Assembly (NCBI RefSeq): GCF_011326735.1
Contig: NZ_JAANCN010000005.1
Coordinates: 1-64,000, forward strand
DNA length: 64,000 bases
Origin: Phycicoccus endophyticus
Lineage (GTDB): Bacteria > Actinomycetota > Actinomycetes > Actinomycetales > Dermatophilaceae
Reading direction: 5' to 3'
Shown: in pieces, positions 1 to 64,000 of the stretch
How positions within the stretch are numbered: position 1 is the first letter of the stretch
Layout of the letters: every line of letters starts with the position of its first letter
The notes under the pieces: model-generated
The model's input: the letters and a program-made list of their open reading frames with translations, nothing else
Told to the model about the DNA's origin: nothing
Databases searched by the model: none
Program-made: the position numbers and the translations under genes

Positions 1-166
1 CGAGGGCCCGGCCGACAGCGGCGCCGGCGAGCCCGGCACTCCGGGCGAGCACGACGGCGGAGCCGACGGCGGCGCCGAGGGCCCGGCCGACAGCGGCGCC
101 GGCGAGCCCGGCATCCCCGGCGAGCACGACGGCGGAGCCGACGGCGGGGCGGACGCCTCGGCGTGA
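1..166 (+). CDS. C-terminal end of an acidic Gly/Asp/Glu-rich repeat protein (partial)
   Basis: Only the last 54 codons are inside the window. They are read in the frame starting at base 2 and stop with TGA at 164-166. The peptide consists of two 25-residue repeats beginning EGPADSGAGEP and ending DGGADGG, followed by ADASA. There are no hydrophobic segments. The composition is that of a flexible, negatively charged linker or tail. The stop overlaps the GTG start of the next gene (GTGA), so the two are probably translationally coupled. The function of the full protein cannot be told from this piece. Confidence 0.7.
   Translation, partial: EGPADSGAGEPGTPGEHDGGADGGAEGPADSGAGEPGIPGEHDGGADGGADASA
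2..151 (+). repeat. Two in-frame 75-bp tandem repeats
   Basis: Units 2-76 and 77-151 are almost identical; the visible difference is one Thr-Pro versus Ile-Pro codon pair. Each unit encodes 25 residues. The array probably continues to the left of the window, so the copy number is unknown. Confidence 0.85.
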
Positions 167-1398
167 GCGCGAGCGCCCCGGGCGGGCCCGTGCCCGGCAC
201 CCCCGAGGGTGCCGGGCAGGGGCTCGCCTCGTTCGCCGCGACCTGCGCCGCCACGTTCGCCGAGGAGCACTGGGGCCGCCGACCGCTGCTCAGCCGGGCG
301 GCCGACCTCCCGTGCCCCGGGCACGGGTTCGGGTCGGCAGCCGTCGACGAGCTGCTGGCCCGCCGTGCGCTGCGGACGCCGTTCCTGCGGATGGCCAAGG
401 ACGGCGCCCCCCTCGACGCGCGGGAGTTCACCCTCGGCGGAGGGGTCGGCGCGGCGGTCGCTGACCAGGTGAGCGAGGACAAGGTGCTGCGGCTGTTCGC
501 CGACGGCGCCACCATCGTCCTGCAGGCACTGCACCGCTCGTGGGCTCCGGTCTCGGCCAGCGCCCGCGCCCTCGCACGAGACCTCGGCCACCCCGTCCAG
601 GTCAACGCCTACGTCACCCCACCGCAGAACCAGGGGTTCGACGACCACTACGACGTCCACGACGTCTTCGTCGTGCAGGTGGAAGGCGAGAAGCACTGGC
701 GGGTCCGGCCCCCCGTGCTCGAGTGGCCCCTGCGCAACCAGCCGTGGACCGACCGGCGCGAGGCCGTCCGGGAGGCGGCCGCGGCCGAGGCCGTCGTCGA
801 CACCGTCCTCGGGCCCGGTGACTGCCTCTACCTGCCCCGGGGGTGGCTGCACTCCGCGACCGCCCTCGGGGGCACGAGCATCCACCTGACCTACGGCGTC
901 CACGTGTGGACCCGCCGCACCCTGGCCGAGGACCTGCTGAACGCCGTCTCCCGGCGGCTCGACACCGACCCCGCGCTGCGTGAGGCGCTGCCGCTGGGGG
1001 TCGACCCCCTCGACGCCGCGACCACGGCCACGGCACGGGCGGCCCTGCACGAGAGCATCCTCGCGGCGCTGGACGACGTCGAGGACGACGAGCTCGCCGC
1101 CGTCCTCGCCCGGCGCGCGCGCTCCGCCGCACGAGCCGAACCGCTCGACGTGCTCGCCCAGCACGCCGCCGCCGCGGCACCGGCCGAGCTGCCCTGGCGG
1201 GTGCGGGCGGGCCTGTCGGCCCGCTGGGTCGGCGCCACCCTCGTCACCCGCCTCGGGCGGCTCGAGCTGGCCGAGGACGAGGCCGCACTCGTCGCCGACG
1301 TGCTCGGTGGCGAGCGCCCGCCGGGCTCTCTCCCGGAGGACCTGCGGCGGCGGCTCGTCCTCGGCGGGGTCCTCGTGCCCGCGGCACCGGCCCCCTGA
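163..1398 (+). CDS. Cupin/JmjC-type 2-oxoglutarate oxygenase, ribosomal protein hydroxylase-like
   Basis: 411 residues. A JmjC-type cupin fold of the Cupin_4 family (YcfD/RoxA-like) is indicated by the iron-binding facial triad: H162-x-D164 in FDDHYDVHD and H230 in the loop LPRGWLHSA. Characterised relatives use Fe(II), O2 and 2-oxoglutarate to hydroxylate Arg or His side chains of ribosomal proteins. The C-terminal 130 residues are Ala/Arg/Glu-rich helices, resembling the dimerisation and winged-helix parts of the family. The length is slightly above that of E. coli YcfD. The GTG start overlaps the stop of the upstream repeat protein. The substrate is inferred from the family and is not proven here. 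Confidence 0.8.
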   Translation: MSASAPGGPVPGTPEGAGQGLASFAATCAATFAEEHWGRRPLLSRAADLPCPGHGFGSAAVDELLARRALRTPFLRMAKDGAPLDAREFTLGGGVGAAVADQVSEDKVLRLFADGATIVLQALHRSWAPVSASARALARDLGHPVQVNAYVTPPQNQGFDDHYDVHDVFVVQVEGEKHWRVRPPVLEWPLRNQPWTDRREAVREAAAAEAVVDTVLGPGDCLYLPRGWLHSATALGGTSIHLTYGVHVWTRRTLAEDLLNAVSRRLDTDPALREALPLGVDPLDAATTATARAALHESILAALDDVEDDELAAVLARRARSAARAEPLDVLAQHAAAAAPAELPWRVRAGLSARWVGATLVTRLGRLELAEDEAALVADVLGGERPPGSLPEDLRRRLVLGGVLVPAAPAP

Positions 1399-1405
1399 CG
1401 GCGGG

Positions 1406-1423
1406 TGACCGCCGCGGCGGTCA
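1406..1423. terminator. Palindrome between convergent genes, possible terminator
   Basis: An 18-bp perfect palindrome, TGACCGCCGCGGCGGTCA, lies 8 bp after the hydroxylase stop and includes the stop codon of the convergent PPK2 gene. There is no T-run, as is common in high-GC actinobacteria. Terminator function is inference. Confidence 0.4.
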
Positions 1424-2317
1424 GTCGCCGCCGGTGTGCTTGGCGCGACCGACGATCTTCGGGTCGGGCGCGAAGACGACCGAGGGGTCCTTGCCCTCGT
1501 AGTCGAACTGGTGGAGGAAGGCCCGCATCGCGTTGAGCCGGCCGCGCTTCTTGTCGTTGCTCTTCACGGTCGTCCACGGCGCGTACTTCTTGTCCGTGTG
1601 CTCGAACATCGCCTCCTTCGCCGCGGTGTACTCCTCCCACCGGTCGAGGCTCTCCAGGTCCATCGGCGAGAGCTTCCACCGGCGGACGGGGTCGATCTGG
1701 CGGATCGCGAAGCGGGTGCGCTGCTCGTCCTGGGTCACCGAGAACCACAGCTTGGTCACCGTCATGCCCTGCTCGATGAGCATCCGCTCGAGCAGCGGCG
1801 CCTGGCGCATGAAGGTCGCGTACTCGGTGTCGGTGCAGAAGCCCATGACCCGCTCGACCCCGGCCCGGTTGTACCAGGACCGGTCGAACAGGACGATCTC
1901 CCCGGCCGTCGGCAGGTGCTCGACGTAGCGCTGGAAGTACCACTGCCCTCGCTCGGTCTCGGTCGGCGTGGTCAGGGCGACGACGCGGGCGGCCCGCGGG
2001 TTGAGGTGCTCGATGAAGCGCTTGATCGTCCCGCCCTTGCCGGCGGCGTCCCGCCCCTCGAAGACGATGACGTGCTTGGCGCCGACGTCCTGGCTCCAGT
2101 ACTGGAACTTCAGCAGCTCGATCTGCAGGAGGTACTTCTCGTCCTCGTAGCGGTCCCGGTCGAGCAGCTCGTCGTAGGGGTAGTCCTGGCGCCAGGTCTC
2201 CACCGCCTGGCCGTCGGGCGCGATGAGCACCGGGTCCTCGCCCTTGCCGCCCTGCACCGTGTACCCCTCGGTCCGCAGGGTGTCGATGTACTCGCGCAGG
2301 TTCATCTTCTGGGCCAT
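1421..2317 (-). CDS. ppk2: PPK2-family polyphosphate kinase
   Basis: 298 residues from the ATG at 2317; a TTG at 2329 would add four residues. The P-loop FEGRDAAGKGG lies at about residues 87-96 and the lid/Walker B segment is FDRSWYNR, followed by MGFCTDTEY. These are hallmarks of PPK2 enzymes, which move phosphate between inorganic polyphosphate and nucleoside di- or triphosphates in the cytoplasm. The one-domain length of about 300 residues fits class I PPK2. The N-terminal segment of about 80 residues (NLREYID ... LLKFQYW) also matches this class. The gene is convergent with the hydroxylase and transcribed away from the sulfide island. The preferred direction (ATP/GTP synthesis or polyP synthesis) cannot be told from sequence. 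Confidence 0.9.
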   Translation of the reverse strand: MAQKMNLREYIDTLRTEGYTVQGGKGEDPVLIAPDGQAVETWRQDYPYDELLDRDRYEDEKYLLQIELLKFQYWSQDVGAKHVIVFEGRDAAGKGGTIKRFIEHLNPRAARVVALTTPTETERGQWYFQRYVEHLPTAGEIVLFDRSWYNRAGVERVMGFCTDTEYATFMRQAPLLERMLIEQGMTVTKLWFSVTQDEQRTRFAIRQIDPVRRWKLSPMDLESLDRWEEYTAAKEAMFEHTDKKYAPWTTVKSNDKKRGRLNAMRAFLHQFDYEGKDPSVVFAPDPKIVGRAKHTGGD

Positions 2318-2467
2318 GTCCCCATCCAAGCCAGTCGGCCGGCCACGCGGAAGACGCAGTGCCGCTCGTCACCCGACGTTCACCTCGCGCGGCGCCGCCC
2401 GGTCCGCGGGCCGGTCCCGGCGCTCCGGGGCGCCCTCCTCCACGGCGGCGGGTTGCGTCGCCGACAC

Positions 2468-2483
2468 ATACCCCCTAGGGTAT
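2468..2483. promoter_or_regulatory. CstR/CsoR-type operator upstream of cstB-like gene 1
   Basis: ATACCCCCTAGGGTAT, with inverted ATACCC/GGGTAT arms around a 4-bp centre, lies 47 bp before the ATG at 2531. It is one of a family of near-identical sites in this window. Assignment to the CstR-like repressor at 13.5 kb is inferred from co-occurrence. Confidence 0.75.
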
Positions 2484-2530
2484 TTGCAGAGACCGCAGCC
2501 GGACCGTCCGGCCCCATCCTGGAGGACCCG

Positions 2531-3907
2531 ATGATCTTCACCCAGTACTACCTCGACTGCCTCTCCCAGGCCGCCTACCTCGTCGGCGACGAGACGACCG
2601 GCCAGGCGGTGGTCGTCGACCCGCGCCGCGACGTCGCCGAGTACGTCGAGGACGCCCGCGCCCGCGGGCTGACCATCGTCGGCGTCGTCAACACCCACTT
2701 CCACGCCGACTTCGTCTCCGGCCACCTCGAGCTGGCCCGGGAGACCGGCGCCTGGATCGGCTACGGCGAGGCCGCCCAGGCCGACTTCGAGGTCCGCTCC
2801 CTGGCCGACGGCGAGCGGATCTCGCTCGGCGACGTGACCCTCGAGATCATGGCGACCCCGGGGCACACCCCGGAGTCGATCTCCGTGCTCGTCTACGAGC
2901 ACGCCGACGACGAGGTCGCCTACGGCGTGCTCACCGGCGACGCCCTGTTCATCGGCGACGTCGGGCGGCCCGACCTGCTCGCCTCGATCGGCGTCACCGC
3001 CGAGGAGCTCGGCCGGATGCTCTACGACTCGGTGCAGCACCGGCTCATGGGCCTCGACGACGCGGTCCGCGTCTTCCCCGCCCACGGCGCGGGCTCGGCG
3101 TGCGGCAAGAACCTCTCGACGGAGAAGCAGTCGACGATCGGCGAGCAGCGCCGTCTCAACTACGCCTGCCAGCCGATGAGCGAGGAGGAGTTCCTCGCCG
3201 TCGTCACCGCCGGGCAGCCGAGCGCGCCGGAGTACTTCGTCTACAACGCCATCCTCAACCGGCGCGAGCGCGACGTGCGCGACCTCGACACCAGCGTCCC
3301 CGCGCTCGGCCCGGAGGACGTCGACGCCGCCATCGCCGCGGGAGCCGTGGTCCACGACGCCCGCGACCCGCAGGAGTTCGCGGCCGCCCATCTCGAGGGC
3401 GCGGTCAACGTCCCCGTCGACGGCCGGATGGCCGAGACGGTCGGGATGGTGTTCGCCCCCGAGCAGCGCATCGTCGTCATCGCACCGGAGGGCCAGGAGC
3501 AGGAGGTCGCGACCCGCTTCGCGCGGATCGGCTACGACCACGTCGTCGGCTACGTCGCCGACCTCGAGGGCTACCTCCTCACGCACGCCGACCACGTCCG
3601 CCGGGCCAGCCGGCTCACCGTCACCGAGGCGGCCGAGGCGGTGGCCCGGCCCGCCGTGCAGGTCGTCGACATCCGCAACGCGGGTGAGCTGGAGTCCGGC
3701 GGCATCCCGGGCGCCCGGCACATCGCGCTCGCCGAGCTGGCTCGCCGCAGCAGCGAGCTCGACCCGAGCCACCCGGTCCTGCTCTACTGCGCCGGTGGGT
3801 GGCGCAGCTCGGTCGGGGCCAGCGTGCTTCGCGCACAGGGCTTCTCGGACGTCTCCGACGTCATCGGCGGGTATGCGGCCTGGGACCAGGCACACGCCTC
3901 GGCCTGA
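2531..3907 (+). CDS. CstB-like persulfide dioxygenase with pseudo-rhodanese and rhodanese domains
   Basis: 458 residues in three domains. Residues 1-240 form a metallo-beta-lactamase fold with H56-F-H58-A-D60 and a later GHT; this is the mononuclear iron persulfide dioxygenase type. A middle rhodanese-like domain (about 265-360) lacks a catalytic Cys, because the loop reads VIAPEGQE. The C-terminal rhodanese has an active-site loop CAGGWRSS with C420. This order and length match S. aureus CstB, which oxidises low-molecular-weight persulfides and yields thiosulfate. A conserved GSACGK follows the last metal-ligand histidine region. ATG 2531 follows GGAGGACCCG. A palindromic operator lies upstream and a hairpin downstream. 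In this organism the thiol carrier would probably be mycothiol (inference). Confidence 0.88.
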   Translation: MIFTQYYLDCLSQAAYLVGDETTGQAVVVDPRRDVAEYVEDARARGLTIVGVVNTHFHADFVSGHLELARETGAWIGYGEAAQADFEVRSLADGERISLGDVTLEIMATPGHTPESISVLVYEHADDEVAYGVLTGDALFIGDVGRPDLLASIGVTAEELGRMLYDSVQHRLMGLDDAVRVFPAHGAGSACGKNLSTEKQSTIGEQRRLNYACQPMSEEEFLAVVTAGQPSAPEYFVYNAILNRRERDVRDLDTSVPALGPEDVDAAIAAGAVVHDARDPQEFAAAHLEGAVNVPVDGRMAETVGMVFAPEQRIVVIAPEGQEQEVATRFARIGYDHVVGYVADLEGYLLTHADHVRRASRLTVTEAAEAVARPAVQVVDIRNAGELESGGIPGARHIALAELARRSSELDPSHPVLLYCAGGWRSSVGASVLRAQGFSDVSDVIGGYAAWDQAHASA

Positions 3908-3920
3908 CCGCGCCGACGTG

Positions 3921-3954
3921 CGGCCCCGGCGGATCCCCCCTCCCGCCGGGGCCG
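3921..3954 (+). terminator. GC-rich hairpin terminator after cstB-like gene 1
   Basis: A 12-bp stem (CGGCCCCGGCGG pairing with CCGCCGGGGCCG) and a 10-nt loop start 13 bp after the stop codon. No strong T-run follows. The rest of the 226-bp gap to the convergent MgtC gene shows no gene. Confidence 0.65.
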
Positions 3955-4133
3955 TTCGCTGTCGAACCCGTCCTTGACGCGCGCGGCAGGCTGGAGTTGA
4001 CTTCGCTCACTCGCAACCCGCGTGCGCACGTGGGCCGAGCGCCCCGGACAGACGGCGGCGGAGTGGAGACCCCGGTCCTGCTCCGTCGCCGTCGTGGTCT
4101 CCGGGCCCGCCCGCGCCCCGGGGCCGCGGTCCC

Positions 4134-4853
4134 TCACTCGTCGAGCGCGTCCCCGGTGCGCACCCCCCGGATGCCCGCCATCTCGTCGAGCCGCGAGGTG
4201 AGCCGCGCGAGGTCGACCGTCCCGGCGAGGACGAGCACGACCTCGACGAGCGCCGCCCCCGCGTCGTCCGTGCGGCGCCCGCTGCGCAGCTCCTCCACCG
4301 AGAGCCCGGCACCGGTCACGGCGTCGATGATGTCGCGCAAGAGCCCCCGCCCGTCCTCGTAGAGGATCCGGACGGTGAAGACGTGCGGGCGGAAGCGCGC
4401 CGCGAGCCGCCCCAGGGGCCGGATGCCGTACATGAGCAGGAAGTAGGCCAGGGTCGTCGCGGTCGCGAGGAGGACCAGCCCGGCGCCCGCGGCGGCGCCG
4501 ACGGCGGAGGTCAGCCAGATGCTCGCGGCCGTCGTCAGGCCTCGGACGGTGTCGCGCCGCATGAAGATCACCCCGGCGCCGATGAACCCGAGGCCGCTGA
4601 CGATGCCGGCGGCCACCCGTGAGGGGTCGTACGAGACGCTGCCGCCGACGATGTCGGAGAACCCGTACTTGCTCACGAGGACCCACAGCGCCGAGCCGAG
4701 CCCGACGAGCGTGTAGGTCCGCAGCCCCGCCGACTTCTGCTGCACCTGGCGCTCGAAGCCGATGGCGAGGGAGAGCAGGAGGGCGGCCGCCAGCTCGGTC
4801 AGCTGGACCCAGCCCTGCCCCGCGAGCTCGAGGAGGCGGTCGGCGGTGGACAC
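4134..4853 (-). CDS. MgtC/SapB family inner-membrane protein
   Basis: 239 residues. The N-terminal half carries four or five hydrophobic helices with family motifs: a conserved GFERQ in the first loop, GLGFIGAGVIF, and TTAASIWLTSAVGAAAGAG. The C-terminal half (from about residue 150) is a soluble ACT-like domain, RFRPHVFTVRILYEDGRGLLRDI. MgtC proteins are linked to Mg2+ limitation, acid and virulence stress, and modulate ATP synthase in some bacteria; the role here is open. GTG 4853 is chosen because a TAGGGT -10-like hexamer ends 7 nt upstream, giving a leaderless mRNA. Longer upstream reading frames would run through the divergent dehydrogenase. Confidence 0.85.
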   Translation of the reverse strand: MSTADRLLELAGQGWVQLTELAAALLLSLAIGFERQVQQKSAGLRTYTLVGLGSALWVLVSKYGFSDIVGGSVSYDPSRVAAGIVSGLGFIGAGVIFMRRDTVRGLTTAASIWLTSAVGAAAGAGLVLLATATTLAYFLLMYGIRPLGRLAARFRPHVFTVRILYEDGRGLLRDIIDAVTGAGLSVEELRSGRRTDDAGAALVEVVLVLAGTVDLARLTSRLDEMAGIRGVRTGDALDE

Positions 4854-4860
4854 CCGTCCG

Positions 4861-4918
4861 ACCCTAGCCCCGGGTCGCGGGCCGTGGGGCCGCTCGCCCG
4901 GGGCCGCCGTGGCAGGCT
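4861..4918. promoter_or_regulatory. Divergent leaderless promoter pair
   Basis: On the minus strand TAGGGT (4866-4861) sits 7 nt before GTG 4853. On the plus strand CAGGCT (4913-4918) sits 6 nt before GTG 4925. This is the spacing expected when the start codon is the first transcribed triplet. No -35 consensus is obvious. Confidence 0.5.
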
Positions 4919-4924
4919 GGCCCG

Positions 4925-5980
4925 GTGCGTGCCCTCGTCTACGACGCCTTCGGCTCCGCGCCGCGGGTGACCGAGCTGCCCGACCCCGTGACCCCGCCGG
5001 GAGGGGCGCTCGTGCGCGTCGTCGCCGCCGGCCTGTGCCGCAGCGACTGGCACGGGTGGATGGGCCACGACGACGACATCGCCGCCTTCCCGCACGTCCC
5101 CGGGCACGAGCTCGCGGGTGTCGTCGAGCAGGTGGGCGAGGGGGTCGCCAGCTCGTGGCTCGGCCGATCGGTGACCGCTCCCTTCGTCCTGGCCTGCGGC
5201 CGGTGCCCGACGTGCGTGGCCGGCGACGGGCAGGTCTGCCCGGAGCAGCGCCAGCCCGGCTTCTCCGACCCGGGCTGCTTCGCCGAGCTGGTGGTCGTGC
5301 ACGCCGCCGACACCAACCTCGTCGCCCTGCCGGACGCCGTGGCGCCCGAGAGCGCCGCCGGCCTCGGGTGCCGGGTCGCCACGGCCCACCGGGCGGTGAC
5401 CGCCCGCGGGCGGGTCGCCCGGGACGAGCGCGTGCTCGTCCTCGGCTGCGGCGGGGTCGGGCTGGCGGCCACCGCCCTGGCCGTCGCCCGGGGCGCGCGG
5501 GTGTGCGCGGTCGACCCCGACCCGGGAGCGCGCGAGCGGGCCGCCGGGCTCGGCGCCGAGCTGACCCTCGAGGGCTCGGGGACAGCCGAGGAGATCGAGG
5601 CCGCCGTCCGGTCGTGGTCGGGCGCAGGGGTGCACGTGGCCCTCGAGGCGGTGGGCTCACCACAGGCCTGCCGTGCCGGCATCCGGTCGCTGCGCCGTCG
5701 GGGCCGGCACGTGCAGGTCGGGCTCCTGCCCGGCGCCGCCGGATCCGTCGAGCTGCCGATGGACCGCGTCATCGCCTGGGAGCTCGACGTGCTCGGCAGC
5801 CACGGGATGGCGGCCGCCGACTACGCCGGGCTGCTCGCCGACGTGGCGGCCGGGCACGTCGACCTGCCCGGGCTGCTGGCACCCGGTGGGCCGGTGGGCC
5901 TGGCCGAGGCCGGCCGGCTGCTCACGGCGATGGGCACGTCACCCTCGCGCGGCATGGTGCTGATCGACCCCACCCGCTGA
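4925..5980 (+). CDS. Zinc-dependent medium-chain alcohol dehydrogenase
   Basis: 351 residues. The GroES-like N-terminal half has the catalytic zinc ligands C in GLCRSDWHGW and H-E in PGHELAG. The structural-zinc lobe is CGRCPTCVAGDGQVC, and the catalytic-site helix residue Cys of GCRVATAH follows. The Rossmann half has GCGGVGLAAT and an acidic residue after the second strand (CAVDPD), suggesting NAD rather than NADP. The C-terminal part is typical of the family. The GTG start is leaderless-type. It is divergent from mgtC and convergent with the PIG-L gene. The substrate is not identifiable; no operator of the sulfide family lies in front of it. Confidence 0.85.
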   Translation: MRALVYDAFGSAPRVTELPDPVTPPGGALVRVVAAGLCRSDWHGWMGHDDDIAAFPHVPGHELAGVVEQVGEGVASSWLGRSVTAPFVLACGRCPTCVAGDGQVCPEQRQPGFSDPGCFAELVVVHAADTNLVALPDAVAPESAAGLGCRVATAHRAVTARGRVARDERVLVLGCGGVGLAATALAVARGARVCAVDPDPGARERAAGLGAELTLEGSGTAEEIEAAVRSWSGAGVHVALEAVGSPQACRAGIRSLRRRGRHVQVGLLPGAAGSVELPMDRVIAWELDVLGSHGMAAADYAGLLADVAAGHVDLPGLLAPGGPVGLAEAGRLLTAMGTSPSRGMVLIDPTR

Positions 5981-6011
5981 CCCCTGCCGGTGGGACGGGC
6001 CCGGCGTGCGG

Positions 6012-6728
6012 TCACGCCGTGCCGGCGGCCGGCCCGGTCGACGCGACGAGCCGGCGGAGGTACTCCGCGTCGCCGAGCAGCTCCAGCCGACGCCACAGCA
6101 CGCTGCCGGGCACGGCCTGGCTGGCGTGGCAGCGCACCGCCGCCAGCTGGCGGGTCCGGTCGACCTCCACCGCGTGCAGGTTCTCGAGCGGGTGGCCCGC
6201 GAACCCCGCGCCGGTCTCCGCGCGCAGGGCGGCGGCCACCGCCTCGGGCAGCGCCCAGCCGACGACCGGCAGGCCCCGCTCCTCACCGGCGAGCATCGCC
6301 GCCCGCGAGGCCGCCTCGTGGTCGGGATGCCCGGTGACCCCGGCGAGCGGGTCGAAGACGAGCAGGCCCTCGGCCCGGGTCCGCCCGGCCTCCTGCGCGA
6401 CCTCCTCGGCCAGCCGGAGCCGATCGAGCGAGGCGAGCCCGCCGTCCGGGTGGTCGCGCAGCGCCGTGTGGCGGATGCCGAGGACCTCGGCGGCCGCGCG
6501 CAGCTCACCCTCACGGACCGCCGCGAGGCCACCGTCGGGCCCGCCGAGCGTCGAGGCCTCGCCGTGGGTCAGGCACAGCACCGAGACCTCCGCGCCGGAG
6601 CGGACGAACGCGTCGAGCAGCGCCCCGAGCCCGAAGGACTCGTCGTCGGGGTGCGCCACGACGGCCAGCACCCGGCGCCACGCGGGCAGGCCGTCGCCGC
6701 GCAGCGCCGGTACCGAGGCCCTGGTCAT
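6012..6728 (-). CDS. PIG-L family N-deacetylase
   Basis: 238 residues. The metal-binding motif H26-P-D-D-E is followed by GHPDHEAA around residue 130, the second zinc motif. The family includes MshB and Mca of mycothiol metabolism and other sugar N-acetyl deacetylases. The protein is shorter than MshB (about 300), so it is not assigned to that step. The gene starts 10 bp after the TDT-family transporter on the same strand. It is probably the third gene of a peroxiredoxin-transporter-deacetylase operon under a CstR-type operator. A link to thiol or thiol-conjugate chemistry is therefore likely but inferred. Confidence 0.78.
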   Translation of the reverse strand: MTRASVPALRGDGLPAWRRVLAVVAHPDDESFGLGALLDAFVRSGAEVSVLCLTHGEASTLGGPDGGLAAVREGELRAAAEVLGIRHTALRDHPDGGLASLDRLRLAEEVAQEAGRTRAEGLLVFDPLAGVTGHPDHEAASRAAMLAGEERGLPVVGWALPEAVAAALRAETGAGFAGHPLENLHAVEVDRTRQLAAVRCHASQAVPGSVLWRRLELLGDAEYLRRLVASTGPAAGTA

Positions 6729-6738
6729 CGCCGGCTCC

Positions 6739-7743
6739 TCACTCCGGCAGGCAGATCTGCCGGTGTGCGACCGCGCGCAGCGTCAGGCCGCCGACGACGA
6801 GCACGAGGAGCGTCGTGCCGCCGAGCAGCACCCACGCCACGACGTCGTACGTCGCCTGCGGCCGCGCCCCGGCCATCGCCACCGCCGCTGCCGAGGCCGC
6901 CCCGAGGGGGAAGGTGTAGGCCCAGTACGGCAGGGCGAAGGGCACCCGCCGCAGGCGGCCGGCCTGGGCGAGCAGGATCGCGACGAAGGCCATCGCCGCC
7001 GCGTAGAGGATGTGTGCCACCGGCCCACCGCTGGTCCCGGTCAGCGCCTGCCACGAGAGCATCGCCACCGCGGGCGGCGCCACGAAGATCGCGATCGTCG
7101 GCAGGAGCCTGCCCGGCAGCCCGGCGTCGTGGAGCAGGACGCGCTGCAGGAGCAGCGGCAGCAGCCCGACCCAGAAGACGACCCCCACCCCGAACGCGAA
7201 CCAGCCGAGCTCGAGCGAGCCCACCTCGCGGGCGGCCAGTGGCGTGACGACGTTGCCGACGACCGGGATGAACCACGCCGGCGTCACCGTCGTGTGCACG
7301 ATGTCGACCCGCCCGAACCAGGCGCTGATGACCGCGGTCGTCGCGACGAGGTGGCCGACGGCGCCGACCCACCACAGGGCCGACGCTAGCGCGGGGACCA
7401 CGTCCTGGCCGGCCGTGGCCAGGACGAGCAGCGAGATCGTCACCGTCGGGGCGAAGGTCATCCGGACCGGATGCCGCAGCTCGGCCACGGCGGCCCGAGG
7501 GAAGCGCGCCCACTTGACCGCGTAGGCGACGCCGATGACGACGAAGGCCGCGGCGGCCAGGGCGAGGAAGCCGAGCGCGGGCCACTCGGGGACCTCCCAG
7601 ACCCGGGAGGCGCGGCGCCACGCGAGCGCGACGCCCCTCAGGCCCATCACCGAGGAGAACAGGGTCACCGGCAGGTGCGCCAGGGACCGCTCCCCCACCG
7701 GCGCGAGCGACCCCTCGGCGCCGGTGGACGTCTCGGGGCTCAC
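6739..7743 (-). CDS. TDT/SLAC1-family integral membrane transporter
   Basis: 334 residues with about ten hydrophobic helices and few loops. The family pattern is that of TehA, SLAC1 and Mae1/SSU1 proteins (voltage-dependent anion channel / C4-dicarboxylate exporter fold). Examples are PVTLFSSVMGLRGVALAW at the N-terminus, WFIPVVGNVVTPLA in the middle and FALPYWAYTFPLGA near the end. GTG 7743 overlaps the peroxiredoxin stop (GTGA), which fixes the start. The fungal member SSU1 exports sulfite. The position inside a persulfide-oxidation regulon that makes sulfite suggests sulfite or a related anion as substrate (inference). Tellurite/TehA or dicarboxylate transport are alternatives. Confidence 0.8.
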   Translation of the reverse strand: MSPETSTGAEGSLAPVGERSLAHLPVTLFSSVMGLRGVALAWRRASRVWEVPEWPALGFLALAAAAFVVIGVAYAVKWARFPRAAVAELRHPVRMTFAPTVTISLLVLATAGQDVVPALASALWWVGAVGHLVATTAVISAWFGRVDIVHTTVTPAWFIPVVGNVVTPLAAREVGSLELGWFAFGVGVVFWVGLLPLLLQRVLLHDAGLPGRLLPTIAIFVAPPAVAMLSWQALTGTSGGPVAHILYAAAMAFVAILLAQAGRLRRVPFALPYWAYTFPLGAASAAAVAMAGARPQATYDVVAWVLLGGTTLLVLVVGGLTLRAVAHRQICLPE

Positions 7744-8465
7744 GCCCCGGTGCGGATCGCCGACTCGACGTCCTCCGCCGGCAGCTCCTTGGTGCAGAAG
7801 AACCAGTCGACGCACTCGACGCCCTCCTCCGCGCCGTCCATCCGGTCCTTGGCCGTCCCGCAGGAGCCCGCCGTGGGGACGATGACCCGCTCACCCGGTC
7901 GCCAGTCGGCCGGGGTGGCGACGTTGAAGGCGTCGGCGGTCTGCAGGCCCTTGACGACCCGCAGCAGCTCGTCGAAGTTGCGCCCGAGGCTGAGCGGGTA
8001 GTAGACGATCGTGCGGATGACGCCCTTGGGGTCGATGACGAACACCGCCCGGACGGCCTGCGTGGCGGCCTCGCCCGGCATGATCATCCCGTACTTCGTC
8101 GCGACCTCCATCGACACGTCGTCGATGAGCGGGAAGGTGACCTCGACGCCCTTCATGTCGCGGAAGACCATCTTGTCCTGGATGGTGCGCAGCCAGGCGA
8201 TGTGGCTGTAGAGGCCGTCGACCGACAGGCCGACGAGCGCGGTGTTGTACGCGGCGAACTCCTCCTGCATCGAGGCGAAGGTCATGAACTCCGTCGTGCA
8301 CACCGGGGTGAAGTCCGCCGGGTGGGAGAAGAGGATGACCCACCGGCCGGCGTAGTCGCCGGGGAAGCTGATCGGCCCCTGCGTGGTCTCGGCGGTGAAC
8401 TCCGGCGCCGGGTCGCCGATCCGCGGCATCGTCGTGACCGTCCTCTCCTCGAGGGTCTGGCTCAT
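7740..8465 (-). CDS. Peroxiredoxin (Prx6/1-Cys-like, long form)
   Basis: 241 residues. The AhpC-TSA core carries HPADFTPVCTTEF with peroxidatic C56. A C-terminal extension includes a Cys (AGSCGTAKDR) and the CVDWFFC motif; this fits long archaeal/bacterial Prx6-like enzymes with extra cysteines. It reduces peroxides and possibly persulfide-type oxidants with thiol donors. ATG 8465 is preferred over the in-frame GTG 8468, because GGAAGGAG sits 7 nt before the ATG. It is first in an operon with the TDT transporter (4-nt overlap) and the PIG-L gene. A near-perfect ATACCC/GGGTAC operator lies 59 bp upstream. A redox role within the sulfide response is inferred. Confidence 0.88.
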   Translation of the reverse strand: MSQTLEERTVTTMPRIGDPAPEFTAETTQGPISFPGDYAGRWVILFSHPADFTPVCTTEFMTFASMQEEFAAYNTALVGLSVDGLYSHIAWLRTIQDKMVFRDMKGVEVTFPLIDDVSMEVATKYGMIMPGEAATQAVRAVFVIDPKGVIRTIVYYPLSLGRNFDELLRVVKGLQTADAFNVATPADWRPGERVIVPTAGSCGTAKDRMDGAEEGVECVDWFFCTKELPAEDVESAIRTGA

Positions 8466-8523
8466 CACGACACTCCTTCCGAGCCCGTCGGGGCTCCTCT
8501 GTTATCTGGAACGACTCAAAACT

Positions 8524-8539
8524 ATACCCCCGGGGGTAC
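8524..8539. promoter_or_regulatory. CstR-type operator upstream of peroxiredoxin operon
   Basis: ATACCCCCGGGGGTAC has one mismatch from the ATACCC-N4-GGGTAT consensus. It lies between the 3-prime end of the ion-channel-like gene and the start of the peroxiredoxin gene. Confidence 0.7.
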
Positions 8540-8543
8540 TCCG

Positions 8544-9866
8544 TCAAGGGTGGCACCGACAGTGCTCCGGGACCGGGCGTCGCACGTCGCCGTCGGCGTC
8601 GAGGACACCCACCCGGTGCCCCTCGGTCCACGCTGCCGCAGGGGTCCGGCCCCGCACCGAGGCGCAGACCCAGGCTGCCGTCATCACCCCGACATCGCTG
8701 ACCCGCCCGATCCGGAACAGCGAGGTCGTCTCGGTCACGGCCACTCCCTCGCCGGCCCGCAGCACCGTGCGCACCCCCGGCGCGAGCGCGAGCGCGTTGA
8801 TCGCGACGGCGATGTTGTCGAGGTCCTGGGAGCCCATCGCCGCGACCGCCCGGGCCCGTCGCACGCCGACCCGGGTGAGGACCGCACGAGCGCTGGCGTC
8901 GCCGACGACGACCGGCAGCCCGCTCTCGCGCGCCAGGGCGAGGGTGTCCGGTCGGGCGACCCGCTCGACGACGACGACGGGGACCCGCAGCTCGCGCAGC
9001 AGCTGGGCCACCCGCAGCCCGACCTGGCCCAGCCCGGCGACGACGACGTGGCTCCGGACGGGAACACGGCGCGGGCCGACGAGTGCCGCCGTCCGGGCAC
9101 CGACGATCCACTCCACGAGCCCGGCGACGAGGGCGCCGGTCACCGCGATCCCGACGAGCATGAGCACCCCCGAGACGACGAGGTACCAGCCCGGCGCGCC
9201 GTGGTCGACCGCCGCGGCCGGGCCGGTCGTAGCGACGAGCCGGGCCGTCGAGTAGAACGCCTCGAGCACCCCCTCGTGGAGCACGGACGCCGCGAGCGCC
9301 CACTCCATCGCCACCGTCGCGGCCAGGCCGCCGAGCCCCAGCAGGAGGATGCCCTCGCCACCGCCGTAGCGGTGCGGCACCCAGCGCGCGGCCCACCGGC
9401 CGAGCCGGCGCGCCCAGGCCTCCGGCTCGGGCCGAGGCCGCCGCAGCCGGGCACCGTCGGGAGAGTCGACGAGCTCGGCGAGCCCCTCGGGGGTGGGCAG
9501 GAGCGCCAGGGCCTCGGGCCGCACGCACGCCGCGACGACGGCCGGTGCCGCGACGTCCGCGGGCGAGGTCACCGTGCAGTGCGGGACGACCTGCGCGAGG
9601 TGCGTCCCGAGGGTGCGGTCGAAGATCGTCACGACGATCGGCACGCCGGGCTGCAGGTGCTCGGCCAGGAGGGCGAAGCGCAGGGCGAGCAGGTCGCCCC
9701 GGACGACGACGGCGACACCCTCGACGGGCTCGGTGAGGGCTGCGCGCAGGGCGGGCTCGTCGGGGTCGAGCAGGTGGACGACGTCGGTGCCGTCCTCGGT
9801 GAGCAGGGTGCAGACCAGCCGGGTGGCCTCGAGGTCGCCGACGAGGAGGACGCGGGGGCGGCTCAC
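8544..9866 (-). CDS. Ion-channel-like membrane protein with two TrkA-N (RCK-type) NAD-binding domains
   Basis: About 440 residues. The N-terminal TrkA-N-like domain (RPRVLLVGDLEATRLVCTLL) is followed by a two-helix pore module at about 175-255 and a second Rossmann domain, VVVAGLGQVGLRVAQLL. The layout resembles bacterial K+ channels with RCK gating domains or CASTOR/POLLUX-like proteins. The expected pore filter TVGYGD is absent; the equivalent loop reads VATTGPAAAVDHG, so K+ selectivity should not be assumed. GTG 9866 is preferred because GGAGG lies 5 nt before it; GTG 9872 would overlap the SD. It is divergent from the SQR-like gene, and a weak member of the operator family lies in the shared region. 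Confidence 0.72.
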   Translation of the reverse strand: MSRPRVLLVGDLEATRLVCTLLTEDGTDVVHLLDPDEPALRAALTEPVEGVAVVVRGDLLALRFALLAEHLQPGVPIVVTIFDRTLGTHLAQVVPHCTVTSPADVAAPAVVAACVRPEALALLPTPEGLAELVDSPDGARLRRPRPEPEAWARRLGRWAARWVPHRYGGGEGILLLGLGGLAATVAMEWALAASVLHEGVLEAFYSTARLVATTGPAAAVDHGAPGWYLVVSGVLMLVGIAVTGALVAGLVEWIVGARTAALVGPRRVPVRSHVVVAGLGQVGLRVAQLLRELRVPVVVVERVARPDTLALARESGLPVVVGDASARAVLTRVGVRRARAVAAMGSQDLDNIAVAINALALAPGVRTVLRAGEGVAVTETTSLFRIGRVSDVGVMTAAWVCASVRGRTPAAAWTEGHRVGVLDADGDVRRPVPEHCRCHP

Positions 9867-9958
9867 GGGCACCTCCGGGGCCGGCGGCAGGGTCCGGGTG
9901 CGGCGCCGGGTAGACCACCCGACCCGGCGCCGCGGGTCCGGCCGGACTCACCCAGTCT

Positions 9959-9974
9959 ATACCGGGTGGGGTAT
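9959..9974. promoter_or_regulatory. Imperfect CstR-type operator, SQR/ion-channel divergent region
   Basis: ATACCGGGTGGGGTAT keeps the outer ATACC and GGGTAT arms with one mismatch. It lies 45 bp before the second, better copy and could serve either divergent gene. Confidence 0.55.
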
Positions 9975-10003
9975 TTGTCCAGTGATCTGGATCATGGTGA
10001 GAC

Positions 10004-10019
10004 ATACCCGCCTGGGTAT
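10004..10019. promoter_or_regulatory. CstR-type operator upstream of SQR-like gene
   Basis: ATACCCGCCTGGGTAT has perfect 6-bp arms and lies 40 bp before the ATG at 10060. It is placed to overlap the promoter of the SQR operon. Confidence 0.75.
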
Positions 10020-10059
10020 ACAGTCGGTGGCACCACCCGATCGTCGAAGGAGACGTGCC

Positions 10060-11517
10060 ATGGCCGATGTCGTCGTCCTCGGCGCCGGCGTCGCGGGCCA
10101 CACGGCCGCGCTGCACCTGAGCCGGCTGCTCCCCAAGGGCCACACCGTCACGGTCGTGTCCCCCAACTCCCGCTGGAACTGGATCCCGAGCAACATCTGG
10201 GTCGGCGTGGGGCGGATGTCGCGCCAGGAGGTGGTCTTCCCCCTCGAGCCGGTCTACCGCCGCAAGGGCATCCGGTTCGTCCAGGCCAAGGCCGTCGCGG
10301 TGCGCCCCGAGGGCGACGCCGAGAGCGAGCGCGGCGCGGTCGACATCGTACACACCGGCCCGGGGCGCGAGGGCGAGGAGACGCGCATCCGCTACGACTA
10401 CCTCGTCAACGCCACCGGCCCCCAGCTGCGCTTCGGGATGACCGAGGGGCTCGGCCCGGACGGCGGGCACACGGTCTCGGTGTGCACGGCCGACCACGCG
10501 GTCGACGCGGCAGCGCACCTGCAGACGGTCATCGAGCGGATGCGCGCCGGCGAGCGTCAGACCCTCGTCGTCGGCATGGGCCACGGCACGTGCACGTGCG
10601 AGGGTGCGGCCTTCGAGTACGTCTTCAACGTCGACCACGAGCTGCGCGCCGCCGGTGTCCGCGACCTCGCCCGCCTCGTCTACCTGAGCAACGAGGCGAC
10701 GCTCGGCGACTTCGGCGTCGACGGGATGACGTTCACCGAGCGCGGCTTCCAGACCACCTCGCAGCTGTGGACGGCCAGCCTCTTCCGCGAGCGCGGCGTC
10801 GAGGCCGTCCTCGGCGCCCACGTCCACCGGGTCACCCCGGGCGTCGTGCACTACGAGACGCTCGACGGGCAGATGCACGAGCTCGCGTTCGACTTCGGGA
10901 TGCTCCTGCCCCCCTTCGGCGGCGTCCCGCTCGCGGCCTACGACCGGGACGGCGCGGACATCACCGACCGGCTCTTCGCGCCGAGCGGGTTCATGCGGGT
11001 CGACGCGGACTACACCCCCAAGCCCTACGAGCAGTGGCGCGGCGACGACTGGCCGCGCACCTACCTCGCACCCGGCTACGACAACGTCTTCGCCGTCGGG
11101 ATCGCCTTCGCCCCGCCGCACCAGATCTCTCGGCCGCGGACGAGCCCCAACGGCACCGTCATCACGCCGTCACCACCCCGGACGGGGATGCCCTCGGGGG
11201 TCATGGGCAAGACGGCCGCGCTGACCATCGTCGACCGGATCCGGCACGGGCGGGACGCGCCGGCGCACGAGGCCTCGATGGCGCGGATGGGCGCGGCGTG
11301 CGTGGCGTCGGCCGGGACCGGGCTGCGCACCGGGTCGGCGGCGGCGATGACGATGATGCCCGTCGTGCCGGACTACGCCCGCTACCCGACGGGGCGCGAC
11401 CTCGCCGACACCCGCGGTGAGCTGGGGCTGGCCGGCCACTGGGTCAAGCTCATGCTGCACCACCTGTTCCTCCACAAGGCCAAGGGCCGGCTCGGCTGGC
11501 ACCTCATCCCGGAGTGA
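10060..11517 (+). CDS. Sulfide:quinone oxidoreductase-type flavoprotein
   Basis: 485 residues. The FAD dinucleotide fold starts at residue 3 (VVVLGAGVAGHTAALHL), with NATGP near residue 125 closing the first Rossmann unit. The segment SPNSRWNWIPSNIWVGVG and the C-terminal LPPFGGVPL match SQR/NDH-2-like enzymes. Cysteines occur in GTCTCEGAAFEY and ACVASAG. SQRs bind the membrane by their C-terminus and oxidise H2S to polysulfide or thiol persulfide, passing electrons to menaquinone. The C-terminal helix HWVKLMLHHLFLHKAKG is amphipathic, fitting membrane attachment. Two operators and GAAGGAG precede the start. It is first in an operon with a 54-residue protein and a methyltransferase. The exact SQR type is not resolved. 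Confidence 0.85.
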   Translation: MADVVVLGAGVAGHTAALHLSRLLPKGHTVTVVSPNSRWNWIPSNIWVGVGRMSRQEVVFPLEPVYRRKGIRFVQAKAVAVRPEGDAESERGAVDIVHTGPGREGEETRIRYDYLVNATGPQLRFGMTEGLGPDGGHTVSVCTADHAVDAAAHLQTVIERMRAGERQTLVVGMGHGTCTCEGAAFEYVFNVDHELRAAGVRDLARLVYLSNEATLGDFGVDGMTFTERGFQTTSQLWTASLFRERGVEAVLGAHVHRVTPGVVHYETLDGQMHELAFDFGMLLPPFGGVPLAAYDRDGADITDRLFAPSGFMRVDADYTPKPYEQWRGDDWPRTYLAPGYDNVFAVGIAFAPPHQISRPRTSPNGTVITPSPPRTGMPSGVMGKTAALTIVDRIRHGRDAPAHEASMARMGAACVASAGTGLRTGSAAAMTMMPVVPDYARYPTGRDLADTRGELGLAGHWVKLMLHHLFLHKAKGRLGWHLIPE

Positions 11518-11522
11518 GAGCT

Positions 11523-11687
11523 ATGGACGAGACCACCGACCCCCGCGAGCCCGTTGCCGACCTGTCGTCGGCGCCGCTGCCCACCGCCTCGACGCTGCGG
11601 CGCCGGCGCAACCTGCCGCTGCAGGCGCTGCGGTTCGCGTCGTTCAACGCGCGCATCGTGCGGATGGTCCTCAAGGGACACCACTGA
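11523..11687 (+). CDS. 54-residue basic protein of the SQR operon, unknown function
   Basis: Starts MDETTDPREPVADLSS, continues through four consecutive Arg (TLRRRRNLPLQ), and ends RMVLKGHH. The N-terminus is acidic. The C-terminal half is basic and amphipathic, so it could lie on a membrane surface or bind another protein. ATG 11523 is 5 bp after the SQR stop, and GGAG inside the SQR stop region is a well-placed SD, which strongly supports translation. There are no Cys residues. No family is recognised. It may be an accessory subunit of the SQR-like enzyme; this is inferred from position only. Confidence 0.6.
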   Translation: MDETTDPREPVADLSSAPLPTASTLRRRRNLPLQALRFASFNARIVRMVLKGHH

Positions 11688-11726
11688 GCGGTGGGCGCCG
11701 GTGACCCGGTGGCGCACACTGGGCCC

Positions 11727-12359
11727 GTGGGAACACGCCGATGGTGGGAGGAGCGCGCCCTCCCGCGGCTGACCCACCGCACGTGCCAGGGCACCGACGT
11801 CGACCGCTGGCGGCGCCCCATGTGCGCCGAGGCCCGCGGCGTCGTCCTCGACGTCGGGTTCGGCTCCGGGCCCAACCTCGAGCACTACCCCGCGGCGGTC
11901 ACCCGGGTCCTGGCCGCCGAGCCCTCGCAGCTCGCGTGGGAGCTCGCGGCCGGGCGCATCGCGGCCTTCGGCCGGCCGGTCGAGCGCACCGCACGGGACG
12001 CCGCCGACCTCACGGCCCTGCCGGACGGCTCGGTCGACACCGTGACGGCGGCGTGGGCGCTGTGCACCGTGCCCGACGTGGGTCGTGCCCTCGCGGAGGT
12101 GCGGCGGGTACTGCGGCCGGGGGGCTCGCTGCTCTTCGTGGAGCACTCCCGCGCCCCGGACCGGGGCACCGAACGCGCCCAGCGGTGGGTGCAGCCGCTC
12201 TGGGGTCGGGTGGCCGGCGGGTGCCACCTCGACCGCGACCTGCCGCTCGTCATCGAGCGGACCGGCTTCGAGGTCGAGCTGGACCGGGCGGCGTACATCG
12301 GTCCCGGGCCGGTGCGGGTGTGGGGCTGGTTCGTCCGGGGCGCCGCCCGCCCGACCTGA
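11727..12359 (+). CDS. Class I SAM-dependent methyltransferase
   Basis: 210 residues from GTG 11727. An earlier GTG at 11691, 3 bp after the upstream stop, would add 12 residues. Motif I is VLDVGFGSGPN, with the acidic motif II after VTRVLAAEP, then LPDGSVDTVTAAWALCTV and VLRPGGSLLFVEHSRAPD, the pattern of the methyltransferase 11/UbiE group. A CACACT hexamer 6 nt before GTG 11727 suggests an internal leaderless promoter in addition to read-through from the SQR operon. The substrate is unknown. Thiol or sulfide methylation is conceivable from context, since small-molecule methyltransferases of this group can methylate thiols, but nothing in the sequence proves it. Confidence 0.75.
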   Translation: MGTRRWWEERALPRLTHRTCQGTDVDRWRRPMCAEARGVVLDVGFGSGPNLEHYPAAVTRVLAAEPSQLAWELAAGRIAAFGRPVERTARDAADLTALPDGSVDTVTAAWALCTVPDVGRALAEVRRVLRPGGSLLFVEHSRAPDRGTERAQRWVQPLWGRVAGGCHLDRDLPLVIERTGFEVELDRAAYIGPGPVRVWGWFVRGAARPT

Positions 12360-12662
12360 CCCCACCCATGCCGACCCGACCCCACCGCCGCACCACTGTT
12401 ACTGAATCGACCAATAGGTCACTCGAGGAACACCGGCGCAGGGGTGGACGTACCTGACGTGACCTATTGGTCGATTCGGGAACACCGGCGCAGGGGTGGA
12501 CGTACCTGACGTGACCTATTGGTCGATTCGGGAACACCGGCGCAGGGGTGGACGTACCTGACGTGACCTATTGGTCGATTCGGGAACGCCCGGTCTGGAC
12601 CCGGGGACCCCGGGGGGCCGGGGGTGGGCTCGGTGGGGTGGTTGGGTTGGGGTGAGGTTGCG
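12360..12662. other. Intergenic region of 303 bp between convergent genes
   Basis: No credible gene is present. Most of it is taken up by the 52-bp repeat array described separately. After the array a G-rich segment (about 12600-12660) leads into the 3-prime end of the small zinc-ribbon gene. Confidence 0.8.
12408..12577. repeat. Intergenic array A: four TGACC-N4-GGTCA-type cores at 52-bp spacing
   Basis: Cores start at 12408 (CGACCAATAGGTCA, inverted orientation), 12460, 12512 and 12564 (TGACCTATTGGTCG). Each step is exactly 52 bp. Most of the unit between cores is also conserved (GAACACCGGCGCAGGGGTGG, then ACGTACCTGACG). A period of 52 is not a multiple of three, so the repeat is not coding. 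The core is a near-palindrome with 5-bp arms and could bind a dimeric protein or form a short hairpin. Confidence 0.9.
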
Positions 12663-12827
12663 TCAGCGACCGAAGATGCGGCCGAGGAAGCCACCCGAGC
12701 CCGAGCCACCCTCGTGGCCCTGGCAGCGGTCGGCGGTCGGCACACCGCGCATCACCTGGTCGACGTGCTGGCCACATCCGGCCCACGTCGTCTTGCCACA
12801 CTGACGGCAGGTCACGGCTCGGCACAT
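12663..12827 (-). CDS. 54-residue Cys/His-rich zinc-ribbon-like small protein
   Basis: Begins MCRAVTCRQCGKTTWAGCGQ. The cysteines C-x4-C-x2-C and C-x2-H (AGCGQH), plus a later Cys/His pair (RCQGH), make a probable zinc or iron site. The C-terminal part is Gly/Ser-rich and ends FLGRIFGR. AGGAGAG is 5-7 nt before ATG 12827. A perfect 16-bp palindromic operator (12872-12887) lies 45 bp upstream, so this small gene appears to have its own promoter in the sulfide regulon. Similar small proteins are common in actinobacteria, but I know of no assigned function. Metal or persulfide binding is a hypothesis. Confidence 0.75.
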   Translation of the reverse strand: MCRAVTCRQCGKTTWAGCGQHVDQVMRGVPTADRCQGHEGGSGSGGFLGRIFGR

Positions 12828-12871
12828 GGGGACTCTCCTACGGGGTGTCGGGTCTGACGGTCGGGTACAGC

Positions 12872-12887
12872 ATACCCCATGGGGTAT
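12872..12887. promoter_or_regulatory. Perfect CstR-type operator upstream of small zinc-ribbon gene
   Basis: ATACCCCATGGGGTAT is a fully symmetric 16-bp palindrome. It lies directly after the stop of the methyltransferase at 12888 and before the same-strand small gene. Confidence 0.8.
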
Positions 12888-13511
12888 CTAGACGGCGACT
12901 CGGTGCAGGGCGACGACGGTGTCGAGCGCCGGCCGCTGCGAGCTCTCCACGGCTCGCTCGCGCAGCTCGGCCGAGACCACCTCGACCGGCAGGTCGCCAG
13001 CCGCCGCGACGACGTCGTCGGGGTCGTGGAGGACGGCGGGGTCCTGCGGCCCGCCCGTCCCGGCGTCGAGGTTGCGTGCCGCATGGCAGACGACGAGGAC
13101 GGTACCTCCGGGGACGGCCGCCTCCACGCCGCGCGCCAGGGCCGTGCGCCACGGCGCGTCGGGCAGCTGGAGGTAGGAGAAGACGACGAGGTCGTAGCCC
13201 GGGCCCTCGCCCGGCGGGGGTGCGGGCTCGAGGGCGTCGGCGACGAGCGCCCGGAAGCCACCGGCGCCCTCCCCGAGCCGCGACGCGGCGATCGCCCGGG
13301 CCCGCCGCACCGCGACGTCGGAGAAGTCGGTGCACGTGGCGTCCCAGCCCTGCTCGGCGAGCCAGAGCGCGTTGCGCCCCTCACCGCCGGCGATGTCGAG
13401 CGCGCGCCCGGGCGGCAGCGCTCCGGCCACCTCCTCGACGAAGACGTTCGGCCCCGTCGACCACACGAGGTCGACGCCGGCATAGCGCTCGTCCCAGGCC
13501 GCCGCGTCCAT
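12888..13511 (-). CDS. Class I SAM-dependent methyltransferase (TehB/thiol-methyltransferase-like)
   Basis: 207 residues, starting MDAAAWDERYAGVDLVWSTGPN. This N-terminus (WDERY ... WSTGPN) is typical of small methyltransferases in the TehB/thiopurine-type group. Motif I is ALDIAGGEGRNALWLAEQG, followed by CTDFSDVAV and YDLVVFSYLQLPD. ATG 13511 shares its A with the stop codon of the CstR-like gene (TGATG), so it is the last gene of a rhodanese-regulator-methyltransferase operon. Enzymes of this type act on small anions or thiols, so methylation of sulfide, thiols or a related toxic species is plausible; this is inference from operon and family. Confidence 0.78.
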   Translation of the reverse strand: MDAAAWDERYAGVDLVWSTGPNVFVEEVAGALPPGRALDIAGGEGRNALWLAEQGWDATCTDFSDVAVRRARAIAASRLGEGAGGFRALVADALEPAPPPGEGPGYDLVVFSYLQLPDAPWRTALARGVEAAVPGGTVLVVCHAARNLDAGTGGPQDPAVLHDPDDVVAAAGDLPVEVVSAELRERAVESSQRPALDTVVALHRVAV

Positions 13512-13771
13512 CACGCGAGGGAGAGGAAGAGCTTCTCCATCGACTCCACGTCCATCGACCCGGCGTCGGGGTCGGTGATGCACTGCCGCAGGCCGAGGGC
13601 GATGACGGCGAAGCCGGCGCGGTCGAGCGCCTTGGAGACCGCCGCGAGCTGGGTGACGATGTCCTGGCACTCCCGCCCCTCGTCGATCATCTTCAGGATG
13701 CCGCCGATCTGGCCCTGGGCACGCTTGAGCCGCTTGACGACGGCTTGCATCTCGGTGGGGTCGAGCTCCAT
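13511..13771 (-). CDS. CsoR/CstR-family transcriptional repressor, persulfide-sensor type
   Basis: 86 residues from ATG 13771, with AGGAGG 8 nt upstream. A GTG at 13855, also with an SD (AGGAG) and 13 bp after the rhodanese stop, would give a 114-residue form. This all-helical DUF156 family forms tetramers that bind GC-rich pseudopalindromes. The two sensing cysteines are present (C35 in GRECQDIV and C64 in LRQCI). The copper-ligand His of CsoR, four residues before the second Cys, is Gly60 here. CstR proteins likewise lack that His and sense persulfides by forming di- to tetrasulfide cross-links. The regulator sits between a rhodanese and a methyltransferase, among genes carrying the ATACCC/GGGTAT palindrome, and is the best candidate to bind it. 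Confidence 0.88.
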   Translation of the reverse strand: MELDPTEMQAVVKRLKRAQGQIGGILKMIDEGRECQDIVTQLAAVSKALDRAGFAVIALGLRQCITDPDAGSMDVESMEKLFLSLA

Positions 13772-13868
13772 CGTGGCGCCTCCTCGGATGTTCGCGGACA
13801 GGTGCTCGATGGTACCGGGGGCGGTACCCACGGTGGGACGGCTCGCTGTGCTCACGGCACGGCTCCTC

Positions 13869-14189
13869 TCAGGCGGCCTGCGGCCCGGTGACGACCGGGC
13901 GGCCGGCGGCGCTCCAGGCGGAGGTCCCGCCCTCGACGTTCTGCGCGTCGTAGCCGAGCCCGGTGAGCAGGTCGACGACGGCGCGGCTGCGGTTGCCGCT
14001 CTGGCAGATGACGTGGACGGGACGGTCCTTCGGCAGGGAGCCGAGGACGGTGGTCACGCGCGACAGCGGCGCGAGCACGGCCCCGGGGACGTGCCCCTGG
14101 ACGTACTCCGCCGGCTCCCGGACGTCGAGGACGAAGGCGCCGTCGGCGTGGCGGGCGGCGAGCGTGGCGATGTCGATGCTGCGGGTCAT
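13869..14189 (-). CDS. Single-domain rhodanese sulfurtransferase
   Basis: 106 residues, one rhodanese domain. FVLDVREPAEYVQGHVPGAVLAP is the N-terminal signature, and the active-site loop ICQSGNRS carries C62 as the sulfur carrier. Such proteins take sulfane sulfur from persulfide or thiosulfate to thiols, sulfite or cyanide. ATG 14189 lies just downstream of a long 13-bp-arm palindrome containing the operator consensus. It is first gene of the rhodanese-cstR-methyltransferase operon, so the repressor probably controls its own operon. Confidence 0.9.
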   Translation of the reverse strand: MTRSIDIATLAARHADGAFVLDVREPAEYVQGHVPGAVLAPLSRVTTVLGSLPKDRPVHVICQSGNRSRAVVDLLTGLGYDAQNVEGGTSAWSAAGRPVVTGPQAA

Positions 14190-14194
14190 GATGC

Positions 14195-14222
14195 GGAATC
14201 ATACCCCAGGGGGTATGATTCC
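14195..14222. promoter_or_regulatory. Long palindromic CstR-type operator before rhodanese-cstR operon
   Basis: Two perfect 13-bp arms, GGAATCATACCCC and its complement, are separated by 2 bp; the core ATACCC-N4-GGGTAT is at 14201-14216. It is the most symmetric site in the window and lies 6 bp before the rhodanese start. It could also form a hairpin in the read-through transcript of the thioredoxin gene. Confidence 0.8.
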
Positions 14223-14238
14223 GCCACCACCGACGCCG

Positions 14239-14610
14239 TCAGCTCGAGCTCGAGGACTGCGCGGCGACCTGGGCCCGGACCTCGTCCATGTCCAGGCCCT
14301 TGATGCCGTCGACGACCTGCTCGAGCGCGGCCGGAGGCAGGGCGCCCGCCTGGCGGAAGACGAGGATGCCGTCGCGGAAGCCCATGAGCGTCGGGATCGA
14401 GGTGATCTGCGCGGCGCCGGCCAGGGACTGCTCGGCCTCGGTGTCGACCTTGCCGAAGACGACGTCCTCGTGCTGCTCGCTGGACTTCTCGTAGGTCGGC
14501 GCGAACTGGCGGCACGGGCCGCACCACGAGGCCCACCAGTCGACGAGCACGATGCCGCCGTCGGTGACGGTCTTCTCGAAGGTGTCGGCCGTGAGGTTCA
14601 CGGTGGCCAT
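14239..14610 (-). CDS. Thioredoxin
   Basis: 123 residues. A classic thioredoxin fold with the active site WASWCGPCRQF (C30, C33), cis-Pro region SIPTLMGFRDG and family-typical C-terminal helix. ATG 14610 has AAGGAG 6 nt upstream; the longer frame to 14715 lacks support. A Ser-rich tail (five Ser) closes the protein. It is divergent from the second CstB-like gene with a shared operator at 14667-14682. It probably reduces disulfides or persulfides formed on the rhodaneses, peroxiredoxin or regulator (inference). It may be read together with the rhodanese operon downstream, although that has its own operator. Confidence 0.93.
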   Translation of the reverse strand: MATVNLTADTFEKTVTDGGIVLVDWWASWCGPCRQFAPTYEKSSEQHEDVVFGKVDTEAEQSLAGAAQITSIPTLMGFRDGILVFRQAGALPPAALEQVVDGIKGLDMDEVRAQVAAQSSSSS

Positions 14611-14666
14611 GTCAGCTCCTTGGGAATGTTCGGGGAGTGCTGCGTGCTTCCACGGGTGGCAACATG

Positions 14667-14682
14667 ATACCCCTATGGGTAT
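14667..14682. promoter_or_regulatory. CstR-type operator shared by thioredoxin and cstB-like gene 2
   Basis: ATACCCCTATGGGTAT lies 57 bp before the thioredoxin ATG and 39 bp before the ATG of the divergent metallo-beta-lactamase/rhodanese gene, so one site can control both. Confidence 0.78.
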
Positions 14683-14720
14683 ATTCCACTCACCACCCGA
14701 CCAGGAGGAGAACACCCGCG

Positions 14721-16064
14721 ATGGTCGAGATCATCCCCGTCGAGACCCCGTCCCTCGGTGACCGCAGCTACCTCGCGCACGACGGCGAGGTCGCCCTCGT
14801 CGTCGACCCCCAGCGCGACTACGACCGGGTCACCGCGCTCGCCGCGCGCGAGGGCGTGCGGATCACGCACGTCGTCGAGACGCACATCCACAACGACTAC
14901 GTGACCGGCGGCCTCGCCCTCGCCCAGGAGGTCGGTGCCGCCTACCACGTCGGCGCCGAGGACCCGGTGGCCTACGAGCGGGTCCCCACCCGGGACGGGG
15001 ACGTCATCGAGGTCTCCCCGGCGATGACCCTGACCGCCATCGCCACCCCCGGGCACACCTTCACCCATCTCTCGTACGCGCTGTCCTCGCACGGGCAGGA
15101 CCTCGCGGTCTTCACCGGCGGGTCGCTGCTCTTCGGCTCGACCGGCCGCCCGGACCTGCTCGGGCCCGAGCACACCCACTCCCTCGTGCACGCCCAGTAC
15201 GCGTCGGCCCACCGGCTCGCCGAGCGGCTCGGGGACCACACGCAGGTCTACCCGACGCACGGCTTCGGCAGCTTCTGCTCGGCGACCCAGTCCGAGGCGA
15301 CCGCCTCCACGATCGGCCAGGAGCGGCGCAGCAACCCTGCCCTGACCCAGGACGAGGAGGAGTGGGTCGCCGACCTGCTCGCCGGCCTGGACGCCTACCC
15401 CGCCTACTACGCCCACATGGGGCCGGCCAACCTCGCCGGCCCGCACGCCCCGGACCTCGAGCCCCCGGCGCCGGCGGACGCGGCCGAGATCCGGCGTCGG
15501 GTCGAGGCCGGCGAGTGGGTCGTCGACCTGCGCAACCGCAAGACCTTCGCCGCCGGGTTCGTCCCGGGGACCTTCAACGTCGGCATCGACGGCCAGTTCT
15601 CCACCTACGTGGGCTGGCTCATGCCCTGGGGGAGCCGGATCACCCTCCTCGGGGAGACCCCGGAGCAGGTCGCCGAGGCCCAGCGCGAGCTGGCCCGGAT
15701 CGGCGTCGACGAGATCGCGGGCGGCGCCTCGGGCCACCCCCGGGAGTGGACCGACGGAGAGCTCGCCACGCTCCCCCGAGCCACCTTCGCCGACCTCGCC
15801 GACGTGCTCCACCACCGCCGGGTCACGGTGCTCGACGTCCGGCGCGAGCCGGAGTACGCCGACGGACACGTCGCCGGAGCGCTGAACATCCCCATCCACG
15901 AGGTCCTCGACCGCCTCGACGAGGTGCCCGAGGGTGAGGTGTGGGTCCACTGCGTCAGCGGCTACCGGGCCTCGGTCGTCGCGAGCATCCTCGACGCCGC
16001 CGGGCGTCGGGCGGTGGCGGTCGACGACGACTTCACCACCGCCGAGGAGGTCGGCCTGGCCTGA
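14721..16064 (+). CDS. CstB-like persulfide dioxygenase with pseudo-rhodanese and rhodanese domains (second copy)
   Basis: 447 residues, same three-domain plan as the gene at 2531 but clearly diverged. The MBL motif is ETHIHNDYVTGG (H55, H57, D59) and GHT follows at about 115. The middle rhodanese-like domain has no Cys (ITLLGETPEQ). The C-terminal rhodanese has HCVSGYRAS with C411. Conserved GSFCSATQSE corresponds to GSACGKNLST of copy 1. ATG 14721 is 11 nt after AGGAGG. The two copies may act on different persulfides or under different sulfide loads. It is not a recent duplication, as the proteins differ along their length. Confidence 0.87.
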   Translation: MVEIIPVETPSLGDRSYLAHDGEVALVVDPQRDYDRVTALAAREGVRITHVVETHIHNDYVTGGLALAQEVGAAYHVGAEDPVAYERVPTRDGDVIEVSPAMTLTAIATPGHTFTHLSYALSSHGQDLAVFTGGSLLFGSTGRPDLLGPEHTHSLVHAQYASAHRLAERLGDHTQVYPTHGFGSFCSATQSEATASTIGQERRSNPALTQDEEEWVADLLAGLDAYPAYYAHMGPANLAGPHAPDLEPPAPADAAEIRRRVEAGEWVVDLRNRKTFAAGFVPGTFNVGIDGQFSTYVGWLMPWGSRITLLGETPEQVAEAQRELARIGVDEIAGGASGHPREWTDGELATLPRATFADLADVLHHRRVTVLDVRREPEYADGHVAGALNIPIHEVLDRLDEVPEGEVWVHCVSGYRASVVASILDAAGRRAVAVDDDFTTAEEVGLA

Positions 16065-16075
16065 CGCCGGGCGGG

Positions 16076-16462
16076 CTACCGGGCCGGGGCCCCTCCGGCG
16101 CGGACGCGGGCGGCGGCCGAGACCGCGGCGGCCTCGCCGTCGCCGTCCACGCCGAGCAGCACGGCCACGCCCAGCCGCTCGAGGGTGTGCTCCATCGGCG
16201 GGCCCATGTGCGACGCCGCGACCGCCTCGACCGCGTGCTCACGCAGGAAGCGGACGATGCGCGCGTGGTGGCTGCCGTGGGTGCCGGCGTCGTGCGAGCG
16301 GTCCCAGCCGACGTCGCGCTCGTCCCAGGTGAGGACCGCGCCGTCGCGCACGCTCGCGAGGGCGACCCGCTCGGCCTTGCCCCAGCTGTGCCCCACGGTG
16401 CGTCCCGGTCCGACCGGCAGGCACACGAGGACCGCCTCCGACGCCCGCTCCGGCATGGTCAT
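16076..16462 (-). CDS. NifX/NifB-type dinitrogenase iron-molybdenum cofactor family protein
   Basis: 128 residues. The domain of the FeMo-cofactor binding family is seen in VALASVRDGAVLTWDERDVGWDRSHD ... HHARIVRFLREHAVEAVAASHMGPPMEHTLERLGV. Several His residues (SHDAGTHGSHH) could bind metal. Small stand-alone members occur outside nitrogen fixers, where they are of unknown function and probably bind metal-sulfur clusters. ATG 16462 is 7 nt after GAGGAGG. It is convergent with the second CstB-like gene (11 bp apart). A degenerate member of the operator family lies 41 bp upstream. Confidence 0.75.
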   Translation of the reverse strand: MTMPERASEAVLVCLPVGPGRTVGHSWGKAERVALASVRDGAVLTWDERDVGWDRSHDAGTHGSHHARIVRFLREHAVEAVAASHMGPPMEHTLERLGVAVLLGVDGDGEAAAVSAAARVRAGGAPAR

Positions 16463-16502
16463 GGGAGCCTCCTCACGGCTCGAGAGCCCGTTCCCGACGA
16501 GC

Positions 16503-16518
16503 CTACCGGGCAGGGTAT
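16503..16518. promoter_or_regulatory. Degenerate CstR-type operator before NifX-like gene
   Basis: CTACCGGGCAGGGTAT keeps the right arm intact. The left arm has two mismatches, at the outermost and innermost bases. It resembles the imperfect site at 9959. Functionality is uncertain. Confidence 0.35.
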
Positions 16519-16621
16519 GGGCGGCGGAGGCCGGCACGACGCGCCGGGCCGGCGTGCGCCGAAAGGCCGCGTTCTTGCTAGGTTTCCCGGAGGAAGGTCC
16601 GCAACGAAGGAGAGCACCACC

Positions 16622-16897
16622 ATGACGAAGAAGGAACTCGCCCAGGCCGTCGCCGGGAAGACCGACCTCTCGGCCAGCGCCGCGGAGGAGGTCCTGAACA
16701 CCGCGTTCGACGCCATCTCGGCCTCGCTCGCGAAGGGTGAGGACGTGAAGATCGCCGGGTTCGGCAACTTCGAGACCCGCGAGCGCGCCGCCCGCACCGG
16801 CCGCAACCCGCAGACCGGCGAGGAGATCCAGATCGCCGCGTCGACCTCGGTCGGCTTCAAGGCCGCCGCGCAGCTCAAGCGCGCCGTCAACGGCTGA
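16622..16897 (+). CDS. hup: HU-type nucleoid DNA-binding protein
   Basis: 91 residues, starting [19 protein letters not shown]. The HU/IHF core is complete, with [27 protein letters not shown] forming the DNA-clamping arm. The length is the short HU form, without the long Lys/Ala tail seen in mycobacterial HupB and without the second domain. GAAGGAG lies 9 nt before ATG. A TAGGTT hexamer at 16579-16584 may be the -10 box. A strong terminator follows at 16913. It bends and compacts DNA as a homodimer. Confidence 0.93.
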
Positions 16898-16912
16898 CCA
16901 CCCGCCACACGC

Positions 16913-16946
16913 CACGGGGCGCCGACCACCCGGTCGGCGCCCCGTG
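16913..16946 (+). terminator. Strong hairpin terminator after hup
   Basis: A 15-bp perfect stem (CACGGGGCGCCGACC and its complement) with a 4-nt loop ACCC starts 16 bp after the stop codon. There is no U-tract. Confidence 0.8.
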
Positions 16947-17025
16947 TGCGTCCGGCCCCGTCGTCGCGCACCCGCGGTTAGGTTGGACCCACGACGTCCA
17001 CCCCCACCGACGCAGGAGGATGACG

Positions 17026-17547
17026 ATGAGCCTGGACCGCCCGGTCGCCCCCGACCCCTACACCCTGCTCCCCGCGGTGCCCTCGTTCACCCTGACGAGC
17101 GACGACGTCACCGACGGCGCGCCCCTGAAGGACGACCAGGTCGCGGCCCTCGGCAACACCTCCCCGCAGCTGTCCTGGAGCGGTGCCCCCGAGGGCACCC
17201 GCAGCTACGTCGTGACGATGTTCGACCCGGACGCACCGACGCCCTCCGGGTTCTGGCACTGGGTGCTGGTCGACCTGCCGGCCGAGGTCACCTCGCTGCC
17301 GGCCGGCGCGGCCTCCACGGACCTGCCCGGCGGTGCCTTCCACGTCCGCAACGACGGCGGCGAGCGCGGCTTCACGGGCGCGGCGCCACCCGAGGGCGAC
17401 ATGCCCCACCGGTACTACCTCGCGGTGCACGCCGTCTCCGAGCCGACCCTCGGGGTCGACGCCGACGCCTCCCCCGCCGCGGTCTCCTTCTCCCTCGCCT
17501 TCTCGACGCTGGCCCGGGCCGTCATCCACGGCACCTACCAGCACTGA
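17026..17547 (+). CDS. YbhB/YbcL family PEBP-like protein (Raf kinase inhibitor-like)
   Basis: 173 residues. Phosphatidylethanolamine-binding-protein fold signatures are [44 protein letters not shown], with the anion-pocket D-P-D-A-P and H-W. Later come [21 protein letters not shown] and the closing [12 protein letters not shown]. Bacterial members are small soluble proteins of mostly unknown role. The start at 17026 has AGGAGGA 5 nt before it; an ATG at 17020 overlaps that SD. It is a single gene, followed by a CCCGGCGCCGGG palindrome. Confidence 0.88.
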
Positions 17548-17644
17548 GCCCGGCGCCGGGAGCGGCGGCTGCCACGGATTCCGTCGCCGGCAGCCGGATC
17601 TGCCGCTCTTTCGGCAGCACGCAGCGCGCCGTATGCTCGCAGCC

Positions 17645-19123
17645 ATGCACCAGTACATCGGCGGTGAGCGCCGCGCCGCCTCCACCGGGGAGAGCCTCGA
17701 GGTCCTCGACCCGAGCACCGACGAGACCCTCGAGACGGTGACGCTCGCCGGGCCCGACGACGTCGACGCGGCGGTGGCCGCAGCCCGCGACGCCTTCGAG
17801 GAGTGGTCGCGGGCCACCCCGCTCGAGCGCTCGACGGTGCTCGCGAGGGCCGCCGCCCTCCTCGATGAGCGGGCCGAGGACCTCGCCCGGCTGGAGTCGC
17901 GCCAGGCCGGCAAGCCCATCCGCCTCGCCCGGGAGTTCGACGTACCGGGCACGGTCGACAACACCGCGTTCTTCGCCGGCGCCGCCCGCCGGCTGGACGG
18001 CCTGGCCAGCGGCGAGTACTCCGGCGAGCACACCTCCTCGATCCGCCGCGAGCCCGTCGGGGTCGTCGGGTCGATCGCCCCGTGGAACTACCCGCTGCAG
18101 ATGGCGGCCTGGAAGGTGCTGCCGGCGGTCGCCGCGGGCAACACCATCGTGCTCAAGCCGGCCGAGATCACGCCCCTGAGCGCGCTGCCGTTCGCCGAGG
18201 CGTTCACCGAGGCCGGCGCGCCCCCCGGCGTCGTCAACGTCGTCACCGGCTCCGGCCCGGTCGCCGGCGAGCACCTCGTCGCCCACCGCGACGTCGCGAT
18301 GACCTCGTTCACCGGCTCGACCGCCGTGGGCCGTCGCGTCATGGCCACCGCCGCGGCGACCGGCAAGCGGGTCCATCTCGAGCTCGGCGGCAAGGCTCCC
18401 TTCGTCGTGTTCGACGACGCCGACCTCGAGGCCGCCGTCCATGGAGCCGTCGCCGCGACCCTGATCAACGCCGGCCAGGACTGCACCGCCGCGGCCCGCG
18501 CCATCGTCCACCGCTCGGTGCTCGAGGAGTTCGTCCGCGGCGTCGCCGACCTCTACGCCCAGGTGCGGATCGGCCCCACCGCGGACGAGGCGACCGACCT
18601 CGGCCCGCTGTCCTCGCGCGCGCACCAGGCCAAGGTCGCCGGGATGGTCGAGCGCGCCCGCGGCTACGCGACCGTGGTCTGCGGAGGCGCCGCCCCCACC
18701 GGCGAGCTGGCCCGGGGCAGCTACTACGCGCCGACCCTCGTCACCGACGTCCCGCTGGGCTCGGAGCTGTGGACCGACGAGGTGTTCGGCCCGGTGCTCG
18801 CCGTCGTCCCCTTCGACGAGGACGACGAGGCGATCCGGCTGGCCAACGACACCGAGTTCGGGCTGGCCGCCTCGGCCTGGACCCGCGACACCTACCGCGC
18901 CGGGCGGGCCGGCCGGGAGATCGCCGCCGGCTGCGTGTGGGTCAACGACCACATCCCGATCATCAGCGAGATGCCGCACGGCGGGTACAAGTCCTCCGGG
19001 TTCGGCAAGGACATGTCGGCCTACTCCTTCGAGGACTACACCGCCGTCAAGCACGTCATGCACGACATCACCGGCGAGGCCCACAAGGCCTGGCACCGCA
19101 CGATCTTCACCCTGCCGGGCTGA
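17645..19123 (+). CDS. Aldehyde dehydrogenase, gamma-aminobutyraldehyde dehydrogenase-like
   Basis: 492 residues. The complete NAD(P)-dependent ALDH fold has cofactor motif IAPWNYPLQMAAWK, FTGSTAVGRRV, catalytic Glu in HLELGGKAPF and catalytic Cys in NAGQDCTAAAR. The N-terminal YIGGERRAASTGES and C-terminal MPHGGYKSSGFGKDMS match the PatD/Prr group, which oxidises 4-aminobutanal to GABA. TATGCT sits 7 nt before ATG 17645, giving a leaderless-type promoter. Palindromic TGCCG-N6-CGGCA at 17601-17616 may be an operator. The aminotransferase follows after 27 bp, supporting a putrescine or diamine degradation unit. The exact aldehyde is inferred from family similarity. Confidence 0.85.
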   Translation: MHQYIGGERRAASTGESLEVLDPSTDETLETVTLAGPDDVDAAVAAARDAFEEWSRATPLERSTVLARAAALLDERAEDLARLESRQAGKPIRLAREFDVPGTVDNTAFFAGAARRLDGLASGEYSGEHTSSIRREPVGVVGSIAPWNYPLQMAAWKVLPAVAAGNTIVLKPAEITPLSALPFAEAFTEAGAPPGVVNVVTGSGPVAGEHLVAHRDVAMTSFTGSTAVGRRVMATAAATGKRVHLELGGKAPFVVFDDADLEAAVHGAVAATLINAGQDCTAAARAIVHRSVLEEFVRGVADLYAQVRIGPTADEATDLGPLSSRAHQAKVAGMVERARGYATVVCGGAAPTGELARGSYYAPTLVTDVPLGSELWTDEVFGPVLAVVPFDEDDEAIRLANDTEFGLAASAWTRDTYRAGRAGREIAAGCVWVNDHIPIISEMPHGGYKSSGFGKDMSAYSFEDYTAVKHVMHDITGEAHKAWHRTIFTLPG

Positions 19124-19150
19124 CCCCGGCCGACCTCGAAAGGGCCCCCG

Positions 19151-20527
19151 ATGACCGAGCTCGCCCCGCCCATGGTGCACCCCGACCCCGAGGCCGGGGC
19201 GCGCGTCGCCGCCGACGACCGCGCGCACGTCTTCCACTCCTGGTCCGCGCAGGCCAAGATCGCGCCGATGCCCATCGCGGCCGCCTCCGGCTCCTACTTC
19301 TGGGACTTCGAGGGCAAGCGCTACCTCGACTTCGCCAGCCAGCTGGTCAACGTCAACATCGGCTACCAGCACCCCAAGCTCGTCGCGGCCATCCAGGAGG
19401 CCGCGGCCCGCCAGTGCACCATCGCCCCGAGCTTCGCCGACGAGTCCCGCTCCGAGGCCGCCCGGATGATCGCCGAGCGGGCGCCGGAGGGCCTGGAGAA
19501 GGTCTTCTTCACCAACGGCGGCGCCGAGGCCACCGAGAACGCGATGCGGATGGCCCGGCTGCACACCGGCCGGCACAAGATCCTCACGACCTACCGCAGC
19601 TACCACGGGGCGACCGCCGGCTCCATCCTCGCGACGGGCGAGCCGCGCCGGTGGGCCTCCGAGCCCGGCGCCCCGGGGTTCGTCCACTTCTGGGGCCCCT
19701 ACCCGTTCCGCTCGGCGTTCCACTCGACCTCGGTCGAGGAGGAGTGCGAGCGCGCCCTGCAGCACCTGCGCGACACGGTCATGGTCGAGGGGCCGCAGAC
19801 CATCGCGGCCGTCATGCTCGAGACGGTCGTCGGGACCAACGGCATCCTCGTGCCGCCGGACGGCTACCTCGCCGGCGTCCGAGAGATCTGCGACGAGCAC
19901 GGCATCCTCTACATCGCCGACGAGGTGATGGCCGGCTTCGGTCGGTGCGGGGAGTGGTTCGCCGTCGACCGCTGGGGCGTCACGCCCGACCTGGTGTGCT
20001 TCGCCAAGGGGGTCAACTCCGGGTACGTACCCCTCGGCGGGGTCATCCTCTCCGAGGCCGTCGCCGCGACCTTCGCCGAGCGGCCCTACCCGGGAGGGCT
20101 CACCTACTCCGGGCATCCGCTGGCGTGCGCCTCGGCGGTCGCCTCGATGCGGATCTTCGAGGAGGAGGGCATCCTCGAGCACGTCCGCACGATGGCCGAC
20201 ACCGTCATCGGCCCCCGGCTGGCGCAGCTGGCCGCCGACCACCCCTCGGTCGGCGAGGCCCGCGGCCTCGGGATGTTCTGGGCGCTCGACCTCGTCAAGG
20301 ACACGACGACCCACGAGGCGCTCGTGCCGTACAACGCGAGCGGCGACGCCGCCGCGCCGATGGCCGAGCTCATGGCCGCGTGCAAGGCCGAGGGGCTGTG
20401 GCCGATGACCCACTTCAACCGGCTGCACGTCGTGCCGCCGTGCACGACGAGCGCCGAGGAGCTCACCGAGGGCCTGGACATCCTCGACCGGGCGCTGGCC
20501 GTGGCCGACCGGTACGTGACCGGCTGA
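19151..20527 (+). CDS. Class III PLP-dependent aminotransferase, diamine/omega-amino acid type
   Basis: 458 residues. The class III fold has FFTNGGAEATENAMRMARLHTGRHKILT, LYIADEVMAGFGRCGEWFAV and the PLP lysine in CFAKGVNSGYVPLGGVI. The N-terminal HVFHSWSAQAKIAPMPI resembles the putrescine/beta-alanine:pyruvate group. It is co-transcribed with the aminobutyraldehyde dehydrogenase 27 bp upstream. A likely scheme is diamine transamination to aminobutanal followed by oxidation to GABA; alternatively it acts on GABA. Only fold and class are secure. SD-like GAAAGGG precedes ATG. Confidence 0.87.
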   Translation: MTELAPPMVHPDPEAGARVAADDRAHVFHSWSAQAKIAPMPIAAASGSYFWDFEGKRYLDFASQLVNVNIGYQHPKLVAAIQEAAARQCTIAPSFADESRSEAARMIAERAPEGLEKVFFTNGGAEATENAMRMARLHTGRHKILTTYRSYHGATAGSILATGEPRRWASEPGAPGFVHFWGPYPFRSAFHSTSVEEECERALQHLRDTVMVEGPQTIAAVMLETVVGTNGILVPPDGYLAGVREICDEHGILYIADEVMAGFGRCGEWFAVDRWGVTPDLVCFAKGVNSGYVPLGGVILSEAVAATFAERPYPGGLTYSGHPLACASAVASMRIFEEEGILEHVRTMADTVIGPRLAQLAADHPSVGEARGLGMFWALDLVKDTTTHEALVPYNASGDAAAPMAELMAACKAEGLWPMTHFNRLHVVPPCTTSAEELTEGLDILDRALAVADRYVTG

Positions 20528-20539
20528 CGCCGGCGACCC

Positions 20540-21076
20540 TCAGGTGGACGAGGGCGCGAACCGACCCATGCCCTCGGGCAGCTGGACACCGCACTCCTGC
20601 GCGGCCGCGCGTACCTGGTCGCGCAGGGCCTCGCGCTCGTCGGCGTCGAGCGGACCCATCGGGCGGGTGATCTCGGCGTCCTCGAGGCACTGACGCTGCT
20701 CGTCGGTCAGGGCGCTCCACGCGGCACGGGCCGTGGCGAAGGGCAGCTCGACCCCGCAGGCGTCGGCGGCGTCGGTGACCTGGTCGAGCAGGGCCTCGCG
20801 CTCGTCGGCGTCGAGCGGACCCATCGGACGGGTGATCTCGGCGTCCTCGAGGCACTGGCGCTGCTCGTCGCTCAGGTCGCCCCACCACCCGTGACCGCCG
20901 TGGTGCGCGGCGCCGAACCCCCGCATCCCGTGGCCGGTGGTGGTGTCCGCGGTGAGCGCGTCGACCGCCGCGACGGCGGCCGGTGCGGCGCTCGAGGTCG
21001 TGGCGACGGCGACGCCGGCGACTGCGGCGGCCGCGCCGGCGGTGGTGGTGACGAGGACGGTGCGTAGACGAGGCAT
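20540..21076 (-). CDS. Secreted protein with two 55-residue Cys-containing repeats, unknown function
   Basis: 178 residues. A signal peptide (MPRLRTVLVTTTAGAAAAVAGVAVATTSSAAP) is followed by a His/Gly-rich stretch (HGMRGFGAAHHGGHGWWG). Two near-identical repeats then read DEQRQCLEDAEITRPMGP ... CGV(E/Q)LP, each with two Cys that could pair. The repeats are also nearly identical at DNA level, offset by 165 bp, so they arose by recent duplication. AAGGAG is 7 nt before ATG 21076. It is divergent from a two-component system, with direct-repeat motifs between them, so it is probably a target of that system. No family is recognised. The His-rich part hints at metal binding. Confidence 0.8.
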   Translation of the reverse strand: MPRLRTVLVTTTAGAAAAVAGVAVATTSSAAPAAVAAVDALTADTTTGHGMRGFGAAHHGGHGWWGDLSDEQRQCLEDAEITRPMGPLDADEREALLDQVTDAADACGVELPFATARAAWSALTDEQRQCLEDAEITRPMGPLDADEREALRDQVRAAAQECGVQLPEGMGRFAPSST

Positions 21077-21156
21077 CGGTGGCTCCTTCGGTGACGGCCT
21101 GGGTGGCTGACGAGACCCACGCTGCCGCCCGACCCTCGCGACCACCACGCCCGATC

Positions 21157-21198
21157 CTGGAGACCGGCTGGAGACCCGGGCCTGCAGGAAGTCTCCAG
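21157..21198. promoter_or_regulatory. Putative response-regulator binding box (11-bp direct repeats plus inverted copy)
   Basis: CTGGAGAC occurs at 21157-21164 and 21168-21175, exactly 11 bp apart. Its reverse complement GTCTCCAG is at 21191-21198. Direct repeats one helical turn apart are the usual site type for OmpR/PhoB-family regulators. The box lies between the secreted-protein gene and the regulator gene. Confidence 0.6.
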
Positions 21199-21243
21199 GT
21201 TCCCTCCAGCCAGGTGGCTGCCCCCCGTGGCACCGTGGAGGTC

Positions 21244-21948
21244 GTGGCGCAGACCCCCGGGACGAGCTCCCCGACCGTCCTCGTCGTCGACGACGAGGAG
21301 AACATCAGCTACCTCGTCTCCTCGGCGCTGCGGCTGGCCGGGTTGACGGTGGAGGCCGCGGCGACCGGCGGGGAGGCCCTCGAGCTGGCCGCCCGCGTCC
21401 GGCCGCAGGTCGTCGTCCTCGACGTCATGCTGCCCGACCTGGACGGCTTCGAGGTGCTGCGCCGGCTGCGCGCCGGCGGCTGCCTGGCACCGGTGCTCTT
21501 CCTCACCGCCCGTGGCGACACGGCCGACCGGGTCCGGGGGCTGACGAGCGGCGGCGACGACTACATCACCAAGCCGTTCGCGCTCGAGGAGCTCGTCGCC
21601 CGGGTCCACGTCGCCCTGCGCCGGGCGGGCACGCAGGCCGCGCCGACCGCCCGACACCAGGTGCACGACCTCGTCCTCGACGAGGACCAGCACCGGGTCT
21701 GGCGCGGCGAGACCGAGGTGCACCTCACGGCGACCGAGTTCAGCCTGCTGCGCATCCTGCTGACCAACGCCGGCCGGGTCGTCACCCGGGCACAGATCCT
21801 CGACCACGTCTGGCAGTACGACTTCGCCGGCGAGACGGCGATCATCGAGTCCTTCGTCTCGACGCTGCGCAAGAAGGTCGACGGCGTCGAGCCCAAGCTC
21901 ATCCACACCGTCCGGGGCGTCGGCTACACCGTCCGGGAGCCCGGATGA
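21244..21948 (+). CDS. OmpR/PhoB-family response regulator
   Basis: 234 residues from GTG 21244; another GTG at 21235 and a longer frame exist. The receiver domain has the acidic pair VVDDEE, phospho-acceptor Asp in VVLDVMLPDLDGFEVL, Thr in FLTARGD and Lys in DDYITKPFALEEL. The C-terminal winged-helix domain has LTATEFSLLRILLTNAGRVVTRAQILDHVW and IHTVRGVGYTVR. Its stop overlaps the kinase start (ATGA). It probably regulates the divergent secreted protein and itself through the CTGGAGAC repeats (inference). The signal is unknown. Confidence 0.92.
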   Translation: MAQTPGTSSPTVLVVDDEENISYLVSSALRLAGLTVEAAATGGEALELAARVRPQVVVLDVMLPDLDGFEVLRRLRAGGCLAPVLFLTARGDTADRVRGLTSGGDDYITKPFALEELVARVHVALRRAGTQAAPTARHQVHDLVLDEDQHRVWRGETEVHLTATEFSLLRILLTNAGRVVTRAQILDHVWQYDFAGETAIIESFVSTLRKKVDGVEPKLIHTVRGVGYTVREPG

Positions 21949-23300
21949 CGCTGCGCCGGCGGCTCGTCGTCGCCGTCGCCGTCCTCGCCGTGCTCTCGGT
22001 CCTCACCGGGGTCGTGGTGGTGCTCGTCCAGCGGGCCTTCCTCGTGAGCCGCCTGGACGCCGAGCTCGAGGCGCTCGCCGGCAGCCCCCGCGCGATGATG
22101 CTCGCCTCGCAGCGCCCGGGGGGCGGCCTGGCGTCGGCCTCACTCGGCGAGGTCTACGTCGGCCGGATGTCGGCGAGCGGCCAGCTGACGACCGTCGTCG
22201 CTCCGGACTCCGACCCCGAGCTCGTCCCCGCCGTCGCGGCCGGCGAACAGATCGCCGAACCGCAGGGCCGGCCGACCACCTCCGGTCGGGCACACCGCGT
22301 CCGGGTCGTGACGACGACGCTCGGGATGGGGGGCACCCAGGCGGTGATCGCCGTCCCGACGACCTCGGCGGATGCCGCGACCCGGCGCCTGGCGGCCACC
22401 TTGAGCGTCGCCGGGCTCGGCGTGGCGGGCTTCGTCGGGCTCCTGCTGTGGTGGGTCGACCGGCTCGGGCTGCGGCCCATCGCCCAGATGACCCGCGCGG
22501 CCGACGCGATCACCGCCGGCGACCCGGGGGCGCACGTCCCTCCCGGTCCGCCCGGGACCGAGGCGGCGCGCCTCGGGGAGGCCCTCACCACGATGGTCGC
22601 CACGACGCAGGCGACCAACGAGCGGATGCGCCGCTTCGTCGCCGACGCCTCCCACGAGCTGCGGACGCCGCTGACGACGGTCGGGGGCTACGCGGCGCTG
22701 CACGCCGGGAGGTCGCCCGGACCACTCGACGAGGAGGGGCGCGCCGAGGTCGACGACGCGATGCGCCGCATCGGCCAGGAGGCGGCCCGGATGCGCCGGC
22801 TCGTCGACGGCCTGCTCGACCTCACCGGGCTCGAGTCGCCGGACGCGCTGCGCCGCGAGGCCGTCGACCTCGCCGAGGTCCTCCACGACGTCGTCTCCGA
22901 CCTGCGGGTCGTCGCGCCGGACCGGACGGTGACCCTCGAGGCACCCGAGAGCCTCCTCGTCACCGCCGACCGCGACCGGGTCACCCAGGCCCTCGTCGGC
23001 CTGACCTCGAACGCCGTCCGGCACACCCCTGGGGGGACCCCGGTGGCCCTGCGGGTGCTCGTGCGCCCGGGGTGGGTGCGGGTCGAGGTCAGCGACGCCG
23101 GTCCCGGCATCCCGCCCGAGCACCTGCCGCACGTGCTCGAGCGGTTCTACCGGGTCGACCGATCGCGCTCCTCGGGCAGCGGTGGCTCCGGCCTCGGGCT
23201 CGCCGTCGTCGACGCCGTGGCCCGGGCGCACGGCGGGCGGGTCACCGTGGACTCTCCCCCGGGGGCGGGGACGACCGTCGGCCTCGAGCTGCCGCGCTGA
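21945..23300 (+). CDS. Membrane sensor histidine kinase
   Basis: 451 residues. TM1 is at about 6-28 and an extracytoplasmic sensor of about 120 residues follows. TM2 is at about 150-172, then a HAMP linker (RPIAQMTRAADAITAGD) and the HisKA box DASHELRTPLTTVGGYAALH with phospho-acceptor His. The ATPase has N-box LTSNAVRHTPGGTP, DAGPGIPPEHLPHVLERFYRVD and GSGLGLAVVDA. The start overlaps the response regulator stop by 4 nt, so the pair is coupled. A hairpin-forming GGCGCGCC repeat follows the stop (23303-23320). The sensed signal is unknown; the divergent Cys/His-rich secreted protein suggests an envelope or metal signal. Confidence 0.92.
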   Translation: MTLRRRLVVAVAVLAVLSVLTGVVVVLVQRAFLVSRLDAELEALAGSPRAMMLASQRPGGGLASASLGEVYVGRMSASGQLTTVVAPDSDPELVPAVAAGEQIAEPQGRPTTSGRAHRVRVVTTTLGMGGTQAVIAVPTTSADAATRRLAATLSVAGLGVAGFVGLLLWWVDRLGLRPIAQMTRAADAITAGDPGAHVPPGPPGTEAARLGEALTTMVATTQATNERMRRFVADASHELRTPLTTVGGYAALHAGRSPGPLDEEGRAEVDDAMRRIGQEAARMRRLVDGLLDLTGLESPDALRREAVDLAEVLHDVVSDLRVVAPDRTVTLEAPESLLVTADRDRVTQALVGLTSNAVRHTPGGTPVALRVLVRPGWVRVEVSDAGPGIPPEHLPHVLERFYRVDRSRSSGSGGSGLGLAVVDAVARAHGGRVTVDSPPGAGTTVGLELPR

Positions 23301-23471
23301 CCGGCGCGCCGTGGCGCGCCCGCCGACGGTGGTCTCGACGGCGGTGCCGGCACCGGCAGCGGCGACCCTGTGGACGAGGCTCGGTGGATGTCACCCCGGC
23401 GACGTACGGTGGGGTGTTCACGGTCCGTCCGGGCAGGGGGCGGACCGTCCGCGCACGGGAGGAGGGCGCCT

Positions 23472-26400
23472 GTGGCCAGGCTCGTCACCGCCGGCCGGCT
23501 GGCCGAGCTGACCAACCGCGAGCTCGGCGACCTCTGCGGCACGGTCACCGTCGCCCGCGGGCTGGCCTACGCGCGCGAGGGGCGGGTCGTCGACGTCGAC
23601 GTCTCCAGCGACGGTGCCCACGCCACCGGCTGGGTCGGCGGCAGCCAGGGCCAGACCTACCTGACCCAGGTCGCGCTGCGCCCGCACGAGGCGCCCGAGA
23701 CCCGGCCGGTACGCCGCTGGCACAGCGAGTGCTCCTGCCCGGTCGCGAGCGACTGCAAGCACGCGGTCGCGGTCGCCGCGCGGGTGCGCGAGATCGACCC
23801 GGCACCGGTCGACCCGGGCGAACCTCCCCGACCGACCTGGGAGCGGGCCCTCGGCGGCGTCCTCCTCGAGGACACCCCGCGCGACGTGACCCCCGTCGGG
23901 CTGCTCCTCGAGCCCGCGACGACGGCCCGGGGGCGGGCCCGGGTCACCGAGGACACCGGCCGCGGCCAGCTGCGCCTGCGGCCCGTCGTCCCCGGGGTCC
24001 GCGGCCAGTGGATCCGTACCGGGGTGTCGTGGGAGAGCTTCGCCGGCGGGTACTACGGCTACGGGCGCGTGCTCTACGCCGACGAGCACGTCGACGCCCT
24101 GACGGCCATCGCCGACGCCCACCGCCGCTCGGTCCGCACCTACGGCTACGGCCGGATGCCCGACGCCATCGTCCTGGACCACCTCGGCCCCGGCTGGGTC
24201 GCGCTCCTGCGGGCCGCCGACCGGGCCGGCATCCGGCTGCTCACCGACCTCTCCGGCGACGGCGCCGTCGCGTTCGCCCCCGAGCCGGCCGAGCTCGTCG
24301 TCGACATCGAGCGCACCGAGGACGGCGCCGCCCTCCACCCGCGCCTCGACCTGCCGGTCGAGCCCGGCACCGACACCCACCTCGTCGGCTCACCCGCCAC
24401 CGGCTTCTGGCTGCGTGACGGCGCCACCCTCGTCCTCGGCGCCCTCGCCGAGCCCCTCGACGCGACCCGGCAGCGGCTGCTCGACCTCGGGGTCGTCGAG
24501 GTGCCGGAGGCGGACTGGACACGGTTCACCGTCACCCACCTGCCCGGGCTGCGGCGCAAGGCGCGGGTCCGCAGCCTCTCCCCCGAGCTCGACCTGCCCG
24601 AGGTCGTGCCGCCGCGGCTCGCGCTGCGGGTCACCGTCGAGCCGGGGCACCGTATGCACCTCGCCTGGGGCTACCGGTACGGCGGCGCCGACGGGGTGCA
24701 CGTCCCGCTGGCCGCCGACGAGCCCGACCCGATGCGCGACCACGGCGCCGAGCGCCGGCTCGTGGAGCAGCTGCGTGGGGTCCCCGAGGTCGCCGCCACG
24801 GAGTCGCTGTGGCAGACGGTCGCCCAGCACCCCCGGCTCGTCCCCGAGGTGCGCCTGCACGGCTTCGGCACGGTGGCCTTCGCCCAGCTGCTGCCGGTGC
24901 TCGAGGGGCTGGCCTTCCTCGACGTCGAGGTCGAGGGTGAGGTCGCCGAGTACAGCGAGGTGGAGGAGGCCCCGCTCATCACCGTCTCCACGAGCGAGGG
25001 CGGCGGGTCCGACGGTGGGGACACGGCGGGTGGCTCGGGGGCCTCGACGGACTGGTTCGACCTCGACATCTCGGTCACCGTCGCCGGCGAGGACGTGCCG
25101 CTCGCGCCGCTCATCGAGGCGATCGCCCGCCAGCACGAGCACCTCATCCTCGAGTCCGGCACGTGGTTCTCCCTCGAGCGGCCCGAGCTGGAGACGCTGC
25201 GCCGGCTCGTCGAGGAGGCCCGGGCGCTCCAGGACCGCCCCTCGGACCCGCTGCGGATCTCCGCCGTCCACGTCGGGCTGTGGGAGGAGCTCGCGGCCCT
25301 CGGGGTGGTCGAGGAGCAGAGCGAGCGGTGGCAGCGCACGGTCGGGCGGCTCGTCGACGGCGGCGACCTCGAGCCGGCGCACGTGCCGTCGGGGCTCGAC
25401 GCCACCCTGCGGCCCTACCAGGTCGAGGGTTTCCGCTGGCTGTCGCTGCTGTGGGACTGCGGCCTCGGCGGCGTGCTCGCCGACGACATGGGGCTGGGCA
25501 AGACGGTGCAGATGCTCGCGATGGTCCTGCGAGCCCACGAGCGCGGCGAGCTGGAGCACCCGGTGCTCGTCGTCGCGCCGACGTCGGTGCTCTCGACGTG
25601 GGCCGGCGAGGCCGAGCGGTTCGCGCCGGGGCTGCGCACCGTCGTCGTCGACCGCACCCGCGGCAAGGACCGCCGCAGCCTCGAGGCCGCGGTCGGTGAC
25701 GCGCAGGTCGTCGTCACCTCCTACACGGTGGCCCGCATCGACGAGGCGGCGTGGCGGTCGCGGCCGTGGTCGGCGGTGGTGCTCGACGAGGCGCAGTTCG
25801 TCAAGAACCACCAGGCCAAGACCTACCAGGCGGTGCGGCGGCTCTCCGCGAGAGCGAAGTTCGCCATCACCGGCACCCCACTGGAGAACTCGCTCATGGA
25901 CCTGTGGTCGCTGCTGTCGATCGTGGCCCCGGGGCTGCACCCGCGGCCCGGCGCCTTCAAGGAGCAGTGGGCCACCCCCATCGAGCGCGACGGCGACGCC
26001 GACCGGCTGGCGACGCTGCGCCGGCGGGTGCAGCCGCTGATGCTGCGCCGCACGAAGGAGGCGGTCGCGACCGAGCTGCCGCCGAAGCAGGAGCAGGTGC
26101 TGACCGTCGACCTCCACCCGCGTCACCGGGCGGTGTACGACCGGCACCTGCAGCGGGAGCGGCAGCGGCTGCTCGGGCTCATCGACGACCTCGACGGCAA
26201 CCGGATGGCGGTGCTGCGGGCGCTCACCGCGCTGCGCCAGCTCTCGCTCGACCCGGCGCTCGTCGACGAGGAGTACGCCGGCCTCGCGGAGTCGGCGAAG
26301 GTCGACACCCTCGTCGAGCACCTCGGCGAGCTGGCCGGCGAGGGGCACCGGGCACTTGTGTTCTCGCAGTTCACCGGCTTCCTCGCGATCGTCCGCCGGC

Positions 26401-26798
26401 GGCTCGAGGCCGAGGGCATCGCCTACGAGTACCTCGACGGGCGCACCCGCGACCGGGCCGAGCGGATCGCCGCGTTCCGCGGCGGCGAGGCGCCGGTGTT
26501 CCTCATCTCGCTCAAGGCGGGCGGGTTCGGGCTGACCCTGACCGAGGCCGACTACGTGTTCGTCCTCGACCCGTGGTGGAACCCGGCGGCCGAGGCGCAG
26601 GCCATCGACCGGGCACACCGCATCGGGCAGACCCAGCCGGTCAACGTCTACCGGCTCGTCTCGCGCAACACGGTCGAGGAGAAGGTCGTCGCGCTGCAGG
26701 AGCGCAAGCGCGACCTCTTCGCCAAGGTCGTCGACGAGGGCGCCGCCATGAGCCGTGCCCTCACCGCCGACGACCTGCGCGACCTCCTCTCCCCCTGA
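23472..26798 (+). CDS. SNF2-family helicase with N-terminal SWIM zinc finger
   Basis: 1108 residues from GTG 23472, which has GGAGGAGG upstream. The SWIM finger is C87-x-C89-x5-C95-x-H97 (CSCPVASDCKH). A 500-residue SNF2-N-associated region follows. The SWI2/SNF2 ATPase has Q-box LRPYQVEGFRWL, Walker A DMGLGKT (about 671-677), DEAQ box VVLDEAQFVKN and GTPLENSLMDLWSLL. The helicase C half is VFSQFTGFL ... LKAGGFGLTLTEADYVFVLDPWWNPAAEAQAIDRAHRIGQ. Such proteins translocate on duplex DNA and may act in repair or chromosome maintenance. It is a single gene; its 3-prime end abuts repeat array B. Confidence 0.92.
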   Translation: MARLVTAGRLAELTNRELGDLCGTVTVARGLAYAREGRVVDVDVSSDGAHATGWVGGSQGQTYLTQVALRPHEAPETRPVRRWHSECSCPVASDCKHAVAVAARVREIDPAPVDPGEPPRPTWERALGGVLLEDTPRDVTPVGLLLEPATTARGRARVTEDTGRGQLRLRPVVPGVRGQWIRTGVSWESFAGGYYGYGRVLYADEHVDALTAIADAHRRSVRTYGYGRMPDAIVLDHLGPGWVALLRAADRAGIRLLTDLSGDGAVAFAPEPAELVVDIERTEDGAALHPRLDLPVEPGTDTHLVGSPATGFWLRDGATLVLGALAEPLDATRQRLLDLGVVEVPEADWTRFTVTHLPGLRRKARVRSLSPELDLPEVVPPRLALRVTVEPGHRMHLAWGYRYGGADGVHVPLAADEPDPMRDHGAERRLVEQLRGVPEVAATESLWQTVAQHPRLVPEVRLHGFGTVAFAQLLPVLEGLAFLDVEVEGEVAEYSEVEEAPLITVSTSEGGGSDGGDTAGGSGASTDWFDLDISVTVAGEDVPLAPLIEAIARQHEHLILESGTWFSLERPELETLRRLVEEARALQDRPSDPLRISAVHVGLWEELAALGVVEEQSERWQRTVGRLVDGGDLEPAHVPSGLDATLRPYQVEGFRWLSLLWDCGLGGVLADDMGLGKTVQMLAMVLRAHERGELEHPVLVVAPTSVLSTWAGEAERFAPGLRTVVVDRTRGKDRRSLEAAVGDAQVVVTSYTVARIDEAAWRSRPWSAVVLDEAQFVKNHQAKTYQAVRRLSARAKFAITGTPLENSLMDLWSLLSIVAPGLHPRPGAFKEQWATPIERDGDADRLATLRRRVQPLMLRRTKEAVATELPPKQEQVLTVDLHPRHRAVYDRHLQRERQRLLGLIDDLDGNRMAVLRALTALRQLSLDPALVDEEYAGLAESAKVDTLVEHLGELAGEGHRALVFSQFTGFLAIVRRRLEAEGIAYEYLDGRTRDRAERIAAFRGGEAPVFLISLKAGGFGLTLTEADYVFVLDPWWNPAAEAQAIDRAHRIGQTQPVNVYRLVSRNTVEEKVVALQERKRDLFAKVVDEGAAMSRALTADDLRDLLSP

Positions 26799-26811
26799 CC
26801 CGTCCCCCGAT

Positions 26812-26993
26812 CGACCAATGGGTCACGACAGGCACACCCCCGCGTGCCCCAAGTGACCAATAGGTCACCACAGGCACACCCCCGTGTGCCCCAAGTGACC
26901 AATAGGTCACCGCAGGTACGCCCCCGCGTGCCCCAAGTGACCAATAGGTCACCACAGGTACGGACGGCGGTCACCCGCGTGACCGAGTGGTCT
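26812..26993. repeat. Intergenic array B: five TGACC-N4-GGTCA-type cores at 42-bp spacing
   Basis: Cores start at 26812 (CGACCAATGGGTCA), 26854, 26896 and 26938 (TGACCAATAGGTCA) and a degenerate fifth at 26980 (TGACCGAGTGGTCT). Every step is exactly 42 bp. Linkers are similar (ACAGGCACACCCCCGCGTGC-like). The array fills the gap between two convergent 3-prime ends (helicase and small membrane protein). The core is the reverse complement of that in arrays A and C. Confidence 0.9.
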
Positions 26994-27014
26994 CGGCAGG
27001 TGGGGGCGAGTCGC

Positions 27015-27266
27015 CTACTGGCGCTCCAGCACCTTGCCGACGAGATAGACGAGCGCGCCGAGCGCCGTCGAGATGACGACGACTGCCAGCCCGAGCAGGC
27101 TGCGTCCGGATGAGGAGGCACCGTCGGGCTGCGAGAACGCCAGCGCCGCGCCGAGCAGGACGCCCGCGACGGCAGACAACATCCCCACCCAGACCAGGCG
27201 TACCGGCCACAGGTCCTCATCCGTGATGCCCGGAACCCGCGATTCGACGGGGCCTTGTTCGGTCAT
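27015..27266 (-). CDS. Small two-helix membrane protein, unknown function
   Basis: 83 residues from ATG 27266; GTG 27272 is a minor alternative. The soluble N-terminus MTEQGPVESRVPGITDEDLWPVRL is followed by TM1 (VWVGMLSAVAGVLLGAALAF). A short loop with Gly/Ser comes next, then TM2 (LLGLAVVVISTALGALVYLVG) and a basic end (KVLERQ). No family is recognised. A TAACGT hexamer just upstream may be a -10 box. Both flanks of the gene carry TGACC repeat arrays, in opposite orientation. Confidence 0.65.
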   Translation of the reverse strand: MTEQGPVESRVPGITDEDLWPVRLVWVGMLSAVAGVLLGAALAFSQPDGASSSGRSLLGLAVVVISTALGALVYLVGKVLERQ

Positions 27267-27378
27267 GTCCACACGTTAGAGGAGACGGTGGGAGCCAGCC
27301 ACCTGCTCAACCGGCCCCGGAGCTCCCCCGAGTCGACGGCATGGGGGCCACTCGACCACCGCGGGCCTGTACCTGACG

Positions 27379-27476
27379 TGACCTATTGGTCACTTCGGGC
27401 ACGCCGCCCTGTCACTGACGTGACCTATTGGTCACTTCGGGCACGCCGCCCTGTCACTGACGTGACCTATTGGTCA
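27379..27476. repeat. Intergenic array C: three TGACC-N4-GGTCA cores at 42-bp spacing
   Basis: Identical cores TGACCTATTGGTCA start at 27379, 27421 and 27463, each 42 bp apart, with conserved linkers (CTTCGGGCACGCCGCCCTGT, then CACTGACG). The flanking ACCTGACG and TTCGGG are shared with array A. The array lies between the divergent starts of the small membrane gene and the MarR gene. Confidence 0.9.
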
Positions 27477-27523
27477 CTTCGGGGACGGACGACAGACGGG
27501 GGTCGGCACGGGCGGGCCCGTCG

Positions 27524-27566
27524 TGTCAGAAGGCTGACACGCGGCACATGTGTCAGACTCCTGACA
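27524..27566. promoter_or_regulatory. Twin MarR operators overlapping the marR start codon
   Basis: Two perfect copies of TGTCAG-N4-CTGACA lie at 27524-27539 and 27551-27566, 27 bp centre to centre. The second ends on the A of the ATG at 27566. This geometry fits strong autorepression by the downstream MarR protein. Confidence 0.8.
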
Positions 27567-28036
27567 TGAGCCGAGAAGGTATCGACCTCGAGACGTCACT
27601 GGGCTACCTGCTCAAGGAGGCCTCGAGCGCCCTGCGCGTGGCCATGGAGGAGGTCCTGCGGCCGCTGGGGATGAGCGTCACGCACTACTCCTGCCTCGAG
27701 CTCCTGGCCCAGCGCCCCGGACTGTCCAACTCCCAGCTCGCGCGCGGGGCCTTTGTGACCCGGCAGTCGATGAACGTGCTCCTGCAGGCCCTCGAGCGGG
27801 ACGGCTACGTGGCGCGGGCCGCCCAGCCCTCGGTCGGCAAGGCGCTGCCGACGAGGCTCACGCCGCGGGGCCGGCGCAGCCTGCTCCGGGCGACCGCCGC
27901 CGTGCGCTCCGTGGAGCTGAGGATGGTCGCCGGGCTGAGCGAGGCCGACCAGGCGGCCGCGCTCCGGATCCTGCGCAGCATGGTCCACGCCCTGCGCGAG
28001 CCCCCGGGCCCCGCGGACGAGGCCGCACGGGGCTGA
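27566..28036 (+). CDS. MarR-family transcriptional regulator
   Basis: 156 residues. The winged-helix core reads LGMSVTHYSCLELLAQRPGLSNSQLARGAFVTRQSMNVLLQALERDGYVARAAQPSVGKALPTRLTPRG in sequence, matching MarR recognition helix and wing. The dimer helices are at both ends (YLLKEASSALRVAMEEVL and LSEADQAAALRILRSMVHALRE). One Cys (YSCLELL) could be redox-sensitive. ATG 27566 sits inside the second operator copy, so repressor binding would also block initiation. Without an adjacent co-directional target gene, the main target outside itself is not evident. Confidence 0.88.
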   Translation: MSREGIDLETSLGYLLKEASSALRVAMEEVLRPLGMSVTHYSCLELLAQRPGLSNSQLARGAFVTRQSMNVLLQALERDGYVARAAQPSVGKALPTRLTPRGRRSLLRATAAVRSVELRMVAGLSEADQAAALRILRSMVHALREPPGPADEAARG

Positions 28037-28106
28037 CCGCCACCCGCGGCGCCCGAGGGCTCGGAGCACGCCACCTGTGACGGGTCCGTGCGCCGAGACT
28101 CAGCGG

Positions 28107-29591
<1,485 letters not shown>

Positions 29592-29746
29592 GCCTGACAC
29601 GGTATGCCTCGGGCGCGGGGTGCGCGCGGCCCACCCGCGCGGACCCGGTGGTTGCCGGCACCGACGGGCGTGGGACGACCCACATATCCCCACCACTCCG
29701 GCACCCCTCTGGGACAATGTCCTTGCACCGCACCGAAGGAGCGAGG

Positions 29747-30556
29747 ATGCCCCTGGACCCGACGACCGCGGCGCCCTCGGCGCCGACGCTCTGGCAGGCC
29801 CGCCACGAGTGGCGGGCGGCGATCGAGCTGGCGAGCTCCGCGGTCCGCACCCGTGACCTCGCCGGCTGGCCCCGCGGTGACGGGCATCCCGTCATCGTCC
29901 TGCCGGGGTTCCTCGCCGGGCCCGAGTCCACCCTCTTCCTGCGCCAGCACCTGCGACGGCTCGGCTACCGGGTCCACGACTGGCGCCAGGGGCGCAACCT
30001 CGGGGCGAGCCCGGAGCTCGCCGAGCGGCTGGACGCCGTCCTCGGTGAGATCCACGAGCGTTACGGGCGCCGGGTGAGCCTGCTCGGCTGGAGCGCCGGC
30101 GGCGTCTACGCGCGCGAGATGGCACGCAGCCAGCCGCAGTACACCCGGTCGGTGGTCACCCTGGGCAGCCCGTTCCGCCACCACCCGGCGGCGACCCGCG
30201 CCTGGGCGATGTACCGGGTGATGAACCGGCACAACCTCGACCTGATGTTCACCGACGAGGCCCTGGCGCTGCGAGCCCGGCCGCTCGAGGTACCGACGAC
30301 GAGCATCTACTCGCGCACCGACGGCATCGTGGCGTGGGAGTGCTGCGTCGCCGACCCGGCGCCCCGCACCGAGAACGTCGAGGTCAGCTCGACCCACCTC
30401 GGCTACGGCCACCAGCTGGAGACGCTACGCATCGTCGCCGACCGGCTCGCCCAGCCCGAGGACGCGTGGCAGCCGTGGTCGGCGCCGGCCGAGGAGCCCG
30501 AGCGGTCGGCGGCCGAGGAGCCCGACGCGCCCTCGGCCCGGGGCCGGGCCGGCTGA
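29747..30556 (+). CDS. Alpha/beta hydrolase, lipase/esterase-like
   Basis: 269 residues. The strand-turn [33 protein letters not shown] precedes the nucleophile elbow [16 protein letters not shown] (Ser in G-W-S-A-G). A likely catalytic His is in [15 protein letters not shown], and an Asp in [11 protein letters not shown]. The fold resembles triacylglycerol lipase/PGAP1-like hydrolases. There is no signal peptide, so it is cytoplasmic. The tail is Glu/Pro/Ala-rich. ATG 29747 has GAAGGAG 6 nt upstream; an upstream ATG at 29717 lacks an SD. GACAAT at 29713-29718 may be a -10 box. The substrate is unknown. Confidence 0.8.
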
Positions 30557-30565
30557 CGCCGGGGC

Positions 30566-31045
30566 TCACAGCTGCACGGTGTCGCTCCCGCCGGGCTCGG
30601 GGCGCTCGCCCGACAGGCGCGCGGTCACCATCTGCACGAGGGTCGCCGCCCGGCCGGGGCTGTCCCAGTACTGGGCGCTCTCCCCGTCGACCCGGATGAC
30701 GACGACCTGCGGGTCCTCGGGCTCCTTCTGGAACCAGGTCGCGGCGAACTCGCTCCACAGCTCGCGGGCCCGCTGCGGGTCGTGCCGCACCTCGGCGCGC
30801 CCGGAGACCGAGACCCAGGACCCCTGCTCGGTGAAGGCGACGTTGACCGCCGGGTGGGCCTGCACCTCCTGCGTGGGGGAGCTGTCGGCCAGGGCGAGGA
30901 ACCACAGGGTGCCCCCCTCGTCGACCTCCTGGAGGGTCATCGGCCGCGAGACGAGGGACCCGGACTCCTCGACGCTCGTGAGCATCGCCGTCCGCTGCCC
31001 CTCGATGAGCTCCTTGACGTGGGCGGCGCCCTCGGGGTCGGTCAT
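30566..31045 (-). CDS. Pyridoxamine 5-phosphate oxidase-fold general stress protein
   Basis: 159 residues. The split-barrel flavin-binding fold of the general-stress-protein-26 group is indicated by MLTSVEESGSLVSRPMTLQEVDEGGTLWFLALADSSPTQEV and VNVAFTEQGSWVSVSGRAEVRHD. The conserved WSEFAATWFQKEPEDPQVVVIRVDGESAQYWDS follows. Family members bind FMN or FAD (some F420 or heme) and act in stress. The gene is convergent with the hydrolase, 9 bp apart. No catalytic activity can be assigned. Confidence 0.85.
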   Translation of the reverse strand: MTDPEGAAHVKELIEGQRTAMLTSVEESGSLVSRPMTLQEVDEGGTLWFLALADSSPTQEVQAHPAVNVAFTEQGSWVSVSGRAEVRHDPQRARELWSEFAATWFQKEPEDPQVVVIRVDGESAQYWDSPGRAATLVQMVTARLSGERPEPGGSDTVQL

Positions 31046-31137
31046 GCCGGTCTCCTTCCGGTCGGTGTCCCCGGTCTGCTACCCGGGCCGGGACGCGCCG
31101 ACACCCTCGCGTCGAAGGTCGCCCACCGGCGGCCGTC

Positions 31138-32607
31138 TCACCCGGCCTCGACCTCGGTACGGTCGGCGGCCCACGCGGTGTGGAAGGAGCCGGGCCGGTC
31201 GACGCGCTCGTAGGTGTGCGCGCCGAAGTAGTCCCGCAGCCCCTGGACGAGCGCGGCCGGCAGCCGCTCGGCCCGCAGGGCGTCGAGGTAGGCGAGCACC
31301 GCGGAGAGGACCGGCACCGGGACCCCGCCCTGGACCGCGGCGCCGACGACCCGGCGCAGGGCGGGCAGCCGCTCGGTCACCGCGCGGGCGAACGTCGGCG
31401 TCGCGAGCAGGCTCGGCGCGTCCGGGTGCCGCTCGAGAGCCTCGGTGATGTCCGCGAGCAGCCGGGCCCGGATGATGCACCCGTCCCGCCAGATCCGCGG
31501 CAGCTCGGCGAGCTCGACGTCCCAGCACTGCTCCGCCGAGCCGGCCCGGACGAGGTCGAGGCCCTGGGCGTAGGAGACGACCTTCGCCGCGTAGAGCGCC
31601 TGCCGCAGGTCGTCGGTCGGGACCCGAGCCGGCGGGCCCGCCGGGTCCTGGTCACCGAGGGCGTCGCGGACGGCGGCCCGGCGGGCCGTGTCGCCCGAGA
31701 GTGCCCGGGCCATCGTCGCCTCGGCGATGCCGGTGACCGGTACCCCGAGGTCGAGGGCGGACTGGACCGTCCAGCGACCGGTGCCCTTCTGCTCCGCGGC
31801 GTCCCGGATGACGTCGACGAGTGGCCCCGCGGTGCCCGCGTCGCTCTGGGCGAGCACCTCGGCGGTGATCCCGACGAGGTAGGACTCCAGCTCGGTGCCG
31901 TCCCACTCGCGGAAGACCTCGGCGGCCGCAGCCGGCTCCATGCCGAGCAGGCGGCGCATGAGGTCGTAGCCCTCCGCGATCAGCTGCATGTCCGCGTACT
32001 CGATGCCGTTGTGCACCATCTTCACGAAGTGCCCGGCGCCGTCCGGCCCGACGAGGGTGCAGCACGGCTCGTCGTCGACGTGGGCGGAGACCACCTCGAG
32101 GAACGGGCCGATCTCGGCGTAGGTGTCGGCGTCCGCGCCCGGCATGACCGAGGGCCCCTCGAGCGCGCCCACCTCGCCACCGGAGACCCCGACACCGGCG
32201 AACCGGATGCCGTGCTCCGCGAGGGCGTCGTGCCGCCGGACGGTGTCGCGCCAGTGGGCGTTGCCGGCGTCGGCGACGACGTCCCCCGGGTCGAGCAGGG
32301 GAACGAGCTCGTCGATGACGGCGTCGGTGCCCGGGCCCGCCGCGACCATGACGATGACCCGCCGCGGCCGCTCGAGGGCGGCCACCAGCTCCTCCAGCGA
32401 GCGGGCGAGGGTGAGGTCGCCCTCGTGGCCGAACTCGCGCACCACCGCCTCGGCCTTGCTCGTCGTGCGGTTGTGCACCGCGACCCGGAACCCGTGCCGG
32501 GCGAAGTTGCGGGCGAGGTTGCGGCCCATGACGGCCATCCCGGTCACGCCGACCTGCGCGTGTCCGGGGCTCGTGCTGGGCGTGGGTGCGGCGTCGCTGT
32601 CGGTCAC
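31138..32607 (-). CDS. gnd: 6-phosphogluconate dehydrogenase, decarboxylating
   Basis: 489 residues from GTG 32607. The N-terminal Rossmann segment is VGVTGMAVMGRNLARNFARHGFRVAVHNRTTSKAEAV; the Asn-Arg-Thr after strand 2 favours NADP+. The substrate signature is GVGVSGGEVGALEGPSVMPG, with catalytic Lys in GHFVKMVHNGIEY. The C-terminal part SYAQGLDLVRA ... WRDGCIIRARLL is typical. The length fits the long (about 470-residue) NADP form. It belongs to the oxidative pentose phosphate pathway and supplies NADPH and ribulose 5-phosphate. It is divergent from the carotenoid operon, whose desaturation and isoprenoid supply need reductant. Confidence 0.92.
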   Translation of the reverse strand: MTDSDAAPTPSTSPGHAQVGVTGMAVMGRNLARNFARHGFRVAVHNRTTSKAEAVVREFGHEGDLTLARSLEELVAALERPRRVIVMVAAGPGTDAVIDELVPLLDPGDVVADAGNAHWRDTVRRHDALAEHGIRFAGVGVSGGEVGALEGPSVMPGADADTYAEIGPFLEVVSAHVDDEPCCTLVGPDGAGHFVKMVHNGIEYADMQLIAEGYDLMRRLLGMEPAAAAEVFREWDGTELESYLVGITAEVLAQSDAGTAGPLVDVIRDAAEQKGTGRWTVQSALDLGVPVTGIAEATMARALSGDTARRAAVRDALGDQDPAGPPARVPTDDLRQALYAAKVVSYAQGLDLVRAGSAEQCWDVELAELPRIWRDGCIIRARLLADITEALERHPDAPSLLATPTFARAVTERLPALRRVVGAAVQGGVPVPVLSAVLAYLDALRAERLPAALVQGLRDYFGAHTYERVDRPGSFHTAWAADRTEVEAG

Positions 32608-32688
32608 CGGGTCTCCGTTCCTGGGGTGCCTGGACCCCTTCCGGGGTCCCGCGGAGGGCCAACAGGCGCCGGCGGCCCGCTCTTCCCA

Positions 32689-32722
32689 CGCCGGGCGCCC
32701 CGGGTAGCCGGGGCGCCCGGCG
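32689..32722. other. 15-bp perfect inverted repeat in the gnd/crtE divergent region
   Basis: CGCCGGGCGCCCCGG and its complement flank a GTAG loop. The element sits upstream of both genes, not downstream, so it is not a normal terminator; it may be an operator, cruciform or leader hairpin. Confidence 0.6.
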
Positions 32723-32853
32723 GGTAGGGGCCCGGTGTGCCCGTCTAGGGTTCGCCGCTCCGGGCGCGGTCCGCGCGTCACCGCTGGTTCAATCGAGCCA
32801 TCCCCGGAGGGCACCGGGCGGACCCGAGGAACGAGCGAGAGGCGGCAGCGGCG

Positions 32854-33960
32854 ATGAGCACCCAGAGCACGCTCGCGGGGCTGCGCCGGTCGCCGGGCTC
32901 GGACCGCGTCCTCGCCGAGGTCGACGCCCTGCTCGAGGACCTGCTCGGGCAGCTGCGGGGCATCCTCGTCGAGGTCGGCGGCACCGTTCCCCAGCACGGC
33001 CCGCCGGGGCTCGAGCTCGACCTCGTGGGCGAGCTCGCCGAGCGGGTGCGCCACCACGGCAAGCGGCTGCGCCCGCTGCTCGCCCGCTGGGGGTGGGCGG
33101 CCGCCGGGGGTGAGCGGGAGACCCGTCACCGGCTCGTCGAGGTCGCCGCCGCTCTCGAGCTGCTCCAGCTGTTCGCCCTCGTCCAGGACGACGTCATGGA
33201 CCGCTCCGCCGAGCGGCGGGGCCGGCCCACCCTCCACGTCGTCGCGGCCCGGCGCCACCGGGAGGCCGGCGGCCTCGGGGACCCCGAGCTGTTCGGGGAC
33301 AGCGTCGCGGTCCTCGTGGCCGACCTGGCGCTCAGCGAGGCCACCCTGCTCGCGAGCCGCGGCGAGGCGCGGGTGGCGCGTGCGTGGCGGGTCATGGCCA
33401 CCGAGCTCGTCGGCGGCCAGCTGCTCGACGTCACGCACACGGCCGGCCGTGACCGCGACGCCACGGCGGCCCGGCGGATCGCCCGGCTCAAGAGCGGGCG
33501 GTACACCATCACCCGTCCCCTCCAGCTCGGCGCGCTCGTCGCGGGCGCCGAGCGCGCCGTCGTCGACCGCCTCGTCGGCTGGGGCGACCTCGTCGGCGAC
33601 GCGTTCGCGCTGCGCGACGACGTCCTCGGCGTGTGGGGCGACCCCGCCCTGACGGGGAAGCCGGCCGGTGACGACCTGCGCTCGGGCAAGCCGACCGTCC
33701 TGCTCGTCTGGGCCGGGGAGATGCTCCCCGAGCGCCACCGCGGCCTGCTCGAGGCGTGCGACGCCGGTGAGCTGGACGAGGACGGCGCCCGTGCCCTCGG
33801 CCGGGCCATGCGGGTCGCCGGCGTGCGCGAGCAGGCCGAGGCCACCATCGCCGAGACCACGACCCGGGCGCACGACGCCCTCGCTCACCTCGACACCGAC
33901 GACGCGACCCGCGCCGCCCTGCGTGGGCTCGCCGACGCCGTCGCCTGGCGGTCGGCATGA
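32854..33960 (+). CDS. crtE: Polyprenyl diphosphate synthase (geranylgeranyl diphosphate synthase-like)
   Basis: 368 residues. First Asp-rich motif LVQDDVMDRSAERRGRPT and second RDDVLGVWGDP, with KSGRYTI and GDDLRSGKPTVL, define a trans-isoprenyl diphosphate synthase. A bulky residue pattern before the first motif (LLQLFALVQDD) is in keeping with C20-range products, but chain length cannot be fixed by reading. As first gene of the carotenoid operon it most likely supplies GGPP. The stop overlaps the crtI start (ATGA). ATG 32854 follows GAGAGGCGGC. Confidence 0.9.
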   Translation: MSTQSTLAGLRRSPGSDRVLAEVDALLEDLLGQLRGILVEVGGTVPQHGPPGLELDLVGELAERVRHHGKRLRPLLARWGWAAAGGERETRHRLVEVAAALELLQLFALVQDDVMDRSAERRGRPTLHVVAARRHREAGGLGDPELFGDSVAVLVADLALSEATLLASRGEARVARAWRVMATELVGGQLLDVTHTAGRDRDATAARRIARLKSGRYTITRPLQLGALVAGAERAVVDRLVGWGDLVGDAFALRDDVLGVWGDPALTGKPAGDDLRSGKPTVLLVWAGEMLPERHRGLLEACDAGELDEDGARALGRAMRVAGVREQAEATIAETTTRAHDALAHLDTDDATRAALRGLADAVAWRSA

Positions 33961-35465
33961 GGGTCCTCGTCGTCGGTGCCGGGCTCTCCGGGCTGGCGGC
34001 GGCCTGTCACCTGCGCGCGGCGGGGCACGACGTCACGGTGCTCGAGCGGGCCGAGCAGGTCGGCGGCCGGGCCGGCGTCCTGCGGCTCGGTGGCTTCCGG
34101 ATGGACACCGGGCCGGTGGTCATGACGATGCCCGAGCTGCTGCACGCCCCCATCCGCGCCCTCGGGGGCGACCCCGCGAGCCTCGTGCCGATGCGCCGCC
34201 TCGACCCCGCCTACCGGGCGGTCTTCGCCGACGGCTCCGAGCTCGCGGTGCGGGCCGACATGGCCGACCTGCGCGAGGAGGTGCGCCGGCTGTCCGGGGA
34301 GCGCGACGCCGCCGGCTTCGACCGCTTCCTCGGCTGGCTGGAGGACCTCTACGACGTCGAGTTCGACGCCTTCATCGACCGCAACCTCGACTCCCCCCTC
34401 GACCTCCTGCGCTCCCCGGCCCGCGCCCTGCGGCTGCTGCGCCTCGGCGGTCTGCGCGCCCTCGGGCCGGCGGTCGCGGGGTTCTTCCAGGACGAGCGGC
34501 TGCACCGCATCTTCGGCTTCCAGTCCCTCTACGCCGGCGTGGCACCGGCCACGGCGCGCGCGGTGTTCGCCGTCATCACCTACATGGACACCGTCCGCGG
34601 CGTCTACTACCCCGAGGGCGGGATGCACGCCGTGCCGGCGGGGATGGCGAGCGCGCTCTCCGCGGCCGGCGTGCCCGTGCACCTCGGCGTCGAGGTGTGC
34701 GAGGTGCTCCGCCGGGGCGACGGTGCCGTGGCGGGCGTGGCCACCGCCGACGGGACGCGCCTGGCCGCGGACGCGGTCGTGTGCACCGTCGACCTTCCGG
34801 TGGCCTACGCCCGCCTCCTGCCTGGGGTCCGCCCGCCCCGGGTCGTGCGCCGGGGGAGGTACTCGCCGTCCGCGGTCGTCTGGCACGTCGGTGCCCGGGG
34901 CCTGCCCGACCCGTCCACCCGCCACCACACCATCCACTTCGGCCGGTCCTGGGACGAGGCGTTCGAGGCGCTCATCGACCGGCGCGAGCTCATGCCCGAC
35001 CCCTCGCGCCTCGTCACCGTCCCCACGGTGAGCGACCCCGGTGCCGCGCCGGAGGGCTGCACGACGATGTACGTCCTCGAGCCGGTGCCGCACACCGCCG
35101 CCGACATCGACTGGGAGCGGGAGCGGGGCCCGATGCGCGAGCGGCTGCATCGCTTCCTCGACGCCCAGGGCTACCCGAGCGACATCGTGCACGAACGGCT
35201 CGTCACGCCGGTGGACTGGCAGGAGCAGGGGATGCACCTCGGCACGCCGTTCGCCCTGGCGCACACCTTCGGGCAGTCCGGGCCGTTCCGTGCGCCCAAC
35301 GTCGAGCCCGCCGTGCCGGGGCTGGTGTTCGCGGGGTCCGGCACCACCCCCGGGGTCGGCATCCCGATGGTGCTCGTCAGTGGCCGGCTGGCGGCCGAGC
35401 GCGTCCAGCAGTACGCCGGCGCGGCCGCCCCCGCCCCCGCCGAGCTCGTGGGGAGGGCACCGTGA
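33957..35465 (+). CDS. crtI: Phytoene desaturase
   Basis: 502 residues. The FAD motif VLVVGAGLSGLAAACHLRAAGHDVTVLER is at the N-terminus, with GGRAGVLRLGGFRMDTGPVVMTMP. The C-terminal carotenoid-desaturase signature is NVEPAVPGLVFAGSGTTPGVGIPMVLVSGRLAAERV. Family length and motifs match bacterial CrtI, which converts phytoene to lycopene in up to four FAD-dependent steps. ATG 33957 overlaps the crtE stop, and its own stop overlaps the GTG of the next gene, so the operon is translationally coupled. Confidence 0.93.
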   Translation: MRVLVVGAGLSGLAAACHLRAAGHDVTVLERAEQVGGRAGVLRLGGFRMDTGPVVMTMPELLHAPIRALGGDPASLVPMRRLDPAYRAVFADGSELAVRADMADLREEVRRLSGERDAAGFDRFLGWLEDLYDVEFDAFIDRNLDSPLDLLRSPARALRLLRLGGLRALGPAVAGFFQDERLHRIFGFQSLYAGVAPATARAVFAVITYMDTVRGVYYPEGGMHAVPAGMASALSAAGVPVHLGVEVCEVLRRGDGAVAGVATADGTRLAADAVVCTVDLPVAYARLLPGVRPPRVVRRGRYSPSAVVWHVGARGLPDPSTRHHTIHFGRSWDEAFEALIDRRELMPDPSRLVTVPTVSDPGAAPEGCTTMYVLEPVPHTAADIDWERERGPMRERLHRFLDAQGYPSDIVHERLVTPVDWQEQGMHLGTPFALAHTFGQSGPFRAPNVEPAVPGLVFAGSGTTPGVGIPMVLVSGRLAAERVQQYAGAAAPAPAELVGRAP

Positions 35466-36970
35466 CGAGCCTCGAGGCCCACCTGGAGACCGGCTACGCG
35501 CGCTGCGCCGCCGTCGCCCGCGAGCACGGGACCACGTACTACTGGGGCGCCCGGCTGCTGCCGCGCGCGGAGCGCCGGCACGTCTTCGCCGTGTACACCC
35601 TCGCCCGGCTCGCCGACGACATCGTCGACCTCGCCGGGCCCGACCCCGGCCCCGGGACGGGCGCCTCCCTCGACGCCTTCGAGGCGCGCTTTCGCGAGGC
35701 GGTGGCCACCGACGCCTCGCCCGACCCGGTCCTTGCCGCCGTCGCGCGGACCGCGCGCGAGCGCCGGATCCCCGACGAGTGCTTCACCCGGTTCTTCACG
35801 GCGATGCGCACCGACCTCACCCGGCGCACGTACGAGACCTGGGAGGACCTGCTCGGGTACATGGACGGCAGCGCCGCGGTCATCGGCGAGATGATGCTGC
35901 CCGTCCTCCACCCGCTGGCCGAGGCCCGGGCACCGGCGCGCGCCCTCGGGCTGGCCTTCCAGCTGACCAACTTCCTGCGCGACGTCGGCGAGGACCTGGA
36001 CCGGGGCCGGGTCTACCTGCCGCAGGAGGACCTGCGCCACTTCGGCGCCGACCCCTGGCAGCGCACCGCCGACGAGCCCTGGCGAGCCGTCATGGCCTTC
36101 CAGGTCGAGCGCGCCCGACGTCTCTACCGGGAGGCGGACGAGGGCCTGGCCCTGCTTCCCCCGGCCTCCCGGCGCTGCGTGGCCACGGCCCGGGTGCTCT
36201 ACGCCCGCATCCTCGAGCGGGTCGAGGCGGCCGGCTACGACGTCTTCTCCGCCCGTGCGCGCGTCCCGACGCCGGCCAAGGCCCGGTTGGCTGCCCGGAT
36301 GGTCCTCTCCCGCGACCCGGTCCGGCTCGTCGCCCGGGACCGTGCCGCGCGACGGCCCGACCTCGGCTGGGTCGCCGACGACCCGGTCGTCCTCGTCGAC
36401 GACGCCGGGGCCCCGACCGGCAGCGCCGCGAAGTCCGCGGTCCACCACGACGACAGCCCGCTGCATCTCGGCTTCTCGTGCTACGTCCTCGACGCCGAGG
36501 GCCGGCTGCTCGTGACGACCCGCGCCGCGAGCAAGCCGAGCTTCCCCGGGGTGGAGACGAACACCGTGTGCGGCCACCCCCGCCCGGGTGAGCCGCTCGA
36601 GGACGCCGTGCGCCGCCGGGCGCGCGACGAGCTGGGGCTGGAGCTGACGCACGTCCGGCTCGTCCTGCCCGGGTTCCGCTACCGGGCGCGGATGGCTGGG
36701 GTCGTCGAGCACGAGGTCTGCCCGGTGCTCGTGGCCCGCGCCGCCGGGCCCGCGCGCCCCGACCCCACCGAGGTCGACGAGGTGCGGTGGGTGCCGTGGG
36801 CCGCCTTCGCCGCCGACGTGCGGGCCGGTCGGCGCGCCGTCTCCCCGTGGTGCGCCGAGCAGGTGCCGCTGCTCGACGCCCTCGGCGAGGACCCCCGCTC
36901 CTGGCCCGTCGCCGACCCGGCCGAGCTGCCGGCGGCGGCCCGGGTCGGCGACCCCGTCGGGGCGGGGTGA
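35462..36970 (+). CDS. Fused phytoene synthase - type I isopentenyl diphosphate isomerase
   Basis: 502 residues. Residues 1-300 are a complete CrtB: YYWGARLLPRAERRHVFAVYTLARLADDIVDLAG (first Asp motif), YMDGSAAVIGEMMLPVL and FLRDVGEDLDRGRVYLPQEDL (second Asp motif). After a short linker (about 300-320), residues 320-480 form a Nudix-type IPP isomerase. Its parts are HHDDSPLHLGFSCYVLD, KPSFPGVETNTVCGHPRPGE with catalytic C370, and VVEHEVCPVLVA with metal-site Glu 416/418. There is no stop or frameshift between the halves; the frame is open throughout. The fusion would join IPP/DMAPP balancing to the committed carotenoid step. GTG 35462 overlaps the crtI stop. Confidence 0.92.
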   Translation: MTSLEAHLETGYARCAAVAREHGTTYYWGARLLPRAERRHVFAVYTLARLADDIVDLAGPDPGPGTGASLDAFEARFREAVATDASPDPVLAAVARTARERRIPDECFTRFFTAMRTDLTRRTYETWEDLLGYMDGSAAVIGEMMLPVLHPLAEARAPARALGLAFQLTNFLRDVGEDLDRGRVYLPQEDLRHFGADPWQRTADEPWRAVMAFQVERARRLYREADEGLALLPPASRRCVATARVLYARILERVEAAGYDVFSARARVPTPAKARLAARMVLSRDPVRLVARDRAARRPDLGWVADDPVVLVDDAGAPTGSAAKSAVHHDDSPLHLGFSCYVLDAEGRLLVTTRAASKPSFPGVETNTVCGHPRPGEPLEDAVRRRARDELGLELTHVRLVLPGFRYRARMAGVVEHEVCPVLVARAAGPARPDPTEVDEVRWVPWAAFAADVRAGRRAVSPWCAEQVPLLDALGEDPRSWPVADPAELPAAARVGDPVGAG

Positions 36971-36977
36971 CCGCGGC

Positions 36978-37355
36978 GTGGACGACCGCTACCAGTACCT
37001 GCTCCTCATGGCCGGGTGCATCCTGCTCACCCTTCCCCTGGAGTGGGCCTTCGGTGCCCGGGTCTACCGCCGGCCGCGTCGGCTGCTGGTCGCTTTGCTG
37101 CCGATGCTCGCCGTCTTTCTCGCGTGGGACGTCCTCGGGATCCTCCGGGGGCACTGGGACTACAGCGACCGCTACACCACCGGCGTGGTCCTGCCGTTCG
37201 GGGTGCCCGTGGAGGAGGTCGTCTTCTTCGTCGTCGTCCCGGTGTGCGGCCTGCTCACCTACGAGTCGGTCGGCACCGTCCTGCGGCGGCGGCGGGAGCG
37301 GACCCCCGGCCGGGGTGGAGGCCACGAGGAGCCCGTCGGGGAGCGCCGTGCCTGA
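36978..37355 (+). CDS. crtYc: Heterodimeric lycopene cyclase subunit, CrtYc/CrtYe type
   Basis: 125 residues with three hydrophobic helices: LLLMAGCILLTLPLEWAFG, VALLPMLAVFLAWDVLGI and VEEVVFFVVVPVCGLLTYES. The PVEE motif before helix 3 is the conserved acidic signature of this cyclase family. It is smaller than, and unrelated to, CrtY/CrtL flavoproteins. GTG 36978 is 7 bp after the fusion gene. It overlaps the second subunit by 8 nt. With that subunit it should cyclise lycopene ends. Beta-ring formation is preferred because crtU follows, but epsilon-type cyclases belong to the same family. Confidence 0.85.
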   Translation: MDDRYQYLLLMAGCILLTLPLEWAFGARVYRRPRRLLVALLPMLAVFLAWDVLGILRGHWDYSDRYTTGVVLPFGVPVEEVVFFVVVPVCGLLTYESVGTVLRRRRERTPGRGGGHEEPVGERRA

Positions 37356-37674
37356 GTACACCGTGCTCGCCGTGCTCGCCGTGCTCGCGACGGTGGGTCT
37401 CGAGCTGCTCTGGCTGCGCACCGGGGTGCTGCGCCGGGTGCAGTTCTGGCTGGCCATGACGGTCGTGCTGGCCTTCCAGGTGCCCGTCGACGGCTGGCTG
37501 ACCAAGCTGTCCGCCCCCGTGGTGCGCTACGACGAGGCCCGGACCCTCGGGGTGCGGTGGCCGTGGGACATCCCCGTCGAGGACTTCCTCTTCGGGTTCA
37601 GCATGGTGACCCTGACGATCCTGCTCTGGGCCCGCGCGGGCCGGAGCGGAGAGGAGACCGACGATGCCGCGTGA
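37348..37674 (+). CDS. crtYd: Heterodimeric lycopene cyclase subunit, CrtYd/CrtYf type
   Basis: 108 residues from GTG 37348 (MPEYTVLAVLAVL). Three helices and the paired acidic motif DIPVEDFLFGFSMV, with RTLGVRWPWDIP before it, are conserved in the second cyclase subunit. It overlaps crtYc at its start and the methyltransferase at its end, so all three are co-translated. Neither subunit is expected to work alone, by family knowledge. Confidence 0.85.
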   Translation: MPEYTVLAVLAVLATVGLELLWLRTGVLRRVQFWLAMTVVLAFQVPVDGWLTKLSAPVVRYDEARTLGVRWPWDIPVEDFLFGFSMVTLTILLWARAGRSGEETDDAA

Positions 37675-38395
37675 GTGGCTGCTCGCGGAGGCGTTCGACC
37701 GGGCCGCCCCGACGTACGACGCGATGGTCGCGTTGTCCCCGGGGTACCACGAGCAACTACGCTGTGCCGCAGCGGCGCTCGTCGAGGATCTACCCGAGCG
37801 CGATGGCCGGGCCCCCGTCGTGCTCGACCTCGGCTGCGGCTCCGGCGCCTCGACCCGCGCCCTGCTCGAGACTCGCGCCGACGACGGCGGCGGGCCACTC
37901 GAGGTGACCGGCGTCGACGCCTCGACCGGCATGGTCACCGAGGCGCTGGCCAAGGGCTGGCCCGAGGGCGTGTGGTTCACCGTCGCGGACGCCGTCGAGC
38001 ACCTCGGCGGGCTGCCGGACGCCTCGGTCGACGGCGTGCTCGCCGCCTACCTCCTGCGCAACGTGCCGGAGCGCCAGGCACTCGTCGAGGAGGTCGCTCG
38101 GGTCCTGCGCCCGGGCGGCGTGCTCGTCGTCCACGACTACTCGGTGGCGGGGAGCGTGCGTGCGAGGGCGGTGTGGGCGGCGGTGTGCCACACCGTGATC
38201 ATCCCCCTGGCTGCGCTGAAGCGTTCCGACGTGCCGTTGCACCGCTACCTGTACACCAGTGTGCGCGACTTCGACTCCGTGGCGCAGGTCTGCCGCCGTC
38301 TGCAGCGTGCGGGTCTCGTCGACGTGCGCCACCGCTCCTACCCCGGCTGGCAGGACGGGGTCGTACACACCGTCGTCGGTCGCCGGGCGCCGTGA
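37664..38395 (+). CDS. SAM-dependent methyltransferase of the carotenoid operon (CrtT-like)
   Basis: 243 residues. Motif I is VVLDLGCGSGASTRALLE, then VTGVDASTGMVTEAL, LPDASVDGVLAAYLLRNVPERQALVEEVARVLRPGGVLVVHDYSVAG. The last part resembles UbiE/MenG-type enzymes, so menaquinone methylation is an alternative. The position between cyclase and crtU genes, with overlaps of 11 nt and 4 nt, parallels the crtY-crtT-crtU order I recall from Streptomyces clusters. I therefore favour a carotenoid-associated role. Its real substrate there is not clear. Confidence 0.75.
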   Translation: MPREWLLAEAFDRAAPTYDAMVALSPGYHEQLRCAAAALVEDLPERDGRAPVVLDLGCGSGASTRALLETRADDGGGPLEVTGVDASTGMVTEALAKGWPEGVWFTVADAVEHLGGLPDASVDGVLAAYLLRNVPERQALVEEVARVLRPGGVLVVHDYSVAGSVRARAVWAAVCHTVIIPLAALKRSDVPLHRYLYTSVRDFDSVAQVCRRLQRAGLVDVRHRSYPGWQDGVVHTVVGRRAP

Positions 38396-40008
38396 GCCTC
38401 CCGCGCCGGCGGCCACGCTGGCGTCCCGGCGCCGACCCGCGCGCCGTGTTCCACCGCCCACCCCGGCCGGCCGCCGGGCCCGGCCACCACGAGGCGGCGG
38501 AGCGGCACGTCGTCGTCGTCGGAGGCGGCATCGCCGGGGTCACCGCGGCGGTCGGGCTCGCCGAGCGCGGGGTGCGGGTGACGCTCCTCGAACGCGACCC
38601 GCGGCTCGGGGGACGGGTGGCCTCCTGGCCGGTGACCCTGCCGGACGGGTCGTCGTCACAGATGAGCCGTGGCTTCCACGCGTTCTTCCGCCAGTACTAC
38701 AACCTGCGCGCGCTGCTGCGGCGCACCGACCCGACGCTGGAGCGCCTGCGCCCACTCCCGGACTACCCCCTGGTCCGGGCCGGCGGAGGGGCCGACTCGT
38801 TCGCCGGGATCCCGCGCACCCCACCGTGGAACCTCGCGGCGTTCGTGGCCCGCAGCCCGAGCTTCGACCTCGCCGGCCTGCGCGGCGTCGACGTCGAGCA
38901 GGCCCTGGGGCTGCTCGACGTGGACCTCCCGGCCTCGTTCACCGCGCTCGACGGGGTGAGCGCAGCGGAGGTCCTCGACCGGCTGCGCTTCCCCGAGGCA
39001 GCGCGCCACCTCGCGCTCGAGGTCTTCGCGCGGAGCTTCTTCGCCGACCCTCGTGCCTTCTCCGGCGCCGAGCTCGTCGCGATGTTCCACCTGTACTTCG
39101 TCGGGTCCGCCGAGGGGCTGCTCTTCGACGTCCCGGGTGAGGACTACGACAGCGCGCTGTGGGCGCCCCTGGGGCGCTACCTGCAGCGGCTCGGGGTCGA
39201 GGTGCGGGTCGGTCGCGAGGTCGGTGCGGTGGTCGAGTCCGCCGACGGTGGCCTGCGGGTGCGGCACGCCGAGCCGGGTGCGGACGGCGACCGTGAGCTC
39301 GCCGCCGACGCCGTCGTCCTGGCCCTCGACCCGCCCGGGCTGCGTCGTGTGGTGGCCGCCTCCCCCGGCCTCGGGTCGCCCGGGTGGCGGGAGCAGGTGG
39401 CCGCGGTGCGCTCGGCGCCGCCGTTCGCCGTGTGGCGCCTGTGGCTCGACGGCCGGGTCGCCCCTCAGCGGCCCGCCTTCCTCGGGACGAGCGGCTACGG
39501 CCCGCTCGACAACGTCTCCGTGCTCGAGCGCTTCGAGGGGCACGCCGCCCGCTGGTCGGCGACGCACGGGGGCTCGGTCGTCGAGCTGCACGCCTACGCC
39601 CTCACCGAGGACGCGCGACCGGCGCAGGTCCGCGCCGAGCTGCGGGCCGCGCTCGCAGCCGTCTACCCGGAGACCGCCGGGATGGGCGTCCTCCACGAGG
39701 AGTGGCTCCTGCGGGAGGACTGCGTCCTCGTCGGGCTCGAGCCGTGGGCCTCCCGCCCCGGCGTCGCGACGCCGGACCCCCGGGTCGTGCTCGCCGGCGA
39801 CGCCGTGCGCGTCGAGCTGCCCGTCGCCCTCATGGAGCGGGCCGCGACGAGCGGCTGGCTCGCCGCCGACCGGCTGCTCACCGGGTGGGGCCTGCCCGGA
39901 CACGGCGTGTGGTCGGTGCCGCTCACCGGCCGGCTCGGCCCGCTTCCCGGCCTGACCCGCCGCGGCCTGCGCGCCGTCCGTGCCGCCCGGGCCCGCCGAG
40001 GGGGTTGA
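38392..40008 (+). CDS. crtU: FAD-dependent carotene desaturase/methylase, isorenieratene synthase-like
   Basis: 538 residues. After a basic N-terminus of about 40 residues comes the FAD motif VVVVGGGIAGVTAAVGLAERGVRVTLLERD. Next are GGRVASWPVTLPDG, the CrtU-typical MSRGFHAFFRQYYNLRALLRRTDP, and ARSFFADPRAFSGAELVAMFHLYFVGSAEGLLFDVP. The C-terminus has VVLAGDAVRVELPVALMERAATSGWLAAD. CrtU enzymes aromatise beta-carotene rings with methyl shift, giving isorenieratene. GTG 38392 overlaps the methyltransferase stop. It is the last gene of the operon. Other carotene desaturases share the fold, but the central block fits CrtU best. Confidence 0.85.
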   Translation: MSLPRRRPRWRPGADPRAVFHRPPRPAAGPGHHEAAERHVVVVGGGIAGVTAAVGLAERGVRVTLLERDPRLGGRVASWPVTLPDGSSSQMSRGFHAFFRQYYNLRALLRRTDPTLERLRPLPDYPLVRAGGGADSFAGIPRTPPWNLAAFVARSPSFDLAGLRGVDVEQALGLLDVDLPASFTALDGVSAAEVLDRLRFPEAARHLALEVFARSFFADPRAFSGAELVAMFHLYFVGSAEGLLFDVPGEDYDSALWAPLGRYLQRLGVEVRVGREVGAVVESADGGLRVRHAEPGADGDRELAADAVVLALDPPGLRRVVAASPGLGSPGWREQVAAVRSAPPFAVWRLWLDGRVAPQRPAFLGTSGYGPLDNVSVLERFEGHAARWSATHGGSVVELHAYALTEDARPAQVRAELRAALAAVYPETAGMGVLHEEWLLREDCVLVGLEPWASRPGVATPDPRVVLAGDAVRVELPVALMERAATSGWLAADRLLTGWGLPGHGVWSVPLTGRLGPLPGLTRRGLRAVRAARARRGG

Positions 40009-40023
40009 CGCACCTTTCCGTCA

Positions 40024-41040
40024 CTAGCCGATGTCCCGCCGGCGGCGCAGCTCGTAGCGGCGCGCGGCGTACTCGAGGTCGTCGGCCCACAGCTGGACCT
40101 GCGAGGCCCGCATCCCGACCCGGACGGCCCGGGAGATGCGCCGGGCCAGCCGGAAGCCGGCGCGGTCCGAGGTGGCCAGGACCGCCTCGGTCATCACCGT
40201 GCGGGCCGGATGGACGTTCGGCGCCGTGAGCGGGGTGGCGTGCGTCTCGACGACGCTGCCCTCCCCCTCGCCCTCGGTGATCGTCATGAGCACCGTGTGC
40301 GAGTCCGGGCAGGTGAACTCAGCCCGCACCGGCACCGCGAAGGTGCGTCCGAGGCGGTAGGCCACGTCGAGGACGAGCCGGTCCTCGCTCGAGGCGTCGT
40401 CGTCGACGGCGAGGTCGCTGAAGGCGTAGGGGTGCAGCCAGGCACCGTGCCAGGGGTCGAGCCGGTTGGCGACGATGTCGCGCGGCTCGCAGGTCGCGGC
40501 GAGCGCGACGACCGAGGCGATGGCCCCCTCCGCCGCCGGCCGGGCGCCGAGGACCGGCCGCTCGCTGGGCTCGACGCCCGCCCCGAGCGGGCCGAGCCGC
40601 ACCCACACGAGGACACCGTCGTCGTGGGCCGCGTAGGTGGCCCACGGAGGCGCGCTGTCACGCCCGAGGGGCATGCCGTGCCAACGGCAGAGGACCCGCC
40701 CGTCGACGACGTCGCAGTCGTGCAGCCGGGCGCCCAGGTGAGGACAGGTCCCGGGGCCGGCGAGCAGCCCGCCGTCGACGTCACGCCAGAGGACGACCTC
40801 GCGGCCCGCGACGGTGCGCACGAGCGATCGGCCGGGGCGCACCTCGTCCGAGGAGCCCACGACGAGCCACCCGTGGGTGGGCCGGCGCAGGGCCGCGGCG
40901 AGCGAGCGGTCGATCCGGGCGGGCCGCGCCTCGCGCCAGGTGCCCCGCAGGTGCGCGGGGTCGGCCTGGGGCAGGTAGCGCACCGGGACACGTGAGCGCA
41001 CCTGGGCAGGCCACGAGCGGTCGGTCCGAAGCAGGCTCAT
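40024..41040 (-). CDS. Rieske [2Fe-2S] domain protein (DUF5914-type)
   Basis: 338 residues. The Rieske ligands are C-P-H (GTCPHLGARLHDCDVVDG) and C-R-W-H (RVLCRWHGMPLG), at about residues 90-120. A 220-residue C-terminal domain with no obvious catalytic motif follows (CEPRDIVANRLDPWHGAWLHPYAFSDLAVDDDAS), resembling the hydrophobic-ligand domain of ring-hydroxylating enzymes. There is no TM helix. It is convergent with crtU, 15 bp apart. Stand-alone Rieske proteins next to aromatic-carotenoid genes are seen in other actinobacteria as I recall. A role as oxygenase or electron carrier for carotenoid modification is inferred. Confidence 0.8.
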   Translation of the reverse strand: MSLLRTDRSWPAQVRSRVPVRYLPQADPAHLRGTWREARPARIDRSLAAALRRPTHGWLVVGSSDEVRPGRSLVRTVAGREVVLWRDVDGGLLAGPGTCPHLGARLHDCDVVDGRVLCRWHGMPLGRDSAPPWATYAAHDDGVLVWVRLGPLGAGVEPSERPVLGARPAAEGAIASVVALAATCEPRDIVANRLDPWHGAWLHPYAFSDLAVDDDASSEDRLVLDVAYRLGRTFAVPVRAEFTCPDSHTVLMTITEGEGEGSVVETHATPLTAPNVHPARTVMTEAVLATSDRAGFRLARRISRAVRVGMRASQVQLWADDLEYAARRYELRRRRDIG

Positions 41041-41173
41041 GGGCCCACGCTAACCGGATCGGCCGGTCGAGGACGGGGCGCGGACCGGCCGCCTGCGCCG
41101 GTGTCCAAGGGCTCCGGCAGGGGCCCGGACCCGACCGGTCCTCGCCCGCATCTGGCATCCGCCGCCCGGACCG

Positions 41174-41180
41174 TTAGACT
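41174..41180 (+). promoter_or_regulatory. Probable -10 box of the cold-shock gene
   Basis: TTAGACT is a good actinobacterial -10 match. It implies a transcript start near 41187 and an untranslated leader of about 147 nt before the csp ATG. Confidence 0.55.
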
Positions 41181-41186
41181 GCTGTC

Positions 41187-41333
41187 CTGTTGTTGAGCTT
41201 TCCGTTGTGCAGTAGTCGCTGAACGGTCCCGCCGGGGCCGCCGCACTTCCTGAGCAGAGGGACGTACCAGGCATCACCAACGCGGGGCGGACCGACAGTC
41301 GGCCGTCCCTCTCTCAGAAACGAAAGGCCTCCC
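41187..41333 (+). other. Long 5-prime leader of the cold-shock gene
   Basis: No reading frame of note. The region contains several short inverted repeats (for example GGGACG near 41260 against CGTCCC-like GTCCCT near 41312). Long structured leaders are usual for csp mRNAs and act in temperature-dependent translation; the assignment here rests on position. An AACGAAAGGC segment carries the SD-like AAAGG before the ATG. Confidence 0.45.
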
Positions 41334-41540
41334 ATGGCTACTGGCACCGTGAAGTGGTTCAACTCCGAGAAGGGCTTCGGCTTCATCGCCCCGGACGACG
41401 GCTCCGCCGACGTCTTCGCCCACTACTCGGCGATCAACGCGACCGGCTACCGCTCGCTCGACGAGAACGCCAAGGTCGAGTACGAGACCACGCAGGGCCC
41501 GAAGGGCCCCCAGGCGGCGAACATCTCCGTCATCGGCTGA
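41334..41540 (+). CDS. Cold-shock protein (CspA family)
   Basis: 68 residues. It has the five-stranded OB fold with RNA-binding motifs KGFGFI (RNP1: [11 protein letters not shown]) and VFAHYS (RNP2: DVFAHYSAI), and starts [11 protein letters not shown]. It is a small RNA chaperone binding single strands through its aromatic face. ATG 41334 is preceded by AAAGGCCTCCC and a long leader, and followed by a strong hairpin. It is a monocistronic gene. Confidence 0.96.
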
Positions 41541-41554
41541 CACCGCCACCGCAC

Positions 41555-41593
41555 CGCGACCGCCGCCCGGCTTCGTGCCGGGCGGCGGTCGCG
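41555..41593. terminator. Very strong hairpin between csp and the response regulator gene
   Basis: A 17-bp perfect stem (CGCGACCGCCGCCCGGC and its complement) with loop TTCGT lies 14 bp after the csp stop and 13 bp from the convergent regulator stop. It can serve both directions. There is no U-tract. Confidence 0.85.
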
Positions 41594-41606
41594 CGTTCGG
41601 ACCCGC

Positions 41607-42299
41607 TCAGCCCTGCCAGCTGTAGGCGACCTCGGGCCGTCCGGAGCCGGCGTACCGGTTGCCCCGGCTCGCGCGCCCGGTCCCGACGAGATGCTCGAGA
41701 TAGCGCCGGGCGGTGACCCGGCTGACCCCGAGCTGCTCGCCGAGCTCGGCGGCCGAGCGCGGACCGTCCGCCGCCCGCAGGGCCGCCGCGGTCCGCCCGA
41801 GCAGCTCCGGCGTCATCCCCTTCGGCACCGCGGAGCCGGCGGTGGGGCGTAGCTGCGAGAAGAGCGTGTCGACCTCGGCCTGGGTGTCGGCCTCCCCCGC
41901 GCTCGCCTGCTCCCGGTAGACCCGGTACCCCGCGAGCCGGTCCCACAGGGTGCCGAAGACGAACGGCTTCAGGACGTACTGGACCACCCCGAGGGACACC
42001 GCGGCACGGACCATCTCGAGGTCGCGGGCCGAGGTCACGGCGACGACGTCCGCCCGGTGACCGGCGGCACGCATCGCCCGCACGACGTCCAGGCCGGGCG
42101 CGTCCGGCAGCCCCATGTCGAGCAGGACGAGGTCCACGGAACCCTCGCCGAGCCCCCGCAGCGCCGCGCGGGCGGTGTGCGCCACCCCGGCGACGACGAA
42201 GCCCGGGACACGCTCGACGTACGTCGCGTGGGCCCGCGCGGCGACCTCGTCGTCCTCGACGACGAGCACCCGGATCGGCTGTGCCGCAGTGTCGCTCAT
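41607..42299 (-). CDS. CitB/DcuR-family response regulator
   Basis: 230 residues. The receiver has VLVVEDDEVAARAHATYV, phospho-acceptor Asp in VDLVLLDMGLPDAPGLDVV, Thr/Ser in VAVTSARD and Lys in VQYVLKPFVFGTLWDRL. The C-terminal helix-turn-helix is ELGEQLGVSRVTARRYLEHLVGTG, typical of DctR/CitB/DcuR proteins. ATG 42299 overlaps the kinase stop. With the kinase and the divergent symporter it forms a C4-dicarboxylate-responsive unit: the regulator would activate the symporter gene in response to succinate, malate or fumarate (inference from family and layout). Confidence 0.9.
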   Translation of the reverse strand: MSDTAAQPIRVLVVEDDEVAARAHATYVERVPGFVVAGVAHTARAALRGLGEGSVDLVLLDMGLPDAPGLDVVRAMRAAGHRADVVAVTSARDLEMVRAAVSLGVVQYVLKPFVFGTLWDRLAGYRVYREQASAGEADTQAEVDTLFSQLRPTAGSAVPKGMTPELLGRTAAALRAADGPRSAAELGEQLGVSRVTARRYLEHLVGTGRASRGNRYAGSGRPEVAYSWQG

Positions 42300-43915
42300 C
42301 CACCGCCACCTCCCTCGAGGGGAAGCGTGACGGCGACCCGCGCACCGGGCGGTCCGGCGATCGCGAGCGAGCCCCCGAGCCGCTGCACGGTGTCGTGGAC
42401 CAGGGCCAGCCCGATGCCACGCCCGGAGCCCGGCTCGCCACCGGGCTTGGTGGAGAAGCCACGCTCGAGCACCCTCTCGCGCAGCACGTCGGGGATGCCC
42501 GGCCCGGTGTCGGCGACGACGAGCTCGAGCCGGTCGCCGAGGTCGCGAGCGCTCAGGTCGACGCGTCGCTCACCCTCGGCGCCGGCCACCGCGTCGAGGG
42601 CGTTGTCGACGAGGTTGCCGACGACCGTCACGACGTCCCGGGCGGAGGCGAGGCCGGCCGGCCAGCGCAGGGCCGGGTCGACGACGAGCTCGACGCCTCG
42701 CTCGTGCGCCTCGGCGGCCTTCCCCAGCAGGAGCGCCGAGAGGGTGGGGTCCTCGACCCCGGCGAGCACGACGTCGGTGAGCCGCTGGGCACGGTCCAGC
42801 TCACCGGTGGCGAACTCGACGGCGCGCTCGGGGTGCCCGAGCTCGATGAGCGAGACCATCGTGTGCAGCCGGTTGCCCGACTCGTGGGCCTGCGAGCGCA
42901 GCGCCTCCGCCAGCCCCCGGGCGGCGCCGAGCTCGCCGGTCAGCTCCTCGAGGTCGGTGCGGTCGCGGATGGTCACGACGGCGCCGAGGTCCTCGCCGCC
43001 CCGCCGGGCGCGCGCCTTGTTCAGGACCAGGACGCGGCCGGCGTGCACGTGCAGGTCGTCCTCGCGCACGTCGGCGTCGCTCATCGCGGCGACGAGGGTG
43101 GCCGGCAGGCCGAGGTCGGCGACCGCCCGGCCCGCGGGGTCGCCACCGAGCCGGAGCAGCCGGCGGGCCTCGTCGTTGGCGAGCCGGACCCGGCCCGCCG
43201 GGTCGAGGAGCACCAGCCCCTCGGTCACCGAGTGCAGCACGGCGTCGTGGTGGTCGTGCATGGCCTGCAGCTGCGCGGCCCGCAGCCCGCGCGTCTGCCG
43301 GCGCACCCGTCGGGTGATCAGGGTGCTGCCGACCGCCGCGAGCACGCCCGCGACCGCGCCGGCCGCGAGCAGCGGCGGCAGCTCGCCGGCGAGCCGGGCG
43401 TTGACGGCCTCCTTGCCGATGCCCACGCTGACCAGCCCGACGACGGGGCCGTCATCGTCCCGCACCGGGACCACGACCCGCCGGCTCGGCCCGAGGGTGC
43501 CCGTGTAGTCCTCGACGACGGTCCCGCCGGCCCGCGCGGCGGCGATGTGCCCGACGAAGCGCCGACCGACCTGGGCCGGGTTGGGGTGGCTGTAGCGGAT
43601 GCCGTCCGGGCTCATGACGACGACGAAGTCGGTGCCGGTGCTCCTGCGGACCCCCTCGGCGATCGGCTCGAGCACCCCGCCCGGGTCACCCGTGCGCACC
43701 GCCTCGACGACGTCCGGCTCGGCCGCGACCGACCGGGCCACGGCGAGCACCTGGGCGGTCGAGCGCTCGGTGACCGCCCTGCGCGCCTGGAGGTAGGCGG
43801 CGCCGAGGCCGGCGGCGATGACGCCGAAGACGAGCGCGACGACGAGCAGCGCCGTCTGCCCGGCGACGCTCATCCCCCGGCCGGGCTCCTCCGGTGCGGT
43901 CGCCGGCTCGCTCAC
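42296..43915 (-). CDS. CitA/DcuS-type sensor histidine kinase
   Basis: 539 residues. TM1 is at about 17-40. The extracytoplasmic PAS-like sensor has VVMSPDGIRYSHPNPAQVGRRF and RRVVVPVRDDDGPVVGLVSVGI, the usual ligand-pocket pattern of CitA/DcuS. TM2 is at about 175-195. Next come a cytoplasmic PAS (VTEGLVLLDPAGRVRLANDEARRLL) and the phospho-acceptor His in EALRSQAHESGNRLHTMVSLIELG. The ATPase has VVGNLVDNALDAVAGAE, DTGPGIPDVLRERVLERGFSTK and GRGIGLALVHDTVQRLGG. The start is GTG 43915, and it is divergent from the symporter. The signal is probably an extracellular C4-dicarboxylate. Confidence 0.9.
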   Translation of the reverse strand: MSEPATAPEEPGRGMSVAGQTALLVVALVFGVIAAGLGAAYLQARRAVTERSTAQVLAVARSVAAEPDVVEAVRTGDPGGVLEPIAEGVRRSTGTDFVVVMSPDGIRYSHPNPAQVGRRFVGHIAAARAGGTVVEDYTGTLGPSRRVVVPVRDDDGPVVGLVSVGIGKEAVNARLAGELPPLLAAGAVAGVLAAVGSTLITRRVRRQTRGLRAAQLQAMHDHHDAVLHSVTEGLVLLDPAGRVRLANDEARRLLRLGGDPAGRAVADLGLPATLVAAMSDADVREDDLHVHAGRVLVLNKARARRGGEDLGAVVTIRDRTDLEELTGELGAARGLAEALRSQAHESGNRLHTMVSLIELGHPERAVEFATGELDRAQRLTDVVLAGVEDPTLSALLLGKAAEAHERGVELVVDPALRWPAGLASARDVVTVVGNLVDNALDAVAGAEGERRVDLSARDLGDRLELVVADTGPGIPDVLRERVLERGFSTKPGGEPGSGRGIGLALVHDTVQRLGGSLAIAGPPGARVAVTLPLEGGGGG

Positions 43916-44032
43916 CCCGCGGCGCCGACGCTGCCCGTGAACACTGCGTACACAACCGTGACGATATCGGCGCCGGCCGCCATCCTCGTCGGCGACGACG
44001 AAGTCCCCGCGTCGGACGAAGGAGTTCACGCC

Positions 44033-45412
44033 ATGACCACACCCACGCCCACCGCTCCCGGCGGCGAGACCAGCGGGTCACCGCGCCGCGACCGCACACA
44101 CATCCTCTACGTGGCGGTCATCGTCGCGATGCTGCTCGGCATCGTCGTCGGCTTCGTCGCCCCGGACGTCGGCACCCAGCTCAAGCCCCTCGGGACCTTC
44201 TTCGTCAACCTCATCAAGATGATGATCAGCCCGATCATCTTCGTGACCATCGTCCTCGGGATCGGCTCGGCCCGGCGGGCCGCCCAGGTGGGCCGGGTCG
44301 GCGGGCTCGCGCTCGGCTACTTCCTCGTGATGTCGACCGTGGCCCTGGCCATCGGCCTGGCGGTCGGCAACGTCGTCCAGCCCGGCGCGGGCCTGCACCT
44401 GACCGACGAGCTCGCCCAGAGCGGCCGCTCCCAGGTCTCGGCGGAGGCCGAGTCCACGACCGACTTCCTCCTCGGGCTCGTCCCGGAGACCCTCGTGTCG
44501 TCGGTGACCTCCGGGTCGGTCCTCCAGGCCCTCCTCGTCGCCCTGCTCGTCGGCTTCGCGCTCCAGCAGATCGGGCCCGCCGGCGAGCCCATCCTGCGCG
44601 GCATCAAGCACCTCGAGCGGCTCGTCTTCCGCCTCATGGCGATGATCATGTGGGTCGCGCCGGTTGGCGCGTTCGGCGCCATGGCGGCGGTCGTCGGGGC
44701 GACCGGTCTCGACGCCCTGAAGAGCCTCGGGCTGATCATGGTCGCCTTCTACGCGACCTGCCTGATCTTCGTCTTCCTCGTCCTCGGGACCGTCCTGCGC
44801 GTCGTCGCGGGGGTCAACGTGTGGACCCTCCTGCGCTACCTCGCCCGGGAGTTCCTCCTCATCCTCTCCACCTCGTCCTCGGAGTCGGCCCTGCCGCGGC
44901 TCATCGCGAAGATGGAGCACCTCGGGGTCTCCCGCCCGGTCGTCGGGATCACCGTCCCCACCGGCTACTCCTTCAACCTCGACGGCACGGCGATCTACCT
45001 GACGATGGCCTCGCTGTTCATCGCCGAGGCGCTCGACAAGCCGTTCAGCATCGGCCAGCAGATCGGCCTGCTCGTCTTCATGGTCATCGCCTCCAAGGGG
45101 GCCGCGGGCGTCACCGGCGCCGGCCTGGCGACGCTCGCCGGCGGCCTGCAGTCCCACCGGCCCGACCTGCTCGACGGGGTGGGGTTCATCGTCGGCATCG
45201 ACCGGATGATGAGCGAGGCGCGCGCGCTGACCAACTTCGCGGGCAACTCGATCGCCACGGTCCTCATCGGCACCTGGGTCGGTGCCGTCGACCGGGACCA
45301 GATGACCGAGGTGCTCGCGGGGCGGCGCCCGTTCGACGAGACCCGGCTCATCGACGAGGAGGCCGCCGCCGAGCCGGACGCGCAGGGCGAGCCGGCTCTC
45401 GCCGGGCGCTGA
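44033..45412 (+). CDS. Dicarboxylate:cation symporter (DAACS family, DctA-like)
   Basis: 459 residues and 8-9 membrane helices. Family signatures are GTFFVNLIKMMISPIIFVTIVLGI, the serine-rich re-entrant hairpin LLILSTSSSESALPRLIAKME, VPTGYSFNLDGTAIYLTMASLFIAEA, SKGAAGVTGAGLATL and IDRMMSEARALTNFAGNSIATVLI. It imports C4-dicarboxylates (or glutamate/aspartate) with Na+ or H+. GAAGGAG lies 8 nt before ATG 44033. It is divergent from the DctSR-like system in a 117-bp region and followed by a hairpin terminator. The neighbouring regulators favour C4-dicarboxylates. Confidence 0.93.
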   Translation: MTTPTPTAPGGETSGSPRRDRTHILYVAVIVAMLLGIVVGFVAPDVGTQLKPLGTFFVNLIKMMISPIIFVTIVLGIGSARRAAQVGRVGGLALGYFLVMSTVALAIGLAVGNVVQPGAGLHLTDELAQSGRSQVSAEAESTTDFLLGLVPETLVSSVTSGSVLQALLVALLVGFALQQIGPAGEPILRGIKHLERLVFRLMAMIMWVAPVGAFGAMAAVVGATGLDALKSLGLIMVAFYATCLIFVFLVLGTVLRVVAGVNVWTLLRYLAREFLLILSTSSSESALPRLIAKMEHLGVSRPVVGITVPTGYSFNLDGTAIYLTMASLFIAEALDKPFSIGQQIGLLVFMVIASKGAAGVTGAGLATLAGGLQSHRPDLLDGVGFIVGIDRMMSEARALTNFAGNSIATVLIGTWVGAVDRDQMTEVLAGRRPFDETRLIDEEAAAEPDAQGEPALAGR

Positions 45413-45423
45413 CCCCCCGTCCG

Positions 45424-45451
45424 GGCGGGCCGCTGGAGGGGGCGGCCCGCC
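45424..45451. terminator. Hairpin between convergent symporter and lutC genes
   Basis: A 10-bp stem (GGCGGGCCGC pairing with GCGGCCCGCC) and 8-nt loop lie 11 bp after the symporter stop. Confidence 0.65.
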
Positions 45452-45472
45452 TGACGACGCTCCCTGCTGCGG

Positions 45473-46078
45473 TCAGGTCGCGACGAGCAGGACGTGCAGC
45501 CGGCGGGGACCGTGGACGCCCTCGACGCGGTCGAGCTCGATGTCGCTGGTGGCGCTCGGGCCGCTGACCCAGGTCTGGGGGCGGGCCGGGTCGAGGGCGG
45601 CGACGGCGTCGACGACCCCGGGCACGACCTGGTGCTCCTCGAGGACGCACACGTGGTGGTCGGGGACGAGGGTGATCGCGCGCCGGCCCTGGCCGGGGCC
45701 GTGGGTGAGGACGATGGTGCCGGTCTCGGCGATGCCGAGGGCGGCGCGGGTGACGACGACGTCGACGGCGTCCAGCGCGGCGGCGTCGAGCCCGGTGTCC
45801 TCGAGCGCGCCGGGGACCTCGAGGCCGAGGCCCTCGGGCACGAGGACGCGTCGGGCGTCGCCGACGGCGTGGGCGACGGTGCGCTCGAGGTCGGCCGCCG
45901 CGCAGCGGGTGACGCTCGCGCGGTAGTCGGCGACCCGCTCGGCGAAGAGCGCGACCGCGTCGGCGCCTTCGGGGACGGCACGGCGGGCGCGGTAGGCCCG
46001 GTCGACGTGCACGGGCGACGGGTCCGCGCCGCCGAGCGCCGCTCGGACCCGGGCCAGGACCTCCTCGCGGGCGCTCAC
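45473..46078 (-). CDS. lutC: LUD-domain protein LutC, lactate utilisation
   Basis: 201 residues. The LUD domain is seen in DVVVTRAALGIAETGTIVLTHGPGQGRRAITLVPDHHVCVLEEHQVVPGVVDAV and the closing GPSATSDIELDRVEGVHGPRRLHVLLV, a very conserved LutC end. GTG 46078 overlaps the lutB stop by 4 nt. LutABC together oxidise L-lactate to pyruvate through an iron-sulfur complex at the membrane. LutC itself carries no cluster motif. Confidence 0.92.
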   Translation of the reverse strand: MSAREEVLARVRAALGGADPSPVHVDRAYRARRAVPEGADAVALFAERVADYRASVTRCAAADLERTVAHAVGDARRVLVPEGLGLEVPGALEDTGLDAAALDAVDVVVTRAALGIAETGTIVLTHGPGQGRRAITLVPDHHVCVLEEHQVVPGVVDAVAALDPARPQTWVSGPSATSDIELDRVEGVHGPRRLHVLLVAT

Positions 46079-47556
46079 GGCCGGTGTCCCTCGTCGCGGC
46101 CGGTGCGGGACCACCACTGGCGAAAGGACTCCCGCGGCGGCGCGGGCAGGTCGCGAGCCCCCGTCCACCGGGAGCCGGGGAAGGGCAGCCAGGACAGGCC
46201 GCGTCGCCCTCCGGGCATCCGGCGCCCGAGCGGGAGGCGGCCGACGAGCCCGGAGGCCCGCTCCGCCAGGCCCATCCGCCGGGCGTCGCCCAGGCCCCAG
46301 GCGCCGGCACGCATGGCGAGGGCCTCCGCCTTGGGCCGGGGGTCGCGGCGGTGGGCGTCGACGACCGCCACCCGCTCGCGCACGAGCAGGCCGGGGATGT
46401 CGATCCCGACCGGGCAGACCTGCGCGCACGCGCCGCACAGCGTCGAGGCGTACGGCAGGGCGTCGGTGGCCGGGTCCGACCCGACGCCGTGCAGCAGGGG
46501 GTTGAGGATCGCCCCGATCGGCCCGGGGTAGACCGAGCCGTAGGCGTGGCCACCGACCCGTTCATAGACCGGGCAGACGTTCAGGCAGGCCGAGCAGCGG
46601 ATGCAGCGCAGCACCTGCCGGCCCTCCCGCTCGGCCAGCGCCCGGGTCCGCCCGTTGTCCAGGAGCACGACGTGGACCTCCTGCGGTCCGTCGCCGGGCG
46701 TCACCCCGCTCCAGGTGGAGGTGTAGGGGTTCATCCGCTCGCCGGTCGAGGAGCGCGGCAGCAGCCGCAGGAACAGGTCCAGGTCCTCCCAGGTCGGCAC
46801 GACCTTCTCGATGCCGACGACCGAGACGAGCACCTCGGGCAGGGTCAGGCACATCCGCCCGTTGCCCTCGGACTCGACGACGACGAGCGTGCCGCTCTCC
46901 GCGACGGCGAAGTTCGCGCCCGAGACCGCCATCCTCGCCCGGAGGAACTTCTCACGCAGGTGCAGCCGGGCCGCGGCCGCCAGCTCGGCCGGCTCGTCGC
47001 TCAGGTCCGCCGGCGCCGGCCGGCCCGCGGCCGCCATCCGGGCCCGGAAGATCTCGCGGATCTCCGCCCGCCCCCGGTGGATCGCCGGGACGAGGATGTG
47101 GCTGGGCAGGTCCTCGCCCAGCTGGACGATCAGCTCGGCCAGGTCGGTCTCCCACGCGGCGACACCACGCTCGGCCAGCGCCTCGTTCAGCCCGATCTCC
47201 GCGGTGGTCATCGACTTGACCTTGACCACCTCCTCGAGCCCGTGCCCGAGCGCGATGTCCCCGACGAGCCGGCAGGCCTCGGCGGCGTCACGGGCCCAGT
47301 GCACCCGCACCCCCCGCGCGGTCAGCGACGCCTCGAGCGTGAGCAGGTGCTCCCCCAGGTGGTCCAGCGTCGCGTCCTTGACCGCCGCCGCCTGGACCCG
47401 CAGGTCCTCCCAGTCCTCGACCTCGGCGACGACACCGGCGCGCTTGGCACGGATCGTCGCCGTCGCGTGCGCGAGGTTGCGCCGCAGCGTGGTGTCCGCC
47501 AGTGCCGCCTGCGCGGCGACGGGGAACGGCGGCATCCCGACGAAGGTGCGCCCCAC
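46075..47556 (-). CDS. lutB: Iron-sulfur protein LutB, lactate utilisation
   Basis: 493 residues. An N-terminal LUD domain (VHWARDAAEACRLVGDIALGHGLEEVVKVKSMTTAEIGLNEALAERG) is followed by two [4Fe-4S] motifs, CIRCSACLNVCPVYERVGGHAYG and CGACAQVCPVGIDIP, and a basic C-terminal tail. GTG 47556 is 1 bp after the lutA stop. The protein is the electron-carrying centre of the LutABC L-lactate oxidation complex. The whole set matches the Bacillus lutABC order. Confidence 0.93.
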   Translation of the reverse strand: MGRTFVGMPPFPVAAQAALADTTLRRNLAHATATIRAKRAGVVAEVEDWEDLRVQAAAVKDATLDHLGEHLLTLEASLTARGVRVHWARDAAEACRLVGDIALGHGLEEVVKVKSMTTAEIGLNEALAERGVAAWETDLAELIVQLGEDLPSHILVPAIHRGRAEIREIFRARMAAAGRPAPADLSDEPAELAAAARLHLREKFLRARMAVSGANFAVAESGTLVVVESEGNGRMCLTLPEVLVSVVGIEKVVPTWEDLDLFLRLLPRSSTGERMNPYTSTWSGVTPGDGPQEVHVVLLDNGRTRALAEREGRQVLRCIRCSACLNVCPVYERVGGHAYGSVYPGPIGAILNPLLHGVGSDPATDALPYASTLCGACAQVCPVGIDIPGLLVRERVAVVDAHRRDPRPKAEALAMRAGAWGLGDARRMGLAERASGLVGRLPLGRRMPGGRRGLSWLPFPGSRWTGARDLPAPPRESFRQWWSRTGRDEGHRP

Positions 47557-47557
47557 C

Positions 47558-48307
47558 TCAGACCACCCCCGCCGCGTCGTCGGCCGTGGTCGCGAGCACC
47601 TCGGCCAGGTGCATGGTGCGCACCCCGGCCCGCTGCCGGGAGAGCAGCCCCCCGACGTGCATCAGGCACGAGGCGTCCCCCGCGACGAGGACCTCCGCCC
47701 CCGTCTCGCGCACGTGCCGCGCCTTGTCGGCACCCATCGCGACCGACACCTCGGCGTTCTTCACCGCGAAGGTCCCCCCGAACCCGCAGCACTCACCCGC
47801 CTGCGGCAGCGCCACCAGGTCGATCCCGGCCACCGCCGACAACAGCCGCCACGGCCGGTCGCCCACCCCGAGCATCCGCAGCGAGTGGCACGTCGGGTGG
47901 TAGGTCACCCGGTGCGGGAAGGACGCCCCCACGTCGGTCACCCCGAGGACGTCCACGAGCAGCTCGGACAGCTCGTACGTGCGCGGCGCGAGGTCGGCCA
48001 CCGCCTCCTGGAGAGCACCGTCACCGGCGCGCTGAGCCACCAGCCGGTGCTGATGACGCACCGACCCCGCGCACGAGCCCGACGGGACCACCACCGCATC
48101 GACGCCCGCGAACGCCTCGACCGTCCGGCGCACCAACGGCACCGCCTCCTCGAGGTAGCCGGTGTTGACCATCGGCTGCCCGCAGCAGGTCTGCTCCGGC
48201 GGGACCTCCACTTCCACCCCGAGCCGCCGCAGCAGGCGCACCGTCGCCCGCGGCACCTCCGGGAACAACGCGTCGCCCAGACACGTCGCCATCACCGCGA
48301 CCCGCAT
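47558..48307 (-). CDS. lutA: CCG-domain protein LutA, lactate utilisation
   Basis: 249 residues. Two cysteine-rich CCG domains are seen: TCCGQPMVNTGYLEEA and GECCGFGGTFAVKNAEVS, each preceded by a conserved Cys (ATCLGD, TYHPTCHSLR). These hold non-cubane iron-sulfur clusters in related enzymes. ATG 48307 starts MRVAVMATCLGDALFPE, the usual LutA/GlcF-type N-terminus. It begins 50 bp after the ABC permease stop on the same strand, so read-through from the sugar-transporter operon is possible. Confidence 0.92.
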   Translation of the reverse strand: MRVAVMATCLGDALFPEVPRATVRLLRRLGVEVEVPPEQTCCGQPMVNTGYLEEAVPLVRRTVEAFAGVDAVVVPSGSCAGSVRHQHRLVAQRAGDGALQEAVADLAPRTYELSELLVDVLGVTDVGASFPHRVTYHPTCHSLRMLGVGDRPWRLLSAVAGIDLVALPQAGECCGFGGTFAVKNAEVSVAMGADKARHVRETGAEVLVAGDASCLMHVGGLLSRQRAGVRTMHLAEVLATTADDAAGVV

Positions 48308-48357
48308 CGGCACCACCCTTCCCGGGCCGATGCTACGCGGCGCTCGGCGCGCGCCCG

Positions 48358-49353
48358 CTACTTGACCGAGCCGGACATCAGGCCGCTGATGAAGTAGCGG
48401 CCGAGGACGATGTAGACGAGCAGCGTCGGCAGCGAGGCGATGAGCACGCCCGCCATGATCGAGGAGTAGTCGGGGTTCTGGCCGCCGGCGAGCTCGTTGA
48501 GCGCGTAGGTGACCGGGCCGTTGTTGCGGGTGGTGAGGAAGAGCGCGAAGAGGAAGTCGTTCCACGCCGAGGTGAACTGCCAGATCATCGTCACGACGAA
48601 CGCCGGCGCCGACAGGGGCAGGACGATCGAGCGGAACGTGCGCAACATCTCCGCGCCGTCGACCCTGGCCGCCTCGAGCATCTCCGTCGGGACCGCGGTC
48701 GCGTAGTAGTTGCGGAAGATCAGCGTGCAGATCGGGATCCCGAAGATGCTGTGGACGACGATGAGCTTGACGATGCCGTCGAACCACGGCAGCGCCCCCT
48801 GGACGTCGAGGAGCATGCCCTGCAGCGGGATCATCACCGCCTGGTAGGGGATGAACATCCCGAAGAGGAAGAGCGTGAAGACCACGTTGCTCCCCGGGAA
48901 GCGCCACTTGGCGAAGACGAACCCGTTGAGCGAGCCGAGGACGGAGGAGACCACCGCGGCGCTCACCGCGAGGATGACCGACCGGTACAGCGGCGGGCCG
49001 AGCTGGTCCCACGCGTGCCCCCAGCCCTCGAAGGACAGCGACGTCGGCAGGCTCCACGCGCTCGAGGGCCGGATGTCCCCGGGCGCCTTGAGGCTCGTGA
49101 CGAGCAGGACGTACATCGGGATGAGCACGAGCACCATGAAGACGGTGATGAGCACGCCCCGGGCGACCCGCACCCCGGTCGAGCCCTGGACCCCGGGGGC
49201 GCCGTGGTCACCGCCGTTCGCGGCGCCGAGGCCGGTGTCGATACGTCCCCGGGAGTCCTTGCGGCCGGGGATCCGCAGCGGCCGACGGGCCGAGGGCGCC
49301 TCCGGCGCGCCGCCGGCGTCGGGGGCCGTGGGGGTCGTGGCGTCGGCGCTCAT
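48358..49353 (-). CDS. Carbohydrate ABC transporter permease (MalG type)
   Basis: 331 residues. A polar N-terminal tail of about 65 residues precedes six TM helices. The EAA loop that contacts the ATPase is EMLEAARVDGAEMLRTFRSIVLPLSAPAF. The protein closes with VYIVLGRYFISGLMSGSVK, the usual MalG-type end. ATG 49353 overlaps the stop of the other permease (ATGA). It works with it as an inner-membrane heterodimer. There is no ATPase gene in the operon; a shared MsiK-type ATPase elsewhere is expected from actinobacterial practice. Confidence 0.92.
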   Translation of the reverse strand: MSADATTPTAPDAGGAPEAPSARRPLRIPGRKDSRGRIDTGLGAANGGDHGAPGVQGSTGVRVARGVLITVFMVLVLIPMYVLLVTSLKAPGDIRPSSAWSLPTSLSFEGWGHAWDQLGPPLYRSVILAVSAAVVSSVLGSLNGFVFAKWRFPGSNVVFTLFLFGMFIPYQAVMIPLQGMLLDVQGALPWFDGIVKLIVVHSIFGIPICTLIFRNYYATAVPTEMLEAARVDGAEMLRTFRSIVLPLSAPAFVVTMIWQFTSAWNDFLFALFLTTRNNGPVTYALNELAGGQNPDYSSIMAGVLIASLPTLLVYIVLGRYFISGLMSGSVK

Positions 49354-50258
49354 CGGGACCTCTCCTCGACCTTGTTGGTGTACACGAGGTACGGGACGAC
49401 GACGACCGCCACGAGGATGAGCAGGATCGTCGCGTTGACCGCGGCGGCCTGGGCGTCGGACTTCGAGAACAGCTGGGTCCACATCAAGGTGGCCGGGACC
49501 TCCGCCTTGTAGGAGTTGGGGCCGGCGATGGAGTAGATGAGGTCGAACATCTTCATCGACTGGTGCCCGATGATGATCAGGGCCGACAGGGCGATGGGGG
49601 ACAGCTGCGGGAAGAGCACGTGCCGGTAGATCTGCCACTCGCTCGCGCCGTCGATGCGGGCCGCCTCCCGCTGGTCCTGCGAGATCCCGCGGAAGCCGGC
49701 GAGGAAGAGGGCCATGACGTAGCCGGACAGCTGCCAGATCGCCGGAAGGGCCATCGCCGCCATCGAGAAGCGGCTGTCGGCCGACCACCAGCCGTTCTGC
49801 AGCCCGGGCAGGTGGAGCTTGATGAACAGCTGGTTGAGGCCGACCGCCTGGCCCTCGCCCTGGGCGGGCGAGAGGAGCCACCTCCACACGACACCCGCCG
49901 CGACGAAGGAGACGGCCATCGGGAAGAGGTAGACCGAGCGGAAGACGCCCTCGCCGCGGACGCCGCGTTCGAGCAGGACCGACCACAGCAGGCCCATCGC
50001 CATCGTCCCCGCGAGGAAGACGACGGTGAGGACGAGCAGGTTGAACAGCGCGTGCTGGTACTGGGAGGAGGCGAGCAGCTGGGTGTAGTTGCGGTAGCCG
50101 CCCGGGTTGATGACGCGGTCGGTGACGAAGTCGGTCGAGCGCTGCAGCGAGGTGAGGACGTTCTTGGTGATCAGCCAGTAGACGAACACCCCGACGAGGA
50201 GGATCGACGGCGACACCAGGAGGAGCCCCGGCAGCCAGTTGCGTGCGCGACGAGTCAT
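49350..50258 (-). CDS. Carbohydrate ABC transporter permease (MalF type)
   Basis: 302 residues from ATG 50258 (MTRRARNWLPGLLLVSPSILLVGVFVYW). Six TM helices and EAA loop DQREAARIDGASEWQIYRHVLFPQLSPIAL are present. A longer upstream reading frame to 50411 runs into the hairpin and the binding-protein gene and is rejected. It is separated from the binding-protein gene by 94 bp containing a strong hairpin, which may lower its expression. Confidence 0.92.
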   Translation of the reverse strand: MTRRARNWLPGLLLVSPSILLVGVFVYWLITKNVLTSLQRSTDFVTDRVINPGGYRNYTQLLASSQYQHALFNLLVLTVVFLAGTMAMGLLWSVLLERGVRGEGVFRSVYLFPMAVSFVAAGVVWRWLLSPAQGEGQAVGLNQLFIKLHLPGLQNGWWSADSRFSMAAMALPAIWQLSGYVMALFLAGFRGISQDQREAARIDGASEWQIYRHVLFPQLSPIALSALIIIGHQSMKMFDLIYSIAGPNSYKAEVPATLMWTQLFSKSDAQAAAVNATILLILVAVVVVPYLVYTNKVEERSR

Positions 50259-50310
50259 GCTGTCCGTTCTGAAGTCGATGCTGCGGTTCGGGCCGGTGGC
50301 CCGGGCCGGC

Positions 50311-50346
50311 GGTGGGGGCGGGCCGGTGGCCCGGCCCGCCCCCACC
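50311..50346 (-). terminator. Intra-operon hairpin between binding protein and permease genes
   Basis: A 16-bp perfect stem (GGTGGGGGCGGGCCGG and its complement) with loop TGGC lies just after the binding-protein stop codon. It probably attenuates or protects mRNA so that the binding protein is made in excess over the permeases. Confidence 0.75.
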
Positions 50347-50352
50347 GGGTGC

Positions 50353-51669
50353 TCAGCCCTGGTTGTTCTGCGCCGCGGTGGCGAGGTCGGACACGAGCCC
50401 GTCGACGTCACGCTGGGAGTAGAACTTGCTGACGGCCGAGGAGATGTCGGTCAGCCAGGCCTGGTTGACCGCCGCCCCGTGGGCGATCGAGGACACGATG
50501 GTGTTGTCCTGGAAGGCCGACATCGCCGACTGCTGGTACTTCGGGAAGTCCTCCGGGCCGATGTCCGTGCGTGCCGGGATCGAGCCCTTGGCGAGGTTGA
50601 ACGCCTTCTGGCCCTCGGCGGAGCCGACGAGCATGAGCCAGTCCTTGGCGCCGTCCGGGTTGTCCGTGCCCTTGGGCAGGGTGAAGGAGTCGGCGAGGAA
50701 GTCGAAGACCCCGTCGGTGCCCGGGACCGGGAAGTACGTGAACCCGGTGCCGTCCTCGGCGCCCTTGTCGGCGAACTCGGCGACCGCCCAGTCACCCATG
50801 ACGTTGTAGGCGGCCGAGCCGTCGATGACCATGTCGGTCGCGGCCGGCCAGTCGTCACCGTCGGACGCGGTGTTGGCGTAGGACAGCAGGGTCTTGAAGT
50901 CGTTCGCGGCCTGCTTGACCTCGTCGGAGTCCCACGCGGTCGAGCCGTCGAAGAGGCCCGAGTAGCCCTCGGCCCCGAGGTCGGAGAGCAGGACGGTCTC
51001 GAGCAGCTGGACCTGGGTCCAGGTGCCACCGACCGACAGCGGGGTCTTGACGCCGGAGGCCTTGACCTTCTTGATGTCGGCGATCCACGCCGACATGTCC
51101 GCGGGCGTGCCGTTGACCCCGGCCTTCTTGAGCACCGTGGGGTTGGCCCACACGACGTTCGCCCGGTGGATGTTCGAGGGCACCGAGTAGATGTTGCCCT
51201 TGACGGTCAGCCGGTCCAGCAGGTCCTGCGGGAAGACGTCCGAGCCGCCGAGGGCCTCGATGACGTCGTTGACCGGCTCGATCTGGCCCTTGCTGATGTA
51301 GTCGGTCAGCTCGGCGCCGGCGTGGCCCTGGAAGGAGCTCGGGGGCTGGTTGTTCTGCAGGTCGGAGGCGAGCTTGGCCTTCGCGTTCGTGCCGGCGCCG
51401 CCGGCGACCGCGAGGTTGACGAACTCGTCGTTCGGGTAGTCCTTCGCGAAGAGCTTCTCGAGCGCGTCGAGGCCCTTCTTCTCCGAGCCGGCCGCCCACC
51501 ACGTGAACACGCCGACCTTGCCGCCGGCGCCCCCCTCCTTGGGGGTGTACGCGCCGCTGGCGGCGCTCGTCTGCGCGTCGCCCGAGGTCGCGTCGCCCGT
51601 CGAGCACGCCGCCAGCCCCAGGGCTGCGACCGCCACCGCGGCGACCGCGGAGGTCTTCCTCACACCCAT
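50353..51669 (-). CDS. Sugar ABC transporter substrate-binding lipoprotein
   Basis: 438 residues. The lipoprotein signal peptide MGVRKTSAVAAVAVAALGLAAC ends in the lipobox LAAC with C22. The mature protein has the family-1 solute-binding fold: GKVGVFTWWAAGSEKKGLDALEKLF, PPSSFQGHAGAELTDYI, IYSVPSNIHRANVVWANP and MVIDGSAAYNVMGDWAVAEF. It resembles glucose/mannose-type binding proteins in reading, but the sugar cannot be stated. AAGGAGAA lies 5 nt before ATG 51669. It is first gene of the operon with two permeases and possibly lutABC. Confidence 0.92.
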   Translation of the reverse strand: MGVRKTSAVAAVAVAALGLAACSTGDATSGDAQTSAASGAYTPKEGGAGGKVGVFTWWAAGSEKKGLDALEKLFAKDYPNDEFVNLAVAGGAGTNAKAKLASDLQNNQPPSSFQGHAGAELTDYISKGQIEPVNDVIEALGGSDVFPQDLLDRLTVKGNIYSVPSNIHRANVVWANPTVLKKAGVNGTPADMSAWIADIKKVKASGVKTPLSVGGTWTQVQLLETVLLSDLGAEGYSGLFDGSTAWDSDEVKQAANDFKTLLSYANTASDGDDWPAATDMVIDGSAAYNVMGDWAVAEFADKGAEDGTGFTYFPVPGTDGVFDFLADSFTLPKGTDNPDGAKDWLMLVGSAEGQKAFNLAKGSIPARTDIGPEDFPKYQQSAMSAFQDNTIVSSIAHGAAVNQAWLTDISSAVSKFYSQRDVDGLVSDLATAAQNNQG

Positions 51670-52013
51670 CACTTCTCCTTCTCGACCGAAGTCATCATCC
51701 ACGGCCCGTGGACCCGGGCCGTCCCCGGGAGGCCGCCGCTCCGCGGCCCCGGCGGCGCGGGGGCGGAGCCCAGCGCTGGACCGAGACCGAGAGGTGGGAG
51801 CACCGCCGGTCGCGTCGGCCAGGAGCGGGCTGCGGACAGGCCGCAGGCCCGCGCATGGCACAACGTCGCGCCGCATCGTAACTCCGCACCGGGGGCCCGC
51901 GAAGGCCGGTCCGACAACGATGTCATAACGGATACCCCCCTATGGTATAGATGGATACCCCCTGGTCGTATGGCCGGAGGACGTCCGACCCACCGACCCC
52001 ACGGAGGAACCTC
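51670..52013. other. Divergent intergenic region of 344 bp
   Basis: No gene is seen. It holds the promoter of the ABC operon (a TACGAT hexamer on the minus strand at 51880-51875 is a weak -10 candidate, leaving a leader of about 200 nt). The tandem CstR-like sites of the permease gene are at 51932-51971. Confidence 0.7.
51932..51971. promoter_or_regulatory. Tandem CstR-type operators upstream of the permease
   Basis: ATACCCCCCTATGGTAT (51932-51948) and ATACCCCCTGGTCGTAT (51955-51971) each keep the ATACCC left arm and an imperfect right arm. Starts are 23 bp apart, about two helical turns. They lie 43-82 bp before GTG 52014. Confidence 0.6.
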
Positions 52014-53177
52014 GTGCTCTCAGCCATCGCGGACGCCCTGTCGACGACGGGCCTGATGGCCTGGCGGATCGCCTGGTCCCTCGTCCTGGGGTTCACCCTC
52101 TCGGCGGTCGTCCAGGCGCTGGTGCGCAAGGAGACCGTCTCGCGCTACCTCGGGGACGACCGGCCGGCCACGCTGGCCCGGGCCTCCGGCTTCGGCGCGG
52201 CGGCCTCGTCGTGCTCCTACGCCGCCGTCGCCCTGGCGCGCACCCTCTACCGCAAGGGCGCGAGCTTCACCGCGGCGATGGTCTTCCAGATCGCCAGCAC
52301 GAACCTCGTCATCGAGCTGGGGATCGTCCTCGCCCTGCTCATGGGGTGGCGCTTCACCCTGGCCGAGTTCGTCGGCGGAGGCTTCATCATCGTCCTCGTC
52401 GCCCTGGCCTTCCGGATGGTCCTCGGGGAGCAGGTCCTTCGGGCCGCGCGCTCCCAGGCCGACCGTGGGCTGACCGGCTCGATGGAGGGCCACGCCGCGA
52501 TGGACATGTCCGTCCAGCGGGAGGGGTCGCTGCTGCGCCGGCTCTTCTCGCGCGACGGCGGGACCGCGGTGAGCCACATCTTCGTCATGGAGTGGGCCGC
52601 CGTCCTGCGCGACGTGCTGCTCGGTCTCGTCGTGGCCGGCGCCGTCGCGGCCTGGGTGCCCCGGCAGTGGTGGCAGACCCTCTTCCTCAGCGACGACCCC
52701 CTCCTGTCCGCCCTGTGGGGCCCCGTCGTCGGCCCCGTCGTGGCCGTCCTCAGCTTCGTGTGCTCCATCGGGAACGTCCCCCTCGCCGCAGTCCTGTGGA
52801 ACAGCGGGATCAGCTTCGGTGGGGTCATCTCCTTCCTCTTCGCCGACCTGCTCATCGTCCCGATCCTGCTCATCTACCGGAAGTACTACGGGACCGGGAT
52901 GATGCTGCGGGTCGCGGGGGTCTTCTACGTGTGCATGGTCATCGCGGGCTACCTCGTCGAGCTGCTCTTCGGCGCTGCCGGGCTCGTCCCCGGCGAGCGG
53001 TCGGCCTACACAGGTGCCGAGGACGGCATCTCCTGGAACTACACGACGTGGCTCAACATCGTCTTCCTGGCCCTCGCCGCGGTGCTCGTGGCCGTCTCGC
53101 TGCGCAACGGAGGGTGGTCGATGCTGCGGTCCATGGACGACGCCGGCGAGGACGGGCACGAGCACGCCCACTCCTGA
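52014..53177 (+). CDS. ArsP/YraQ-type permease (DUF318 family)
   Basis: 387 residues, about 8-10 TM helices. Two Cys-containing helix starts, GAAASSCSYAAVALARTLY and SFVCSIGNVPLAAVLWNSGISFGGVISFLFADLLIVP, are the conserved repeats of this permease family. A hydrophilic middle loop (QADRGLTGSMEGHAAMDMSVQREG) and a His-rich tail (GHEHAHS) are present. GTG 52014 has GGAGGAAC 3 nt before it; ATG 51951 would overlap the operators. Characterised relatives export organoarsenicals. Two CstR-like sites upstream instead suggest a sulfur-related export or uptake role (inference). Confidence 0.82.
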   Translation: MLSAIADALSTTGLMAWRIAWSLVLGFTLSAVVQALVRKETVSRYLGDDRPATLARASGFGAAASSCSYAAVALARTLYRKGASFTAAMVFQIASTNLVIELGIVLALLMGWRFTLAEFVGGGFIIVLVALAFRMVLGEQVLRAARSQADRGLTGSMEGHAAMDMSVQREGSLLRRLFSRDGGTAVSHIFVMEWAAVLRDVLLGLVVAGAVAAWVPRQWWQTLFLSDDPLLSALWGPVVGPVVAVLSFVCSIGNVPLAAVLWNSGISFGGVISFLFADLLIVPILLIYRKYYGTGMMLRVAGVFYVCMVIAGYLVELLFGAAGLVPGERSAYTGAEDGISWNYTTWLNIVFLALAAVLVAVSLRNGGWSMLRSMDDAGEDGHEHAHS

Positions 53178-53201
53178 GCCGCGGGTGTGAGGATGACGGG
53201 C

Positions 53202-54101
53202 ATGCGCATCTTCCTCACCGGCGGCAGCGGCAAGGCCGGTCGTCACGTCGTCCGCCACCTGCTCGGGCAGGGTCACACGGTGACCAACGCGGACCGGGTA
53301 CCGCTGCGGCTGGACGGGGTCACCGACCTCGACGTCGAGCTGACCGACCTCGGCCAGGTGGTCTCCGCCCTGCGGATGCCGGCGGCCATGGACGAGCTCG
53401 ACGCGGGAAGCCCGCAGGGCTACGACGCCGTGGTCCACCTCGCCGCCGTGCCACGCATCCTGCTGCAACCGGACTCCACGACCTACGCCAACAACGTCCT
53501 CTCGACGTACGCCGTGCTCGAGGCCGCGGCCCTGCTCGGGATCCGCAAGGTCGTCTTCGCCTCCTCGGAGACGACCTACGGCGTGTGTTTCGCCGCCGGC
53601 GAACGCCGGCCCGAGTACCTGCCCGTCGACGAGGAGCACCCGACCGTGCCCGAGGACGCCTACGCGATGTCCAAGGTCGTCGGTGAGGCGACCGCGCGCT
53701 CGGTCCAGCGCCGCACGGGTGCCGACGTCTACGGGCTGCGGATCAACAACGTCATCGAGCCCCACGAGTACGCGCAGCTCTTCCCGGCCTTCCTGGAGGA
53801 CCCGGCCCTGCGCCGGCGGAACATCTTCGCCTACATCGACGTCCGTGACCTCGGCCAGGCGCTCGAGCGGTGCCTGCGCACCGACGGGCTCGGCTACCAG
53901 GTCTTCAACGTCGCCAACGCCGACCACTCCGTCGCGGCGAGCACCGGCGAGCTCCTCGCCCGGTTCTACGACGGGGTGCCGGTGCGCCGCGAGATGGGCG
54001 AGCGCGAGACCTTCTACTGCATCGACAAGGCCCGCCGGCTGCTCGGGTTCGCCCCGGAGCACTCGTGGCGCGACGTGCTCGCCGACCCGCGGGCGCAGTG
54101 A
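53202..54101 (+). CDS. NAD-dependent epimerase/dehydratase family protein
   Basis: 299 residues. Extended SDR fold: MRIFLTGGSGKAGRHVVRHLL (G-x2-G-x2-G), VVHLAAVPR, SSETTYG and catalytic Tyr-x3-Lys in EDAYAMSKVVGE. Substrate-domain residues include IDVRDLGQALERCL. The start could also be 53187 or 53193; 53202 begins exactly at the family start. It acts on a nucleotide-sugar or related alcohol, identity unknown. It is a short distance (24 bp) after the permease, so it may be transcribed with it. Confidence 0.83.
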   Translation: MRIFLTGGSGKAGRHVVRHLLGQGHTVTNADRVPLRLDGVTDLDVELTDLGQVVSALRMPAAMDELDAGSPQGYDAVVHLAAVPRILLQPDSTTYANNVLSTYAVLEAAALLGIRKVVFASSETTYGVCFAAGERRPEYLPVDEEHPTVPEDAYAMSKVVGEATARSVQRRTGADVYGLRINNVIEPHEYAQLFPAFLEDPALRRRNIFAYIDVRDLGQALERCLRTDGLGYQVFNVANADHSVAASTGELLARFYDGVPVRREMGERETFYCIDKARRLLGFAPEHSWRDVLADPRAQ

Positions 54102-54117
54102 GTGCGGCCGGCCCGCC

Positions 54118-54123
54118 TAGGCT
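54118..54123 (+). promoter_or_regulatory. Leaderless -10 box of glpD
   Basis: TAGGCT ends 6 nt before ATG 54130, so the transcript probably begins at or next to the start codon. No SD is present. Confidence 0.55.
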
Positions 54124-54129
54124 GGTGCC

Positions 54130-55767
54130 ATGAGCCTGCGGTCGGCGAACATCGAGCGGATCGACGGTGGCCTGTTCGACGTCCTCGTCGTGGGCGCCGG
54201 GATCAACGGCGCCGTCTCGGCAGCGGCCCTGGCCGGGCGGGGCGCCTCGGTGGCGCTCGTCGACCGCGGCGACTTCGGCGGGTTCACCAGCCAGGAGTCG
54301 AGCAACCTCGTCTGGGGTGGCTTCAAGTACCTCGAGAACTACGAGCTGCCGCTGGTCTTCGGCCTCTCCCGCAGCCGTAACCGGCTCATGAAGGCCTACC
54401 CGGACAACATCAAGGAGATCGGCTTCCTCGCCGCCCTCGACCACTCCTCCCCGTACGCGCCGTGGTTCGCCGGCCTCGGCGCCACGGCGTACTGGGGGAT
54501 CGGCATGTTCGGCACCGACCGCCCGCACCTCTACAGCGCCGAGGAGGTCAAGGCGCAGGAGCCGGTCATCGACACGACCGACGTGCGCGGCGGCATCGAG
54601 TACCAGGACGCCTACCTCATCGACAACGACAGCCGCTTCGTCTTCTCCTTCGTGCGCTCCGCGCTCGAGGCCGGCGCCGCGGTCGCCAACTACGTCGAGC
54701 TGCTCTCCGCCGAGCGGGTCGGCGAGCGCTGGGTGTGCCGGCTGCGCGACACCGACACCGGCACGGAGGCGACGACCTCCGCGCGGGTGCTCGTCAACGC
54801 CGCCGGCCCGTTCGTCGACGACCTCAACGAGTCCTGGGACCTGCGCACCGAGCACCGCATCGTCTACTCCAAGGGCATCCACCTCGTCGTCCCCCGGTTG
54901 ACGACGACGCGCCACGACCGCGTGCTCGCGTTCTTCGACGACACCCAGCGGCTCTTCTACGTCATCCCCATGGGCCGCCGCTCGGTCATCGGCACCACCG
55001 ACACCCGGGTGGAGACGCCCTACACCGAGGTCACCGACGAGGACCGCGACTTCCTGCTGGACCAGATCAACGCCCGACTCGACCTGCCCGAGCCGCTGAC
55101 CCGCGCGGACGTCATCGCCGAGCGGTGCGGCGTCCGGCCGCTCGTCGTCACCCGGGGTGCCGACGACCAGGCCGAGGCCGACTGGACCTCGCTCTCGCGC
55201 AAGCACGAGATCGAGCGGGACGAGAGCCGTGCCGTGGTCACCGTCCTCGGGGGCAAGCTCACCGACTGCCTCAACGTCGGCGAGGAGGTGGCCGAGCACG
55301 TCGAGCACCTCGGCGTGCCGCTCGAGAAGGACGTCGGCACCTGGTACGGCGAGCCCGCGCACCAGACCCGGGCGGAGTTCTACCGCCAGGCCCGGCTGAT
55401 GCGCCTGGACGCCCTGCGGACCAAGCCGGACACCGAGCCCCTGACCGACCGGCTCTGGCGGCGGTACGGACGCCGGGCCTTCGACCTGCTCGAGGCGATC
55501 CGGGCCGACCCGGCGATGGGCGAGGACGTCATGGGCTCGGCGGACTACCTGCGCGCCGAGGTCTACCAGGCGGCCGAGGCCGAGATGGTCGTCACGCTCG
55601 ACGACTTCATGCGCCGCCGCTCCAAGATCGACCTCGTCGTGCGTGACGAGGACATCGAGGCTTCCCCGGGGCTGCGCGAGGTCGCCGAGATCCTCTTCGG
55701 GGCCGACGCCGAACGCCGCCTCGCCGACTACCGCGAGCGCAAGGGGGCCCGCAGCCCCCGCGGCTGA
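54130..55767 (+). CDS. glpD: FAD-dependent glycerol-3-phosphate dehydrogenase
   Basis: 545 residues. The FAD motif FDVLVVGAGINGAVSAAALAGRGASVALVDRGDFGGFTSQESSNLVWGGFKYLE is followed by NAAGPFVDDL, SKGIHLVVPRL, VIPMGRRSVIGTTDTRVE and GGKLTDCLNVGEEV. These mark the GlpD family, a peripheral membrane enzyme that oxidises sn-glycerol 3-phosphate to DHAP and feeds the quinone pool. The C-terminal cap domain is present (about 400-530). It is a single gene, apparently leaderless. No glpF or glpK is next to it. Confidence 0.92.
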   Translation: MSLRSANIERIDGGLFDVLVVGAGINGAVSAAALAGRGASVALVDRGDFGGFTSQESSNLVWGGFKYLENYELPLVFGLSRSRNRLMKAYPDNIKEIGFLAALDHSSPYAPWFAGLGATAYWGIGMFGTDRPHLYSAEEVKAQEPVIDTTDVRGGIEYQDAYLIDNDSRFVFSFVRSALEAGAAVANYVELLSAERVGERWVCRLRDTDTGTEATTSARVLVNAAGPFVDDLNESWDLRTEHRIVYSKGIHLVVPRLTTTRHDRVLAFFDDTQRLFYVIPMGRRSVIGTTDTRVETPYTEVTDEDRDFLLDQINARLDLPEPLTRADVIAERCGVRPLVVTRGADDQAEADWTSLSRKHEIERDESRAVVTVLGGKLTDCLNVGEEVAEHVEHLGVPLEKDVGTWYGEPAHQTRAEFYRQARLMRLDALRTKPDTEPLTDRLWRRYGRRAFDLLEAIRADPAMGEDVMGSADYLRAEVYQAAEAEMVVTLDDFMRRRSKIDLVVRDEDIEASPGLREVAEILFGADAERRLADYRERKGARSPRG

Positions 55768-55825
55768 CAGCCCCTGCACAGCCGGGCCCGAGCCGGGCCC
55801 GAGGTGGCGCCGGGAGCCTGGGGCC

Positions 55826-56011
55826 ATGACGACCACACCGGTCCCCGTGAGCACCCCCACCGTCCGCGAGCTCATCGCCGAGCTCGCCTCCACCGAGGAC
55901 ACGCTGCGCGAGTGCCGGCGCGGGGGCAGCGTCCAGCGACAGGTGACCGTGGCCCGGCGCCAGGCCGTCATCGTCCGCGAGCTGCGCCGTCGCGCGCGCG
56001 GCGGGCACTGA
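55826..56011 (+). CDS. 61-residue helical basic protein, unknown function
   Basis: Starts MTTTPVPVSTPTVRELIAELASTED and ends REL-R-R-R-ARGGH. A predicted helix (RELIAELASTEDTLRECRR) is followed by a second (QVTVARRQAVIVRELRRR). Net positive charge and one Cys are present. GGGAG 8 nt before ATG is a fair SD. It stands between glpD and an NAD(P)-binding protein on the same strand. No family is recognised; coding is likely but not certain. Confidence 0.5.
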   Translation: MTTTPVPVSTPTVRELIAELASTEDTLRECRRGGSVQRQVTVARRQAVIVRELRRRARGGH

Positions 56012-56055
56012 CCCGCGGCCGGAACACCACGGGTCCGGCGCCTGTTGCCCCGGAC

Positions 56056-56715
56056 ATGCGCGTCCTCATCATCGGTGGCCACGGCAAGGTGGCCCGCCTG
56101 CTCACCCCCGAGCTCACCGCCCGCTCGCACACGGTCTCGGCCGTGGTGCGCAACCCCGACCACGCCCCCGAGGTGGCCGCCGACGGGGCGCAGCCGGTCG
56201 TCGCGGACGTCGAGTCGATGACCACCCCACAGCTCGCGCGGCTGGTCGAGGGCTACGACGCGCTCGTGTGGTCCGCCGGCGCCGGTGGTGGTGACCCCCG
56301 GCGCACCTACGCGGTCGACCGGGATGCCGCGACCCGCTCGATGGACGCGGCCGAGGAGGCCGGGGTGCGGCGCTACGTCATGGTGTCCTACTTCGGAGCC
56401 GGACCGGAGCACGGTGTGCCGCAGGAGGACCCGTTCTTCCCCTACGCGGACGCCAAGAGCGCCGCCGACGCCCACCTGCAGGCGTCGGGGCTCGAGTGGA
56501 CCCTCGTGCGACCGAGCCGGCTCACCGACGAGGCCGGGACCGGGCGGATCGAGACCTCGCGGACCGGTGCGACGCCGGGCGAGGTGCCCCGGGCGGACGT
56601 CGCGCTCGTGGTCGCCGAGGCGCTCGAGCGCCCGGGCGCCGTGCGTGCTGTCCTCGAGCTCAACACCGGCCCGACCCCCGTGGCCGACGAGCTCGACGCG
56701 CTCGGCACGCCCTGA
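56056..56715 (+). CDS. NAD(P)-binding atypical SDR (YwnB/SRR-like)
   Basis: 219 residues. The Rossmann start MRVLIIGGHGKVARLLTPEL (G-x2-G-x2-A variant) is followed by VVADVES, VWSAGAGGG, YVMVSYFGA and YADAKSAADAHLQASGLEWTLVRPSRLTDE. This is the atypical SDR group (NmrA/biliverdin-reductase-B-like) that often lacks the Tyr-Lys catalytic pair; here Y-A-D-A-K is present. The reaction is unknown. It is convergent with the GntR regulator 11 bp away. Confidence 0.83.
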   Translation: MRVLIIGGHGKVARLLTPELTARSHTVSAVVRNPDHAPEVAADGAQPVVADVESMTTPQLARLVEGYDALVWSAGAGGGDPRRTYAVDRDAATRSMDAAEEAGVRRYVMVSYFGAGPEHGVPQEDPFFPYADAKSAADAHLQASGLEWTLVRPSRLTDEAGTGRIETSRTGATPGEVPRADVALVVAEALERPGAVRAVLELNTGPTPVADELDALGTP

Positions 56716-56726
56716 CCCCTCGGGGC

Positions 56727-57455
56727 TCAGTCGCCGACGACCTCGGCCCACAGGGCCTCGACGTCGCGGGTGCCGTCGGCCAGCACCTCGTTCTCCTGGT
56801 GGACGAGCAGCCTCCCGGTGTGCACGAGGTGCTCGCGCATCGCCCGGGCCGCCGCGTCGGGGTCCCGGGTCTCGATCGCGCGCACGACCGGCCGGTGCTC
56901 GTCCGCGACCGCCGCGAGGTCGCGCGACTGACCCACGGTGGAGGCACCGAGCAGCCGGGTGACGTCGCGCAGGTGGGCCACACTCGAGGCGAGCCGCCGG
57001 TTCCCCCCGGCGAGGAGCACGTGGTCGTGCAGACGCTGGTCGTGCGCCATGAACGTCGTCTCGTCGCCCGCGGCGGCCGCCGCGGACATCGCCCGCAGCT
57101 CCTCGTAGAGCGCGTCGACGAGACCCGCCGGCGGGGCGGCGGCCACCCGCTCGACCACCGGGACCTCGAGGAGCAGCCGCAGGTGGAAGACCTCGGCCAC
57201 CTCGCGCGGGCCCGGCCGGTGCACCCGGAAGCCCCGGTTGCGCTCGAGGACGACCATGCCGGTCTCGGCCAGCCGCAGCAGCGCCTCACGGACCGGTGAG
57301 CGCGAGACCCCGAGGTCGTCGGCCAGCTGGTAGGCCGAGTACAGGGCGCCCGGGACGAGCGCCCCGGTGCGCACCCCGTCGCGGATCGCGGCGGCGACCT
57401 GGTCGGCGAGGCTGCGCGCCGAACCGCCGAGCGGAGGCAGGACGGGCGTGCTCAC
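56727..57455 (-). CDS. GntR/FadR-family transcriptional regulator
   Basis: 242 residues. The winged helix is LADQVAAAIRDGVRTGALVPGALYSAYQLADDLGVSRSPVREALLRLAETGMVVLERNRGFRV. The all-helical FCD effector domain has FHLRLLLEVPVVERVA, AHDQRLHDHVLLAGGNRRLA and AAARAMREHLVHTGRLL; His residues in it usually bind a metal with a small carboxylate effector. GTG 57455 has TACCAT 6 nt upstream (leaderless). It is divergent from the lactonase operon with a GTAGCATGCTAC palindrome between, so it is very likely the operon's repressor. A hydroxy- or keto-acid is the expected effector (inference). Confidence 0.88.
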   Translation of the reverse strand: MSTPVLPPLGGSARSLADQVAAAIRDGVRTGALVPGALYSAYQLADDLGVSRSPVREALLRLAETGMVVLERNRGFRVHRPGPREVAEVFHLRLLLEVPVVERVAAAPPAGLVDALYEELRAMSAAAAAGDETTFMAHDQRLHDHVLLAGGNRRLASSVAHLRDVTRLLGASTVGQSRDLAAVADEHRPVVRAIETRDPDAAARAMREHLVHTGRLLVHQENEVLADGTRDVEALWAEVVGD

Positions 57456-57493
57456 CCGGCGATGGTAACGGCCGCCGGCCGCCGCCTTGACGA

Positions 57494-57505
57494 GTAGCAT
57501 GCTAC
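57494..57505. promoter_or_regulatory. Palindromic operator for the GntR regulator
   Basis: GTAGCATGCTAC is a perfect 12-bp palindrome between the divergent GntR gene and the lactonase operon, 39 bp from the regulator start and 46 bp from the lactonase ATG. Confidence 0.65.
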
Positions 57506-57550
57506 ATGTCACCATCGCCGGACCAGCATCCGACGGCAAGGGAGCCTGCG

Positions 57551-58363
57551 ATGGCGACAGCACGGAAAGTCCACGTCCTCGACTGCGGGGCGATGTCCTG
57601 CGACCTCACCTGGCTGTTGCTCAAGCCGGGCCGCAGCATCCGCACCCGCCAGACCAAGGACCAGCCGGTCGAGTGGTACCCGTGCACGACGCACGCCGTG
57701 CTCGTCGAGACCGACGAGGGCACGATGCTCTGGGACACCAGCTGCCCGCGCGACTGGGAGACCCGCTGGGAGCCGACCGGGCTGCAGGACTTCTTCCCCT
57801 ACGACCAGGTCACCGAGGAGCAGTACCTCGACGCCCGGCTCGGCCAGCTCGGCGTCTCGCCCGACAGCATCGACTACGTCGTCCTCTCCCACCTGCACTT
57901 CGACCACGCCGGTAACGTGCGGATGTTCGAGAAGACCGGCGCCACCTTGGTGTGCAACGCCAAGGAGAAGGAGTGGGCCTTCGGGTACGAGGGCGCATTC
58001 AACGGTGCCCACCTCAAGGCCGACTACGAGGGGCTGGAGTTCGAGACCGTCTCCGGCGACGCCGAGTTCCTCCCCGGCGTCACCCTCCTCGAGGCCCCCG
58101 GGCACACCCCGGGCACGATGTCGATGCGGGTCGACCTGCCGGAGACCGGGACGATGATCTTCACCTCCGACGCCATCTACATGGGCGACTCCTACGGCCC
58201 GCCCACCACGCCGGCGGCCATCGTCAACGACCTCACGGCGTTCTACGACTCGGTCGAGAAGATCCGGGGCATCGCCGAGCAGACCGACGCCATGGTCGTC
58301 TTCGGCCACGACGCCGAGCAGCTGCACTCGATGCGCCGCTCGCCCGACGGCTTCTACGCGTGA
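57551..58363 (+). CDS. Metallo-beta-lactamase-fold lactonase (AHL/gamma-butyrolactonase-like)
   Basis: 270 residues. The di-zinc motif VLSHLHFDHAGN (H-x-H-x-D-H) is followed by APGHTPGTMSMRVDLP, IFTSDAIY and a final FGHDAEQ, the pattern of the AttM/AiiB/AhlD lactonase group. The N-terminal KVHVLDCGAMSCDLTWLLL is also typical. It hydrolyses lactone rings: gamma-butyrolactone to 4-hydroxybutyrate, or acyl-homoserine lactones. ATG 57551 has GGGAG 7 nt upstream; ATG 57506 has none. The next gene, 10 bp on, acts on 4-hydroxybutyrate in its family, favouring a catabolic gamma-butyrolactone role. Confidence 0.85.
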   Translation: MATARKVHVLDCGAMSCDLTWLLLKPGRSIRTRQTKDQPVEWYPCTTHAVLVETDEGTMLWDTSCPRDWETRWEPTGLQDFFPYDQVTEEQYLDARLGQLGVSPDSIDYVVLSHLHFDHAGNVRMFEKTGATLVCNAKEKEWAFGYEGAFNGAHLKADYEGLEFETVSGDAEFLPGVTLLEAPGHTPGTMSMRVDLPETGTMIFTSDAIYMGDSYGPPTTPAAIVNDLTAFYDSVEKIRGIAEQTDAMVVFGHDAEQLHSMRRSPDGFYA

Positions 58364-58373
58364 GGGGACCCCG

Positions 58374-59660
58374 ATGAGCTACCAGCCCGCACACCCCGAG
58401 TCGATCTTCACCTACGGCGCACCGCAGCTGAAGTTCGGCCACGGCGCCGCCGACGAGATCGGCTACGACCTCAGCCTCACCGGCGCCCGGCGCGTCCTCG
58501 TCATCACCGACCCCGGGGTCGCCGCGACGGGGACGCCCCAGCGGGTCGCCGAGCAGATGGCCCGGTTCGGCATCGAGGCGGTCACCTACGAGGGCGCCCA
58601 CGTCGAGCCGACCGACGAGAGCCTGCGCGACGCCATCGACTTCGCGCGCGAGAACGGCCCGTGGGACGGCTTCGTCGCCGTCGGCGGTGGCACGAGCATC
58701 GACACCGCCAAGGCGGTCGACCTGCTGACGACCAACCCCGGCGAGCTCATGGACTACATCAACGTGCCCGTCGGGGCCGGTCGGGCACCCACCCACCCGC
58801 TCGCCCCGCTCGTCGCGGTCCCGACGACGACCGGCACCGGCAGCGAGAGCACGACGATCTGCGTCCTCGACGTCCTCGAGCTCAAGGTCAAGACGGGCAT
58901 CAGCCACTCCCGCCTGCGCCCGACCCTGGCGGTCATCGACCCCGCGGTGACCCTCACCCAGCCCGCCGGTGTCACCGCCTCCTCGGGGATGGACATCCTC
59001 TGCCACGCCCTCGAGAGCTGGACCGCCCGGCCGTACACCTCCTACGAGCACAAGAAGCCCGAGGAGCGGGTGCCCTACTGTGGCTCGAACCCGATCTCGG
59101 ACATGTGGTCGGAGAAGGCGATGCGCCTGCTCGCCCCGACCTTCCGGCGGGCCGTGCGGGACGGTGAGGACGAGGAGGCACGCGGCGCGATGTCCCTGGC
59201 CGCGACCTTCGCCGGGATGGGCTTCGGCAACGCCGGTGTCCACGTCCCGCACGCCAACGCCTACCCGATCGCCGGACGGGTCAAGGACTTCCGGCCCGCG
59301 GACTACCCGCAGGAGGAGGCGATGGTGCCGCACGGGATGTCCGTGGCCCTCACCGCCCCCGAGGCCTTCCGGTTCACCTTCGAGGCCGACCCCGACCGCC
59401 ACGTCCAGGCCGCGCGGATGCTCGAGCCGGACTGCGCGATGACCGACGACCCGGCGGACCTGCTGCCCGAGGTGCTGACCCGGCTCATGCGCGACATCGG
59501 CATCCCCAACGGGATCGGCGCCGTCGGCTACGACGACGGCGACGTCGACGACCTCGTCGAGGGCTCGCTCAAGCAGCAGCGGCTGCTGGCCACCGCCCCG
59601 CGCGAGGTCGGCGCCGAAGACCTCGCGGGCATCTTCCGCCGGTCGATGGAGCTGTGGTGA
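58374..59660 (+). CDS. Iron-type alcohol dehydrogenase, hydroxyacid-oxoacid transhydrogenase-like
   Basis: 428 residues. Group III ADH fold: FVAVGGGTSIDTAKAVDLL for cofactor, PTTTGTGSESTTICVLDV, and metal ligands in ASSGMDILCHALESW, NAGVHVPHANAYPIAG and VPHGMSVAL. The insert SYEHKKPEERVPYCGSNPISDMWSEKA and the overall length match ADHFE1-type hydroxyacid-oxoacid transhydrogenase. That enzyme keeps its nucleotide bound and couples 4-hydroxybutyrate oxidation to reduction of 2-oxoglutarate, giving succinate semialdehyde and D-2-hydroxyglutarate. The gene is 10 bp after the lactonase. A plain 4-hydroxybutyrate dehydrogenase is the alternative. Confidence 0.85.
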   Translation: MSYQPAHPESIFTYGAPQLKFGHGAADEIGYDLSLTGARRVLVITDPGVAATGTPQRVAEQMARFGIEAVTYEGAHVEPTDESLRDAIDFARENGPWDGFVAVGGGTSIDTAKAVDLLTTNPGELMDYINVPVGAGRAPTHPLAPLVAVPTTTGTGSESTTICVLDVLELKVKTGISHSRLRPTLAVIDPAVTLTQPAGVTASSGMDILCHALESWTARPYTSYEHKKPEERVPYCGSNPISDMWSEKAMRLLAPTFRRAVRDGEDEEARGAMSLAATFAGMGFGNAGVHVPHANAYPIAGRVKDFRPADYPQEEAMVPHGMSVALTAPEAFRFTFEADPDRHVQAARMLEPDCAMTDDPADLLPEVLTRLMRDIGIPNGIGAVGYDDGDVDDLVEGSLKQQRLLATAPREVGAEDLAGIFRRSMELW

Positions 59661-59664
59661 GCCG

Positions 59665-60099
59665 ATGCCGACCTACCTGATCAGCTGCCCCGAGCGGCAC
59701 CGGCACGAGGTGCTCCAGCCGATGGCCGCCCCGCTGCCCCCGTGCCCGAGCTGCGGGGGTGCCACCCACCGGGTCCCCGCCGCCGTCGGTCTCTCCGGCA
59801 TCGCCGGCCTGCCGCCCCGGCCGGAGCAGATGCCGCAGACCTGGCGCGGCACGCACGAGGGGAACCGCGAGTACCTCGGCGAGCTGCGGCGTACCGCCGA
59901 GGCCCGTCGCCGGGTCGAGGAGCGCCACCCCGAGGTCGCCGGGGACACCCGGCCGATCATCGCCCACGAGGGGCGCTACGAGGGCGCTCCCCTGCGCGCG
60001 GGGGAGCCGGTGGGGCACGGCCACACCCACGGCCACACCCACGGGCACGGCCACTCCCACGGGCACGGCGGGGCGGGCGGGTCGCCGGCCGGTGGATGA
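59665..60099 (+). CDS. FmdB-type zinc-ribbon protein with a His-rich tail
   Basis: 144 residues. The N-terminal MPTYLISCPERHRHEVLQP and C-P-S-C-G form an FmdB-like zinc ribbon (C8, and CPSCGG at about 32-37). The middle is helical and charged. The tail from about residue 116 alternates Gly-His (GHGHTHGHTHGHGHSHGHGG), with ten His in about 20 residues, an obvious metal-binding segment. It lies 4 bp after the iron-type dehydrogenase and overlaps the next enzyme by 8 nt. Delivery of metal to the flanking metalloenzymes is a reasonable guess; FmdB proteins themselves have no firm function. Confidence 0.75.
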   Translation: MPTYLISCPERHRHEVLQPMAAPLPPCPSCGGATHRVPAAVGLSGIAGLPPRPEQMPQTWRGTHEGNREYLGELRRTAEARRRVEERHPEVAGDTRPIIAHEGRYEGAPLRAGEPVGHGHTHGHTHGHGHSHGHGGAGGSPAGG

Positions 60100-62959
60100 G
60101 CGCACCGCCGCCCTGAGCGCGGCACTGCGAGGGGCCGGCGTCGGCGACGTCGACCCCTCGCCGCTCGCCCGCGCCCTGTACTCCTCGGACGCCTCGCTCT
60201 ACCGGGTGCCGCCGCTGGCGGTGGTCCGGCCGCGCCACCACGACGAGGTCGAGGCGACGCTGGCCGTCTGCCGCGAGCTCGCGGTGCCGGTGACCGCCCG
60301 CGGCGCGGGCACCTCGATCGCGGGCAACGCGGTGGGGCCCGGTGTGGTCATCGACCACCGCCGTCACCTCGACCGTGTCCTGCACGTGGACCCCGAGGCC
60401 GCCGAGGCCGTCGTCGAGCCGGGGGTGGTGCACGCCCGGCTCCAGGAGGCGGCCCGGCCGCACGGCCTGCGCTTCGGCCCCGACCCGAGCACCCACACCC
60501 GCTGCACGGTCGGTGGCATGCTCGGCAACAACGCCTGCGGCGCACGGGCCCTGGGGTACGGCCGCACGAGCGACAACGTGCTCGCCGTGACGGCGCTCAC
60601 CGCGGCCGGGGAGCGGCTGCGGCTCGCGGTCCCCGGTCGAGGTGACCCGGGCGCGCAACCGCCGGCACTCGTCGCCGCCGCCCGGGAGCTCGTCGGCGGG
60701 CAGCTGGCCACCGTGCGCACCGAGTTCGGCCGGTTCGGGCGCCAGGTCTCCGGCTACGCCCTCGAGCACCTGCTGCCCGAGAACGGGGGCGACCTGACCC
60801 GGGTCCTCGTCGGCAGCGAGGGCACCCTCGCCCTCGCGAGCGAGCTCACCGTGCGGCTCGTGCGGGACGAGCCCCACCGCATCCTCGTCCTCCTCGGCTT
60901 CCCCGACATCGCCGCGGCCGCCGACGCCGCGCCGGCGACCCTGTCGGCGCGTCCCACCGCCTGCGAGGGCATGGACCGCCGCCTCCTCGAGCCGCTCTTC
61001 CGCTCCGGACGCCAGCACGAGGGGTCCTTCCCGACCGGCGGCGGCATGCTGCTCGTCGAGCTCGCCGGTGAGGACCCGCGCGAGCTGCGCTCCCGGGCCG
61101 ACCGGCTCGTGCGGGACGTGGGGGCCGCGCGCTCCCGCGTCGTCGACGACCCCGCCGAGGCCGCGGCCCTGTGGTCGGTACGCGAGGACGCGGCGGGGAT
61201 CGCCGCCCGCACGCTGGACGGGGCTCCCGCGCACGCGGGGTGGGAGGACGCCGCCGTGCCCGTCGCCCGCCTCGGGCAGTACGTCCGGGCCTTCGACGCC
61301 CTGCTCGACGAGCACGGCCTGCGCGCGCTGCCCTACGGCCACTTCGGCGACGGCTGCCTGCACGTACGGATCGACTTCCCTCTCGGCCACGGCCCCGACG
61401 GCGGGCAGGAGGCCTACCGCCGGTTCGTCGAGGACGCCGCCGAGCTCGTCGCGGCCCACGAGGGCTCGCTGTCCGGGGAGCACGGCGACGGCCGGGCCCG
61501 CAGCGGTCTGCTGCCCTCGATGTACTCCCCGGCCGCGCTGGCCCTGCAGGCCCGCCTCAAGCGGCTCTTCGACCCCGAGGGCCTGCTCAACCCGGGCGTG
61601 CTCGTCGACCCGGACCGCCCCGAGGAGGCCCTGCGGGCCGCGAGCCGGCAGCCCGTGCGGCTGCGCCGGGCGCCCGCTCTCCTCGCCGACGGGGCCGCGC
61701 TCGGCGACCTCGCCCACCGCTGCACCGGCGTCGGCAAGTGCGTCGCGACGAGCACCGACGACGTCATGTGCCCCTCGTTCCGGGCGACCGGCGAGGAGAA
61801 GGACTCCACGCGGGGGCGGGCACGCGTCCTGCAGGAGCTCGCCACGAACGGCACCACGTCGGGCTTCGACGCCCCCGCGGTCGCCGAGGCCCTGGACCTG
61901 TGCCTCGGGTGCAAGGCCTGCGCCCGTGACTGCCCGACCGGGGTGGACATGGCCCGGCTGCGCTCGGAGACCCTCCACCAGCGCTTCGCCGGCCGTCGGC
62001 GGCCCCGGACGCACCTGACCCTCGGCCGCCTCCCCCGCTGGGCCGACCTCGCGGCCCACGCCCCCGGGGTGGTCAACGCCGTGACCCAGGGGCCGCTGGC
62101 ACCGCTCGTGGCACGCGCGGCCGGCATCGACCCGCGCCGCTCGATGCCCCGCTTCGCGTCCATGACCTTCCACCGGGCCCGGCGGACGCGGCCGGCCACC
62201 GCGGGTGCCCCGGTGGCCGGCGGCCGGCCGGTCGTGCTCTGGGTGGACACCTTCACCGACCACTTCGCCCCCGAGGTGGCCGAGGCAGCCGTCCGGGTCC
62301 TCGAGGGCGCCGGGCACGAGGTGCGCGTCGCCGGCGACGGCGTGTGCTGCGGCATCACCGAGATCTCCACCGGTCAGCTGGACCGGGCCACCGCCTCGGT
62401 GCGCCGGACCGTGCGGGCCCTGGCCCGCGAGCTCGACGACGACGCCGTCCTCGTCGGGCTCGAGCCCTCCTGCCTCGGCGTGCTGCGCGAGGACGCCCTG
62501 CACCTCCTGCCCGGCGACGAGGACGCCGCGCGGGTCGCCCGGGCGGCGCGGCCGCTCGCCCGGCTGCTGCTCGACACCCCCGGCTGGCGGCCCCCCGACC
62601 TCTCCGGGGTCCGGGTCGTCGCCCAGCCGCACTGCCACGAGCACGCGGCCACCGGCTGGCAGGCCGAGGAGGAGCTGCTCACCCGCAGCGGCGCGGACCT
62701 GCACGTGGTGCGGGGGTGCTGCGGGCTCGCCGGCAACTGGGGGGTCGAGGCCGGCCACCACGACGTCTCGGTCGCCATCGCCGAGGGCGGCCTGCTGCCC
62801 GCCGTGCGCGACCTCGCAGACGGCGGCCTCGTCTGCGCCGACGGCTTCTCGTGCCGCACCCAGGTGGCCGACCTCGTCGGGCGCGACGCCCTCCACCTCG
62901 CCGAGCTGCTCGACGGCGCGGACGAGGTGGCCCCGGGAACGGTGAACGTGCTTGGGTGA
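60092..62959 (+). CDS. FAD-linked oxidase with iron-sulfur and CCG domains, D-2-hydroxyglutarate dehydrogenase-like
   Basis: 955 residues from GTG 60092. An FAD-binding-4 domain ([38 protein letters not shown]) with [23 protein letters not shown] leads into the FAD-oxidase C domain ([33 protein letters not shown]). [4Fe-4S] motifs CTGVGKC and [17 protein letters not shown] follow. A C-terminal CCG pair ([25 protein letters not shown]) is the last part. The architecture equals E. coli YdiJ, a D-2-hydroxyglutarate dehydrogenase, and D-lactate dehydrogenases. In this operon it would reoxidise D-2-hydroxyglutarate to 2-oxoglutarate and pass electrons to the quinone pool (inference). Confidence 0.85.
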
Positions 62960-62984
62960 GGGGGAGCGACCCGAAAGGACCCCG

Positions 62985-64000
62985 ATGACCGACGCGACGG
63001 CGGCCGAGAGCCACCGCGGTGCCTTCTCCTCCCGCAAGGTCTTCATCCTCGCGGCGGTCGGCTCCGCGGTCGGCCTCGGCAACATCTGGCGCTTCCCGTA
63101 CGTGGCCTACGAGAACGGCGGCGGTGCCTTCGTCCTGCCCTACCTCGTGGCGCTGCTCACCGCGGGTATCCCGTTCCTCCTGCTCGACTACGCCCTCGGA
63201 CACCGTGGCCGGGGCTCGGCCCCGCTCTCCTTCGCCCGCACCGACCGGCGCACCGAGTGGATCGGGTGGTGGCAGGTCGGCATCTGCTTCGTCATCGCCG
63301 TGTACTACGCGGCCGTCATCGCCTGGGCGGTGCGGTACACCGGCTTCTCGCTCGGGAAGGTCTGGGGCGACGCGCCCGAGGAGTTCCTCTTCGGCTCCTT
63401 CCTCCAGGCCGGCGACCCGGGGGTCAGCCTCGACCTCGTCCCCGGGGTGCTCGTCCCCCTGGCCCTGGTGTGGGCGGCCGTGCTCGCCGTCATGGTCCTC
63501 GGCGTGCAGAAGGGCATCGGGGCGACCGCGGTCGTCTTCATCCCGGTGCTCGTCCTCGCCTTCGGCGCGCTCGTCGTGCGGGCGCTCTTCCTTCCCGGCG
63601 CCGGCGCCGGCCTCGACGCGCTCTTCAGCCCGGACTGGGCCGCCCTCGGGCACGCCTCGGTGTGGGCGGCCGCCTTCGGGCAGATCTTCTTCAGCCTCTC
63701 GGTCGGCTTCGGGATCATGATCACCTACAGCTCCTACGTCTCCCGGCGCACCGACATGACCGGCTCGGGGCTCGTCGTCGGCTTCGCCAACTCCGGCTTC
63801 GAGCTGCTCGCGGGGATCGGCGTGTTCGCCGCCCTCGGGTTCATGGCCCAGGCCAACGGCGTCCCCGTCGACGAGGTGGCCTCCGACGGGCTCGGCCTGG
63901 CGTTCGTCGCCTTCCCCGCGATCATCAACGAGGCACCGGCGGGCGGGCTCATCGGCGTGCTCTTCTTCGGCTCGCTCGTCTTCGCCGGCGTCACCTCCCT
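62985..64000 (+). CDS. Sodium:neurotransmitter symporter family transporter (partial, runs off right edge)
   Basis: 338 codons are visible and no stop is reached. The NSS family signature [57 protein letters not shown] holds TM1-TM2 with the unwound Na+/substrate site. Later come [17 protein letters not shown] (TM6) and [21 protein letters not shown] (TM7). Members import amino acids or GABA-like compounds with Na+. It starts 25 bp after the D-2-hydroxyglutarate dehydrogenase-like gene, so it is probably in the same operon and may import the substrate. The substrate is unproven. Confidence 0.9.

What the first reader, a model, noticed from the sequence alone, without database searches (positions are those of the whole stretch)
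2468..51971. A nine-site ATACCC-N4-GGGTAT operator family defines a sulfide-response regulon
Palindromes at 2468, 8524, 9959, 10004, 12872, 14201 (core of the 14195-14222 palindrome) and 14667 precede cstB-like gene 1, the peroxiredoxin operon, the SQR operon, a zinc-ribbon gene, the rhodanese-cstR operon and the thioredoxin/cstB2 pair. Weaker copies occur at 16503 and, in tandem, at 51932-51971. They are seen almost only in front of sulfur or redox genes. CsoR/CstR proteins bind GC-rich pseudopalindromes of this general form, and one such gene is in the set. A single window with so many sites allows a clean consensus and adds genes not known to belong to CstR regulons.
Basis: partly seen in the sequence, partly recalled or inferred. 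Interest (0 to 1): 0.85.

Follow-up and report, generated by a model that had tools for sequence, protein, structure and literature searches.

The report
Sulfide-response switchboard with unnamed small protein
An actinobacterium carries about a dozen copies of one short DNA switch, most of them in front of its sulfide-handling genes and very probably worked by one persulfide-sensing repressor, and two of the switched genes make a tiny, unnamed cysteine-rich protein that keeps the same company in many other actinobacteria.

Summary
Seven of the nine claimed sites are real: 7 with at most 1 mismatch to ATACCC-N4-GGGTAT, against 0.005 per shuffled window. Two claims fail: 16503 (2 mismatches) is at chance level, and the 51932-51971 pair has the 17-bp (N5) spacing found before copper csoR-copA. 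The 16-bp form matches the published S. coelicolor ScCsoR site (ATACCn6GGTAT). The window's regulator (13511-13771) is CstR-type: two Cys, no metal-binding His. Operators sort by spacer: 18 of 18 palindromes at copper-type loci are N5; 21 of 23 at CstR-type loci are N4. Across 296 genomes the motif follows CstR: 35 of 45 with strong CstR scores, 28 of 34 middle, 19 of 217 others. The genome adds sites before trxB, a second SQR, TauE and a second copy of the small protein. The newest part is that 54-aa CxxC protein (12663-12827, minus strand), without significant Pfam, NCBIfam or PHROGs match: 51 of 80 relatives have an exact operator within 250 bp, and in 16 of 22 phylum-sample genomes with both genes it lies within 3.2 kb of cstR. 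Binding, induction and its function are inferred.

The parts
2468..2483 (.). CstR-type operator (exact, N4), 47 bp before the MBL-fold/rhodanese gene
2531..3907 (+). cstB-like protein: metallo-beta-lactamase fold plus rhodanese domains (persulfide dioxygenase/sulfurtransferase type)
   Evidence: NCBIfam matches, all below their cut-offs; reading of the translation
8524..8539 (.). CstR-type operator, 1 mismatch, before the peroxiredoxin operon
7740..8465 (-). peroxiredoxin with AhpC-TSA and 1-cysPrx_C domains
6739..7767 (-). SLAC1-family anion channel (candidate sulfite/anion exporter, my inference), downstream of the peroxiredoxin; a homologue stands next to an N4 site in G002/L012 (P. sonneratiae)
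   Evidence: (L261)
6012..6728 (-). PIG-L-family deacetylase, same operon direction; a homologue has an N4 site in a relative
   Evidence: (L265)
9959..9974 (.). CstR-type operator, 1 mismatch, SQR/TrkA_N intergenic region
10004..10019 (.). CstR-type operator, exact, 40 bp before SQR
10060..11517 (+). sulfide:quinone oxidoreductase-like flavoprotein (SQR1)
   Evidence: Pyr_redox_2; SQR_III match below its cut-off
11691..12359 (+). SAM methyltransferase downstream of SQR1; a homologue has an N4 site in a relative
   Evidence: (L265)
8544..9872 (-). TrkA_N protein divergent from SQR1 across the 9959/10004 sites; same arrangement in L261
12872..12887 (.). CstR-type operator, exact, before the 54-aa CxxC protein
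12663..12827 (-). 54-aa CxxC protein, unnamed family; second copy at C4:1418-1576 (L003), also behind an exact operator
14201..14216 (.). CstR-type operator, exact, core of a 28-bp inverted repeat 14195-14222, 11 bp before rhodanese
13869..14189 (-). single-domain rhodanese
13511..13771 (-). CstR-type CsoR-family repressor (fingerprint C-G-C, no His)
12888..13502 (-). SAM methyltransferase downstream of cstR
14667..14682 (.). CstR-type operator, exact, divergent thioredoxin/cstB2 promoter region
14239..14604 (-). thioredoxin
14721..16064 (+). second cstB-like protein (rhodanese domain; Lactamase_B just below its cut-off)
51932..51948 (.). 17-bp (N5) palindrome, 1 mismatch: copper-CsoR-type site, not part of the CstR set
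51955..51971 (.). second N5 palindrome, 2 mismatches, tandem with the former, before an ArsP_1 permease (52014-53177)

Best explanation
The 16-bp palindrome ATACC-N6-GGTAT is the operator of the CstR-type repressor encoded at 13511-13771. In this genome that one repressor very probably sits on about ten promoter regions. When sulfane sulfur accumulates, its two cysteines are persulfidated or cross-linked, it leaves the DNA, and the cell makes sulfide oxidase (two SQR-like proteins), cstB-like persulfide dioxygenase/sulfurtransferases, rhodanese, sulfite/anion exporters (TauE, SLAC1), thiol reductants (thioredoxin, peroxiredoxin, TrxB) and a 54-aa CxxC protein. The paralogous copper regulator CsoR is kept apart by one extra base in the spacer (17-bp operators). 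Shown by sequence: sites, spacing, gene content, co-occurrence and linkage. Inferred from S. coelicolor and S. aureus: repression and release by persulfide. The 54-aa protein is proposed to be a metal-thiolate (zinc or Fe-S) protein whose extra invariant cysteines take up or relay sulfane sulfur; that step is inference only.
For: Motif excess and controls. Regulator class: only two CsoR-family proteins in the genome, one C-H-C beside a copA-like gene, one C-G-C in the sulfur cluster; best PDB sequence matches 7mq1-7mq3, E 1e-11, deposited under the name csoR, but 7MQ2 is called CstR in PMC9774590 (passages). Published operator ATACCn6GGTAT for S. coelicolor ScCsoR, released by polysulfide, Cys37 persulfidated (PMC7533328, passages); published 17-bp CsoR site with N5 spacer, TAC-X9-GTA, in S. 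lividans (PMC3902906, passages). Spacer sorting: 36 C-H-C loci, 18 of 18 palindromes N5; 67 C-x-C-class loci, 21 of 23 N4; in the genus 8 of 11 fetched N5 loci stand before csoR-copA. Motif follows CstR over 296 genomes. Small protein: 53 of 80 with at most 1 mismatch (51 exact) within 250 bp, against at most 2 of 80 for each of 29 other permuted half-sites; present in 22 of 45 strong-CstR genomes against 14 of 251 others; within 3.2 kb of cstR in 16 of those 22; coding (mismatch rates by codon position 0.142, 0.123, 0.437).
Against: No binding or expression data. trxB keeps an exact operator in only 2 of 11 genus genomes measured, own genome included (one more has 2 mismatches; one of the 12 was not located by my script). 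Two N5 palindromes lie at CstR-class loci and three Agromyces loci have 15-bp forms, so the spacer rule is not absolute. 29 of 80 small-protein loci lack an exact site within 250 bp, though 14 of these have one elsewhere in the fetched stretch. 10 of 45 strong-CstR genomes have no exact motif and 19 of 217 low-score or CstR-less ones do; 11 of those 217 hold the small protein. Genomes share ancestry and the Fisher tests do not correct for it. Structure model of the small protein is modest (pLDDT 74, pTM 0.44) and matches nothing in PDB.
Confidence: 0.86

Rival explanations
1. The sites are operators of the copper repressor CsoR (C14:254835), and the sulfur genes answer to copper or thiol stress through it.
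For: Same protein family and near-identical half-sites; ScCsoR's site was noted as highly similar to CsoR and RicR sites of other species (PMC7533328).
Against: CsoR's own operator and all 18 palindromes found at 36 copper-type loci are 17 bp, none 16 bp. G013 (Bowdeniella nasicola), whose only PF02583 match is of the C-G-C type, still has three exact 16-bp sites, one of them before the small protein.
Confidence: 0.06
2. Some sites, such as the tRNA-Gln(CTG) leader, trxB and PPDK sites, are accidents or other elements that happen to spell the palindrome.
For: The tRNA leader is conserved as CCCC next to tRNA GGGGTAT with varying spacing; 15 of the 30 family loci fetched keep the exact ATACCCC placement. 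The trxB site is exact in 2 of 11 genus genomes measured.
Against: Chance gives about 0.25 sites with at most 1 mismatch per genome (scaled), so the trxB, SQR2 and TauE sites are unlikely all to be accidents; a sqr2 homologue in L247 and a trxB in L280 have exact sites.
Confidence: 0.3
3. The small CxxC protein is a zinc store or zinc chaperone that makes good zinc loss under sulfide, not a sulfur-handling protein.
For: C7, C10, C18, H21, C35 and C37/H38 look like metal ligands; sulfide binds zinc (general knowledge).
Against: Its neighbours where identified are sulfane-sulfur and thiol-redox genes (my query set held no zinc transporters, so their absence was not tested there); weak sub-threshold matches are also to Fe-S ferredoxin-type models.
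Confidence: 0.3

Closest known systems
ScCsoR circuit of Streptomyces coelicolor (PMC7533328, passages seen)
   Same: Same 16-bp operator form ATACCn6GGTAT; two-Cys CsoR-like repressor; controls persulfide dioxygenase, sulfite transporter, rhodanese and itself
   Different: There four genes in one circuit; here about ten promoter regions in several places, adding SQR, thioredoxin, peroxiredoxin, TrxB and the small CxxC protein
CstR/cst operon of Staphylococcus aureus (PMC5480029, passages seen)
   Same: Per- and polysulfide-sensing dithiol repressor of cstA, cstB and sqr
   Different: Its authors conclude that CstR probably directly regulates a single operon; here the set is scattered and wider
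CstR of Enterococcus faecalis with CoAPR (PMC9405070, passages seen)
   Same: CoA-disulfide-reductase-like FAD enzymes also lie next to N4 sites in relatives of this genome
   Different: None was seen behind this genome's own exact sites
CsoR of Streptomyces lividans (PMC3902906, passages seen)
   Same: CsoR family, TAC/GTA dyads flanking G-tracts
   Different: Copper sensor; TAC-X9-GTA (17 bp), one base longer than the sites here
TTHA1953 of Thermus thermophilus (PMC10318464, passages seen)
   Same: Cys-reactive CsoR-family repressor of a scattered sulfur-oxidation regulon; spacing of repeats matters
   Different: Operator TACNNTACNNNNGTANNGTA; controls Sox genes

Membership tests
CstR (persulfide-sensing CsoR family) | CsoR-family fold (PF02583) | tested here: met
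   80.8 bits against a cut-off of 22.8
CstR (persulfide-sensing CsoR family) | Two conserved Cys and no metal-ligand His | tested here: met
   C-G-C fingerprint
CstR (persulfide-sensing CsoR family) | Linked to rhodanese, PDO/sulfurtransferase, SQR or sulfite exporter genes | tested here: met
   window genes
CstR (persulfide-sensing CsoR family) | Operator before its own operon | tested here: met
   14201 before rhodanese-cstR
CstR (persulfide-sensing CsoR family) | Released from DNA by persulfide or polysulfide, not by copper | not testable with these tools
   needs purified protein
ScCsoR-type operator ATACCn6GGTAT | 16-bp palindrome, TAC-N8-GTA | tested here: met
   2468, 9959, 10004, 12872, 14201, 14667 match in full; 8524 ends GGTAC
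ScCsoR-type operator ATACCn6GGTAT | The 51932-51971 pair has this spacing | tested here: not met
   both are 17-bp N5 forms
Known zinc-ribbon, rubredoxin or Fe-S families (for the 54-aa protein) | Significant profile or fold match | tested here: not met
   72 members scanned: best E 0.015 in Pfam, 0.0062 in NCBIfam, 0.06 in PHROGs, each in few members; best PDB fold E 5.3 from a modest model

The most novel reading that the evidence does not exclude
The 54-aa CxxC protein is a new, widespread actinobacterial component of persulfide defence: a mini metal-thiolate protein that accepts, buffers or relays sulfane sulfur, held under CstR by an operator that in several distant lineages overlaps its start codon. 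The one-base difference in operator spacer is the device that keeps the copper (CsoR) and persulfide (CstR) circuits apart in the same cell.
Probability: 0.4. Interest if true: 0.78.

Novelty: new variant of a known kind. Interest (0 to 1): 0.58.

Why it matters
The CstR circuits whose papers I saw cover one operon or four genes (PMC5480029, PMC7533328); this one reaches about ten promoter regions and ties sulfide oxidation to the thioredoxin system. It also gives an unnamed protein family a testable assignment by three signs (operator, neighbourhood, co-occurrence). The spacer rule turns a vague 'GC-rich pseudopalindrome' into a predictor of which CsoR-family paralogue owns a site, which can be applied to unstudied genomes and tested with two oligonucleotides.

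Tried and rejected
tRNA-Gln(CTG) as a CstR target: the exact palindrome recurs in several genomes of the genus, but in the wider family the leader keeps CCCC while ATA and spacing drift (15 of the 30 loci fetched, of 57 genomes with a match, keep the exact placement), so a pre-tRNA leader element is likelier.

Selenocysteine in the small protein: two matches with an inner TGA (L345, L347) were only ordinary early stops.

The 16503 site and the 51.9-kb pair were rejected as CstR sites (see observation check). Structure search of the small protein gave no usable fold. Its sequence was not found in print: of three letter-string terms the one paper listed was a plant DNA-motif paper, a chance hit; searches listed nothing that I recognised as about it. 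No statement that spacer length separates CsoR from CstR sites turned up in the listings of searches or in the passages read; most subscription papers are not held, and the 2014 S. aureus CstR paper was looked up and is not; the 2011 one was not looked up. So it may be in print there. My first count of operators before the small protein in the phylum sample missed sites that overlap the start codon; one search replaces it.
Full report
THE SITES. The 16-bp palindrome ATACCC-N4-GGGTAT is present at 2468, 10004, 12872, 14201 and 14667 (exact) and at 8524 and 9959 (1 mismatch). Shuffles of the window give 0.005 such sites. In the whole genome (3.18 Mb, 21 contigs) there are 9 exact copies and 13 with at most 1 mismatch. 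In 12 genomes of the genus there are 67 exact copies and none of the reversed control. In 34 of 49 small-protein-bearing genomes (a subset that I chose, mostly operator-positive) 33 have the motif, again with no reversed control.

TWO SPACINGS, TWO REGULATORS. The genome has two CsoR-family proteins. One, at C14:254835, has the copper fingerprint C-H-C, lies next to a P-type ATPase gene of copA type (my reading of the translation) and has ATACCC-N5-GGGTAT, 17 bp, in front. The other, at 13511-13771 in the window, is C-G-C. In 49 genomes there were 131 PF02583 matches; I held 110 of them (18 high-scoring and 3 weak ones were left out). Within 520 bp of the locus centre, 36 C-H-C loci held 18 palindromes, all N5; 67 loci of the C-x-C class (one of them T-E-S) held 21 N4 and 2 N5; 7 C-H-H loci held 2 N5. 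The scan covered spacers of 1 to 8 in that notation, with half-sites ATACC/GGTAT. In the genus the exact N5 form occurs 15 times in 9 of 12 genomes. Of 11 N5 loci fetched, 8 stand before csoR-copA; the other three had no hit to my query genes, two of them sharing one uncharacterised membrane protein. Published sites agree: S. coelicolor ScCsoR ATACCn6GGTAT (PMC7533328) and S. lividans CsoR with N5 spacer (PMC3902906). Three Agromyces loci use a 15-bp form before the small protein.

MOTIF FOLLOWS REGULATOR. In 296 genomes drawn across the phylum I scored CstR-type proteins with a profile of 20 C-x-C sequences and the exact motif. Strong CstR (E at most 1e-22): 35 of 45 genomes have the motif. 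Middle scores (about 3e-18 to 1e-22): 28 of 34. Rest: 19 of 217. Fisher test of strong against rest, middle left out: p = 6e-21. The thresholds are mine, set after seeing the scores, and the middle group was not classed by fingerprint. The reversed control occurs in 1, 2 and 12 genomes of the three groups.

GENES BEHIND THE SITES. In the window: cstB-like gene (2531-3907); peroxiredoxin with SLAC1 and PIG-L genes behind it (6012-8465); SQR1 with a methyltransferase (10060-12359) and a divergent TrkA_N protein; the 54-aa protein (12663-12827); rhodanese-cstR-methyltransferase (12888-14189); thioredoxin and the second cstB-like gene (14239-16064). Outside: the second small-protein copy (C4:1355), TauE (C16:13859), trxB followed by a thioredoxin (C17:174483), SQR2 (C16:164133, 1 mismatch; SQR by my reading and similarity, Pfam gives only Pyr_redox_2) and a PPDK-like gene (C19:53140, 1 mismatch, by reading, uncertain). 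Conservation differs: trxB keeps an exact site in 2 of 11 genus genomes measured. Of 156 unique exact N4 sites in the loci examined, 153 had one of my query genes or a tRNA beside them: small protein 64, thioredoxin 29, CoA-disulfide-reductase-like 26, cstB-like 25, rhodanese 12, cstR 12, tRNA-Gln 9 and rarer ones. That tally leans to the small protein because 80 loci were fetched for it, and 16 of the query genes were picked from these same sites, so it is a description and not a test.

THE SMALL PROTEIN. 54 aa, MCRxVxCxxCGKTTWAGCGxHVDxVM...RCxGH...GFFxRLFGR. Invariant in 72 aligned rows: M1, C2, C7, C10, K12, W15, A16, G17, C18, G19, H21, V22, D23, V25, C35. It is coding: over codons 1-38 of 81 sequences the mismatch rates at codon positions 1-3 are 0.142, 0.123 and 0.437, with 39,957 synonymous against 21,888 other codon differences. 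Of 80 loci (the 80 best of 509 in a capped scan, so biased to close relatives) 51 have exact ATACC-N6-GGTAT within 250 bp, the site beginning 46-85 bp before the start; 2 more have 1 mismatch; with at most 1 mismatch none of the 29 other permuted half-sites exceeded 2 of 80. Of the 29 without an exact near site, 14 have one elsewhere in the fetched stretch, several ahead of a cstR, cstB, trx or rhodanese gene. 48 of 49 genomes scanned have a CstR-type regulator; the exception, a Brachybacterium MAG (G043), has no operator at its locus. In the less biased phylum sample the protein is in 36 of 296 genomes: 22 of 45 with strong CstR and 14 of 251 without (p = 5e-12); it lies within 3.2 kb of cstR in 16 of those 22. 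Of 30 phylum loci read, 10 of 19 from strong-CstR genomes and 0 of 11 others have an operator within 300 bp, one of these the 15-bp form; in four the site overlaps the start codon. Of the six phylum loci not read, the coordinates put an exact site over the start codon in G196 (a middle-score genome), G217 and G249 and about 220 bp upstream in G094; G280 and G324 have no exact site in the genome. On plasmids 66 records hold the protein and none of the 20 listed matches lies under an annotated gene, though that gene table is incomplete. On Curtobacterium pC1a it stands in the order metal-sensitive regulator, small gene, rhodanese, DsrE, TauE, with trxA and an MBL gene near.

HOW IT MOST LIKELY WORKS. 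Reduced CstR holds the operators; persulfide or polysulfide modifies its cysteines and frees them (reported for S. coelicolor and S. aureus in the papers cited, inferred here). SQR makes persulfide from sulfide, the cstB-like enzymes and rhodanese oxidise or move it, TauE and perhaps SLAC1 export sulfite, and thioredoxin, TrxB and peroxiredoxin reduce persulfides (thioredoxin and peroxiredoxin are credited with this in PMC9774590 and PMC9426444, passages). The small protein has seven invariant or near-invariant possible ligands (C2, C7, C10, C18, H21, C35, C37/H38), more than one zinc site needs, so a redox or sulfur-accepting role for C2 or C18 is my guess.

NOVELTY. The operator form, the sensor type and the core targets are known. 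The breadth of the set, the spacer sorting across many genomes and the small protein as a CstR-linked family were not found in the papers I could search.

Noticed in passing
L005 5727-5801 (own genome C16:97793) and L289-L318: The leader of tRNA-Gln(CTG) carries CCCC(A/T) or a near form directly before the tRNA's TGGGGTAT in most of the family loci read, so leader and 5' acceptor strand are complementary, while the rest of the leader drifts. Possibly an alternative pre-tRNA fold.
   Followed up: partly
L007 near 6110 and L008 near 5610: SQR2 and PPDK-like upstream regions share a second palindrome ACTAC-N5-GTAGT beside the CstR-like site.
   Followed up: no
L207, L210, L238, L202, L241 next to N4 sites: Short membrane proteins with a GC(A/T/S)(P/S)CA or GCPVC motif recur beside N4 operators; possible further unnamed families of the regulon.
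   Followed up: partly
window 12404-12590: A unit of about 52 bp (gggaacaccggcgcaggggtggacgtacctgacgtgacctattggtcgattc) repeated about three times between a methyltransferase gene and the small-protein gene.
   Followed up: no
window 51932-51971: Tandem 17-bp CsoR-type palindromes before an ArsP_1 permease suggest a copper-CsoR target outside copA.
   Followed up: partly
L250 1526: A 16-bp operator stands about 130 bp before a cydA-like gene (bd oxidase, by reading) in Tetrasphaera australiensis, which would fit a sulfide-resistant terminal oxidase under CstR.
   Followed up: no
G195, G376, G407, G160, G184: Five genomes of two families of the phylum hold 12 to 33 exact copies of the motif, more than any other in the sample; very large regulons or a repeat element.
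   Followed up: no
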